Positions 1 to 64,000 of a stretch of DNA of 64,000 bases are shown piece after piece (positions within the stretch are counted from its first letter, which is position 1; every line of letters starts with the position of its first letter). The DNA lies in contig NC_092320.1 in NCBI RefSeq assembly GCF_036785885.1, forward strand, positions 16,493,557 to 16,557,556, written 5' to 3'. Position numbers and translations under genes: made by a program. Source of the stretch: Coffea arabica (Eukaryota > Streptophyta > Magnoliopsida > Gentianales > Rubiaceae). The notes under the pieces were generated by a model that saw only the letters and a list, made by a program, of their open reading frames with translations, was not told where the DNA came from and did not search any database.

Positions 1-1723
1 ACAAATCAGTCCTTAGTCATGCTCGGCAGAAGATTGACATCAAACCAGAATTTCTTAGGTTCTTTAATTCATCAATTAACTTCATAGAATTAACATGCAG
101 GGTCTTAGACATCATGAACATTGAGTTTCACTCGGCTACTTACACTTGAGAGCTCAAGTGATCACAAGCAAACAGAATTTCAGTTGCATTACCATACCAT
201 TCTTCTCGGCAGAATCATGCACAACCAAAACAGAATTTTTCCTAAGCTTCTCAATGCGACATCCGAACACTTAGATTAACATGCATGACCTTGAACATCA
301 TGTTTAGTGTTAAGTAACCGCATACATGAGCTCAGATTACCTCAGGGAAAAATTTTAAAGCTGCAATTCTAGTTCGGCTACTCGGCAGTCTGCATAATCA
401 AAATTCCAGCAGCCTTGATCTTAGTTTTTCCGAATTTTTCCTTGGATTATACGTGGATTTAGATGCTCAAGATTAACATGCAATAGCTTAGCCTCTGATT
501 AACATTTTTAGTTTAGAAATCGATTTCAATAACAACATCTTTCAGCCAAGATTTCCAGAACTTAGTCGATCATCCACGGTAGCTTAAATGTGACCAGATG
601 TTAAGTCCATTAAAATTTTTCTAGCTAATCCCTGCTCATTCGACAACTGCAAAGCTTAATCAACCTCTTAACCAGTTTCATTGGAGTTCAGAAATCACCT
701 CACAGCAAGCTAAGTTGTCGGACAGAAAGTTAGAAAAGTTTCCTTCCTCTCGGCTCTCACACACGAAGCAGAATCTGGTTGCAGCTGGTGGTTGTTGGTT
801 TAACAAAGATGGTGATGGTCAGCAGCTCCTACGCCCTCCACTAGCTCTCCCCTTTCTTTCCTCTAACTCACGAACAGAAATGGTAGATGTGTAGCTCGCC
901 CTCTCGCTTCCTCTCGGTCGATGATAACAAGGAAATGGTGGGATGTTATCTGTTGTAGGGAGTGTGCAGAGGTTATGAGGTGAGATTGTGGAATGGTGCT
1001 GCGGTTTTGAGGGTGGTTGAGTGTCGGCAGGGATGGTGTATTGCAGTGGTGAAGGTGCCGGTTGGTCAGGCTTGGGCGGTGGTGTGTGGAAGTGGTGAAA
1101 GTTGTGGTTGGCCGGCTGGGTGGTGTTGTGATCATGGTGTCCGGGGAGCTGTTTGGCTTTGCAGAAAATGGTCATGGCCGTGGGTGATGTTGTGAAGCTG
1201 TGAGGGTAATTTAGACTTTTCACTACTTCTCCAATTAGCCACTTAAGTCCTTGGTCCTAGCTTAGTTCCAAAAATTGTCCCCAAAAGTGATTTGAACGCC
1301 TAATTGAATCGCTAATCTTGCAAGACTTTGGTTATCGAAATTTTAGGTCCTAAATATAGTTAGTGTACTTGTATTATTTCTATCTAAAATTTATTGATTA
1401 CGAATTAGTATTAAGCTTACTTTAATGCTTAACATTCTTGTTTGATTAATTAAACTATTAAAATCAAGTTTGACCAATATATATAAATCTAACATTTTAT
1501 GTTAATACGAAAAAAAATTTAATCTAGCTCTAAAAATCTTAACTTAGTTTAGCGGAACCAAGGAATTCATAACTTAGAAAAATTATATAAGTTTTCACAT
1601 AAACGTGTTTTTACGTACGTAATTGCAAACAAGTAAAAGTAGTACTAGGACTTATTAAAGAATAAAAGGAATGCAATTGACATACGAAATGTTATTTATA
1701 TAAGCATTTTCAGGGTTCTCACA
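1..1723 (-). repeat. 3' LTR (partial, cut by window edge)
   Basis: Matches 6003-7725 base for base as far as I compared, with no indel. It begins on the minus strand at 1723 with TGTGAGAACC directly after the polypurine tract. The remaining part (about 2.3 kb, corresponding to 3681-6002) should lie left of the window. Confidence 0.9.
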
Positions 1724-2981
1724 CTCTCCCCCCCTTAGGAAATTTCGTCCTCGAAATTTTACCTTCATTTGTCTTAGACGAGTCCGGAACTGTTGGGTTA
1801 TCCAACACATAAGCTTTTGCCGGTACACTCGTTCGTTTCCCCCTTTCGTTCGATTGTTTTGGTCTGGCTCCATCCGGTTGCGGAGTATTACCTTCACGGG
1901 ACTGTCTCCTCGGACAGTTTCTCACTTGATGATCGCTGCTTCCGCAAATTAAACATTTCCGTCCTTTTTGCCAACAATCACTTTCAATGTGATTGGTTTT
2001 TCCGCAGTAGCCACACGTCAAATGAGAAGCCATCTTTTGGTTTTCTTGGAAAATTTCTCTATGTCCTACTTGGCTTCCTTTTGTAAACCTCTCATCTATC
2101 GCCCCTATTGTCCATGGCGGGTAGGATAACTGGCTCACCTTTTGCACTTTAGAAGGCGCAATCGTTTCACTAAACTCTTCCACTCCACTACCCGATGCAC
2201 TCCTTTTTCGAGTTTGGGAGGCCTTTACTTGTGCCTTTGCACTCTCGATTCGTTGAGCCTTTTCAAGGGCCTCAGTAAACGTATTCACTTGCGCTGCTGC
2301 CAACGCCTCTTGGATGTCCAAGTTCAATCCCTGTATGAATCGTCTTACTCGTCGCCGTTCGGTAACTACCATTTCCGAAGCAAACTTGGATAACTTGGTA
2401 AATTTTGTCTCATATTCGGCCACACTTAATGTTCCCTGGCGTAACCCAATAAACTCCTCCTCCCTCATTTCTTGGACTAAAGGTGGGAGGTACTTCTCGT
2501 TAAATTCTCTTATAAAGTTTGCCCATGTCCAGATAGTCTGCTCTCTTTCCCATTTTGCTCGAATTACGTTCCACCATGATCGGGCCGGTCCCTCAAATTG
2601 AAACACTGCAAAGTTCACTTGCCTCTGCTCAGTGTAGTTTAAAGCTGTGAAAATGTTAACCATAGCCTCTAACCATTGCTCGGCTATATCTGGATCAGGC
2701 CCCCCAAGGAATTTCGGAGGAGCAAACTTCTGGAATCTTTCAAGAGCCTTATCTTCACCCATCTCAGGGTTCCGGGGTTGGTTTACGGGTATTTGGCCTT
2801 GTTGCTCCACTAATCTTGCCAAAATATCCGTCATTTGTTGCATTGCCGTCGCCATTTGGTCTCCGGTTGCAACTCTCGGTCCTTGTTCTTGCTCGGCGGA
2901 CGTTTCCCTTTCTGCTCTTGGTTCTGGGGTCCGTTTAGTTCCGCGGCCTCGACCACGTCCACGACTACGTCTTCCGTCCAT
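1719..2981 (-). CDS. gag: Gag polyprotein of LTR element, two CCHC zinc knuckles
   Basis: An open frame extends upstream to 3119, but I choose the ATG at 2981 because the preceding stretch is simple-sequence (Lys/Arg/Glu and Ile-Tyr repeats) and the protein from MDGRRSRGRGRGRG has the usual basic Gag start. This gives about 420 residues. A central retrotransposon Gag domain (around WLEAMVNIF, GPARSWW, FNEKYLPP and LSVAEYETKF) is followed by two zinc knuckles of CX2CX4HX4C form (CGYCGKTNHIESDC and CLICGSSDHQVRNC) that bind RNA. The frame ends exactly at the junction with the 3' LTR. Gag would assemble the particle that packages element RNA in the cytoplasm. Confidence 0.88.
   Translation of the reverse strand: MDGRRSRGRGRGRGTKRTPEPRAERETSAEQEQGPRVATGDQMATAMQQMTDILARLVEQQGQIPVNQPRNPEMGEDKALERFQKFAPPKFLGGPDPDIAEQWLEAMVNIFTALNYTEQRQVNFAVFQFEGPARSWWNVIRAKWEREQTIWTWANFIREFNEKYLPPLVQEMREEEFIGLRQGTLSVAEYETKFTKLSKFASEMVVTERRRVRRFIQGLNLDIQEALAAAQVNTFTEALEKAQRIESAKAQVKASQTRKRSASGSGVEEFSETIAPSKVQKVSQLSYPPWTIGAIDERFTKGSQVGHREIFQENQKMASHLTCGYCGKTNHIESDCWQKGRKCLICGSSDHQVRNCPRRQSREGNTPQPDGARPKQSNERGKRTSVPAKAYVLDNPTVPDSSKTNEGKISRTKFPKGGRV
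1724..1736 (-). other. Polypurine tract of the LTR element
   Basis: On the minus strand this reads AAGGGGGGGAGAG immediately before the LTR start TGTGAGAACC. Position and composition fit the plus-strand DNA primer of LTR elements. It lies inside the gag frame. Confidence 0.8.
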
Positions 2982-3666
2982 AGATATATATATATATATA
3001 TTTTTTCCTTCTCTCTCTCTCTCCCTCTTTTTTTCCCCCCAAAAAGATAATTTAGTAAATAAACACAGTAAATTGACTAAAGTAACAAGTTCTAGCATAC
3101 CAAATACACAAGTAAACATATACGCACATAATACACCATATCAATGAGGCAAATAATCAAATACACAAATACATATCAAATTGGACAGATAACCATGTAC
3201 ACACACGTATACTAACGTCATGTAGGAACAATATACGAGTAAATCAAAAGGAAAAGGTGAAGTTGTCCAAGTCGCAATTAGATAACCCCGTCCGGTCTCT
3301 CACGTCACTTACGATCCAAACTAGATGTCCATTAACCTCTTGTACCTATTCCAGCCAGACAAAGCCTGTTCATGTTTCTAAAATACAAACCTCACGTACT
3401 TAGCATCGCCTCAATTCTGGAGTACTCGGGCACAAGAATCCGAAATGGGACAATTCACGTCTCGAGCCGGCCGGTCCCAAGAGTAAATCATCCATAATTA
3501 TAGATTCCAACCCGACGTACCTATCTATGACCCTTAGATACCACGAGAGAGATTTAAGGCCTATAACATTCACAATTCAAACCTTATGCTCAAACGAGCA
3601 CTTAATCCATCATACCTATTCACCACTCGGTCCAGGCTCACTCCGCGCAGAGACCACGCGAAGCAG
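2982..3666 (-). other. Leader of the LTR element between primer-binding site and gag
   Basis: No coding potential recognised. Near the gag start it holds a (TA)n run (about 2982-3001) and a CT-rich run on the plus strand (3007-3040). Confidence 0.6.
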
Positions 3667-3678
3667 GCTCTGATACCA
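3667..3678 (-). other. Primer-binding site, initiator Met-tRNA type
   Basis: The minus strand reads TGGTATCAGAGC, the complement of the 3' end of plant initiator Met-tRNA, two bases from the end of the 5' LTR. This fixes the LTR/internal boundary. Confidence 0.88.
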
Positions 3679-3680
3679 AC

Positions 3681-6600
3681 TGTGACGACCCCACTTCTCC
3701 CTAAGGCGAACCAGAGGGTTGGCGGGTCGCCTGCCTAGCTCTCGCCAGGACTCACACAAGCAAACCGACCAATTATCCACGTATAACTGAAACCAAAACA
3801 CAATTCGCCATCCGAACATGCCAACCTTTAAGCGACTTGAATACTAAAACACATTAACTTCAGAGATAACCTTACCATTGAATCTCCACCCGTTCACTCC
3901 TACATACATCTCTGACCAGATCACCACATAATCTCAAATATACAATACAAACCACACAGTAAGTTCATAAAGCTCAGATAAAATTCATACAAGCCAAATC
4001 TTAGGGTTTGCACTTTTCCAGCTTCAAGTGACAAACCAAAACGAAGATACAAGTCCGATTCGAAATAAAATTTACAAAACGATAAGATAGACTTCAAGTC
4101 TCTCGATTTCCGACACCTGTTAAGGAAAACAAATATCGTGTGGTGAGCTAAAGCTCAGTGAGGTTCCGAACACATAGGCAACAATAAAATCAATGCATTC
4201 ATTACATATAACCAATAATTCAAGATACAAACACAAATAAAGCAATAACCACATTCATGAAAAGGATACGGCTCACAGGGAGCAATTCATTCGATCATTC
4301 ATTCGTTCTCCTGACATTCTCCTTCCTTCATTCATTTGAAAATGCATTTTTCATTTATCAATACCCCTCGTTCGTTCGTTCGTTCATTTCATTCTCCAAG
4401 CTCCACCAACCTCCACCAACCTACATAGGTAATACTCGAGTATACCAAACGTTCACCCAAGTCCCTAATCGCCCGACCGAGACCGCTTCTGGCTCGAGAC
4501 GACCGGTAACAAGGGGCAATGGCCAGTTCAGCCCAAAAGGCTTACATTCATGCACAAGTAATATGTCAATCATTCAATCATTAAAATTTCACATTCATTT
4601 AGGCTAAGTGCGATAAAGTACACACTCGCCTTGAAAACTCGTTTTGACAATCATTGAAAGCATTTAACACATTATCAAGCAATAAGATCAAACCAGTAAG
4701 TCAAAGGAATATAACAAACAAGAACACTCACCAAGAGTGAAGTCACAACTCACGCTGGGAATCGAAATCCGCGTCCTCGCTAAACCCTAGAAATCCAAGT
4801 TTTAAAACTATAAATTTCACTAAGCAAACCCTTGTTTTATATATAAAAGGTTATCTTATATAAAACTAATTTAATTTCCCGCAACTAGTCAATAAATTTC
4901 TAAAAATCAAAGCTAGTAAAGGAATAAAATATTTCATGTGGTTTCTTTAAAGGTATTTCCCCTCTAGAGGCAAACTAGAACCAAATTGGTTCAAACGAGT
5001 TTTCTTGCCAAATAAGTTTTCTATGCCATTTATTTGAAATTATTCAAATCTAGTGTTTTTCCAAATTTCCTTTAAAACAACTAGTCAAGGATAATTTTAT
5101 GAAAAACTTTAGAAGTTAGATACAATTATTCCCTAAAGGAAATAAAACTAGTTTAAGCAAAATAAAAGAATTAACTAGTCGGCAAGGGTGTAAAAGTCCC
5201 GATATCTAAATTTTAATATTAATGTACCATACTATATATATATATATATATACAGCTTGCTATTAAGACAAAATATACCTACAAGGCTTGATTTAAAGGT
5301 ATTTGAATTCAAGAGATTAAAATGGACTTTACGATTCCAATTCATATGCACATTGTATTCCAAGTTGCCAATATAGCTAAAACGCAACTCAAATATAAAT
5401 CTCGCTAGGGCTTCATCAATCATTAGCCCTAGGTCTCAACAGATTTTATTCCAAACAAAATTCAGCAAAGGAAGTCCAAGGTATCACAACAAATTCCAAA
5501 TCACAAACCATAGACCTTCCAAGCACATTTCAACCTACCACTTGAACAAATTCACCAAAATTTAATATTCTTGGACAAATTACTCAAGTGGCCAAGAGCT
5601 TCTTCAATTATTAGCTCTTGACATCAAACAATTTCTTTCAATCACAATTCAACCAGGATTTCAATCTAAAACAAGAAGAAAACCACAACCAATCATGACT
5701 CCCAAATAATTCTAAGATTCAGATTTTCTTTTCTTGTTTCGATTGTCAAGAGAATTCCAGCAAATTTCAATCCAAGACGTCCATTAGATCTCCAACTTTT
5801 ACTTGCTAGAAACACTAAACGTATAGCTTATAATCTGTCCAAACCAAGCTAAAATAAATAATACACAAATCCAACAAATAAACTCACTAAAAGTCCCAAC
5901 CAATTCAGCCATGCTGGAAAATATTTTCCTTCAAAATTTGCTTTAGTTCATGTTCCAATACACCAGCTTTTCAAGTGTTACAATCAAAATTAGGCTAATT
6001 AAACAAATCAGTCCTTAGTCATGCTCGGCAGAAGATTGACATCAAACCAGAATTTCTTAGGTTCTTTAATTCATCAATTAACTTCATAGAATTAACATGC
6101 AGGGTCTTAGACATCATGAACATTGAGTTTCACTCGGCTACTTACACTTGAGAGCTCAAGTGATCACAAGCAAACAGAATTTCAGTTGCATTACCATACC
6201 ATTCTTCTCGGCAGAATCATGCACAACCAAAACAGAATTTTTCCTAAGCTTCTCAATGCGACATCCGAACACTTAGATTAACATGCATGACCTTGAACAT
6301 CATGTTTAGTGTTAAGTAACCGCATACATGAGCTCAGATTACCTCAGGGAAAAATTTTAAAGCTGCAATTCTAGTTCGGCTACTCGGCAGTCTGCATAAT
6401 CAAAATTCCAGCAGCCTTGATCTTAGTTTTTCCGAATTTTTCCTTGGATTATACGTGGATTTAGATGCTCAAGATTAACATGCAATAGCTTAGCCTCTGA
6501 TTAACATTTTTAGTTTAGAAATCGATTTCAATAACAACATCTTTCAGCCAAGATTTCCAGAACTTAGTCGATCATCCACGGTAGCTTAAATGTGACCAGA

Positions 6601-7725
6601 TGTTAAGTCCATTAAAATTTTTCTAGCTAATCCCTGCTCATTCGACAACTGCAAAGCTTAATCAACCTCTTAACCAGTTTCATTGGAGTTCAGAAATCAC
6701 CTCACAGCAAGCTAAGTTGTCGGACAGAAAGTTAGAAAAGTTTCCTTCCTCTCGGCTCTCACACACGAAGCAGAATCTGGTTGCAGCTGGTGGTTGTTGG
6801 TTTAACAAAGATGGTGATGGTCAGCAGCTCCTACGCCCTCCACTAGCTCTCCCCTTTCTTTCCTCTAACTCACGAACAGAAATGGTAGATGTGTAGCTCG
6901 CCCTCTCGCTTCCTCTCGGTCGATGATAACAAGGAAATGGTGGGATGTTATCTGTTGTAGGGAGTGTGCAGAGGTTATGAGGTGAGATTGTGGAATGGTG
7001 CTGCGGTTTTGAGGGTGGTTGAGTGTCGGCAGGGATGGTGTATTGCAGTGGTGAAGGTGCCGGTTGGTCAGGCTTGGGCGGTGGTGTGTGGAAGTGGTGA
7101 AAGTTGTGGTTGGCCGGCTGGGTGGTGTTGTGATCATGGTGTCCGGGGAGCTGTTTGGCTTTGCAGAAAATGGTCATGGCCGTGGGTGATGTTGTGAAGC
7201 TGTGAGGGTAATTTAGACTTTTCACTACTTCTCCAATTAGCCACTTAAGTCCTTGGTCCTAGCTTAGTTCCAAAAATTGTCCCCAAAAGTGATTTGAACG
7301 CCTAATTGAATCGCTAATCTTGCAAGACTTTGGTTATCGAAATTTTAGGTCCTAAATATAGTTAGTGTACTTGTATTATTTCTATCTAAAATTTATTGAT
7401 TACGAATTAGTATTAAGCTTACTTTAATGCTTAACATTCTTGTTTGATTAATTAAACTATTAAAATCAAGTTTGACCAATATATATAAATCTAACATTTT
7501 ATGTTAATACGAAAAAAAATTTAATCTAGCTCTAAAAATCTTAACTTAGTTTAGCGGAACCAAGGAATTCATAACTTAGAAAAATTATATAAGTTTTCAC
7601 ATAAACGTGTTTTTACGTACGTAATTGCAAACAAGTAAAAGTAGTACTAGGACTTATTAAAGAATAAAAGGAATGCAATTGACATACGAAATGTTATTTA
7701 TATAAGCATTTTCAGGGTTCTCACA
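3681..7725 (-). repeat. 5' LTR, complete, about 4045 bp
   Basis: Bounded by the primer-binding site on the left and by host DNA at 7726 on the right. Ends are TGTGAGAACC... and ...GGTCGTCACA on the minus strand. It contains tetranucleotide-like GTTC/ATTC runs (about 4280-4395), a (TA)n run (5234-5252) and AT-rich tracts. Open frames inside it (for example 6821-7225) are Pro/Thr/His-rich, low in complexity, and repeated only because the LTR is repeated; I do not call them genes. The length is exceptional for a plant LTR and is in the range given for LARD elements. Confidence 0.88.
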
Positions 7726-8057
7726 TTTATCACTTGTGATTACTTTATGTATGACCTGAAGATCCAGAACTAATCCAATTCCTGTAAGGGAGGGGAGAAG
7801 AAATCTTCTCATCTGCAAATATAGAAGCTCAAATTTATAGACCTAATTGTTAGAGAATCTACGGATATGACTTCTTTGTTATATAGGCTACAGCTATAAA
7901 AATTTCAGCCCGTTACAAAAGGGTTAGAAATGATTCCACAAAAACCTCTACTAGTGATATTTCATATGTTACTTTTGTTGATCAAATGCTTGATGCTTTC
8001 TACAATGTATTATCTCTGCAAGTAAACTCTTTGTGGGCTGTGCGCCTCCATCTGCCG
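7726..8057 (-). other. 3' flank of the small membrane-protein gene, ending at the LTR insertion
   Basis: No gene seen. The LTR element lies about 330 bp past the stop codon of the gene at 8058-8411 and may have landed in or just beyond its 3' UTR. Both are on the minus strand, so gene read-through would enter the 5' LTR in sense. Confidence 0.5.
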
Positions 8058-8411
8058 TCACTTCTTTGCTTCCTCCGTAGTTGAGGACTTTGCCTCCTCT
8101 GCTTTTGGCTTGGCTTCTGCTGGCTGGGGAACAGCAGGAACACCAGCATCGATGCAGCTTCTGCACTTCCTTTCCACCCACCCCTCAATGTCATGATCCC
8201 CTGTTCCCCCAAAATGTCGTCCACCGCAGAGCCGGGCAATGATACCTGCAATAACACCAAGTATTGTTATAACCGCCAAGACTACCACCAATGTCTCAAT
8301 TGACTGGTGTGTGGAGTGTCTTGGCTCTACCACCACTGGCGGTGCCTCTACTAATGGTGGCAGCTGATTTTCATACTGGTTTCCTGCCATTCCGGACATC
8401 ATTATGACCAT
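8058..8411 (-). CDS. Small single-pass membrane protein, plant-specific, function unknown
   Basis: An uninterrupted 117-codon frame. Residues 1-38 are Pro/Val-rich; about 39-60 form one hydrophobic helix (LVVVLAVITILGVIAGIIA); then comes a compact block with CGGRHFGGTGDHDIEGWVE and a CRSC pair; the tail (about 95-117) is a Lys/Glu/Ala-rich charged stretch. The Cys/Gly/His block after the helix looks like a conserved plant family of unknown role, but I do not recognise a named gene. Several in-frame ATGs lie at the start (residues 1, 4, 5 and 8), so the true start may be up to seven residues later. A GA-rich tract about 335 bp upstream would be a CT-rich element in its 5' UTR or promoter. A function cannot be assigned from sequence. 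Confidence 0.72.
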   Translation of the reverse strand: MVIMMSGMAGNQYENQLPPLVEAPPVVVEPRHSTHQSIETLVVVLAVITILGVIAGIIARLCGGRHFGGTGDHDIEGWVERKCRSCIDAGVPAVPQPAEAKPKAEEAKSSTTEEAKK

Positions 8412-8744
8412 GAAGAAGTAATAAAGGAAGGGTTATTCAATATTTTAGCAAAGAAGGAAACTGCCAAGGAAAACAGGCATACATGTAAAAGGCTGGTTTA
8501 AAGACAGTTTACAGAAAATTTTTTGGCGTCCAAGCTGATGCAAACAGAAAATCTAGAATGGTGAGATGGAAGATGGAAATGAGAAGAATAGGAGTCAAGT
8601 TTGGCAGGTATGGTGTGAAACTGAGACTATGGAACTGCAGTGAAGAAAATAAGGTAAATGTTGCTGGAGCAAGGTGAGAGAGAGGCTGAGGCTGTAAAGG
8701 GTATGGAATCTAGATGACCTTAATCAATTAATCTGATGCTTTTT

Positions 8745-8762
8745 AGAGAGAGAGAGAGAGAG
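8745..8762. repeat. (GA)9 microsatellite
   Basis: Uninterrupted AG dinucleotides. On the minus strand it is a CT tract upstream of the gene at 8058-8411, a common feature of plant core promoters and 5' UTRs. Confidence 0.8.
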
Positions 8763-8928
8763 TAGAAGAAATTGCCAACGTTCGAAAGGTACAGAGGAAA
8801 ATCCGAAATAGGATTCCAACTTTGAAAACATGGTTGCTGGTGCTTTTTGTTGTATTGTGGTTTCTTTATAGCTATAACTCATCATCTATCTCCTGTTTAC
8901 TTTATCCATCATGGGTTTTTCTCTTTAG

Positions 8929-9027
8929 GTTAAGCTGGTTTGGACTTTTGAGGAGCAAAATGGTGTTGAAGGCTTAAAAGTCCTTCCCGTCCATCAATGC
9001 ACTAACATGTTAGGCAAACCAGGAAAG
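8929..9027 (+). other. Exon-like segment, orphan or gene relic
   Basis: A 33-codon open stretch starting VKLVWTFEEQNGVEG, bounded by a pyrimidine-rich AG acceptor (TTCTCTTTAG) and a GT donor (AAAG|GTACTG), in phase 0. Composition is protein-like, unlike the AT-rich surroundings. No partner exons were found and I do not recognise the protein. It could be a relic exon, a captured gene piece in a MITE-rich spacer, or chance. Confidence 0.25.
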
Positions 9028-9166
9028 GTACTGCTGATGTGCATCTTACATTTCCCGACCATAACATTTGCTAAATCACTTAATAGTACAGAATTACTTT
9101 GGTACAGTAGATAACTCTAGGACTCATTTGCTTCTTTGAACCGCCCTCTCATAGTTGGTAACTTGG

Positions 9167-9377
9167 GACTTATTTGGCAAGCAAGTCTTTGGACAAGTTT
9201 GTCTGCTACAAGTTTTTTAACAACTTTAACTATAGTAATTTCAAAAAACTTTTCAAAAATTTTAAACTATACACTTTAAAATATCCAAAAATTTACGCAT
9301 TTCAAAAATTTTTTCTACAACTTTTATAGTAAGGTAGAGTAAAATTTTAAATAAACATCCTTGCCAAACGGGGTAAT
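9167..9377. mobile_element. Probable small MITE
   Basis: The ends carry an inverted TTTGGCAAG motif (left about 9174, right complement about 9359) around an AT-rich, gene-free interior, a layout common in plant MITEs. Target duplication is not clear. Confidence 0.35.
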
Positions 9378-10811
9378 ATGTGAAATATAATCACTGTTCA
9401 ATTCAAGAGAGTTTCTTTTTGATTCTTACTGTTTGGGTAATTCAGCCTAATAGCAAGTAAATCATTCTTATGCTATTTATTTTTTCATTTTTTTGAATGA
9501 GTAGGAGCCTTTTATCTGGGCTTTTTGTAATTCATCAAACCTTCTTGTAGATTAAAACAACAAAATTTACACCTTCCTGTAGTAGCTCTGTCTACAGCTA
9601 GCAGTCCTCCTCTGACTAGTGACTAGTGACTCCCACCATTTTTTGTTATGAAGTTGTCCGTTGTGGGACGTTCACATGTTTGCATTGAATTACTACAGTT
9701 AGGAACCCCAATAAACGAATAATTACAATTGTCCTGTTCTCTTCTCTGAAACCTGTCCCAAGTGATTTACTGCTTTTGACCTTGTGTGATGTCTCTTTTC
9801 GTTTGGTGCCCACAGACCACATCTGGTAATGGATTTCGACGTATCTATGACCATTTAACCTCCTCAAAACTGTGTTCCTCACCTTTAAAATCATCTGCGG
9901 GGTGACCTTTCGGATTTGATATCCTGACCACCCCAGCAGCTGCTTGGCTTTTATGGAGTACAGCCAGCTTAGGTTTTAGTCTTTTAGGAAAAAGGCCAAT
10001 AATCAACTTTGTCTTTTTCCTTGTTTCAAAGTGCTGTGGAGATGGAGAGCTCTTTTTCAGCCATGAAAGTCGAATTTAGACCAAGTGCATTGGCTGCCAT
10101 TTAACTTTTTATTTACTTTGGACTAAATTTTTTTTTTTTTGGTCTAAATTAACCGTTTAGGTCAATCAATCTTCAATATGTAACAAAGGTTGCTGGCCAC
10201 CATTAAATCCTTAAAAGGCTTGGTGAAATCTTGCCTCCCACAAATTATCGCATTATGTGATTCTCTAAAAAATTTAAACGAGTGTGTAGTGCACCCCCGT
10301 CTGGTTCGCCATCGGTTCCTCCATTAGTCCAGTTGAGCTCCTTTAGAATATGTTAGAGTAGGTGTAGAATAGACTATTGCTTACCGTTGGGAAAAAAAAA
10401 TCTTCAATATGTAGAGTTGGTAATTGTTGGCTTCCCTTCACTTCTGACAACCAGAAGACATTTTGCCACCATGCTCATTCCAGGTCAGGAGATGCATCAA
10501 GTAAACAAAAACCTTCAAATAGAAGTGTTATGAGTTATGTGAGGGATTTTCTCTCAAAAAGGAAGGGAGGGACTTGAATTTTCTAAAACAATTCTTTTCT
10601 CATAGAACTATAAATTAGGACAAGCTCGAAAACAAAATTAAAATTAAAAGTTGAACAGTATTATTAAAATTTGGACCGAGCTTCAAGCTAAGCTCGGCCC
10701 GACTAAGGCAAAGCCTATTGAGTACTGATATATGTACTATTACTACTTATATACCTATGATCATTGGTTTAGGGTAAAATAAATTTAAAAAAATTGGTAA
10801 AGAATTTTTAA
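9378..10811. other. Spacer with no gene seen
   Basis: AT-rich sequence with poly-T runs and duplicated TCTTCAATATGT phrases. Short open frames here (for example 9646-9894 minus, 10377-10577 plus) show no domain or splice context. Confidence 0.5.
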
Positions 10812-10965
10812 GGGTAAACATTAATCGCACTCTACTTTTTTTTATAATGCACTCTAACTATTATTATTTTTATCATATGATTTTCATTTATTAAACTATA
10901 TGATAAAAGAGATAGTAAGAGTGTCGTTATACAAAAAAATGGAGTACACTTAATATTTCTCTTTC
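10812..10965. mobile_element. Near-palindromic MITE, about 150 bp
   Basis: The two halves fold on each other: left ATTAATCGCACTCTAC... TTTATCATATG pairs with right ATATGATAAAAG... GAGTACACTTAAT. The short loop is near 10880-10896. There is no coding content. The structure fits a short foldback or MITE; the superfamily is undecided. Confidence 0.5.
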
Positions 10966-11506
10966 TAAAAAAGTTTTCATGTTATTATTTTGGAAATATT
11001 AATTATTGCATGCGGAAATTTGGATATTTGTTATTTTGGGCTGCTCGTAGAGCCTTAAGTGCAATACATGGGCCACGTTTGGGCTTCTGTATTTCTCACG
11101 CCTGATAGGCGGAGTCTGAAGTAGGTAACAAAAAATGGCAGCTGAACTATTTAAACAGACCCAAACAAAAAAGCCCAAAATGAAAAAAAATTTTGAAAGA
11201 AATGAGAACGAAGTCAACTCACTTTTTTCGACTCCGCGTATGGTCAGAATTTTGACCGCTTTGACACTTTCTTTATCTGTTCGCCAGTTCTTATTTGTTC
11301 CCTTCAACGCCGTCGTATAGTATGCAAACCGACCATAAAAGTTTGACTAGAGCTCCGACGGCGTTCGGAGGACTTGTAATCCAAGTAGTCCAGAGGTCCG
11401 GAACCTTCGAAATTCCGCCGCTTTTGTTTTTTCTTTCTGGCGACGAGAATCCAATCGACGATTTAAGCAATTGAGCTGAAGAACTGAAGAATTGGGGAAA
11501 CTGGGA

Positions 11507-13276
11507 ATGGGAACGCCGGCGTTTCCTAATCTCGGGAAGCATTGCAGCGTCGAGGATTGTCGGCTGATCGATTTTCTACCGTTCACTTGCGATTCCTGTC
11601 ACCAGGTTGGTTTCTATATTTCAATTTACGTTTTTGGGCTTTTCTTTCTTTCGCCTTTTTGACAAGAAATGTTTTGGTATCTGACAAGCAATTTTTTGGC
11701 GATGTGTAGCTAAATACTTCGGAGAAGTAGATGAATCAGCGCAATAGAATACATAGGTTTTCTTTTATTTTTTTTCTCAATTTATTGTTGTTTTCTCGAT
11801 TCTGTGTGATACAGATAGTTGCATTATGTTATTGATCTTGATCTTCATCATGACCGGGTGTTTTTTGGTGTTCTGCGTGCAATGTGTTACCGTTTCTTTT
11901 GATTTTTTTTTTAATTGAACGTTGTTTGTTTTGGAAAATGTGGCTGTGCTTCTTGTACTCGAGATTTTAATGCAAACAGACGCGCAGAGCCACGAACACC
12001 CCTTTGTGTTAGGTATACTGTGAAGTATGTTGGTCTGCTTGTTGCTTAATGAAGGATCTAACTGGGAAAACTGTGGGTTTTTTTGAAAACGGAATGCGAA
12101 AAAGAAACGAAAGGGAAGTAGTGGGATCCGTTTCCCAGTTTTTAACAGCTATATGGGCAAGAATCATACTGAGGAAACAATATCAACAGTTAAAGAGTTA
12201 TCTTTTGATCAAAGTATGGGAAGTTCAAATCCCTAAGTTCGATGTTTAGAGGGCAAATCAGAATTTCACTTTCTGTCTTATGCTAGCTTTTTTGCTTCAT
12301 GTGTGTTTCCTGGATTCTGTTGGTATCTTTCTTTCTTCATGGTTATAGTTTTCTGCATTATTTCTCTCTGAAGGTGGTGAACTTACGAAAACAATTCTCT
12401 TGTATGCTTTGACATCTATTGCAGTTGAGTTGATGTCTTCTGTGTTCTTTTAATTGTCATGATTGATTGAATTTTTCCTTAAACTAACCTGGTTACACCA
12501 TCTCCTGGCAGGTGTTCTGTTTAGAGCACCGAAGCTATGGTAGACACCACTGTCCGAAAGCCAACAAGAACGATGTGACTGTTGTAGTTTGCCCTCTGTG
12601 TGCAAAAGGAGTTCGTCTAATTCCTGACGAAAATCCAAATATCACCTGGGAGTCACATGTAAACATTGAATGTGACCCTTCGAATTATGATAAGGTCACC
12701 AAGAAAAGAAAATGTCCTGTGTCAGGCTGTAGAGAGATCTTAAGCTTTTCTAACAAAATTAGGTGCAAGGATTGCACAATAGAACATTGTTTGAAACACC
12801 GTTTTGGGCCAGATCATAGATGTCCCGGACCTAAGAAGATAGAATCAACTTTTCAGTTTAGCAGCTTTTTAAGCAGTGGTAAACAACAGTCAAAGCAAAA
12901 TCCAGTTTCGTCTTCTTCTAGCTGGGCATCAAGTTTATTCAGGGTAGCTTCGTCAGTTCGGGCTACAGCTGAATCTGGAGTGGCAAGATTGAGCAGTGAT
13001 TTCAAAGACATTCTGCAGGGGTCGGGCAGCAGCGGCGGTAGTAGCAGCACGAGCCATGGGGGAAGCACGAGCGGGCAGGTGGAGCAATGTCCACAGTGCA
13101 ATTTAAGATTCTCATCCGTAATGGATCTAGTAAACCATGTAGAGAGAGTCCATGAAAGAAATGGTGTAATGAAAGTTACACTTGATGTCTGCCCCAAATG
13201 TAGCAAAGGCTTTCGTGATCCTGTGTCTTTGGTGGAACATGTTGAGAGGGAACACCGAGGAACTTCGAAAGCTTAG
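11507..13276 (+). CDS. SAP11: AN1- and C2H2-type zinc-finger stress-associated protein (SAP11/SAP13 type)
   Basis: Two exons, 11507-11605 and 12512-13276, joined in phase 0 across a 906-bp GT-AG intron (donor CACCAG|GTTGGT, acceptor CTGGCAG|GTG), give 287 residues. Exon 1 ([18 protein letters not shown]...) holds the first half of AN1 finger 1, which the splice completes: Cys 13, 18, 28, 31, 36, His 39, 45, Cys 47. AN1 finger 2 spans about Cys101-Cys137. A Ser/Gly-rich linker (about 155-220) leads to two C2H2 fingers (226-247 and 260-281), both CX2CX12HX4H. This AN1-AN1-C2H2-C2H2 order and length match the Arabidopsis SAP11/SAP13 class; which of the two is closer is uncertain. Family members are linked to stress responses and ubiquitin-related control; the exact partner is not shown by sequence. 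Confidence 0.92.
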
Positions 13277-14228
13277 CGAGTAATCACTGGAACGGAATAG
13301 TATTCCCTGTAAAAGATTTTTGTGATAATATACTGATTTCATTCTTTCAATGCTTCTCTTGGAAAACATACTGAATTGAGATTGTGCATGTGTTTCAGTT
13401 TTTTTTTTCCCGTTAAAGTCAAGTAGAGCTTGGTCTTTTATTTTACAATGATCATTGGATTTCAAGATTAGATGAGTTCTATTGTGCATTCAATGAACGT
13501 GTAGATGGCAAAGGAGAAAGCAGGACAGAATTGTTCTGATACTTCAGAAATTTTAAAGGGGCATCAGATTGGACTTTATTGCATAATCTATCGTAATTCT
13601 TTAGGTTTTTTTATATAAATTGCTCCCCTTCCAAGTCAATAAGGAATCCATGCGGCTTTAGTTAAGTTCAACCGTTCAGATGTTAAACTCTGTTCCTTAG
13701 CCTTTGCTTTCCCTTTTACGTCAGATCTTGTTTACGTGCATGTGACTAATATCAGGTTCCTGAACCCAGAAATAGGTAGCAAATTCGATTCCATATAACA
13801 GAGTTATAAGTTAAATTTTTTGAAGGCAAGAGATTGTTTTCAGTTCAATAAACATACGTGAACTCATTTAGATTTCAGGAAGATAAATTGAAAGTATCAG
13901 TAAATAAATTGAGTAGTGATTAATGCAAGTAAATCAACAACTATGTGGAACATCAATTTGTTTTGGCATGAGTACCAAAACATTAGGAAAGAACAAAAGT
14001 AGAATTCAATGTCCTAGTAAGTTTTATTACTAATATTTAATCATAGTTAATTACGGTCCAAAACATTAGGAAAGAATTCAATACTACATTTACTTTACAA
14101 GACTATCAAACAGAGCAACGTCCACGCAATTGAGCTTTGGTTGTCCATCTCATGCATAACCTGCCGGGCTCTCTCGGTAGTCTCGATTTTTTAGTTCATT
14201 AACAAACGATTCAAAGGGATGATGAGCC
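13277..14228. other. Spacer between the SAP gene and the first protease
   Basis: 3' flank of the SAP gene (poly-T near 13400) and upstream region of the protease at 14337. AT-rich; no gene or element recognised. Confidence 0.5.
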
Positions 14229-14236
14229 TATAAATA
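14229..14236 (+). promoter_or_regulatory. TATA box of the protease gene at 14337
   Basis: TATAAATA about 100 bp before the ATG. The same octamer, in a similar context, precedes the protease pseudogene and the amplified protease copies. Confidence 0.72.
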
Positions 14237-14336
14237 CCCTTTACTCCATGTTAAATGCACGGTGCCTTCTCATTTATATCCCTAAGAGTTCAAGTCATTT
14301 GCACCATCCTATCTTTGTTTCTTTGAGCTCTCAAGC

Positions 14337-15472
14337 ATGGCTTCGATAGCAACATCAAAGCTTATTTTTACTGCATTCTTGATGCTGACAGTGTTGGCTT
14401 CTCAGGCTGTGTGCCGCAACTTGAACGAAGCCTCAATGATTGAGAAACACGAGCAGTGGATGGCGCAATATGGCCGTGTTTACAAGAATGAGGCAGAGAA
14501 GGGAAATAGGTACAAGATTTTCAAGGAAAATGTGGAGTTCATTGAATCATTCAATAAGGCTGGGACTAAGTCTTACAAGTTAGGCATCAACCAGTTTGCT
14601 GATTTGACAAATGTAGAGTTCAGAGCAGCACGCAATGGCTACAAACCAAAGGAATGTAAAGGAACACTGTTTAGGTATGAGAATGTAAGTGCAGTTCCAG
14701 CTGCCATGGACTGGAGAAAGAAGGGTGCAGTTACAGGAATCAAGGACCAAGGGCAATGCGGTAAGCTAAAATAGCCATCATTTTACAAATTATTATTTAT
14801 GTATCATCAAATCTTCCCAAAGTCATATTGTTTATGATTTTTGGCTAACAATCAATTCCCCTTGAACATGAAATATTAGGTTGTTGCTGGGCATTTTCAG
14901 CTGTTGCAGCCACAGAAGGAATTCACCAGCTTAAAACTGGCAAGTTGATCTCCTTGTCTGAGCAAGAGCTAGTGGACTGTGACACTGCGGGTGAAGATCA
15001 AGGCTGCAATGGAGGTCTCATGGATGATGCATTTACCTTCATAATCAACAACAAAGGTCTTACTACTGAAGCCAATTATCCATATCAAGCAGTTGATGGA
15101 ACTTGCAATACAAACAAAGAAGCTAAACCTGCTGCCAAAATCACTGGATTTGAAGATGTCCCTGCAAACAATGAGGCTGCACTCTTGAAGGCTGTGGCCA
15201 ATCAACCCGTTTCAGTTGCCATTGACGCTAGTGGCTCTGCCTTCCAATTCTATTCAAGCGGCGTCTTCACTGGTGATTGTGGTACTGAATTAGACCATGG
15301 TGTGACAGCCGTTGGGTATGGTAAAAGCTCTGATGGAACTAAATATTGGTTAGTTAAGAATTCATGGGGAACTAGCTGGGGTGAGAATGGATACATTTTG
15401 ATGCAAAGAGACATCGATGCTAAAGAAGGTCTCTGTGGCATTGCCATGCAATCCTCTTACCCTACTGCTTAA
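14337..15472 (+). CDS. Papain-type cysteine protease, senescence-associated SAG39/SAG12-like
   Basis: Exons 14337-14760 and 14880-15472, with a 119-bp GT-AG intron in phase 1 inside the active-site glycine codon, give 338 residues. Residues 1-25 are a signal peptide. About 35-95 is the I29 inhibitory propeptide with an ERFNIN helix ([20 protein letters not shown]) and a GINQFAD motif. The mature C1A peptidase starts near residue 120. Oxyanion Gln138, catalytic Cys144 (QCGCCWAF; Cys in place of the commoner Ser before the catalytic Cys is usual in SAG12 relatives), His281 ([11 protein letters not shown]) and Asn302 ([13 protein letters not shown]) are all present. It should be secreted or sent to the vacuole as a zymogen, cut at acid pH, and degrade protein during senescence or stress; SAG39 naming is by family resemblance. 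No defects seen. Confidence 0.93.
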
Positions 15473-16428
15473 TTACAAGTCAAAAAAATTGCTGAAGCTA
15501 CCCTTATACAAGAGCTTTGCTTTGTCTGTTGACTACAGCTCTGTGTATTCTGATGTCAAGTGATTGTTGTATATTTTAAGGTTGCTATCCACCTAATTAT
15601 GTACATGAAATTCAGTATCTTGTGATATAATGCATGTTAATTTCTATCCTTTTATAAGAAAGTTTACTTCGAAGGGGTGAACTTTTTAATATATGTTTAA
15701 GACTTAATATGTGAAATAAATATCTTCAAGTTTTGGCGTGGGCAAAAGTTTAAATTTATAAAAATAAAATTTTCAATTTTCTAAGGGAGAAAACCTTTTT
15801 CTAAAACTTTCTGCCCCTCCACACCCTAGTTTTGTCCGTATTGATGACATTAATTGGACTTGGACAGTCATATTTGGGTAAAAAACCAATTTGACTGTAA
15901 TTAAATCATATACGGTCCCTTGAAAAATATAATCTTGATCATGCAAAAGTTACTATTGATGCACCATATTCGTAGTGAAAATACTGAATTAATCCACAAC
16001 TCTCTAGCAAAAGATTTATGTATTAACACGACTATTACAGCGAGACCCCATTTAACTATTACTCCCAGTTTCTCCAAGTGCATTTCTAGGACTATCAAAT
16101 ATTGACAAGATATATTGCATATTTTTGTCAAATATGCAGCTAGAAGAATGCCATCATTAGCCTTTGGGATCATATAAATTGATTGGGCTTTGGATTTTTT
16201 CTGTTTTTCTAGAAATGAGTTTTTTCCCCTTACATAATGACGAACAAACTAGTGAAAAAGGACTAAATAAGTAATGATCGTTTGACATTGTCCAAATACA
16301 GTACCGGGAGATATCCATGAAACTTTACTCAGTTCCGTTTCCCAAATTCATTCTTATACCACTCTATGCTGCTGGTTCTGTTTGATGTTGAAGACGAGAA
16401 AGATTTTTCTACAAACAAAGAAAGATAT
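15473..16428. other. Spacer downstream of the protease
   Basis: 3' UTR region (long AT-rich tail, possible poly-A signals) and gene-free DNA. Short frames at 15901-16173 and 15920-16105 are on opposite strands of the same AT-rich stretch and unsupported. Confidence 0.45.
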
Positions 16429-16441
16429 ATGGATGCTGATA

Positions 16442-16620
16442 GCCATCAGGAGAAGGGATTAATCCCTCCCTGAGTGTAGGCAGGGATCGGATCCTCTGCC
16501 TGCATTTTAGGTGCATTTGCCAGTTTCTTGGTTTCACTTCCGGAAGGTGCTTAAATACACCCATCTGGTTCTTCTCCATCTTCCTTGCCCTAATTAATAT
16601 ACGGCTAGTTCTAAAAAAAA
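16442..16620 (+). mobile_element. Poly-A-tailed retroposon (SINE-like or LINE 3' end), copy A
   Basis: The segment ends in an A run (16613-16620) and is flanked by near-identical 13-mers, ATGGATGCTGATA (16429-16441) and ATGGATGTTGATA (16621-16633), as expected of a target duplication. Its last ~60 bp resemble those of the next copy (ACCCATCTGGTTCTTCTCC versus ACCCGTTTGGTCCATCTCC). No A/B boxes were found, so a LINE 3' fragment is equally possible. Confidence 0.5.
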
Positions 16621-16633
16621 ATGGATGTTGATA

Positions 16634-16721
16634 TCTTAAGTATACCCGTTTGGTCCATCTCCATTCTCCTTCCCCTAATATAAGACCAAATGTAATTGTT
16701 GTATTCAAAAAAAAAAAAAAA
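16634..16721 (+). mobile_element. Poly-A-tailed retroposon, copy B (short)
   Basis: Related to copy A in its 3' part and ending in a 15-base A run, followed by a third version of the flanking word (GGATGCTAATAT). It forms a two-copy tandem separated by the shared flank. Confidence 0.45.
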
Positions 16722-17212
16722 GGATGCTAATATCGTTTAAGATAAAGAAGTTCATTAAACAATAGCTTCAAAAACTGACAAGGTCCTGCACCTCATTTTG
16801 GCAAAGTTCGAATTCGGAAAAAAATTTTTGATGTTGGTTTCTAATTTTGCTAATGTTTTAAAGAAAAGCCTAAATTTTTTAGTAACTTGCCAATCAGATA
16901 TGACAATTTGGCTATCCAATTTTGTTTTCTTTTATCAGAGAAATTAAATGGATCCTCAGATCATCACAAGTTGATTCAGTATATTAAACATAAAACTAAA
17001 AAAAAATTAATAAGGTCATTCAGTTTCTGGCTAGTGTGGAAGATCTAATTCGGAATATGGTAGATGTTAGTTCACATCTTTTATCAATGTTTTTAAGACA
17101 AGTTCATACTTGTTTCTAGTTTAGTTTAGTCTTGTAGTTAATGACTACAGAAATGCATTATACGAATTGAAGATTTTGTAAATAAAGCCTCACTTTAGCA
17201 TTAATCAATGCG
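16722..17212. other. Spacer with no gene seen
   Basis: AT-rich DNA between the retroposons and the next MITE. No inverted repeat or coding segment was recognised. Confidence 0.4.
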
Positions 17213-17759
17213 AGAATTGCAGTTTTGGTCCCTAATGTTTGGTTTGTGTGTCAAATTAATTGATCCCTAATATTTCGACCAAAACAAATCCACCCCAAAG
17301 TTTGTGTTTTGAGGCCAATTTAGGACAGCTAACAGAAATAGAAAAATGACCAATTGTCAATACTAAATTTGAGGCTAACTATACAAAAGAAAGAAACATA
17401 TACTATATTATTAGCAAGAATAAATGAAATAAAATAAAAACAAAGAAAAAGAAGTTTAATTAGAATTATTATTACCCGTTTAACACTATTTCATTCTAAT
17501 TTGTATCTCAATTCATGCTAAAACCCTTAATATCACGATTTAAAAATGAGAAAAATATAATGATTTGAAATCAAAATATTGGGGGGACTAAAAGTGCAAA
17601 GTCAAAATTGTTGATTAACGGCAATTTGATATTAATTGTTAGTCATTATTGTATTTCCATCAATTGTCCTAAATTTGTCTAAAATCACAAATTTTGGGCA
17701 CTCAATGTGGTTTGGCTGAAACATTGGGGACCAATTTGATACACAGACCAAAATTACAA
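17213..17759. mobile_element. MITE with ~130-bp terminal inverted repeats, split near its right end
   Basis: Left arm 17213-~17345 (AGAATTGCAGTTTTGGTC...) matches the reverse complement of ~17640-17759. The last few bases of the right terminus (AATTCT, about 20801-20806) now lie beyond the foldback element, whose 9-bp target AAATTACAA is part of this terminus. Interior AT-rich, no coding. The element's own target duplication is not clear. Confidence 0.65.
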
Positions 17760-17984
17760 GGAAAAATTATCGGTTTCATCCTTCACATTTCACAAAAATA
17801 TTCTTTTCGTCCCTCACTTTTAAAATGAACCAATTTGTCCTTGACATTTAAAAACTAAAATTATTACATCCTGAATCCAAATTTCAATCTGAATCAAACC
17901 ACCAATTAACTGGCTAATTTCTTAGATTATAGGTAAAAAAAAAAAACAATCGGTCAATTGTACATCTGACAGGTTAGTTTTTTG

Positions 17985-18228
17985 AAACTATAGCGGCCGT
18001 GCCGATTCAGCACGGCCGCATGATTTTTTTTTAAAAAAAAAAAGCAGTCAGTGGGTCAAAAAGGCTTCGGTCAGGCGCCTGACAGTCAAATGTCAGGCAC
18101 CTGACGCCTTTTGACTGCCAGGCACATGACGGTTTTTTTTCAATAAGCTGTCAGAAGCCGTGCCCAGTCAGCACGGCTGCTGACAGTTTTTGAAAAAAAG
18201 AGAGCGTGGCGTCAGGTGCCTGACATTT
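17985..18228. repeat. GC-rich palindrome cluster, left arm
   Basis: Several short palindromes occur in close order: CGGCCGTGCCGATTCAGCAC-type, GTCAGGCGCCTGAC (18070-18083), CAGGCACCTG and GCCGTGCCCAGTCAGCACGGC. The counterpart is at about 19885-20145 in the other arm (same 14-mer at 20006-20019). Confidence 0.75.
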
Positions 18229-18229
18229 G

Positions 18230-18780
18230 ACTAATATATAATTTATATTATATTATATATAATTTATATAGTATATAATATTTATATAAATATATTATAA
18301 ATGTATAAAAAAAATTTTAAATAAATTTTTTTTATAATATGTATAAATAATTATATTAGATATAATACATAATATAAATGTATATCATAAATATACATTA
18401 ATATATATTTTTTGTATAAATGTACAATATATAATATATAATAATATAATTTATATAGTATATAATATTTATATAAATATATTACAAATATATAAAAGTA
18501 TTTTGTAAAGAAAATAAAATATTTATAATATGTATAAATAAATATATAAATATATAATATATAAATATTTAATATACATTAATAATAATTATAAATATAT
18601 AATATTATAAATATATAATATATACAATATACATTAATATTAATTATAAATATTCTAATATTATAAATATGGTGTTTTTATAATATTTCAATTAATAATA
18701 TTTATTGTATATTTCATTATATAAATATTTATATAATTTATAACTTATAAATATATTTCATTATATTAATTCCTGCTTAT
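18230..18780. repeat. AT-only low-complexity tract of the foldback arm
   Basis: Almost pure A/T with recurring ATATAATATAT words; mirrored at about 19370-19880. No gene. Confidence 0.8.
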
Positions 18781-20235
18781 TAGAATACATGAATCTTTCT
18801 TTAATTAACAACTATTATGCATTTGATAATGATTTAATAATAATACAAAATTTAAGTAAAAAATCATGTTCTATTTACAATACAAAGGCATCTAGGGACA
18901 TGAATAATGAGGTTAGGTGAATGTATTTATTTTAAAAATTAATAAATTGAACAGTGGTAGGGTCCTGGCGTGAGCCCATGAACAAAATTTAAATGGTATT
19001 CTAACTCTATTTTATTCATTTATGTATAATCTCCGCCAAAATAGTCGCTTATATAGTTTTTATAATAATTTTAGTAAACTAGAATTTCACAGCCATCCTA
19101 AATAAATTTCATTAATTTAATTTTCAAAATCACCTGATTAAACTAAATTTTAACCATAATCCTAAATATACTTCAATTTATTAATTTTTAAAATAAATAC
19201 ATTCACCTAACCTCATTATTCATGTCCCTAGATGCCTTTGTATTGTAAATAGAACATGATTTTTTACTTAAATTTTGTATTATTATTAAATCATTATCAA
19301 ATGCATAATAGTTGTTAATTAAAGAAAGATTCATGTATTCTAATAAGCAGGAATTAATATAATGAAATATATTTATAAGTTATAAATTATATAAATATTT
19401 ATATAATGAAATATACAATAAATATTATTAATTGAAATATTATAAAAACACCATATTTATAATATTAGAATATTTATAATTAATATTAATGTATATTGTA
19501 TATATTATATATTCATAATTATTATTAATGTATATTATGTATATTAAATATTTATATATTATATATTTATATATTTATTTATACATATTATAAATATTTT
19601 ATTTTATTTACAAAATACTTTTATATATTTGTAATATATTTATATAAATATTATATACTATATAAATTATATTATTATATATTATATATTGTACATTTAT
19701 ACAAAAAATATATATTAATGTATATTTATAATATACATTTATATTATGTATTATATCTAATATAATTATTTATACATATTATAAAAAAATTTTATTTAAA
19801 ATTTTTTTTATACATTTATAATATATTTATATAAATATTATATACTATATAAATTATATATAATATAATATAAATTATATATTAGTCAAATGTCAAGCAC
19901 CTGACGCCAAAAAGGCGTCAGGTGCCTGACGCTCTCTTTTTTTCAAAAACTGTCAGCAGCCGTGCTGACTGGGCACGGCTGCTGACAGCTTATTGAAAAA
20001 AAACCGTCAGGCGCCTGACTGTCAAAAGGCGTCAGGTGCCTGACATTTGACTGTCAGGCGCATGACCAAAGCCTTTTTGACCCACTGACTGCTTTTTTTT
20101 AAAAAAAAAAAAATCATGCGGTCGTGCTGAGTCAGCACAGCCGCTATAGTTTCAGAAAACCAACCTGTCAGATGTACAATTGACGGATTGTTTTTTTTTT
20201 TACCTATAATCTAAGAAATTAGCCCAATTAACTTG

Positions 20236-20638
20236 ATTACAAATTTTGAGGGTGTAATTGGTAGATCACTTGGTTAACTCAACTTGATATTCATGTGAAA
20301 TTTAATTAACCTAAAAATAAAAAATTATAACATAAAAAAGAAAGATTAATCTTTTCTACATTATCATTGTATACACTGACGGTTTTATGTACCGTCATAT
20401 CATTTTAATTTTAATTTAAACACCAAATTTTATATGTATGATACACATCTAGATTCACAAGCAGGCATACTAACGGTGCATGAAAAGATTTATAAAAAAA
20501 AAAAAAAAACTCTACTATTCCAAGATAGAGAATGACCTTTTATGTTATAATTTTTAATTTTTTGGTTTAATAAATGTCATGTGAATATGATGAAGTTGAC
20601 CGAATGATCTATCAATTTTATTTTCGAAATTTATTACT
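20236..20638. mobile_element. Small MITE nested in the right foldback arm
   Basis: This stretch has no counterpart in the left arm, so it is an insertion. Its ends are inverted repeats of ~90 bp: GGTAGATCACTTGGTTAACT near 20260 against the complement of AGTTGACCGAATGATCTATC near 20594, both running on to AAAATTATAACATAAAA. Confidence 0.65.
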
Positions 20639-21384
20639 AGGTTATTGGATGATTTGATTCAGATTGAAAATTAGGTTCAGAGATGTAATAGTTTTAATTT
20701 TTAAATGTCATGAATGAATTTGTTTCATTTTAAAAGTGAGGGATGAAAAGAATATTTTTGCGAAATATGAGAGATGAAACATGTCATTTTCCCAAATTAC
20801 AATTCTGCCTGGATCAATACTTTGATCACAAAACTGTCCCAAAACCTTAAATACCGGACCCCTACGTTCTTGTCCCCGCTTAAAACGGTTTGTTGAATAT
20901 TATCTGATGTACTATTCTTCCACATAGTATTCTATGCCCTGTGAGCAGTGACTGTGACCAGCCAAAAAGAAAAAAAAAACACACCAATTAGATATGACGA
21001 TTTGGTAGTCCAATTTTCTTTCTTTTTTTTTTTTTTACTTAAGGTTCAAGGAGTTTCCGTTTGAATACAATTAGACTCTTGTGTGAATGTATTGATGAAG
21101 TTGGAAAATGTTAGAAACATATCAAAACTAGGATCCAAATTTCTTCTAACTTTTATGTTTAACCAGTAGTTCGCCAATGTCCAAAACACCAGGAAAGAGC
21201 TCAAGATTAGAATACAGATGAAAAACGGTCATATAGCATAAAATATGGTTTTAATGGAGCAACTTCTACGGAATCCTGGTTTGATAATCCATCTCTACCA
21301 TAACTTGCCGGGCTGTCTCAGTGGTCTTGAATTCAGTTCATTGCCAAGAAGACTTAACGAGGGATGCAGGTTAGAAATGAAGTC

Positions 21385-21392
21385 TATAAATA
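21385..21392 (+). promoter_or_regulatory. TATA box of the protease pseudogene
   Basis: TATAAATAGCTCCC context about 120 bp before the old ATG (21506), close to the TATAAATAGCTAGC of the amplified copies. Confidence 0.6.
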
Positions 21393-21505
21393 GCTCCCAA
21401 TAGCTATGGGGTCCAGTGTGCCTTCTCAATTTCATCCTCTATTTTCACTCCAGTATCAAGGAAATTTGCAGCCTCTGTGCGTTTGTTTCTTTGAACTACC
21501 AAGAA

Positions 21506-23223
21506 ATGGCTTTAAAATTCAGTTCGAAGCTTATTGTTGTTGCATTTCTGATGCTGGCAATGTTGGCTTCTCAGCCATGTCCCGCAACTTGAATCATGAA
21601 GCCTCAGTGATCGGAAAACACGAGCAGTGGTGCGGCAGCAGAAGCGTAGGAAACAAAAGGGTTTCACGAACACCCTCCAAACGAGAATTATTACTCGAGC
21701 GAAATCTAGTCATGAATCATAGATTCATAAAAATCAGAGAAACTTTCACAATTAATAAACACCAACCAACGACATATTTATTTTGGAGAAAAGTCTGATA
21801 ATTACAAATGCCCTAACTATGCCTATTTAGAGGTTACAATGAGTTCTACTCTAAAAAGGAAACAAGACACACATAAAACCCTAAACCAACAAAACTATGT
21901 ATATTTTGGCTGGAAGCATGGCTGGCTCTATGTCAGAACCAATGATCACCACCCATCTTAGTGGCTCTACAACCTAAACAGGAACCAGAACATGATGGGC
22001 AATCTGATGGGTCTTACGTCGGGTGCCCTACTCGACTTGAATCAGCTCCAATCACAATCTTTCTTCCTTCTCCACACAATTACAATCCTTATTCATAAAA
22101 TCAATAAGAAAACTAATAAAAATACTACTAAAAACACTATGACTACCCAATTATTCAATCTAATTAACCTTCTAGGTAGCCCTACTGATACGGATTGCTG
22201 GGTTAAGGAACCAAGGGTTCCTCAAACCGTATCAAGTGGATGGCTCATTACGGATGTGTTTACAAGGATGAGGTCGAGAAGGCTGACCGATACAAGATTT
22301 TCAAGGACAATGTTGAGTTCATTGAGTCATTCAACAAGGCTGGGACTAAATCTTACAAGTTCGGGATTAACCAGTTTGCTGACTTGACCAATGCGGAGTT
22401 CAAAGCAACACGCAACAAGTACAGGAACCTTGTTCAGGTATGAACAAGTGAGTGCAATTCCAGGTTCCATTGACAGGAGAAAGAAGGGCGCAGTCACAGG
22501 AATTAAGGATCAGGGCCAATGTGGTAAGCTATCCTAGTATTGCAGTTTGTCTTTCAATTTATATACATTTGCCGAACAATTCTCTCCAAAGGACTAACTG
22601 TGGGTAACCCTTTTGTTCACAAAAATGCAGGATGTTGCTGGGCATTTTCAGCTCTTGCAGCTTTAGAAGGGATTCCCGGCTCAAAACTGGTAAATTGATC
22701 TCATTGTCTGAGCAAGAGCTAGTGGATTGTGACGCTGCTGGTGAAGATCAAGGCTGCAATGGAGGTCTCATGGATGATGCATTTACCTTCATAATTAAAA
22801 ACAACGGTCTCACTACTGAAGCCAATTATCCATATCAAGCTGTCGATGGAACTTGCAATACTAACAAAGAAGCTAGCTCCGCTGCCAAAATCACTGGATA
22901 TGAAGATGTCCCTGCAAACAATGAGGCTGCACTTCTGAAGGCTGTAGCCAACCAACCTGTATCAGTTGCCATTGATGCTAGTGGCTCTGCCTTCCAATTC
23001 TATTCAAGCGGCGTTTTCACCGGGGATTGTGGAACTGAACTAGACCATGGTGTGACAGCAGTTGGATATGGTACAAGCTCTGATGGAACAAAAATATTGG
23101 TTGGTCAAGAATTGTTGGGGAACTAGCTGGTGTGAGAGTGGATACATCCTGATGCAGAGAGACATTGAAGCCAAAGAAGGTCTCTGTGGCGTTGCCATGC
23201 AAACTTCTTACCCTACTGCCTAA
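21506..23223 (+). pseudogene. SAG39-like cysteine protease pseudogene
   Basis: Closely related to the gene at 14337, with the same two-exon plan (exon 1 end 22523, exon 2 from 22631). It is broken in several ways: loss of two bases near the end of the signal peptide (about 21572) puts exon 1 out of frame; a 604-bp LTR-type insertion splits exon 1 after the EHEQW-equivalent residues; a short deletion with frameshift lies near 22425-22440; the Trp of the DWR motif before the mature start is lost (now DRR); a one-base loss near 22676 shifts exon 2; a one-base gain in an A run near 23091 shifts the frame before the Asn motif. The catalytic CCWAF and [11 protein letters not shown] remain readable as separate pieces. 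No working enzyme is expected. Confidence 0.92.
21631..22234. mobile_element. LTR-type insertion (solo LTR or short TRIM-like element) in the pseudogene
   Basis: 604 bp beginning TG and ending CA, flanked by a 5-bp direct repeat AGTGG (21626-21630 and 22235-22239). Removing it restores continuity with the related gene at 14337. No internal region or second terminal repeat was seen, so a solo LTR is the simplest reading. The right end forms an imperfect hairpin (22188-22234, GATACGG...CCGTATC). Confidence 0.75.
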
Positions 23224-23861
23224 GATCAAGGTTGTGTCTGCTGTGTCTGTGTATACGAGTGTTTTGCGCGTTTCTCATATTATTGTTGCAATCTTTATCA
23301 TTATGTCAATCATACATGTTGTGACATCTAACTAGCCAAAAAAACGAAACAACACAAAGGAATTTGGAACTCCAGAAGGAAGGATTAATTTGGAACTTGG
23401 AAGAACTGCTTCAGTTATGTCTCCTTTTGGGCTTTGGTTGCATGTCGTTTTCCTAATTCCTTTTGGAGCTTAAGGTAGGTGGGCGATAAATTGGATGAAA
23501 AAGGATTTTTTATGTACTTTTTTCTGTCCCTTGCCATGTTAAATGGTCTTGAAATAGATTGCATCAAGAAGCATTATCTTTTTTCTTTTTAAATTTTTTC
23601 CATTTGCTCCAAGTGTTCTAAACTTTGTTTTTTTTGGGGGGGGGGGGGGGGGGGGGGGTTGGGGTGTTCGCCATTGGACTAAAACTTGATTTAGATATAA
23701 CGAAGCTTCAGGAATTTTCTCCTTTTCCGCCGTTATAATATCAAGATCAGAGTAATTTTCCTTGCCGTATATGTCTGTTTGACGTAATTTACATAAAAGA
23801 TAATGTTAAATGATAATTACCAATGATAATGATTAAAGTAATTTTTAAACCAAAGAGGCCC
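23224..23861. other. Spacer downstream of the pseudogene
   Basis: No gene. It includes the G homopolymer listed separately and AT-rich sequence. Confidence 0.4.
23636..23658. repeat. G homopolymer, 23 bases
   Basis: Uninterrupted run after a T run. Such tracts are rare in plant nuclear DNA and their length is prone to sequencing error. Confidence 0.85.
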
Positions 23862-23924
23862 TGGTCTAATGACCAAAGAGACCTTGGTTAATTCTCTAAC
23901 AATTAAGGTCTTCGGTTCAAATCC
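23862..23924 (+). mobile_element. tRNA-derived SINE-like head with A and B boxes
   Basis: A-box-like TGGTCTAATGACC (23862-23874) and B-box GGTTCAAATCC (23914-23924) lie 40 bases apart, as in tRNA-derived pol III promoters. The sequence runs directly into the minisatellite words of block R1. Element ends are not resolved. Confidence 0.45.
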
Positions 23925-24415
23925 CTCTATTTCCTTCATACTTTATAAACCTCACCTTCTTGCTAATTATTTTATAAGGTAGGGAAAAATTCAAAAACAT
24001 ATTTGTTTTAAAAAGTAGGATTACATTTGATAAAATTGAAATTTGAATCCATTAAATGATCCTTCTTGGTAATTTTTTTAAGGGAGGGAAAAATTCAAGA
24101 ACATATTAGTTAAAGTGTAAGGGTGTGTTTGATAAAATTGAAATCTGAATCTATTAAGTTACTGGATTGTTAAGTGCTAAATTTGATATATTGGAGTATA
24201 TATTACATTAAGTGATAAAGTAAATAACTTATCACTTATTGTTTAGAGCAAATTTTGGTTAGAAAATTCAGCACTATTTAATTAATTCACGTGTTTTTTT
24301 TATTATCAAATGCATCTAAACATGTTAAGATCTGAATCCATTAAATTTAAGTGATGAATTGGATTATCAAATAGGGTTTAAGTTTTTTATACATTGTTAG
24401 TGAATGTGTATGTGT

Positions 24416-24417
<2 letters not shown>

Positions 24418-24458
<41 letters not shown>
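24418..24458. repeat. (TA)n microsatellite
   Basis: About 20 uninterrupted TA repeats within block R1. Confidence 0.9.
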
Positions 24459-24461
<3 letters not shown>

Positions 24462-25251
24462 TCAACCTTCTTGCTACTTGATCTCAAGGTAGGGAAAAAT
24501 TAAAGAACATATTATAGTTAAAGAGTAAGTTTTCTATACATTGTCAGTGTATAATTTTTTTCATGCTAGCATATTCACCTTTCTTGCTAATTTTTTTTTT
24601 CAAGGCAAGGAAAACTTCAAGAACATATTAGTTAAAAAGTAAGTTTTTGATACATTGTTAGTGTACAATTTTTTTCATACTAGCAAATTTTAAACATGCC
24701 ATATAACACGAATTCAAATTTGAAATTCAATAATGCACATGTGTTGATACATCTATAGCTACTATTATTTAAAAAAAAAATCACTGCACTATCAGTGCAT
24801 AAAAAGTGAATCCTTAGTTGAAGTACAACTATGCTAACAAAATAAACCAAAGCTTTGGAGATTTTTATCTAATTTCTTATTGTTTTATTAGTGTCAAGTT
24901 TTGGATAGTTTTCTATCTGAGTTGAGAAGTTTTTTAGGTATTTATTTATGTGGTTGTACTCTTAAGCACCAACTCTAGTGGCTTATGTAGAGAGGGGCCC
25001 GTACGGTTCAGGACTAGTACGACTCAATGTAGTTGGTGTACTTTTTACATTATTTAGTATATAATTACATTATATCATTGTACTCAAGATAAAGGTGATA
25101 TATATAAATAAAATATTTGACATATATTCAATACAATATTATGATATATTAGTACATAAAAAATTTAAACATGTACAATAACTAGATGGAACCGTATAAA
25201 GCACAATTGTATCTGAGTCCTTGTCTAGACTTACATACACGTGAGTAATCG

Positions 25252-25636
25252 CAACGGATCTTTTGTCCCAAATCCTGTCTCACACCCTATCCCATTTTTT
25301 CTAATCTTGCCAAGTGTCCCATGTTAAACTGCCACACTATTGCACAACGGAAGGTCAATTGGGTCTGTTTCAATGGTGAAGCTAATGACGAGAGGACAGA
25401 TGTTAAACTGAGTTTTAGAGCTTTTTTTAATTGATTATTGTGATTTTGTGAGATAGTTTTTATTTTAATCGGTTTTGGTTGCAGAGATTTAAGATTTTCT
25501 GTCCGATTAATTGATTAATCAATTTAACATGGTTCAGGTTGGGTTGTTTGACAATTTGATTTATCAAGGGACACTTGGCAAAATTAGAAGAAGTGGAACA
25601 GAGTGTGAGACAGGATTTGAGACAGAAAATCCGTTG
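25252..25636. mobile_element. MITE with ~80-bp terminal inverted repeats, 385 bp
   Basis: The left CAACGGATCTTTTGTCCC... arm (25252-~25330) matches the reverse complement of ~25557-25636. The related block at 34750-35230 reads straight across this point, giving an empty-site comparison. No target duplication was recognised. Confidence 0.68.
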
Positions 25637-25690
25637 TGGTATTGATCAAAGTATTTGCTTAGGATAGTCTAGAGAGTCCTTAAGCGCCAA

Positions 25691-26353
25691 CTCTAGTACG
25701 TATATATACGCTATCCGGGCCATCTGGTAAATCGAACCCGACTAATCCCCTGACCCGAGAGAAGAGGCCCCGTCCTCTCGAACACGTTAACCCTGAGACT
25801 CGATCCTTGATGGAGGAGATGGACAACGACTGTTTAGGAGATGTCGTGACCAAACGAGCTGCCCAGGAGGGGCAACTGGTTTATGATATTCAATAAGAGG
25901 AAATATATAAAGCAGAGCATATCCTGCTTTTACAATAGATCTATATATAGAGAATAAAAAATATATATAACAGCATCTGCTAATTGTTTTTGCCACTTAA
26001 AAGTCAATTCCTTAGATGAAAAAAGACATGTGAACTAAATGGCTACGGATATTTCAACAAATTTGATAGGAAAAAGATGACAAAATATCAATGTCCACCA
26101 GGGCTGACAAAATATCAGTTAATTAAAGTTTATGAGGTTGATCCCGATGGCATGTCGACCAGGCCACAAAGACTAAAATGCAAGTACCTCTTAAACTATA
26201 CTATTTTTTTGGTATGAAAATTTGAGGTACTAGAACTCATTAAACTTTTAGCATTTTCACATGATAAACCTCAAAAAGGGGGAATGTATGAAGTTAAAAG
26301 TGGGGTGCATAATTCATTACCAAAAATGAATTACAAGTTCACGCAAATATTAC
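25691..26353. other. Spacer before the amplified segment
   Basis: No gene recognised. High similarity to the repeated units begins at about 26354 (word TTCTTCCTTTC) and does not extend to the left. Confidence 0.45.
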
Positions 26354-26690
26354 TAATTCTTCCTTTCGAGTTAGACTGGTAATATTTCTTTTCTCAGCAT
26401 ATATGGGCAGCACCAAAAAAAAAAAAAAAGACTATTCCTCCAAAAAAAATAATAAATAAAGAAGAAGATCATACTTCACTAAAGAGACCAAACATCATTT
26501 ATTGTGGCAAAAACAAGAAACAATACATGTTGAGCTGATAAAGGCTATATGAGATACGTAATAAAAGGCACTGCATCACAAGACAAGATGCTAGTTTCAT
26601 GCTTATAACATCAGACCGTGATATATAGAAAAAGCAGAATTGCTTTCTAATTAATGAAGCACCAGCAATTATTTCAACATTTAAACTATT

Positions 26691-27811
26691 CTAAGCAGTG
26701 GGATAAGAAGCCTGGCTGGCGATGCCACAAAGGCCTTCTGGAGCACCAGTGTCTCTCTGAAGGCGCATGTACCCATCCTCACCCCAGCTAGTTCCCCAGG
26801 AATTCTTAACCAACCAATACTTGGTTCCATCCTCACTTGTACCGTATCCAACTAGTGTCACGGCATGGTCCAAGTTATTCCCACAATCGCCGGAGAAAAC
26901 GCCGCTTTGATAGTTTTTGAAGTCCATGCCGCTGCCTTCAATGCCAACTGATACGGGTTGTTTAGACACGGCCTGCAGAAGAGCATCCTCGTTATTCTGA
27001 GGGACATCTTCATAACCTGTGATCCGGACAGCTCCTTGGTCGTTATTGCAAGTGCCATCAGCTCCTTGATATGGGTACTCGGATTCAGTGGCGAGGCCAT
27101 TGCTAGCAATGAAATTAAATGCTTCATCCATGCGACCTCCACTGCAGCCATGATTACTACTGGTATCACAGTCAACAAGCTGTTGCTCAGACAGCGAGAT
27201 TAGCTGACCGGCTTTGAGTTTATGAATTCCTTCTACGGCTGCAACAGCTGAAAATGCCCAACAACATCCTGCATTTTCATTATCCAAAGGGGTTTTTCAT
27301 CCTAATTAGCCCAACTTCATATAGACATTTTGGCATGGAAAGCATATACTAATGGTGGTCAAATATTGGACTTACCACAAGCTGCCTGGTCCTTGACTCC
27401 AGTGACAGCACCTTTCTGTCTCCAGTCCGTGGAAGGCGGAGCGTCACTGACATCTGCATACCTGAATGAAGTTCCTTGAGATACGTCTTTCCTTGGTTTG
27501 TAGTTGTACCCAGTGCTGGCTGATAGGAACTCTTCGTTTGTCAGGTCAGCAAATCGGTTAATGCCCAACACGTAAGACTTGTTCCCAGCCTTGTTGAAGG
27601 CCTCAATGTACTCCACAGTTTCCTTGAAAATCTTGAATCGCTTTGCCTTCTCTGCCTCATCCTTGTAAACCCGTCCGTGTTCAACCATCCACTGCTCGTG
27701 CTTTTCAGTCAATGAGGCTTCATCCAAGCTGCGGGCCGTAGCTTGAGAAGCCAACATCGCCAGCAGTAAGAATGCGGCAGTAACCAGCATAGAATTGAAT
27801 GTCCAAGCCAT
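26691..27811 (-). CDS. Papain-type cysteine protease, SAG39-like (full inverted copy)
   Basis: Exon 1 27811-27376, intron 107 bp (27375-27269), exon 2 27268-26691; 337 residues. Signal peptide 1-26 (MAWTFNSMLVTAAFLLLAML...), I29 propeptide with an ERFNIN-like helix (EKAKRFKIFKETVEYIEAFN, Thr replacing the usual Asn) and GINRFAD, mature enzyme from about residue 125. Oxyanion Gln142, catalytic Cys148 (ACGCCWAF), His280 (LDHAVTLVGYG) and Asn301 ([13 protein letters not shown]) are intact. It differs from every other amplified copy at two sites, Ile169 and Gly230, where the others have Thr and Ser; Ile and Gly are also found in the gene at 14337, so this copy keeps the ancestral state. Likely secreted or vacuolar zymogen. 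Confidence 0.93.
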
Positions 27812-27934
27812 TGTTTGATTAAGAGCTCAAAGAAACAAGTGAATGGAAGAATCTGAGAGTATAAAGCCAATAAATTATGGTGCAAAAGATTTGAATGGGA
27901 AGCCACACTGCTTCCATTCAGAATACCAGCTAGC

Positions 27935-27942
27935 TATTTATA
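27935..27942 (-). promoter_or_regulatory. TATA box of the protease at 26691-27811
   Basis: TATAAATA on the minus strand, 124 bp before the ATG, in the context TCTATAAATAGCTAGCTGG. Confidence 0.75.
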
Positions 27943-28669
27943 GATTTCAGTTCGGAAAGCTGAGTTAATTATGACCAAATTTCCATCGTTTTGGTCCTAG
28001 AAACTCTGGCAAAATTATGCCCTAGATTGATGGGCAATCAGAAGCTCGGTTGGCATGCGTGAGCGTTGGTTTTGGGGCAGACGTAGGAAGTATTTGTGAT
28101 ACTCTTTATCAAACTATTAAGAATTAGTTATATGTGATACTCTTTAGTGAATGGTCTATTTAGAAACAACTTTATTCCCCTTTTCTTCTAATGAAACCTA
28201 TCCTGAAATTATGCACTATTTCTTACTTAGACATTTGTACCTTATGCTCTTGCAGTTTATCTTATATTTAAGTAATTGAAGAAATATGAAACTAAAAAAT
28301 AATATAATATATTGAAAAGCGGTGAGGTGTCTTAAAATAAAAAATGTTTGCATCTTTCACATTTGGAAACATCTATATATGACTACACTAATATCAAATC
28401 AGGTGATGCAATGTATCCAAAAATTGGAGTTTTGAATGCAACGTTCAAAATAAACACGAGTTAAGGGTATAATTCAACTTGATTTTTTTAGGTAAATAAT
28501 AAAGAAAAGTACAACAGATGGGGATGGCAAACCCGTCTATTGTCCTCATCAAAAGCAAAGGATACTTCACGGGGACATGATTCAATAAACACAAAGTATC
28601 TATCCAGATTACATCCCAGTATAGCTAGTGGTGCATCAGCACATCCCAGAATCACTTTAGTTGAACAAG

Positions 28670-29590
28670 AAGATGCCATCGAAGTCTATGCAGCAAGTCC
28701 AGTCGGAGAAGTTGATAAACTGCCGGAGTTCATTCTTCCCCGTCGAACACTCTTGTGCTCCGCGATTGGTAAGGGTAAGGACAAAAATTGATGGCTGTTC
28801 AAGACCTGTAATGAGCAAGACCTCAGTAATTTGTAAACCAAGAAGCTGATTCGCTAATGAAGTCTATGCGGCAAGTCTTGCAGAAGAAGTTGATGAAGTT
28901 TCGATCGGAGTTCAATCTGCCCCGCGGAACATTCAAGTGCCGCCGCAATTTGTGTAAGGATTAGGACAGCAGAAGTTGATGGCTGTTAAAGAAATGTAAA
29001 GACCGGGACCTCAAGTAATTTACTGCAGTGTAACGGCGAAGACCTCGAAATTCATGTCCCATGCAGCAATTTCTGTGGAATTGATAAAGTCTCCATTAGA
29101 GTTCCGTTCGGAACATGCCAATGGCGGAGTCAGGACCCTAGAGTTAGGGCGTCAATTTACGATAGCACGATAATAGTAGAGTTTAAAACCAATAAATATG
29201 TCCATCTTAAAAATTCATACTCTCCTATGGTAAATATACTTTTTTTTAATTTAAATTGCGCTTAAAATTTATAGTGAAAATTACCTTTGAATTAACATTT
29301 TTGGTAAGTCTAACACTCTTGTGAAGGGTGATGATTATAATTTTTTAATTATTTTTGGGAGCTATGTATGATAGGAAAGGGATTTTTTAAAATTTTAGAA
29401 GGGCAAATAAGTAACGATATTAGAAATTTCTGAACTTTCTAAGCTTAAAACATAATTTTCTCAAAATTGAGGGGGTGCAATTGTTCTCCCTCAACTATAT
29501 GTGGCTCCACCGCTGAAACATGCAAGTGCGACCGCGGTTACTAAGGCCGACTTGCAAGGACTAGAGCAGCAAAATGTCACGCAGAGAGTG
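28670..29590. repeat. Three diverged ~183-bp tandem repeats, third split by a MITE
   Basis: Copies begin near 28670, 28858 and 29041 and share words such as GAAGTCTATGC, GCAAGTC, GAAGTTGAT, CGGAGTTCA and TTGATGGCTGTT. The third is interrupted by the hAT MITE at 29119-29515 and resumes at 29524. Several short frames on both strands are open but unrecognised. The same layout recurs, reversed, in each tandem unit (for example 40219-41140). Confidence 0.55.
29119..29515. mobile_element. hAT-type MITE, 397 bp (inverted-block copy)
   Basis: Terminal inverted repeats CAATGGCGGAG at the left and CAGCGGTGGAG on the complement at the right. Flanking 8-mers GAACATGC (29111-29118) and AAACATGC (29516-29523) match at 7 of 8 bases, as expected for hAT. 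No coding. Confidence 0.8.
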
Positions 29591-30623
29591 AATTAAGTAC
29601 CGAACTTTATTTTAGTTTTAGTCTATTTGAGTAAATTCCTAGGGTTGAAAGAGAAATGAAATTACTTGATTCTCAAAATCATCTCCATGAGAAAAGAGTT
29701 TGGTTTGCTAACTAATCAAGTTAATTATAAATAGTATTTTGTGCTCAGTAAAATTTTAAATTTAACTTGAACTTGATTCAATCAGCATAAAACTTGAAAT
29801 TTATGTGTAAAAAAACTCAAGTTACTATAAATTGATTCAAGCTTGACTTGATTAAAGGTTATTTTAGTTCAATTTTTTGATAAGCAAATATGCCAAATTT
29901 GAACGTATTGCTGAACACATTAAAATAAATAAACAAAATTAAACACTGAAGTGTTTGGGTTGAGTAGACTCATTTACACTTGTATAAATGATGCCATTAG
30001 TAATCCTTGAAATTAAGTTCCTCGTGCTCTTAGTTAAATCCTCAACTTTTGAATGTGTCATCCTGGCTCTAATCTTTTCAATTTTCAAGCCAAATTCAAG
30101 TTTTTTTTTCCATTTTAATTGCCTTCCTTGGGTTTGACTTGATGTCAATTTAGAAAGTAGGCAAACATTTTTGCTGCCTCTTATGGTTTTATTTAAATTA
30201 ATTAGTGTTTAAGGTACATAATATATGCGTGCCGGTGATTAAAATTATGATCACTTGTAAATATTTGTCACAAAAAATGTTTTTCACTTGGAAAATATTT
30301 ATGGTGAGGGTTTCTTGTATTGTGTTCACTTATTTATTTGGTAGTTGCTAACGTAATTAAAATCTCTACATTAAGCTCTTAAAAATAGGAGGCTGGGGAA
30401 GCAATCAATTCACTAAATTACCCTTGAAATTATTATTTCTGTATGTGTAGAAAAGGTAAATACTCTTACTAGTGAAGATATTACAAGAAGTTTAAAAAAT
30501 GGCAAATATGTACTGGCACCACATAGTGGACTCCTCCTTTGTGTATTGTGTAGACTAGGTTAGTCTAACTGTGGAAGTCACAGCCGAAAATTTTATTTTA
30601 ATTCATACTCTCTTGCATAATTG

Positions 30624-30705
30624 CAATGTTTCTAAACTCGGACTGGCCAGTGAATCGGAGAAGGGAGCAGTTCACGGTCCGACCGACCGATTTATCGGTT
30701 CATTG

Positions 30706-30736
<31 letters not shown>

Positions 30737-31929
30737 GCTTGCAACTTCAGTACTAAGCACTCACAGTCACAGGTCGTCACTCTACACTTGAACTTGACGA
30801 CTCATGCACAATCCAACATAGTTATTGATAACTTAAGTCCTTAAAATGCATTCATCAACACAATTTAAAACTAAATTTAAGTTGAGATAATAATAAAATT
30901 TCTAAAATATATACATGAAATGGAATGATAAACATAACCAAAATTTCTAAACCAAGTTGGACTGTCTGCATCAATTAAAAAAAAAAACCACCTATTTTGT
31001 ACTTGTACTCCCCCAACAAAGCAAAAAGGGTACAAACCAGAGATTTTTAAAAAAAAAAAATCGAAGAAAGAAATAATAGTTATAAAATGAAACTAAAATT
31101 AAAAAAAAAAACTAATGGAATAAATTCATACCTTGAAGACCTTCACTGGATTGGTCAATGGCACTGCCAACAAAACAAACCCCAGTCAATGATGATTGCC
31201 TGGCTTCGAGTTATCTTTATCTATAAACAAAAATAGACAAAAAAGGACGAATTCATGTAAAAAAATAAAATAAAATAAAAAAGAAACTAGATTACTAGAT
31301 TAGTGCTTCTTTAGATTTCCTTCAAAATTTACCTGTGCATTACACGAACTGCAACTCTGCAACTGAGCCAAAGAAATCATACAAAAATAGTTCAATTCAT
31401 GGCCGAAAGGCTAAAAGGAGAAGAGGGAAAAGAAGATAGAGGAGGATGAGCCGATGAGGAAGTAAAGCAAAACAAAGAAATAAGAGCCGACGTGTCTTAG
31501 TCGCTAGTGCTGGGGTTTCTCTTTTTTAATTTAATTTTTAGTTTTTCACTAAATAAGTTAAGTAGATTTATACACAAAATACGTTTGTCCTGTGGTTGTA
31601 GTCTAACGGTAAGAAATCCTTCTTGTTGCCTTAAGGATTACGGTTCAAATCTTAGTGGTTGCATTCTTGAAATTGTTTTCATTTGAAAATTTTTAAAACT
31701 GCCGGTTCACTGTCTAAACGAGGATTAGGGTTCAAATCTTAGTGGTTGCATTCTTGAAATTGTTTTCATTTGAAAATTTTCAAAACCGCCGGTTCATTGT
31801 CTAAACGATTTTTCACAGTTTGTCCAGTTCACTTGGTTTCTAACGATTTTTCATTAATCTCCGGTTTTAGCATTAGACCGGACCGTTGAAATGTCCGGTT
31901 TGCAGTGCAGTCCAATTCTGAAAACATTG
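30624..31929. mobile_element. Non-autonomous hAT element B, ~1.3 kb (inverted-block copy)
   Basis: Ends are CAATGTTTCTAAACTCGG (left) and, on the complement of the right end, CAATGTTTTCAGAATTGG. Flanking 8-mers are CATAATTG (30616-30623) and CATGATTG (31930-31937), 7 of 8. The right part holds a duplicated ~100-bp segment and a tRNA-like stretch with A-box TAGTCTAACGGTAAG and B-box GGTTCAAATC (about 31595-31651). Contains a (TA)n run near 30708. No transposase. Confidence 0.8.
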
Positions 31930-32161
31930 CATGATTGTGGTACCAATTAGCTGAAAACAACCGATTTGAGGAACACTTATGGAGATAATTTTACACAATG
32001 AATTGTAAGGTAACGGAAGAAAATCAAAGACTCAAAATCTTAACCCCTTAACTAGTCTCCATTATTACGTTGGCAGATCCATAACATATTGTAACTGTAA
32101 CTACTTGGCTAACTAAATCAAGACTGTCGGGCATACTCTCCAAGCCCAGACAACTAGATGT

Positions 32162-32311
32162 AATCGAGAGTTTGCTAAAAATGCTTAAAAACTATAATTT
32201 TTTTTCTTGTTATCAAATACATTTGAATATGTTAATATCTAAATTCATTAACTTTAAATGCTAAATTGGGGTTTTCAAAAAAGGCCTAAGTTTTTTTTAT
32301 GTACTATCAGT
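32162..32311. repeat. Left piece of repeat block R2
   Basis: Similar to about 24230-24400 of R1 (shared ATCAAATACATTTGAATATGTTAA-type phrase and the TTTTTTATGTACTATCAG end). The hAT element A insertion separates it from the rest of R2. Confidence 0.55.
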
Positions 32312-34129
32312 CAGTGTTTTCAGAACCGGACCGGACCGGCCGGTTCAACCGGTTGGACCGCGAACCGGACAGGCCAACGGTCCGGTCTAGAGCTAAACCC
32401 GGAGAGTAGTCAAGAACCGCTGGAAACCGGATGACTCGGACGAACCGGAAAAACCCGCTTAGACCGTGAACCGGCGGTTTTTAAAACTTTTCAAAATGAA
32501 ATTCCAAATTGTAGCTGCCAAGAGTCAAACACCAAACCTTGTGTTTGTTATAAGAAGCCCTTACCACTGAGCCATAGGCAGCGGACATGATTATTTTGTG
32601 CAAATATCTACTTAACTTATTAAATGAAAAACTAAAAACACCCTAAACCTAAGATACATCAAACTTATTTCTTTGTATATAAAACATATATAAATGCAAA
32701 GATAGTAATAATTGTTAGTATATGTATATATATAATAAATTAGGTGTATTAAATGTGTTAGGACAACCGTTAAAAAAATCCTTTAATAAAATAGCTTTTT
32801 CAAATTATTTTTTAAATTTTTGTAGAAAATGTACGACAACGATTTAATATGTGTAGAATAAAAATAATCAAGAAATAAATTTGTGAAAAAATAAAAAATT
32901 AAAAAAAATGACAATCTAATTTGGTAACTAAATTGAATTGTTTAGATAAGTTATTGTTTTCAAAAATTTTAATTACATCAAAAACACTTGTGCTTTACAT
33001 CACAAATATATTGTTGGTATATCTATGTTTGTTAATGTACTCCCCTTGATTATTAATGTAATCCCCTTGATTTTTTAATTTGTGAAAATAAATAAAAATA
33101 CTTAGACTTTTAATTTCAGTTACAATCTCACAATAAAATAATGGTTGAAATGCAATAATAGATAGAAAGATTGAGTAGGGATATTCTTGCTCAATTGACA
33201 TTGTAGACAAGTATTTAGGAAAAAAATTGATAAGTAATTATTATTTTAAAAAATATTTATAATTACATTGTACACATTCGTACTTTACATCATGACTCCT
33301 TGATTTTTTTTTTTAATTTGTGTGAATAAACAAAATACTTAAAAATTTTAATTTCAATTACAATCTCAAAACAATATCGTAGGTAGTAACATTGAATAAG
33401 GATATTGTTACCTAACTGACTGGTAAATAAATATTAAATAAGGGAACATTGATAAATAATTGGGCGCTAATAACAATTTTCTAGTGGACAAAAAATGTGA
33501 ATATGGAGAATTTTTTTTCTTTCCAATGAATATGGACTGAGTGAGAAAGTCAAATGGCCGAATTGAAAACACAAATTTGAAAAAAGTTAAAAAAGAATTA
33601 TTTTTTTAACCCAAATTATTTAATGCTACAACCACTCACTTTTATCTCATTTTTTGTTTCTTATCAAGTTTGCATTTCTATTTTCGATTCTCTTGACTTC
33701 CTTCGAACTCCAAACTTTCTTTTTTAAATTGCAATCTCTAAATCCCAGAGGCATAAATTTAAAATTTAAGTTTACAATGTCAAATCCTCATAGACGTGAA
33801 TTTTGTATAATTTCAAAATATTGTGATATTTTTTGGATAGATTTAAGATTATTTTGGTAGATATAATTGAAATTGAAATGAAATTTATTTGTTTTAACTT
33901 ATAATTTAAAAAATTTATTTTTGAAAATCCAAGTTATTCAAAAATAGTAAACTTTTCATCATATAAAGTTTTAAATTAGTCTATTGCATGTCTTATTTTG
34001 TGCATATATATATTTATATAAATTATTTTTAAAAAAATTCATTGAACCGAGGTTGAACCGGTCCGACCGGTTGAACCTCGACCCTTTCACTTCGCCGGTT
34101 CAATTGACGGTCCGGGTTTTAAAACATTG
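32312..34129. mobile_element. Non-autonomous hAT element A, 1818 bp (inverted-block copy)
   Basis: A perfect 8-bp target duplication CTATCAGT flanks it (32304-32311 and 34130-34137). Ends are CAGTGTTTTCAGAACCGG (left) and CAATGTTTTAAAACCCGG on the complement of the right. Both ends are rich in CCGG/ACCGGT words. A tRNA-like segment (about 32517-32585, minus strand, with TGGCTCAGTGGTAAGGGC as A box) lies inside. The interior is AT-rich with no transposase. It sits within a minisatellite unit of block R2. Confidence 0.87.
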
Positions 34130-35230
34130 CTATCAGTGTGTATTTTTTATTTTTTTTTACATTAATAGGTTTACCCTTCTTGCTAATTTTTTTTCTTAAG
34201 GTAGGGGAAAAATTCAAAAACATATTAGTTAAAGAGTAAGTTTTTATACATTGAATCTTAAACCTCATCCTTCTTGCTAATTTTTTCAAAGGCAAGGAAA
34301 AATTCAAGAAAATATTAGTTAAAGAGTAAGTTTTTTATACACTATCAGTGAACAATTTTTTTTTCTTTTTACACTAGAAGATTCACCCTTCTTGCTAATT
34401 TTTTTAAGGTAGGGAAAAAACTCAAGTTACATATTAGTTACAAAGTAAGTTTTTTGATGCAATGCATTGTCAGTATATAATTTTTTTTTTTTTTACACTA
34501 GAAGATTCACCCTTCTTGCTACTTTATCTCAGGGCAAGGAAAAATTCAATAGCATATTAGTTAAAGGGTAAGTTTTTAATACATTGTTAGTGTACAAATT
34601 TTTTCATAATAGCATATTCACCTTTCTTCCTAATTTTTTTGTCAAGGCAAGGAAAACTTCAACAACATATTAGTTAAAGAGTAAATTTTTTATATACTGT
34701 CAGTGAACATTTTTTTTACACTAGCATATTTAGATCATGCCATATAATATAAATTCAAATTTGGGATTCAAATCATTCACATATGTGATGCATTTATAAC
34801 TACTAGTGTTTAAAAAATCACTACACACATGTGATGCACTTAAGAAGTTTATGAGGAATTTATCTGTGTGGTTGTTTTCTTAAGCACCGACTCTAGTGAA
34901 TTATATGGAGAGGGCTAGTGCAGTCAGGTACAGTTCAGTCCGGTTATTGTATTTATTATATTATTTGATGCGTAATTACATTACATTATTGTATTCAAGA
35001 TAAAATTAATATATATGAATAAAATATTCAACATAGTACAATATTATGATGTATGTGTACACTACAAATTTAAACATGTACACTGAACGGACCAAACCGT
35101 ACAAAAACACAATTGTATTGAGTCCTTGTCCAAATTTATATATACGCGAGCAACACGATATTTATCAAGGTATTTTGTTAGGATAGTCTAGCGAGTTCTT
35201 ATGCACCAACTCTTCTGACTTGCGCGATTA
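34130..35230. repeat. Repeat block R2: minisatellite of ~95-125-bp units plus spacer
   Basis: Unit starts (CTTCTTGCTAATTTT and variants) lie near 34177, 34271, 34388, 34511 and 34623; each carries AAGGCAAGGAAAAATTCAA, CATATTAGTTAAAGAGTAAG and a CAGTGTACAA-like phrase. Spacer to 35230 matches 24860-25690 of R1. Reversed copies occur in the tandem units at 43486-44586, 52396-53496 and 61306-62406. Confidence 0.78.
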
Positions 35231-35601
35231 TTGGTTACTCAAGAATTCTTTCCCGTTATTATGAATTCTTCCTTTCCAGTTAGACTGGTAATATTTCTTT
35301 TCTCAGCATATATGGGCAGCACCAAAAAAAAAAAAAAAGACTATTCCTCCAAAAAAAAAATAATAAATAAAGAAGAAGATCATACTTCACTAAAGAGACC
35401 AAACACCATTTATTCAGGCAAAAACAAGAAACAATACATGTTAAGCTGATAAAGGCTATATGAGATACGTAATAAAAGGCACTGCATCACAAGACAAGAT
35501 GCTAGTTTCATGCTTATAACATCAGACCGTGATATATAGAAAAAGCAGAATTGCTTTCTAATTAATGAAGCACCAGCAATTATTTCAACATTTAAACTAT
35601 T

Positions 35602-36569
35602 CTAAGCAGTGGGATAAGAAGCCTGGCTGGCGATGCCACAAAGGCCTTCTGGAGCACCAGTGTCTCTCTGAAGGCGCATGTACCCATCCTCACCCCAGCT
35701 AGTTCCCCAGGAATTCTTAACCAACCAATACTTGGTTCCATCCTCACTTGTACCGTATCCAACTAGTGTCACGGCATGGTCCAAGTTATTCCCACAATCG
35801 CCGGAGAAAACGCCGCTTTGATAGTTTTTGAAGTCCATGCCGCTGCCTTCAATGCCAACTGATACGGGTTGTTTAGACACGGCCTGCAGAAGAGCATCCT
35901 CGTTATTCTGAGGGACATCTTCATAACTTGTGATCCGGACAGCTCCTTGGTCGTTATTGCAAGTGCCATCAGCTCCTTGATATGGGTACTCGGATTCAGT
36001 GGCGAGGCCATTGCTAGCAATGAAATTAAATGCTTCATCCATGCGACCTCCACTGCAGCCATGATTACTACTGGTATCACAGTCAACAAGCTGTTGCTCA
36101 GACAGCGAGGTTAGCTGACCGGCTTTGAGTTTATGAATTCCTTCTACGGCTGCAACAGCTGAAAATGCCCAACAACATCCTGCATTTTCATTATCCAAAG
36201 GGGTTTTTCATCCTAATTAGCCCAACTTCATATAGACATTTTGGCATGGAAAGCATATACTAATGGTGGTCAAATATTGGACTTACCACAAGCTGCCTGG
36301 TCCTTGACTCCAGTGACAGCACCTTTCTGTCTCCAGTCCGTGGAAGGCGGAGCGTCACTGACATCTGCATACCTGAATGAAGTTCCTTGAGATACGTCTT
36401 TCCTTGGTTTGTAGTTGTACCCAGTGCTGGCTGATAGGAACTCTTCGTTTGTCAGGTCAGCAAATCGGTTAATGCCCAACACGTAAGACTTGTTCAGATT
36501 ACATCCCAGTATAGCTAGTGGTGCATCAGCACATCCCAGAATCACTTTAGTTGAACAAGAAGATGCCAT
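35602..36569 (-). CDS. Chimeric, N-terminally truncated SAG39-like cysteine protease
   Basis: Exon 2 (36179-35602) and the intron (36286-36180) equal those of the tandem copies, but exon 1 keeps only residues 77 onward (NKSYVLGINRFAD). A ~1020-bp deletion at about 36493-36495 joined it to sequence normally ~0.6 kb upstream of the promoter, removing the TATA box, signal peptide and most of the I29 propeptide. By chance the junction is in frame with an ATG at 36569, giving a predicted 286-residue protein whose first 25 residues (MASSCSTKVILGCADAPLAI...) are new. Catalytic Cys97, His229 and Asn250 remain. With no signal peptide and no recognised promoter it is probably silent or mislocalised; a pseudogene is as likely as a gene. 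Confidence 0.7.
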
Positions 36570-36612
36570 CGAAGTCTATGCAGCAAGTCCAGTCGGAGAA
36601 GTTGATAAACTG

Positions 36613-37495
36613 TTGAGCAAGAATATCCCTACTCAATCTTTCTATCTATTATTGCATTTCAACCATTATTTTATTGTGAGATTGTAACTGAAATTAAAAG
36701 TCTAAGTATTTTTATTTATTTTCACAAATTAAAAAATCAAGGGGATTACATTAATAATCAAGGGGAGTACATTAACAAACATAGATATACCAACAATATA
36801 TTTGTGATGTAAAGCACAAGTGTTTTTGATGTAATTAAAATTTTTGAAAACAATAACTTATCTAAACAATTCAATTTAGTTACCAAATTAGATTGTCATT
36901 TTTTTTAATTTTTTATTTTTTCACAAATTTATTTCTTGATTATTTTTATTCTACACATATTAAATCGTTGTCGTACATTTTCTACAAAAATTTAAAAAAT
37001 AATTTGAAAAAGCTATTTTATTAAAGGATTTTTTTAACGGTTGTCCTAACACATTTAATACACCTAATTTATTATATATATACATATACTAACAATTATT
37101 ACTATCTTTGCATTTATATATGTTTTATATACAAAGAAATAAGTTTGATGTATCTTAGGTTTAGGGTGTTTTTAGTTTTTCATTTAATAAGTTAAGTAGA
37201 TATTTGCACAAAATAATCATGTCCGCTGCCTATGGCTCAGTGGTAAGGGCTTCTTATAACAAACACAAGGTTTGGTGTTTGACTCTTGGCAGCTACAATT
37301 TGGAATTTCATTTTGAAAAGTTTTAAAAACCGCCGGTTCACGGTCTAAGCGGGTTTTTCCGGTTCGTCCGAGTCATCCGGTTTCCAGCGGTTCTTGACTA
37401 CTCTCCGGGTTTAGCTCTAGACCGGACCGTTGGCCTGTCCGGTTCGCGGTCCAACCGGTTGAACCGGCCGGTCCGGTCCGGTTCTGAAAACACTG
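36613..37495. mobile_element. hAT element A, truncated at the inversion junction
   Basis: The right part of the element, ending ...CTGAAAACACTG followed by ACTGATAG. Its left half is replaced at 36612/36613 by inverted-block sequence. Confidence 0.82.
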
Positions 37496-37876
37496 ACTGA
37501 TAGTACATAAAAAAAACTTAGGCCTTTTTTGAAAACCCCAATTTAGCATTTAAAGTTAATGAATTTAGATATTAACATATTCAAATGTATTTGATAACAA
37601 GAAAAAAAATTATAGTTTTTAAGCATTTTTGCAAACTCTCGATTACATCTAGTTGTCTGGGCTTGGAGAGTATGCCCGACAGTCTTGATTTAGTTAGCCA
37701 AGTAGTTACAGTTACAATATGTTATGGATCTGCCAACGTAATAATGGAGACTAGTTAAGGGGTTAAGATTTTGAGTCTTTGATTTTCTTCCGTTACCTTA
37801 CAATTCATTGTGTAAAATTATCTCCATAAGTGTTCCTCAAATCGGTTGTTTTCAGCTAATTGGTACCACAATCATG

Positions 37877-39067
37877 CAATGTTTTCAGAATTGGACTGCA
37901 CTGCAAACCGGACATTTCAACGGTCCGGTCTAATGCTAAAACCGGAGATTAATGAAAAATCGTTAGAAACCAAGTGAACTGGACAAACTGTGAAAAATCG
38001 TTTAGACAATGAACCGGCGGTTTTGAAAATTTTCAAATGAAAACAATTTCAAGAATGCAACCACTAAGATTTGAACCCTAATCCTCGTTTAGACAGTGAA
38101 CCGGCAGTTTTAAAAATTTTCAAATGAAAACAATTTCAAGAATGCAACCACTAAGATTTGAACCGTAATCCTTAAGGCAACAAGAAGGATTTCTTACCGT
38201 TAGACTACAACCACAGGACAAACGTATTTTGTGTATAAATCTACTTAACTTATTTAGTGAAAAACTAAAAATTAAATTAAAAAAGAGAAACCCCAGCACT
38301 AGCGACTAAGACACGTCGGCTCTTATTTCTTTGTTTTGCTTTACTTCCTCATCGGCTCATCCTCCTCTATCTTCTTTTCCCTCTTCTCCTTTTAGCCTTT
38401 CGGCCATGAATTGAACTATTTTTGTATGATTTCTTTGGCTCAGTTGCAGAGTTGCAGTTCGTGTAATGCACAGGTAAATTTTGAAGGAAATCTAAAGAAG
38501 CACTAATCTAGTAATCTAGTTTCTTTTTTATTTTATTTTATTTTTTTACATGAATTCGTCCTTTTTTGTCTATTTTTGTTTATAGATAAAGATAACTCGA
38601 AGCCAGGCAATCATCATTGACTGGGGTTTGTTTTGTTGGCAGTGCCATTGACCAATCCAGTGAAGGTCTTCAAGGTATGAATTTATTCCATTAGTTTTTT
38701 TTTTTAATTTTAGTTTCATTTTATAACTATTATTTCTTTCTTCGATTTTTTTTTTTTAAAAATCTCTGGTTTGTACCCTTTTTGCTTTGTTGGGGGAGTA
38801 CAAGTACAAAATAGGTGGTTTTTTTTTTTAATTGATGCAGACAGTCCAACTTGGTTTAGAAATTTTGGTTATGTTTATCATTCCATTTCATGTATATATT
38901 TTAGAAATTTTATTATTATCTCAACTTAAATTTAGTTTTAAATTGTGTTGATGAATGCATTTTAAGGACTTAAGTTATCAATAACTATGTTGGATTGTGC
39001 ATGAGTCGTCAAGTTCAAGTGTAGAGTGACGACCTGTGACTGTGAGTGCTTAGTACTGAAGTTGCAA

Positions 39068-39101
<34 letters not shown>

Positions 39102-39181
39102 ATGAACCGATAAATCGGTCGGTCGGACCGTGAACTGCTCCCTTCTCCGATTCACTGGCCAGTCCGAGTTTAGAAACATTG
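37877..39181. mobile_element. Non-autonomous hAT element B (unit 1 copy)
   Basis: Same element as 30624-31929 in opposite orientation; flanking 8-mers CAATCATG and CAATTATG. It carries the tRNA-like segment (about 38155-38210), several exon-like stretches with splice-like borders (38430-38660) and a (TA)n run (39069-39098). Confidence 0.8.
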
Positions 39182-40289
39182 CAATTATGCAAGAGAGTAT
39201 GAATTAAAATAAAATTTTCGGCTGTGACTTCCACAGTTAGACTAACCTAGTCTACACAATACACAAAGGAGGAGTCCACTATGTGGTGCCAGTACATATT
39301 TGCCATTTTTTAAACTTCTTGTAATATCTTCACTAGTAAGAGTATTTACCTTTTCTACACATACAGAAATAATAATTTCAAGGGTAATTTAGTGAATTGA
39401 TTGCTTCCCCAGCCTCCTATTTTTAAGAGCTTAATGTAGAGATTTTAATTACGTTAGCAACTACCAAATAAATAAGTGAACACAATACAAGAAACCCTCA
39501 CCATAAATATTTTCCAAGTGAAAAACATTTTTTGTGACAAATATTTACAAGTGATCATAATTTTAATCACCGGCACGCATATATTATGTACCTTAAACAC
39601 TAATTAATTTAAATAAAACCATAAGAGGCAGCAAAAATGTTTGCCTACTTTCTAAATTGACATCAAGTCAAACCCAAGGAAGGCAATTAAAATGGAAAAA
39701 AAAACTTGAATTTGGCTTGAAAATTGAAAAGATTAGAGCCAGGATGACACATTCAAAAGTTGAGGATTTAACTAAGAGCACGAGGAACTTAATTTCAAGG
39801 ATTACTAATGGCATCATTTATACAAGTGTAAATGAGTCTACTCAACCCAAACACTTCAGTGTTTAATTTTGTTTATTTATTTTAATGTGTTCAGCAATAC
39901 GTTCAAATTTGGCATATTTGCTTATCAAAAAATTGAACTAAAATAACCTTTAATCAAGTCAAGCTTGAATCAATTTATAGTAACTTGAGTTTTTTTACAC
40001 ATAAATTTCAAGTTTTATGCTGATTGAATCAAGTTCAAGTTAAATTTAAAATTTTACTGAGCACAAAATACTATTTATAATTAACTTGATTAGTTAGCAA
40101 ACCAAACTCTTTTCTCATGGAGATGATTTTGAGAATCAAGTAATTTCATTTCTCTTTCAACCCTAGGAATTTACTCAAATAGACTAAAACTAAAATAAAG
40201 TTCGGTACTTAATTCACTCTCTGCGTGACATTTTGCTGCTCTAGTCCTTGCAAGTCGGCCTTAGTAACCGCGGTCGCACTTGCATGTTT

Positions 40290-40686
40290 CAGCGGTGGAG
40301 CCACATATAGTTGAGGGAGAACAATTGCACCCCCTCAATTTTGAGAAAATTATGTTTTAAGCTTAGAAAGTTCAGAAATTTCTAATATCGTTACTTATTT
40401 GCCCTTCTAAAATTTTAAAAAATCCCTTTCCTATCATACATAGCTCCCAAAAATAATTAAAAAATTATAATCATCACCCTTCACAAGAGTGTTAGACTTA
40501 CCAAAAATGTTAATTCAAAGGTAATTTTCACTATAAATTTTAAGCGCAATTTAAATTAAAAAAAAGTATATTTACCATAGGAGAGTATGAATTTTTAAGA
40601 TGGACATATTTATTGGTTTTAAACTCTACTATTATCGTGCTATCGTAAATTGACGCCCTAACTCTAGGGTCCTGACTCCGCCATTG
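40290..40686. mobile_element. hAT-type MITE (unit 1 copy)
   Basis: Same 397-bp element as 29119-29515, reversed, with flanks GCATGTTT and GCATGTTC. Confidence 0.8.
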
Positions 40687-41862
40687 GCATGTTCCGAACG
40701 GAACTCTAATGGAGACTTTATCAATTCCACAGAAATTGCTGCATGGGACATGAATTTCGAGGTCTTCGCCGTTACACTGCAGTAAATTACTTGAGGTCCC
40801 GGTCTTTACATTTCTTTAACAGCCATCAACTTCTGCTGTCCTAATCCTTACACAAATTGCGGCGGCACTTGAATGTTCCGCGGGGCAGATTGAACTCCGA
40901 TCGAAACTTCATCAACTTCTTCTGCAAGACTTGCCGCATAGACTTCATTAGCGAATCAGCTTCTTGGTTTACAAATTACTGAGGTCTTGCTCATTACAGG
41001 TCTTGAACAGCCATCAATTTTTGTCCTTACCCTTACCAATCGCGGAGCACAAGAGTGTTCGACGGGGAAGAATGAACTCCGGCAGTTTATCAACTTCTCC
41101 GACTGGACTTGCTGCATAGACTTCGATGGCATCTTCTTGTTCAACTAAAGTGATTCTGGGATGTGCTGATGCACCACTAGCTATACTGGGATGTAATCTG
41201 GATAGATACTTTGTGTTTATTGAATCATGTCCCCGTGAAGTATCCTTTGCTTTTGATGAGGACAATAGACGGGTTTGCCATCCCCATCTGTTGTACTTTT
41301 CTTTATTATTTACCTAAAAAAATCAAGTTGAATTATACCCTTAACTCGTGTTTATTTTGAACGTTGCATTCAAAACTCCAATTTTTGGATACATTGCATC
41401 ACCTGATTTGATATTAGTGTAGTCATATATAGATGTTTCCAAATGTGAAAGATGCAAACATTTTTTATTTTAAGACACCTCACCGCTTTTCAATATATTA
41501 TATTATTTTTTAGTTTCATATTTCTTCAATTACTTAAATATAAGATAAACTGCAAGAGCATAAGGTACAAATGTCTAAGTAAGAAATAGTGCATAATTTC
41601 AGGATAGGTTTCATTAGAAGAAAAGGGGAATAAAGTTGTTTCTAAATAGACCATTCACTAAAGAGTATCACATATAACTAATTCTTAATAGTTTGATAAA
41701 GAGTATCACAAATACTTCCTACGTCTGCCCCAAAACCAACGCTCACGCATGCCAACCGAGCTTCTGATTGCCCATCAATCTAGGGCATAATTTTGCCAGA
41801 GTTTCTAGGACCAAAACGATGGAAATTTGGTCATAATTAACTCAGCTTTCCGAACTGAAATC

Positions 41863-41870
41863 TATAAATA
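41863..41870 (+). promoter_or_regulatory. TATA box of the protease in unit 1
   Basis: TATAAATA 124 bp before the ATG at 41994. Confidence 0.75.
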
Positions 41871-41993
41871 GCTAGCTGGTATTCTGAATGGAAGCAGTGT
41901 GGCTTCCCATTCAAATCTTTTGCACCATAATTTATTGGCTTTATACTCTCAGATTCTTCCATTCACTTGTTTCTTTGAGCTCTTAATCAAACA

Positions 41994-43114
41994 ATGGCTT
42001 GGACATTCAATTCTATGCTGGTTACTGCCGCATTCTTACTGCTGGCGATGTTGGCTTCTCAAGCTACGGCCCGCAGCTTGGATGAAGCCTCATTGACTGA
42101 AAAGCACGAGCAGTGGATGGTTGAACACGGACGGGTTTACAAGGATGAGGCAGAGAAGGCAAAGCGATTCAAGATTTTCAAGGAAACTGTGGAGTACATT
42201 GAGGCCTTCAACAAGGCTGGGAACAAGTCTTACGTGTTGGGCATTAACCGATTTGCTGACCTGACAAACGAAGAGTTCCTATCAGCCAGCACTGGGTACA
42301 ACTACAAACCAAGGAAAGACGTATCTCAAGGAACTTCATTCAGGTATGCAGATGTCAGTGACGCTCCGCCTTCCACGGACTGGAGACAGAAAGGTGCTGT
42401 CACTGGAGTCAAGGACCAGGCAGCTTGTGGTAAGTCCAATATTTGACCACCATTAGTATATGCTTTCCATGCCAAAATGTCTATATGAAGTTGGGCTAAT
42501 TAGGATGAAAAACCCCTTTGGATAATGAAAATGCAGGATGTTGTTGGGCATTTTCAGCTGTTGCAGCCGTAGAAGGAATTCATAAACTCAAAGCCGGTCA
42601 GCTAACCTCGCTGTCTGAGCAACAGCTTGTTGACTGTGATACCAGTAGTAATCATGGCTGCAGTGGAGGTCGCATGGATGAAGCATTTAATTTCATTGCT
42701 AGCAATGGCCTCGCCACTGAATCCGAGTACCCATATCAAGGAGCTGATGGCACTTGCAATAACGACCAAGGAGCTGTCCGGATCACAAGTTATGAAGATG
42801 TCCCTCAGAATAACGAGGATGCTCTTCTGCAGGCCGTGTCTAAACAACCCGTATCAGTTGGCATTGAAGGCAGCGGCATGGACTTCAAAAACTATCAAAG
42901 CGGCGTTTTCTCCGGCGATTGTGGGAATAACTTGGACCATGCCGTGACACTAGTTGGATACGGTACAAGTGAGGATGGAACCAAGTATTGGTTGGTTAAG
43001 AATTCCTGGGGAACTAGCTGGGGTGAGGATGGGTACATGCGCCTTCAGAGAGACACTGGTGCTCCAGAAGGCCTTTGTGGCATCGCCAGCCAGGCTTCTT
43101 ATCCCACTGCTTAG
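41994..43114 (+). CDS. Papain-type cysteine protease, SAG39-like (tandem copy 1)
   Basis: Exons 41994-42429 and 42537-43114; 107-bp intron (donor TGTG|GTAAGT, acceptor ATGCAG|GATG) in phase 1 within the active-site Gly codon. 337 residues: signal peptide 1-26, I29 propeptide about 35-95 (GINRFAD at 83-89), mature C1A enzyme from about 125. Gln142, Cys148, His280 and Asn301 form a complete catalytic set; three disulfide-type Cys positions of the family are also present. It carries Thr169 and Ser230, the derived state shared with the chimera at 35602 and the other tandem copies. The promoter with its TATA box is duplicated with the gene, so dosage should rise with copy number. Likely a secretory or vacuolar zymogen active in senescence or stress proteolysis. 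Confidence 0.93.
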
Positions 43115-43485
43115 AATAGTTTAAATGTTGAAATAATTGCTGGTGCTTCATTAATTAGAAAGCAATTCTGCTTTTTCTATATATCACGGTCTGATGTTAT
43201 AAGCATGAAACTAGCATCTTGTCTTGTGATGCAGTGCCTTTTATTACGTATCTCATATAGCCTTTATCAGCTTAACATGTATTGTTTCTTGTTTTTGCCT
43301 GAATAAATGGTGTTTGGTCTCTTTAGTGAAGTATGATCTTCTTCTTTATTTATTATTTTTTTTTTGGAGGAATAGTCTTTTTTTTTTTTTTTGGTGCTGC
43401 CCATATATGCTGAGAAAAGAAATATTACCAGTCTAACTGGAAAGGAAGAATTCATAATAACGGGAAAGAATTCTTGAGTAACCAA

Positions 43486-44586
43486 TAATCGCGCAAGTCA
43501 GAAGAGTTGGTGCATAAGAACTCGCTAGACTATCCTAACAAAATACCTTGATAAATATCGTGTTGCTCGCGTATATATAAATTTGGACAAGGACTCAATA
43601 CAATTGTGTTTTTGTACGGTTTGGTCCGTTCAGTGTACATGTTTAAATTTGTAGTGTACACATACATCATAATATTGTACTATGTTGAATATTTTATTCA
43701 TATATATTAATTTTATCTTGAATACAATAATGTAATGTAATTACGCATCAAATAATATAATAAATACAATAACCGGACTGAACTGTACCTGACTGCACTA
43801 GCCCTCTCCATATAATTCACTAGAGTCGGTGCTTAAGAAAACAACCACACAGATAAATTCCTCATAAACTTCTTAAGTGCATCACATGTGTGTAGTGATT
43901 TTTTAAACACTAGTAGTTATAAATGCATCACATATGTGAATGATTTGAATCCCAAATTTGAATTTATATTATATGGCATGATCTAAATATGCTAGTGTAA
44001 AAAAAATGTTCACTGACAGTATATAAAAAATTTACTCTTTAACTAATATGTTGTTGAAGTTTTCCTTGCCTTGACAAAAAAATTAGGAAGAAAGGTGAAT
44101 ATGCTATTATGAAAAAATTTGTACACTAACAATGTATTAAAAACTTACCCTTTAACTAATATGCTATTGAATTTTTCCTTGCCCTGAGATAAAGTAGCAA
44201 GAAGGGTGAATCTTCTAGTGTAAAAAAAAAAAAAATTATATACTGACAATGCATTGCATCAAAAAACTTACTTTGTAACTAATATGTAACTTGAGTTTTT
44301 TCCCTACCTTAAAAAAATTAGCAAGAAGGGTGAATCTTCTAGTGTAAAAAGAAAAAAAAATTGTTCACTGATAGTGTATAAAAAACTTACTCTTTAACTA
44401 ATATTTTCTTGAATTTTTCCTTGCCTTTGAAAAAATTAGCAAGAAGGATGAGGTTTAAGATTCAATGTATAAAAACTTACTCTTTAACTAATATGTTTTT
44501 GAATTTTTCCCCTACCTTAAGAAAAAAAATTAGCAAGAAGGGTAAACCTATTAATGTAAAAAAAAATAAAAAATACACACTGATAG
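43486..44586. repeat. Reversed R block (unit 1)
   Basis: Complement of 34130-35230, downstream of the protease and next to hAT element A. Confidence 0.75.
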
Positions 44587-46404
44587 CAATGTTTTAAAAC
44601 CCGGACCGTCAATTGAACCGGCGAAGTGAAAGGGTCGAGGTTCAACCGGTCGGACCGGTTCAACCTCGGTTCAATGAATTTTTTTAAAAATAATTTATAT
44701 AAATATATATATGCACAAAATAAGACATGCAATAGACTAATTTAAAACTTTATATGATGAAAAGTTTACTATTTTTGAATAACTTGGATTTTCAAAAATA
44801 AATTTTTTAAATTATAAGTTAAAACAAATAAATTTCATTTCAATTTCAATTATATCTACCAAAATAATCTTAAATCTATCCAAAAAATATCACAATATTT
44901 TGAAATTATACAAAATTCACGTCTATGAGGATTTGACATTGTAAACTTAAATTTTAAATTTATGCCTCTGGGATTTAGAGATTGCAATTTAAAAAAGAAA
45001 GTTTGGAGTTCGAAGGAAGTCAAGAGAATCGAAAATAGAAATGCAAACTTGATAAGAAACAAAAAATGAGATAAAAGTGAGTGGTTGTAGCATTAAATAA
45101 TTTGGGTTAAAAAAATAATTCTTTTTTAACTTTTTTCAAATTTGTGTTTTCAATTCGGCCATTTGACTTTCTCACTCAGTCCATATTCATTGGAAAGAAA
45201 AAAAATTCTCCATATTCACATTTTTTGTCCACTAGAAAATTGTTATTAGCGCCCAATTATTTATCAATGTTCCCTTATTTAATATTTATTTACCAGTCAG
45301 TTAGGTAACAATATCCTTATTCAATGTTACTACCTACGATATTGTTTTGAGATTGTAATTGAAATTAAAATTTTTAAGTATTTTGTTTATTCACACAAAT
45401 TAAAAAAAAAAATCAAGGAGTCATGATGTAAAGTACGAATGTGTACAATGTAATTATAAATATTTTTTAAAATAATAATTACTTATCAATTTTTTTCCTA
45501 AATACTTGTCTACAATGTCAATTGAGCAAGAATATCCCTACTCAATCTTTCTATCTATTATTGCATTTCAACCATTATTTTATTGTGAGATTGTAACTGA
45601 AATTAAAAGTCTAAGTATTTTTATTTATTTTCACAAATTAAAAAATCAAGGGGATTACATTAATAATCAAGGGGAGTACATTAACAAACATAGATATACC
45701 AACAATATATTTGTGATGTAAAGCACAAGTGTTTTTGATGTAATTAAAATTTTTGAAAACAATAACTTATCTAAACAATTCAATTTAGTTACCAAATTAG
45801 ATTGTCATTTTTTTTAATTTTTTATTTTTTCACAAATTTATTTCTTGATTATTTTTATTCTACACATATTAAATCGTTGTCGTACATTTTCTACAAAAAT
45901 TTAAAAAATAATTTGAAAAAGCTATTTTATTAAAGGATTTTTTTAACGGTTGTCCTAACACATTTAATACACCTAATTTATTATATATATACATATACTA
46001 ACAATTATTACTATCTTTGCATTTATATATGTTTTATATACAAAGAAATAAGTTTGATGTATCTTAGGTTTAGGGTGTTTTTAGTTTTTCATTTAATAAG
46101 TTAAGTAGATATTTGCACAAAATAATCATGTCCGCTGCCTATGGCTCAGTGGTAAGGGCTTCTTATAACAAACACAAGGTTTGGTGTTTGACTCTTGGCA
46201 GCTACAATTTGGAATTTCATTTTGAAAAGTTTCAAAAACCGCCGGTTCACGGTCTAAGCGGGTTTTTCCGGTTCGTCCGAGTCATCCGGTTTCCAGCGGT
46301 TCTTGACTACTCTCCGGGTTTAGCTCTAGACCGGACCGTTGGCCTGTCCGGTTCGCGGTCCAACCGGTTGAACCGGCCGGTCCGGTCCGGTTCTGAAAAC
46401 ACTG
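44587..46404. mobile_element. Non-autonomous hAT element A (units 1/2)
   Basis: Complete 1818-bp copy, reversed relative to 32312-34129, with ACTGATAG on both sides (44579-44586 and 46405-46412). It spans the point chosen as unit 1/2 boundary. The tRNA-like segment is at about 46131-46206 (GCTGCC...GGCAGC acceptor-like pairing). Confidence 0.87.
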
Positions 46405-46786
46405 ACTGATAGTACATAAAAAAAACTTAGGCCTTTTTTGAAAACCCCAATTTAGCATTTAAAGTTAATGAATTTAGATATTAACATATTCAAATGTATT
46501 TGATAACAAGAAAAAAAATTATAGTTTTTAAGCATTTTTAGCAAACTCTCGATTACATCTAGTTGTCTGGGCTTGGAGAGTATGCCCGACAGTCTTGATT
46601 TAGTTAGCCAAGTAGTTACAGTTACAATATGTTATGGATCTGCCAACGTAATAATGGAGACTAGTTAAGGGGTTAAGATTTTGAGTCTTTGATTTTCTTC
46701 CGTTACCTTACAATTCATTGTGTAAAATTATCTCCATAAGTGTTCCTCAAATCGGTTGTTTTCAGCTAATTGGTACCACAATCATG

Positions 46787-47977
46787 CAATGTTTTCAGAA
46801 TTGGACTGCACTGCAAACCGGACATTTCAACGGTCCGGTCTAATGCTAAAACCGGAGATTAATGAAAAATCGTTAGAAACCAAGTGAACTGGACAAACTG
46901 TGAAAAATCGTTTAGACAATGAACCGGCGGTTTTGAAAATTTTCAAATGAAAACAATTTCAAGAATGCAACCACTAAGATTTGAACCCTAATCCTCGTTT
47001 AGACAGTGAACCGGCAGTTTTAAAAATTTTCAAATGAAAACAATTTCAAGAATGCAACCACTAAGATTTGAACCGTAATCCTTAAGGCAACAAGAAGGAT
47101 TTCTTACCGTTAGACTACAACCACAGGACAAACGTATTTTGTGTATAAATCTACTTAACTTATTTAGTGAAAAACTAAAAATTAAATTAAAAAAGAGAAA
47201 CCCCAGCACTAGCGACTAAGACACGTCGGCTCTTATTTCTTTGTTTTGCTTTACTTCCTCATCGGCTCATCCTCCTCTATCTTCTTTTCCCTCTTCTCCT
47301 TTTAGCCTTTCGGCCATGAATTGAACTATTTTTGTATGATTTCTTTGGCTCAGTTGCAGAGTTGCAGTTCGTGTAATGCACAGGTAAATTTTGAAGGAAA
47401 TCTAAAGAAGCACTAATCTAGTAATCTAGTTTCTTTTTTATTTTATTTTATTTTTTTACATGAATTCGTCCTTTTTTGTCTATTTTTGTTTATAGATAAA
47501 GATAACTCGAAGCCAGGCAATCATCATTGACTGGGGTTTGTTTTGTTGGCAGTGCCATTGACCAATCCAGTGAAGGTCTTCAAGGTATGAATTTATTCCA
47601 TTAGTTTTTTTTTTTAATTTTAGTTTCATTTTATAACTATTATTTCTTTCTTCGATTTTTTTTTTTTAAAAATCTCTGGTTTGTACCCTTTTTGCTTTGT
47701 TGGGGGAGTACAAGTACAAAATAGGTGGTTTTTTTTTTTAATTGATGCAGACAGTCCAACTTGGTTTAGAAATTTTGGTTATGTTTATCATTCCATTTCA
47801 TGTATATATTTTAGAAATTTTATTATTATCTCAACTTAAATTTAGTTTTAAATTGTGTTGATGAATGCATTTTAAGGACTTAAGTTATCAATAACTATGT
47901 TGGATTGTGCATGAGTCGTCAAGTTCAAGTGTAGAGTGACGACCTGTGACTGTGAGTGCTTAGTACTGAAGTTGCAA

Positions 47978-48011
<34 letters not shown>

Positions 48012-48091
48012 ATGAACCGATAAATCGGTCGGTCGGACCGTGAACTGCTCCCTTCTCCGATTCACTGGCCAGTCCGAGTTTAGAAACATTG
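46787..48091. mobile_element. Non-autonomous hAT element B (unit 2 copy)
   Basis: CAATGTTTTCAGAATTGG start, TTTAGAAACATTG end, flanks CAATCATG (46779-46786) and CAATTATG (48092-48099). (TA)n run at 47979-48008. Confidence 0.8.
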
Positions 48092-49199
48092 CAATTATGC
48101 AAGAGAGTATGAATTAAAATAAAATTTTCGGCTGTGACTTCCACAGTTAGACTAACCTAGTCTACACAATACACAAAGGAGGAGTCCACTATGTGGTGCC
48201 AGTACATATTTGCCATTTTTTAAACTTCTTGTAATATCTTCACTAGTAAGAGTATTTACCTTTTCTACACATACAGAAATAATAATTTCAAGGGTAATTT
48301 AGTGAATTGATTGCTTCCCCAGCCTCCTATTTTTAAGAGCTTAATGTAGAGATTTTAATTACGTTAGCAACTACCAAATAAATAAGTGAACACAATACAA
48401 GAAACCCTCACCATAAATATTTTCCAAGTGAAAAACATTTTTTGTGACAAATATTTACAAGTGATCATAATTTTAATCACCGGCACGCATATATTATGTA
48501 CCTTAAACACTAATTAATTTAAATAAAACCATAAGAGGCAGCAAAAATGTTTGCCTACTTTCTAAATTGACATCAAGTCAAACCCAAGGAAGGCAATTAA
48601 AATGGAAAAAAAAACTTGAATTTGGCTTGAAAATTGAAAAGATTAGAGCCAGGATGACACATTCAAAAGTTGAGGATTTAACTAAGAGCACGAGGAACTT
48701 AATTTCAAGGATTACTAATGGCATCATTTATACAAGTGTAAATGAGTCTACTCAACCCAAACACTTCAGTGTTTAATTTTGTTTATTTATTTTAATGTGT
48801 TCAGCAATACGTTCAAATTTGGCATATTTGCTTATCAAAAAATTGAACTAAAATAACCTTTAATCAAGTCAAGCTTGAATCAATTTATAGTAACTTGAGT
48901 TTTTTTACACATAAATTTCAAGTTTTATGCTGATTGAATCAAGTTCAAGTTAAATTTAAAATTTTACTGAGCACAAAATACTATTTATAATTAACTTGAT
49001 TAGTTAGCAAACCAAACTCTTTTCTCATGGAGATGATTTTGAGAATCAAGTAATTTCATTTCTCTTTCAACCCTAGGAATTTACTCAAATAGACTAAAAC
49101 TAAAATAAAGTTCGGTACTTAATTCACTCTCTGCGTGACATTTTGCTGCTCTAGTCCTTGCAAGTCGGCCTTAGTAACCGCGGTCGCACTTGCATGTTT

Positions 49200-49596
49200 C
49201 AGCGGTGGAGCCACATATAGTTGAGGGAGAACAATTGCACCCCCTCAATTTTGAGAAAATTATGTTTTAAGCTTAGAAAGTTCAGAAATTTCTAATATCG
49301 TTACTTATTTGCCCTTCTAAAATTTTAAAAAATCCCTTTCCTATCATACATAGCTCCCAAAAATAATTAAAAAATTATAATCATCACCCTTCACAAGAGT
49401 GTTAGACTTACCAAAAATGTTAATTCAAAGGTAATTTTCACTATAAATTTTAAGCGCAATTTAAATTAAAAAAAAGTATATTTACCATAGGAGAGTATGA
49501 ATTTTTAAGATGGACATATTTATTGGTTTTAAACTCTACTATTATCGTGCTATCGTAAATTGACGCCCTAACTCTAGGGTCCTGACTCCGCCATTG
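49200..49596. mobile_element. hAT-type MITE (unit 2 copy)
   Basis: Copy of 40290-40686 at +8910. Confidence 0.8.
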
Positions 49597-50772
49597 GCAT
49601 GTTCCGAACGGAACTCTAATGGAGACTTTATCAATTCCACAGAAATTGCTGCATGGGACATGAATTTCGAGGTCTTCGCCGTTACACTGCAGTAAATTAC
49701 TTGAGGTCCCGGTCTTTACATTTCTTTAACAGCCATCAACTTCTGCTGTCCTAATCCTTACACAAATTGCGGCGGCACTTGAATGTTCCGCGGGGCAGAT
49801 TGAACTCCGATCGAAACTTCATCAACTTCTTCTGCAAGACTTGCCGCATAGACTTCATTAGCGAATCAGCTTCTTGGTTTACAAATTACTGAGGTCTTGC
49901 TCATTACAGGTCTTGAACAGCCATCAATTTTTGTCCTTACCCTTACCAATCGCGGAGCACAAGAGTGTTCGACGGGGAAGAATGAACTCCGGCAGTTTAT
50001 CAACTTCTCCGACTGGACTTGCTGCATAGACTTCGATGGCATCTTCTTGTTCAACTAAAGTGATTCTGGGATGTGCTGATGCACCACTAGCTATACTGGG
50101 ATGTAATCTGGATAGATACTTTGTGTTTATTGAATCATGTCCCCGTGAAGTATCCTTTGCTTTTGATGAGGACAATAGACGGGTTTGCCATCCCCATCTG
50201 TTGTACTTTTCTTTATTATTTACCTAAAAAAATCAAGTTGAATTATACCCTTAACTCGTGTTTATTTTGAACGTTGCATTCAAAACTCCAATTTTTGGAT
50301 ACATTGCATCACCTGATTTGATATTAGTGTAGTCATATATAGATGTTTCCAAATGTGAAAGATGCAAACATTTTTTATTTTAAGACACCTCACCGCTTTT
50401 CAATATATTATATTATTTTTTAGTTTCATATTTCTTCAATTACTTAAATATAAGATAAACTGCAAGAGCATAAGGTACAAATGTCTAAGTAAGAAATAGT
50501 GCATAATTTCAGGATAGGTTTCATTAGAAGAAAAGGGGAATAAAGTTGTTTCTAAATAGACCATTCACTAAAGAGTATCACATATAACTAATTCTTAATA
50601 GTTTGATAAAGAGTATCACAAATACTTCCTACGTCTGCCCCAAAACCAACGCTCACGCATGCCAACCGAGCTTCTGATTGCCCATCAATCTAGGGCATAA
50701 TTTTGCCAGAGTTTCTAGGACCAAAACGATGGAAATTTGGTCATAATTAACTCAGCTTTCCGAACTGAAATC

Positions 50773-50780
50773 TATAAATA
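50773..50780 (+). promoter_or_regulatory. TATA box of the protease in unit 2
   Basis: TATAAATA 124 bp before the ATG at 50904. Confidence 0.75.
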
Positions 50781-50903
50781 GCTAGCTGGTATTCTGAATG
50801 GAAGCAGTGTGGCTTCCCATTCAAATCTTTTGCACCATAATTTATTGGCTTTATACTCTCAGATTCTTCCATTCACTTGTTTCTTTGAGCTCTTAATCAA
50901 ACA

Positions 50904-52024
50904 ATGGCTTGGACATTCAATTCTATGCTGGTTACTGCCGCATTCTTACTGCTGGCGATGTTGGCTTCTCAAGCTACGGCCCGCAGCTTGGATGAAGCCT
51001 CATTGACTGAAAAGCACGAGCAGTGGATGGTTGAACACGGACGGGTTTACAAGGATGAGGCAGAGAAGGCAAAGCGATTCAAGATTTTCAAGGAAACTGT
51101 GGAGTACATTGAGGCCTTCAACAAGGCTGGGAACAAGTCTTACGTGTTGGGCATTAACCGATTTGCTGACCTGACAAACGAAGAGTTCCTATCAGCCAGC
51201 ACTGGGTACAACTACAAACCAAGGAAAGACGTATCTCAAGGAACTTCATTCAGGTATGCAGATGTCAGTGACGCTCCGCCTTCCACGGACTGGAGACAGA
51301 AAGGTGCTGTCACTGGAGTCAAGGACCAGGCAGCTTGTGGTAAGTCCAATATTTGACCACCATTAGTATATGCTTTCCATGCCAAAATGTCTATATGAAG
51401 TTGGGCTAATTAGGATGAAAAACCCCTTTGGATAATGAAAATGCAGGATGTTGTTGGGCATTTTCAGCTGTTGCAGCCGTAGAAGGAATTCATAAACTCA
51501 AAGCCGGTCAGCTAACCTCGCTGTCTGAGCAACAGCTTGTTGACTGTGATACCAGTAGTAATCATGGCTGCAGTGGAGGTCGCATGGATGAAGCATTTAA
51601 TTTCATTGCTAGCAATGGCCTCGCCACTGAATCCGAGTACCCATATCAAGGAGCTGATGGCACTTGCAATAACGACCAAGGAGCTGTCCGGATCACAAGT
51701 TATGAAGATGTCCCTCAGAATAACGAGGATGCTCTTCTGCAGGCCGTGTCTAAACAACCCGTATCAGTTGGCATTGAAGGCAGCGGCATGGACTTCAAAA
51801 ACTATCAAAGCGGCGTTTTCTCCGGCGATTGTGGGAATAACTTGGACCATGCCGTGACACTAGTTGGATACGGTACAAGTGAGGATGGAACCAAGTATTG
51901 GTTGGTTAAGAATTCCTGGGGAACTAGCTGGGGTGAGGATGGGTACATGCGCCTTCAGAGAGACACTGGTGCTCCAGAAGGCCTTTGTGGCATCGCCAGC
52001 CAGGCTTCTTATCCCACTGCTTAG
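50904..52024 (+). CDS. Papain-type cysteine protease, SAG39-like (tandem copy 2)
   Basis: Exons 50904-51339 and 51447-52024. The predicted 337-residue protein is identical to copy 1 (Thr169, Ser230; Gln142, Cys148, His280, Asn301 intact). Promoter, intron and 3' flank are also duplicated without visible damage, so this copy should be as functional as copy 1. Any expression data that map to one tandem copy will map to all three. Confidence 0.93.
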
Positions 52025-52395
52025 AATAGTTTAAATGTTGAAATAATTGCTGGTGCTTCATTAATTAGAAAGCAATTCTGCTTTTTCTATATATCACGGT
52101 CTGATGTTATAAGCATGAAACTAGCATCTTGTCTTGTGATGCAGTGCCTTTTATTACGTATCTCATATAGCCTTTATCAGCTTAACATGTATTGTTTCTT
52201 GTTTTTGCCTGAATAAATGGTGTTTGGTCTCTTTAGTGAAGTATGATCTTCTTCTTTATTTATTATTTTTTTTTTGGAGGAATAGTCTTTTTTTTTTTTT
52301 TTGGTGCTGCCCATATATGCTGAGAAAAGAAATATTACCAGTCTAACTGGAAAGGAAGAATTCATAATAACGGGAAAGAATTCTTGAGTAACCAA

Positions 52396-53496
52396 TAATC
52401 GCGCAAGTCAGAAGAGTTGGTGCATAAGAACTCGCTAGACTATCCTAACAAAATACCTTGATAAATATCGTGTTGCTCGCGTATATATAAATTTGGACAA
52501 TGACTCAATACAATTGTGTTTTTGTACGGTTTGGTCCGTTCAGTGTACATGTTTAAATTTGTAGTGTACACATACATCATAATATTGTACTATGTTGAAT
52601 ATTTTATTCATATATATTAATTTTATCTTGAATACAATAATGTAATGTAATTACGCATCAAATAATATAATAAATACAATAACCGGACTGAACTGTACCT
52701 GACTGCACTAGCCCTCTCCATATAATTCACTAGAGTCGGTGCTTAAGAAAACAACCACACAGATAAATTCCTCATAAACTTCTTAAGTGCATCACATGTG
52801 TGTAGTGATTTTTTAAACACTAGTAGTTATAAATGCATCACATATGTGAATGATTTGAATCCCAAATTTGAATTTATATTATATGGCATGATCTAAATAT
52901 GCTAGTGTAAAAAAAATGTTCACTGACAGTATATAAAAAATTTACTCTTTAACTAATATGTTGTTGAAGTTTTCCTTGCCTTGACAAAAAAATTAGGAAG
53001 AAAGGTGAATATGCTATTATGAAAAAATTTGTACACTAACAATGTATTAAAAACTTACCCTTTAACTAATATGCTATTGAATTTTTCCTTGCCCTGAGAT
53101 AAAGTAGCAAGAAGGGTGAATCTTCTAGTGTAAAAAAAAAAAAAATTATATACTGACAATGCATTGCATCAAAAAACTTACTTTGTAACTAATATGTAAC
53201 TTGAGTTTTTTCCCTACCTTAAAAAAATTAGCAAGAAGGGTGAATCTTCTAGTGTAAAAAGAAAAAAAAATTGTTCACTGATAGTGTATAAAAAACTTAC
53301 TCTTTAACTAATATTTTCTTGAATTTTTCCTTGCCTTTGAAAAAATTAGCAAGAAGGATGAGGTTTAAGATTCAATGTATAAAAACTTACTCTTTAACTA
53401 ATATGTTTTTGAATTTTTCCCCTACCTTAAGAAAAAAAATTAGCAAGAAGGGTAAACCTATTAATGTAAAAAAAAATAAAAAATACACACTGATAG
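52396..53496. repeat. Reversed R block (unit 2)
   Basis: Copy of 43486-44586 at +8910. Confidence 0.75.
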
Positions 53497-55314
53497 CAAT
53501 GTTTTAAAACCCGGACCGTCAATTGAACCGGCGAAGTGAAAGGGTCGAGGTTCAACCGGTCGGACCGGTTCAACCTCGGTTCAATGAATTTTTTTAAAAA
53601 TAATTTATATAAATATATATATGCACAAAATAAGACATGCAATAGACTAATTTAAAACTTTATATGATGAAAAGTTTACTATTTTTGAATAACTTGGATT
53701 TTCAAAAATAAATTTTTTAAATTATAAGTTAAAACAAATAAATTTCATTTCAATTTCAATTATATCTACCAAAATAATCTTAAATCTATCCAAAAAATAT
53801 CACAATATTTTGAAATTATACAAAATTCACGTCTATGAGGATTTGACATTGTAAACTTAAATTTTAAATTTATGCCTCTGGGATTTAGAGATTGCAATTT
53901 AAAAAAGAAAGTTTGGAGTTCGAAGGAAGTCAAGAGAATCGAAAATAGAAATGCAAACTTGATAAGAAACAAAAAATGAGATAAAAGTGAGTGGTTGTAG
54001 CATTAAATAATTTGGGTTAAAAAAATAATTCTTTTTTAACTTTTTTCAAATTTGTGTTTTCAATTCGGCCATTTGACTTTCTCACTCAGTCCATATTCAT
54101 TGGAAAGAAAAAAAATTCTCCATATTCACATTTTTTGTCCACTAGAAAATTGTTATTAGCGCCCAATTATTTATCAATGTTCCCTTATTTAATATTTATT
54201 TACCAGTCAGTTAGGTAACAATATCCTTATTCAATGTTACTACCTACGATATTGTTTTGAGATTGTAATTGAAATTAAAATTTTTAAGTATTTTGTTTAT
54301 TCACACAAATTAAAAAAAAAAATCAAGGAGTCATGATGTAAAGTACGAATGTGTACAATGTAATTATAAATATTTTTTAAAATAATAATTACTTATCAAT
54401 TTTTTTCCTAAATACTTGTCTACAATGTCAATTGAGCAAGAATATCCCTACTCAATCTTTCTATCTATTATTGCATTTCAACCATTATTTTATTGTGAGA
54501 TTGTAACTGAAATTAAAAGTCTAAGTATTTTTATTTATTTTCACAAATTAAAAAATCAAGGGGATTACATTAATAATCAAGGGGAGTACATTAACAAACA
54601 TAGATATACCAACAATATATTTGTGATGTAAAGCACAAGTGTTTTTGATGTAATTAAAATTTTTGAAAACAATAACTTATCTAAACAATTCAATTTAGTT
54701 ACCAAATTAGATTGTCATTTTTTTTAATTTTTTATTTTTTCACAAATTTATTTCTTGATTATTTTTATTCTACACATATTAAATCGTTGTCGTACATTTT
54801 CTACAAAAATTTAAAAAATAATTTGAAAAAGCTATTTTATTAAAGGATTTTTTTAACGGTTGTCCTAACACATTTAATACACCTAATTTATTATATATAT
54901 ACATATACTAACAATTATTACTATCTTTGCATTTATATATGTTTTATATACAAAGAAATAAGTTTGATGTATCTTAGGTTTAGGGTGTTTTTAGTTTTTC
55001 ATTTAATAAGTTAAGTAGATATTTGCACAAAATAATCATGTCCGCTGCCTATGGCTCAGTGGTAAGGGCTTCTTATAACAAACACAAGGTTTGGTGTTTG
55101 ACTCTTGGCAGCTACAATTTGGAATTTCATTTTGAAAAGTTTCAAAAACCGCCGGTTCACGGTCTAAGCGGGTTTTTCCGGTTCGTCCGAGTCATCCGGT
55201 TTCCAGCGGTTCTTGACTACTCTCCGGGTTTAGCTCTAGACCGGACCGTTGGCCTGTCCGGTTCGCGGTCCAACCGGTTGAACCGGCCGGTCCGGTCCGG
55301 TTCTGAAAACACTG
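53497..55314. mobile_element. Non-autonomous hAT element A (units 2/3)
   Basis: Copy of 44587-46404 at +8910 with the same ACTGATAG flanks. Confidence 0.87.
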
Positions 55315-55696
55315 ACTGATAGTACATAAAAAAAACTTAGGCCTTTTTTGAAAACCCCAATTTAGCATTTAAAGTTAATGAATTTAGATATTAACATATT
55401 CAAATGTATTTGATAACAAGAAAAAAAATTATAGTTTTTAAGCATTTTTAGCAAACTCTCGATTACATCTAGTTGTCTGGGCTTGGAGAGTATGCCCGAC
55501 AGTCTTGATTTAGTTAGCCAAGTAGTTACAGTTACAATATGTTATGGATCTGCCAACGTAATAATGGAGACTAGTTAAGGGGTTAAGATTTTGAGTCTTT
55601 GATTTTCTTCCGTTACCTTACAATTCATTGTGTAAAATTATCTCCATAAGTGTTCCTCAAATCGGTTGTTTTCAGCTAATTGGTACCACAATCATG

Positions 55697-56887
55697 CAAT
55701 GTTTTCAGAATTGGACTGCACTGCAAACCGGACATTTCAACGGTCCGGTCTAATGCTAAAACCGGAGATTAATGAAAAATCGTTAGAAACCAAGTGAACT
55801 GGACAAACTGTGAAAAATCGTTTAGACAATGAACCGGCGGTTTTGAAAATTTTCAAATGAAAACAATTTCAAGAATGCAACCACTAAGATTTGAACCCTA
55901 ATCCTCGTTTAGACAGTGAACCGGCAGTTTTAAAAATTTTCAAATGAAAACAATTTCAAGAATGCAACCACTAAGATTTGAACCGTAATCCTTAAGGCAA
56001 CAAGAAGGATTTCTTACCGTTAGACTACAACCACAGGACAAACGTATTTTGTGTATAAATCTACTTAACTTATTTAGTGAAAAACTAAAAATTAAATTAA
56101 AAAAGAGAAACCCCAGCACTAGCGACTAAGACACGTCGGCTCTTATTTCTTTGTTTTGCTTTACTTCCTCATCGGCTCATCCTCCTCTATCTTCTTTTCC
56201 CTCTTCTCCTTTTAGCCTTTCGGCCATGAATTGAACTATTTTTGTATGATTTCTTTGGCTCAGTTGCAGAGTTGCAGTTCGTGTAATGCACAGGTAAATT
56301 TTGAAGGAAATCTAAAGAAGCACTAATCTAGTAATCTAGTTTCTTTTTTATTTTATTTTATTTTTTTACATGAATTCGTCCTTTTTTGTCTATTTTTGTT
56401 TATAGATAAAGATAACTCGAAGCCAGGCAATCATCATTGACTGGGGTTTGTTTTGTTGGCAGTGCCATTGACCAATCCAGTGAAGGTCTTCAAGGTATGA
56501 ATTTATTCCATTAGTTTTTTTTTTTAATTTTAGTTTCATTTTATAACTATTATTTCTTTCTTCGATTTTTTTTTTTTAAAAATCTCTGGTTTGTACCCTT
56601 TTTGCTTTGTTGGGGGAGTACAAGTACAAAATAGGTGGTTTTTTTTTTTAATTGATGCAGACAGTCCAACTTGGTTTAGAAATTTTGGTTATGTTTATCA
56701 TTCCATTTCATGTATATATTTTAGAAATTTTATTATTATCTCAACTTAAATTTAGTTTTAAATTGTGTTGATGAATGCATTTTAAGGACTTAAGTTATCA
56801 ATAACTATGTTGGATTGTGCATGAGTCGTCAAGTTCAAGTGTAGAGTGACGACCTGTGACTGTGAGTGCTTAGTACTGAAGTTGCAA

Positions 56888-56921
<34 letters not shown>

Positions 56922-57001
56922 ATGAACCGATAAATCGGTCGGTCGGACCGTGAACTGCTCCCTTCTCCGATTCACTGGCCAGTCCGAGTTTAGAAACATT
57001 G
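55697..57001. mobile_element. Non-autonomous hAT element B (unit 3 copy)
   Basis: Copy of 46787-48091 at +8910. Confidence 0.8.
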
Positions 57002-58109
57002 CAATTATGCAAGAGAGTATGAATTAAAATAAAATTTTCGGCTGTGACTTCCACAGTTAGACTAACCTAGTCTACACAATACACAAAGGAGGAGTCCACT
57101 ATGTGGTGCCAGTACATATTTGCCATTTTTTAAACTTCTTGTAATATCTTCACTAGTAAGAGTATTTACCTTTTCTACACATACAGAAATAATAATTTCA
57201 AGGGTAATTTAGTGAATTGATTGCTTCCCCAGCCTCCTATTTTTAAGAGCTTAATGTAGAGATTTTAATTACGTTAGCAACTACCAAATAAATAAGTGAA
57301 CACAATACAAGAAACCCTCACCATAAATATTTTCCAAGTGAAAAACATTTTTTGTGACAAATATTTACAAGTGATCATAATTTTAATCACCGGCACGCAT
57401 ATATTATGTACCTTAAACACTAATTAATTTAAATAAAACCATAAGAGGCAGCAAAAATGTTTGCCTACTTTCTAAATTGACATCAAGTCAAACCCAAGGA
57501 AGGCAATTAAAATGGAAAAAAAAACTTGAATTTGGCTTGAAAATTGAAAAGATTAGAGCCAGGATGACACATTCAAAAGTTGAGGATTTAACTAAGAGCA
57601 CGAGGAACTTAATTTCAAGGATTACTAATGGCATCATTTATACAAGTGTAAATGAGTCTACTCAACCCAAACACTTCAGTGTTTAATTTTGTTTATTTAT
57701 TTTAATGTGTTCAGCAATACGTTCAAATTTGGCATATTTGCTTATCAAAAAATTGAACTAAAATAACCTTTAATCAAGTCAAGCTTGAATCAATTTATAG
57801 TAACTTGAGTTTTTTTACACATAAATTTCAAGTTTTATGCTGATTGAATCAAGTTCAAGTTAAATTTAAAATTTTACTGAGCACAAAATACTATTTATAA
57901 TTAACTTGATTAGTTAGCAAACCAAACTCTTTTCTCATGGAGATGATTTTGAGAATCAAGTAATTTCATTTCTCTTTCAACCCTAGGAATTTACTCAAAT
58001 AGACTAAAACTAAAATAAAGTTCGGTACTTAATTCACTCTCTGCGTGACATTTTGCTGCTCTAGTCCTTGCAAGTCGGCCTTAGTAACCGCGGTCGCACT
58101 TGCATGTTT

Positions 58110-58506
58110 CAGCGGTGGAGCCACATATAGTTGAGGGAGAACAATTGCACCCCCTCAATTTTGAGAAAATTATGTTTTAAGCTTAGAAAGTTCAGAAATT
58201 TCTAATATCGTTACTTATTTGCCCTTCTAAAATTTTAAAAAATCCCTTTCCTATCATACATAGCTCCCAAAAATAATTAAAAAATTATAATCATCACCCT
58301 TCACAAGAGTGTTAGACTTACCAAAAATGTTAATTCAAAGGTAATTTTCACTATAAATTTTAAGCGCAATTTAAATTAAAAAAAAGTATATTTACCATAG
58401 GAGAGTATGAATTTTTAAGATGGACATATTTATTGGTTTTAAACTCTACTATTATCGTGCTATCGTAAATTGACGCCCTAACTCTAGGGTCCTGACTCCG
58501 CCATTG
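58110..58506. mobile_element. hAT-type MITE (unit 3 copy)
   Basis: Copy of 49200-49596 at +8910. Confidence 0.8.
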
Positions 58507-59682
58507 GCATGTTCCGAACGGAACTCTAATGGAGACTTTATCAATTCCACAGAAATTGCTGCATGGGACATGAATTTCGAGGTCTTCGCCGTTACACTGC
58601 AGTAAATTACTTGAGGTCCCGGTCTTTACATTTCTTTAACAGCCATCAACTTCTGCTGTCCTAATCCTTACACAAATTGCGGCGGCACTTGAATGTTCCG
58701 CGGGGCAGATTGAACTCCGATCGAAACTTCATCAACTTCTTCTGCAAGACTTGCCGCATAGACTTCATTAGCGAATCAGCTTCTTGGTTTACAAATTACT
58801 GAGGTCTTGCTCATTACAGGTCTTGAACAGCCATCAATTTTTGTCCTTACCCTTACCAATCGCGGAGCACAAGAGTGTTCGACGGGGAAGAATGAACTCC
58901 GGCAGTTTATCAACTTCTCCGACTGGACTTGCTGCATAGACTTCGATGGCATCTTCTTGTTCAACTAAAGTGATTCTGGGATGTGCTGATGCACCACTAG
59001 CTATACTGGGATGTAATCTGGATAGATACTTTGTGTTTATTGAATCATGTCCCCGTGAAGTATCCTTTGCTTTTGATGAGGACAATAGACGGGTTTGCCA
59101 TCCCCATCTGTTGTACTTTTCTTTATTATTTACCTAAAAAAATCAAGTTGAATTATACCCTTAACTCGTGTTTATTTTGAACGTTGCATTCAAAACTCCA
59201 ATTTTTGGATACATTGCATCACCTGATTTGATATTAGTGTAGTCATATATAGATGTTTCCAAATGTGAAAGATGCAAACATTTTTTATTTTAAGACACCT
59301 CACCGCTTTTCAATATATTATATTATTTTTTAGTTTCATATTTCTTCAATTACTTAAATATAAGATAAACTGCAAGAGCATAAGGTACAAATGTCTAAGT
59401 AAGAAATAGTGCATAATTTCAGGATAGGTTTCATTAGAAGAAAAGGGGAATAAAGTTGTTTCTAAATAGACCATTCACTAAAGAGTATCACATATAACTA
59501 ATTCTTAATAGTTTGATAAAGAGTATCACAAATACTTCCTACGTCTGCCCCAAAACCAACGCTCACGCATGCCAACCGAGCTTCTGATTGCCCATCAATC
59601 TAGGGCATAATTTTGCCAGAGTTTCTAGGACCAAAACGATGGAAATTTGGTCATAATTAACTCAGCTTTCCGAACTGAAATC

Positions 59683-59690
59683 TATAAATA
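59683..59690 (+). promoter_or_regulatory. TATA box of the protease in unit 3
   Basis: TATAAATA 124 bp before the ATG at 59814. Confidence 0.75.
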
Positions 59691-59813
59691 GCTAGCTGGT
59701 ATTCTGAATGGAAGCAGTGTGGCTTCCCATTCAAATCTTTTGCACCATAATTTATTGGCTTTATACTCTCAGATTCTTCCATTCACTTGTTTCTTTGAGC
59801 TCTTAATCAAACA

Positions 59814-60934
59814 ATGGCTTGGACATTCAATTCTATGCTGGTTACTGCCGCATTCTTACTGCTGGCGATGTTGGCTTCTCAAGCTACGGCCCGCAGCTTG
59901 GATGAAGCCTCATTGACTGAAAAGCACGAGCAGTGGATGGTTGAACACGGACGGGTTTACAAGGATGAGGCAGAGAAGGCAAAGCGATTCAAGATTTTCA
60001 AGGAAACTGTGGAGTACATTGAGGCCTTCAACAAGGCTGGGAACAAGTCTTACGTGTTGGGCATTAACCGATTTGCTGACCTGACAAACGAAGAGTTCCT
60101 ATCAGCCAGCACTGGGTACAACTACAAACCAAGGAAAGACGTATCTCAAGGAACTTCATTCAGGTATGCAGATGTCAGTGACGCTCCGCCTTCCACGGAC
60201 TGGAGACAGAAAGGTGCTGTCACTGGAGTCAAGGACCAGGCAGCTTGTGGTAAGTCCAATATTTGACCACCATTAGTATATGCTTTCCATGCCAAAATGT
60301 CTATATGAAGTTGGGCTAATTAGGATGAAAAACCCCTTTGGATAATGAAAATGCAGGATGTTGTTGGGCATTTTCAGCTGTTGCAGCCGTAGAAGGAATT
60401 CATAAACTCAAAGCCGGTCAGCTAACCTCGCTGTCTGAGCAACAGCTTGTTGACTGTGATACCAGTAGTAATCATGGCTGCAGTGGAGGTCGCATGGATG
60501 AAGCATTTAATTTCATTGCTAGCAATGGCCTCGCCACTGAATCCGAGTACCCATATCAAGGAGCTGATGGCACTTGCAATAACGACCAAGGAGCTGTCCG
60601 GATCACAAGTTATGAAGATGTCCCTCAGAATAACGAGGATGCTCTTCTGCAGGCCGTGTCTAAACAACCCGTATCAGTTGGCATTGAAGGCAGCGGCATG
60701 GACTTCAAAAACTATCAAAGCGGCGTTTTCTCCGGCGATTGTGGGAATAACTTGGACCATGCCGTGACACTAGTTGGATACGGTACAAGTGAGGATGGAA
60801 CCAAGTATTGGTTGGTTAAGAATTCCTGGGGAACTAGCTGGGGTGAGGATGGGTACATGCGCCTTCAGAGAGACACTGGTGCTCCAGAAGGCCTTTGTGG
60901 CATCGCCAGCCAGGCTTCTTATCCCACTGCTTAG
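59814..60934 (+). CDS. Papain-type cysteine protease, SAG39-like (tandem copy 3)
   Basis: Exons 59814-60249 and 60357-60934. The 337-residue product is identical to tandem copies 1 and 2, with an intact signal peptide, I29 propeptide and catalytic set. It is the last protease in the window, but the array continues, so further copies may follow. Confidence 0.93.
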
Positions 60935-61305
60935 AATAGTTTAAATGTTGAAATAATTGCTGGTGCTTCATTAATTAGAAAGCAATTCTGCTTTTTCTAT
61001 ATATCACGGTCTGATGTTATAAGCATGAAACTAGCATCTTGTCTTGTGATGCAGTGCCTTTTATTACGTATCTCATATAGCCTTTATCAGCTTAACATGT
61101 ATTGTTTCTTGTTTTTGCCTGAATAAATGGTGTTTGGTCTCTTTAGTGAAGTATGATCTTCTTCTTTATTTATTATTTTTTTTTTGGAGGAATAGTCTTT
61201 TTTTTTTTTTTTGGTGCTGCCCATATATGCTGAGAAAAGAAATATTACCAGTCTAACTGGAAAGGAAGAATTCATAATAACGGGAAAGAATTCTTGAGTA
61301 ACCAA

Positions 61306-62406
61306 TAATCGCGCAAGTCAGAAGAGTTGGTGCATAAGAACTCGCTAGACTATCCTAACAAAATACCTTGATAAATATCGTGTTGCTCGCGTATATATAA
61401 ATTTGGACAAGGACTCAATACAATTGTGTTTTTGTACGGTTTGGTCCGTTCAGTGTACATGTTTAAATTTGTAGTGTACACATACATCATAATATTGTAC
61501 TATGTTGAATATTTTATTCATATATATTAATTTTATCTTGAATACAATAATGTAATGTAATTACGCATCAAATAATATAATAAATACAATAACCGGACTG
61601 AACTGTACCTGACTGCACTAGCCCTCTCCATATAATTCACTAGAGTCGGTGCTTAAGAAAACAACCACACAGATAAATTCCTCATAAACTTCTTAAGTGC
61701 ATCACATGTGTGTAGTGATTTTTTAAACACTAGTAGTTATAAATGCATCACATATGTGAATGATTTGAATCCCAAATTTGAATTTATATTATATGGCATG
61801 ATCTAAATATGCTAGTGTAAAAAAAATGTTCACTGACAGTATATAAAAAATTTACTCTTTAACTAATATGTTGTTGAAGTTTTCCTTGCCTTGACAAAAA
61901 AATTAGGAAGAAAGGTGAATATGCTATTATGAAAAAATTTGTACACTAACAATGTATTAAAAACTTACCCTTTAACTAATATGCTATTGAATTTTTCCTT
62001 GCCCTGAGATAAAGTAGCAAGAAGGGTGAATCTTCTAGTGTAAAAAAAAAAAAAATTATATACTGACAATGCATTGCATCAAAAAACTTACTTTGTAACT
62101 AATATGTAACTTGAGTTTTTTCCCTACCTTAAAAAAATTAGCAAGAAGGGTGAATCTTCTAGTGTAAAAAGAAAAAAAAATTGTTCACTGATAGTGTATA
62201 AAAAACTTACTCTTTAACTAATATTTTCTTGAATTTTTCCTTGCCTTTGAAAAAATTAGCAAGAAGGATGAGGTTTAAGATTCAATGTATAAAAACTTAC
62301 TCTTTAACTAATATGTTTTTGAATTTTTCCCCTACCTTAAGAAAAAAAATTAGCAAGAAGGGTAAACCTATTAATGTAAAAAAAAATAAAAAATACACAC
62401 TGATAG
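61306..62406. repeat. Reversed R block (unit 3)
   Basis: Copy of 52396-53496 at +8910. Confidence 0.75.
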
Positions 62407-64000
62407 CAATGTTTTAAAACCCGGACCGTCAATTGAACCGGCGAAGTGAAAGGGTCGAGGTTCAACCGGTCGGACCGGTTCAACCTCGGTTCAATGAATT
62501 TTTTTAAAAATAATTTATATAAATATATATATGCACAAAATAAGACATGCAATAGACTAATTTAAAACTTTATATGATGAAAAGTTTACTATTTTTGAAT
62601 AACTTGGATTTTCAAAAATAAATTTTTTAAATTATAAGTTAAAACAAATAAATTTCATTTCAATTTCAATTATATCTACCAAAATAATCTTAAATCTATC
62701 CAAAAAATATCACAATATTTTGAAATTATACAAAATTCACGTCTATGAGGATTTGACATTGTAAACTTAAATTTTAAATTTATGCCTCTGGGATTTAGAG
62801 ATTGCAATTTAAAAAAGAAAGTTTGGAGTTCGAAGGAAGTCAAGAGAATCGAAAATAGAAATGCAAACTTGATAAGAAACAAAAAATGAGATAAAAGTGA
62901 GTGGTTGTAGCATTAAATAATTTGGGTTAAAAAAATAATTCTTTTTTAACTTTTTTCAAATTTGTGTTTTCAATTCGGCCATTTGACTTTCTCACTCAGT
63001 CCATATTCATTGGAAAGAAAAAAAATTCTCCATATTCACATTTTTTGTCCACTAGAAAATTGTTATTAGCGCCCAATTATTTATCAATGTTCCCTTATTT
63101 AATATTTATTTACCAGTCAGTTAGGTAACAATATCCTTATTCAATGTTACTACCTACGATATTGTTTTGAGATTGTAATTGAAATTAAAATTTTTAAGTA
63201 TTTTGTTTATTCACACAAATTAAAAAAAAAAATCAAGGAGTCATGATGTAAAGTACGAATGTGTACAATGTAATTATAAATATTTTTTAAAATAATAATT
63301 ACTTATCAATTTTTTTCCTAAATACTTGTCTACAATGTCAATTGAGCAAGAATATCCCTACTCAATCTTTCTATCTATTATTGCATTTCAACCATTATTT
63401 TATTGTGAGATTGTAACTGAAATTAAAAGTCTAAGTATTTTTATTTATTTTCACAAATTAAAAAATCAAGGGGATTACATTAATAATCAAGGGGAGTACA
63501 TTAACAAACATAGATATACCAACAATATATTTGTGATGTAAAGCACAAGTGTTTTTGATGTAATTAAAATTTTTGAAAACAATAACTTATCTAAACAATT
63601 CAATTTAGTTACCAAATTAGATTGTCATTTTTTTTAATTTTTTATTTTTTCACAAATTTATTTCTTGATTATTTTTATTCTACACATATTAAATCGTTGT
63701 CGTACATTTTCTACAAAAATTTAAAAAATAATTTGAAAAAGCTATTTTATTAAAGGATTTTTTTAACGGTTGTCCTAACACATTTAATACACCTAATTTA
63801 TTATATATATACATATACTAACAATTATTACTATCTTTGCATTTATATATGTTTTATATACAAAGAAATAAGTTTGATGTATCTTAGGTTTAGGGTGTTT
63901 TTAGTTTTTCATTTAATAAGTTAAGTAGATATTTGCACAAAATAATCATGTCCGCTGCCTATGGCTCAGTGGTAAGGGCTTCTTATAACAAACACAAGGT
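62407..64000. mobile_element. Non-autonomous hAT element A, cut by window end
   Basis: Copy of 53497 onward at +8910. The last ~225 bp lie beyond the window. Confidence 0.85.
63342..64000 (+). repeat. Tandem unit 4 (start only)
   Basis: Continues unit order without change to the last base, so the array is longer than this window. Confidence 0.88.

Follow-up and report, generated by a model that had tools for sequence, protein, structure and literature searches.

Tandem and inverted copies of a predicted papain-type cysteine protease gene in an older gene cluster of Coffea arabica

How does a single gene, together with its surroundings, come to be repeated at one chromosomal position both head-to-tail and in reverse? 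The question is raised by a stretch of 64,000 bp of Coffea arabica DNA (NC_092320.1, positions 16,493,557 to 16,557,556; 34.5% G+C by base counts), referred to here as the window, in which a segment of 8.91 kb carrying a cysteine protease gene forms a direct array with reversed copies of the same sequence immediately to its left. The initial annotation described the locus as a recent inverted-plus-tandem amplification – a large palindrome followed by a direct array – and likened it to the products of break-induced replication or of the insertion of multimeric circular DNA.

A direct array in an older protease cluster

Self-BLAST of the window gives a direct match between positions 36613-55090 and 45522-64000, with 99.978% identity over 18,479 columns, and the 8.91-kb unit runs as a direct array across 36613-64000, with three whole units and a fourth that is ended by the window edge. 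As placed by self-BLAST and alignment, the whole units are D1 (36613..45521; 8909 bp), D2 (45522..54431; 8910 bp) and D3 (54432..63341; 8910 bp), all on the plus strand, and the 659 bp that are present of the fourth (63342..64000, plus strand) are 100% identical to 36613-37271. Self-BLAST thus bears out the earlier count of at least three head-to-tail units with periods of 8909 and 8910, and the near identity includes the non-coding DNA. Repeats of such length and identity are far outside chance.

In the alignment, D1 and D2 differ at three columns and D2 and D3 at one, each over approximately 8.9 kb, and the private differences are a T in D2 (at 52501) and a one-base deletion in D1 (near 37630). 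At a plant substitution rate near 7e-9 per site per year, the single D2/D3 substitution over 8,910 bp would very roughly correspond to an age on the scale of ten thousand years or below; this estimate is given little weight, since an array undergoing gene conversion appears more recent than it is. Weak direct repeats lie near both drawn ends of D2, in the last 180 bp and the first 260 bp of the unit, where phases 8728-8796 match 56-124 (84%) and phases 8813-8880 match 193-259 (76%; 70 columns each), and these could mark the original tandem join, or else an older local repeat. Another short array, with a repeat of approximately 113 bp, is located downstream of the gene at 52909-53361 and at the same place in the other units, with relatives at 23955-24157 and 24484-24717.

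Each direct unit contains one recognised gene, which has one intron and encodes 337 aa. It is located at 41994..43114 in D1 (exons 41994-42429 and 42537-43114), 50904..52024 in D2 (exons 50904-51339 and 51447-52024) and 59814..60934 in D3, in all cases on the plus strand, and the three predicted proteins are identical. The protein matches the Pfam families Peptidase_C1 (PF00112; 4.6e-80) and Inhibitor_I29 (PF08246; 4.6e-21), as well as 178 distinct PDB sequences at E ≤0.001, the best of which is FBSB (8.2e-100), with Triticain alpha also among the best. The translated gene contains CGCCWAF, LDHAVTLVGYG and NSWGTSWG, which we take to hold the predicted catalytic Cys, His and Asn. By these similarities the product is classified as a papain family (C1A) cysteine protease; CGCCWAF is presumably the motif of SAG12/SAG39-type enzymes, and a SAG12/SAG39-like label, drawn from sequence motifs and the single intron, would be suitable for it. 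A TATA-like site is predicted at 50773 in D2 and an AATAAA at 52212, and D1, D2 and D3 do not differ at any base of the stretch 50504-52024, such that the description of each unit as carrying promoter, gene and terminator stands for the direct units, as a prediction.

Beyond the protease, 13 of the unit's 43 ORFs of at least 50 aa were compared with Pfam (four at E ≤0.01 and nine at E ≤0.1), and none of the 13 matched a mobile-element or replication family. A virus or mobile element was rejected as the identity of the unit for want of a Pfam match among these ORFs, which is weak evidence. Rfam gave no matches in the window at gathering scores.

The array is not the only protease sequence in the window. 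An older paralogue at 14337..15472 (plus strand) is apparently intact, with 62% and 68% aa identity in its two exons, and a second, at 21506..23220 (plus strand), is matched in several frames and is probably a pseudogene. The longest DNA matches of the unit gene to these two are 72.2% and 70.6% identical, respectively, and the paralogues match each other at 89.9% over 596 columns. Two older paralogues share the locus with the array, and we interpret the array as the most recent visible episode in a long history of repeated duplication there.

Several other features occupy the left part of the window. A long-terminal-repeat element at 1-7725 has visible terminal repeats (1-1723 and 6003-7725) that are 100% identical, and, on its minus strand, an ORF for gag (Retrotrans_gag, 3.8e-20); the other ORFs of at least 100 aa lying wholly between the repeats are three of 102, 114 and 169 aa that are antisense to or overlap gag, and one of 131 aa. 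The element looks young and is possibly gag-only, and the window may begin within its left repeat. Its presence, the base composition and the intron-bearing protease gene are all as expected of a eukaryotic, most likely plant, genome. An ORF at 12488-13276 codes for a predicted AN1/C2H2 zinc-finger protein (ZFAND2-type, 2.1e-16; zf-AN1, 2.6e-09), which presumably resembles the plant stress-associated proteins. Between the two older protease copies is an inverted repeat (17903-20235) with arms of approximately 1.05 kb (94.8% over 1,072 columns), in very A+T-rich DNA (18.3% G+C at 18001-20000), that is perhaps a fold-back element.

The inverted arm, its centre and its left end

The reversed sequence to the left of D1 (26348..36495, minus strand) aligns by self-BLAST with 52369-42221 at 99.872% over 10,150 columns. 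It had been described as 1.15 units beginning at 26354 and directly adjoining the array; the reversal is as described, and the arm begins at 26348 and extends for 1.14 units, with a further 118 bp between it and D1. It therefore exceeds one unit and continues through the unit join. Aligned with both of its direct counterparts (42221-52369 and 51131-61279), the arm has 14 differing columns, with adjacent changes counted singly, and one of these is the change private to D2. These differences are unevenly distributed, and 11 of the 14 columns are clustered at the left end of the arm. Towards the centre, 32536-36495 is 100% identical to 60041-64000 by self-BLAST, and the inner arm (33195-36495) is not an exact match to the stretch from 51131, as expected because D2 has its private T at 52501. 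The weakest of the private differences is a one-base indel in the arm at 30734, beside an AT microsatellite.

The point at which the arm meets the array has two joints. The arm is interrupted within the first exon of the inner protease copy (35602..36494, minus strand), which adjoins the centre. It continues with a segment of 118 bp (36495..36612, in the orientation of the arm, minus strand), and from there passes directly into the array, where the orientation reverses. Joint 1 (36494/36495) shares 1 bp, and joint 2 (36612/36613), where the inversion occurs, shares 0 bp. Missing from the arm at joint 1 are 1,021 bp (50111-51131 in D2 terms) that include the TATA-like site, the start codon and 76 codons, and the inner copy is thus 5′-truncated, without its upstream region and first 76 codons. 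The 118-bp segment is an exact copy of unit positions 49993-50110, which rules out foreign filler; the same 118 bp are present in the arm and in D1 to D3, and the template copy is not distinguishable by sequence. The two sides of the centre meet at different phases of the unit (approximately 4470 and 0), so that the centre is not a simple palindrome. A chimeric open frame extends over the centre joint (36260-36700), and consists of a short unit ORF followed by the protease from residue 77; that it stays open may or may not be by chance.

Would such a centre require reverse copying at all? The array could have formed first and its left part, slightly more than one unit long, then been turned around by a plain two-break inversion with deletions at the breakpoints. 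Consistent with this, the arm is colinear with the unit except for the gap of 1,021 bp, the joints are blunt or share 1 bp, and phase 711 is T in both the arm and D1 and C in D2 and D3, as in units that were once neighbours; copying from D1 would give the same base, and inversion of part of an existing array would yield nearly the same final sequence. When turned back, however, the arm ends at phase 6847 before the phase 0 of D1, such that approximately 2.1 kb of unit must have been lost. The left break would moreover have to coincide with the start of older DNA related to the unit, as described below, and we regard a plain inversion, although it is the main rival account, as rather unlikely.

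The left end of the arm (26348..27199, minus strand) is diverged, and is probably the remnant of an older resident gene copy. Eleven of the 14 differing columns are within these 852 bp and nine are within 26348-26532, forming a gradient with three columns in 27200-36495, two in the next 667 bp and nine in the last 185 bp. For an even spread, the binomial P is approximately 4e-10 for 26348-27199 and approximately 4e-13 for 26348-26532, in a calculation that treats all columns as independent, including adjacent ones. The last 185 bp are approximately 95% like the unit, compared with 68-85% for the flank beyond, and the reading as a resident remnant therefore needs at least two tiers of age, which counts against it. 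Clustered differences could also stem from an older gene conversion or from error-prone synthesis during repair, though mutagenic repair synthesis would not favour older residues.

The residues in question are in the outer protease gene of the arm, which is complete (26691..27811, minus strand; exons 27376-27811 and 26691-27268). Its exon 1 and 400 bp of upstream sequence are exactly as in the array copies, although its product has I for T at residue 169 and G for S at residue 230. Both neighbouring paralogues read LISLSEQ and ITG, and thus have I and G where the array copies have T and S; among the two best PDB matches residue 230 is G, whereas residue 169 varies (E, I). The outer end of the arm seems to keep the older residue states and the array to carry derived ones, as would be expected if the resident gene had kept its 3′ end while array sequence replaced the remainder. 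In total there are five protease copies in the window, four complete and one 5′-truncated, and within the arm the assignment of promoter and gene to every unit is appropriate for the outer gene and fails for the inner copy.

The DNA to the left of the arm is itself related to the unit. Local BLAST identifies 24462..25694 (minus strand, as the arm) as an older homologue of the unit's downstream region, with matches of 68-85% whose order and orientation are the same as in the unit's downstream DNA; the intervening 25695-26347 (approximately 650 bp) is without counterpart in the unit. Part of the match is the 113-bp-type repeat, which is present too at 23955-24157; outside of these repeats, 24922-25248 matches unit phase 6952-7265 at 74.7% over 328 columns (E 4e-54). 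An end-to-end MAFFT alignment missed the relationship, with 35-54% identity in most bins. The arm seems to be linked to older DNA that is related to the surroundings of the unit itself, and was probably joined by homology to the resident gene.

Near-perfect long repeats are where assemblers fail, and a true two- or three-copy region might have been expanded or mis-joined to give the arrangement in this assembly. The copies have private differences, however (D2 at 52501, D1 near 37630 and the arm at 30734), and a simple mis-join would not create the specific deletion-plus-inversion joint at the centre or the graded left end. We consider an artefact of this kind quite unlikely.

Origin of the arrangement

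On balance, we favour a recent tandem amplification within an old protease cluster, combined with one repair event that copied approximately 1.14 units in reverse. A papain-type cysteine protease gene of the cluster would have been amplified head-to-tail as the 8.91-kb unit, and a broken DNA end, located at an older resident copy of opposite orientation, would have paired by homology with a unit of the array, or with a multimer or circle of that unit. Repair synthesis, during or after growth of the array, would then have copied the reversed arm, with 1,021 bp lost or skipped and 118 bp more copied, before the product was fused to the direct array at a junction free of homology. Because the arm continues past the join between units, its template must have been tandem or circular, and the combination of homology-led entry at one end and end joining at the centre would fit repair replication with a template switch. 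We infer both the order of these events and the repair pathway from the final arrangement of the sequence.

The recent inverted-plus-tandem amplification of the protease segment is itself evident in the window, and the proposed role of break-induced replication gains some support from the graded left end beside an older homologue and from centre joints of 1 bp and 0 bp; gene conversion or inversion fit these features too. The other suggested route involves multimeric circular DNA: an extrachromosomal circle made of several units would have integrated at the resident gene, one side through homology and the other through end joining. A circular template would fit both the near-identical head-to-tail units and an arm that crosses the unit join. 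A multimer inserted from a single circle has all of its units in one orientation, however, and the inverted arm needs a second event; moreover, the DNA on the left is no unrelated sequence but a relative of what lies downstream in the unit (the right flank is outside the window), and the lack of mobile-element or replication families among the 13 of 43 unit ORFs also counts against a circle, as weak evidence. Insertion of a circle is quite unlikely.

Consequences for the gene and comparison with known systems

The amplification has probably raised the number of genes for this one enzyme, to four complete copies in the window and to a higher total if the array extends past it, and we infer that an increase in dosage is plausible. 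In a contrary reading of the inverted arm, read-through RNA would fold into a hairpin, and the small RNAs derived from it would silence the protease family, the truncated copy being part of the trigger; in a smaller variant, the in-frame fusion ORF at the centre joint would supply a new N-terminus. If silencing is true, the gain in copies would lower the enzyme, and we would be seeing a natural silencing locus very early, perhaps no more than thousands of generations after it arose. Such a functional fold-back is very improbable, and silencing is a weaker alternative here than dosage because the genes to the left and right of the centre are directed outwards, such that their own promoters would not be expected to read through the inverted repeat. 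Whether an array of mixed direct and inverted members increases the output of its gene or silences it could be tested simply at this locus, and a young amplification with a homology-type end and an end-joining-type fold-back should be useful for understanding how plant-like genomes multiply genes; it is otherwise an ordinary, neat example of local gene-family growth.

We found no report of this protease array in openly licensed papers. A report on papain-type genes that includes castor describes single-intron genes arising mostly by tandem duplication, with a pseudogene in castor, all of which is like the protease locus; the identities it gives are 76.4%-97.8%, and 'inverted' does not occur in its main text, whereas the direct units here are approximately 99.98% identical over 8.9 kb including their flanks. 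The soybean I locus is likewise built of plant gene copies in inverted repeat, from which siRNA arises that reduces the output of the family (PMC3804491), whereas the protease genes face away from their centre. Amplification of EPSPS in Amaranthus palmeri, also a plant gene amplification, involves an extrachromosomal circle of 399 kb, in contrast to an array that is attached to its flank (PMC7480871, PMC9473621).

A precedent is the EPSPS locus of Kochia scoparia, a recent chromosomal amplification that, like the protease locus, has mostly direct repeats together with inverted members (PMC6808082). The described Kochia array includes an inverted full-length repeat of 56.1 kb, an inverted repeat of 18.2 kb and shortened repeat types, for which a microhomology-type joining has been proposed (PMC6808082), and inverted members in recent plant gene arrays are thus already on record. 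The Kochia repeat types are nonetheless 18-56 kb in length and most contain several genes, with a mobile element at the breakpoints and a background of herbicide selection (PMC6808082), whereas the protease array is built from an 8.9-kb unit with one recognised gene, and with no mobile element recognised at its joints.
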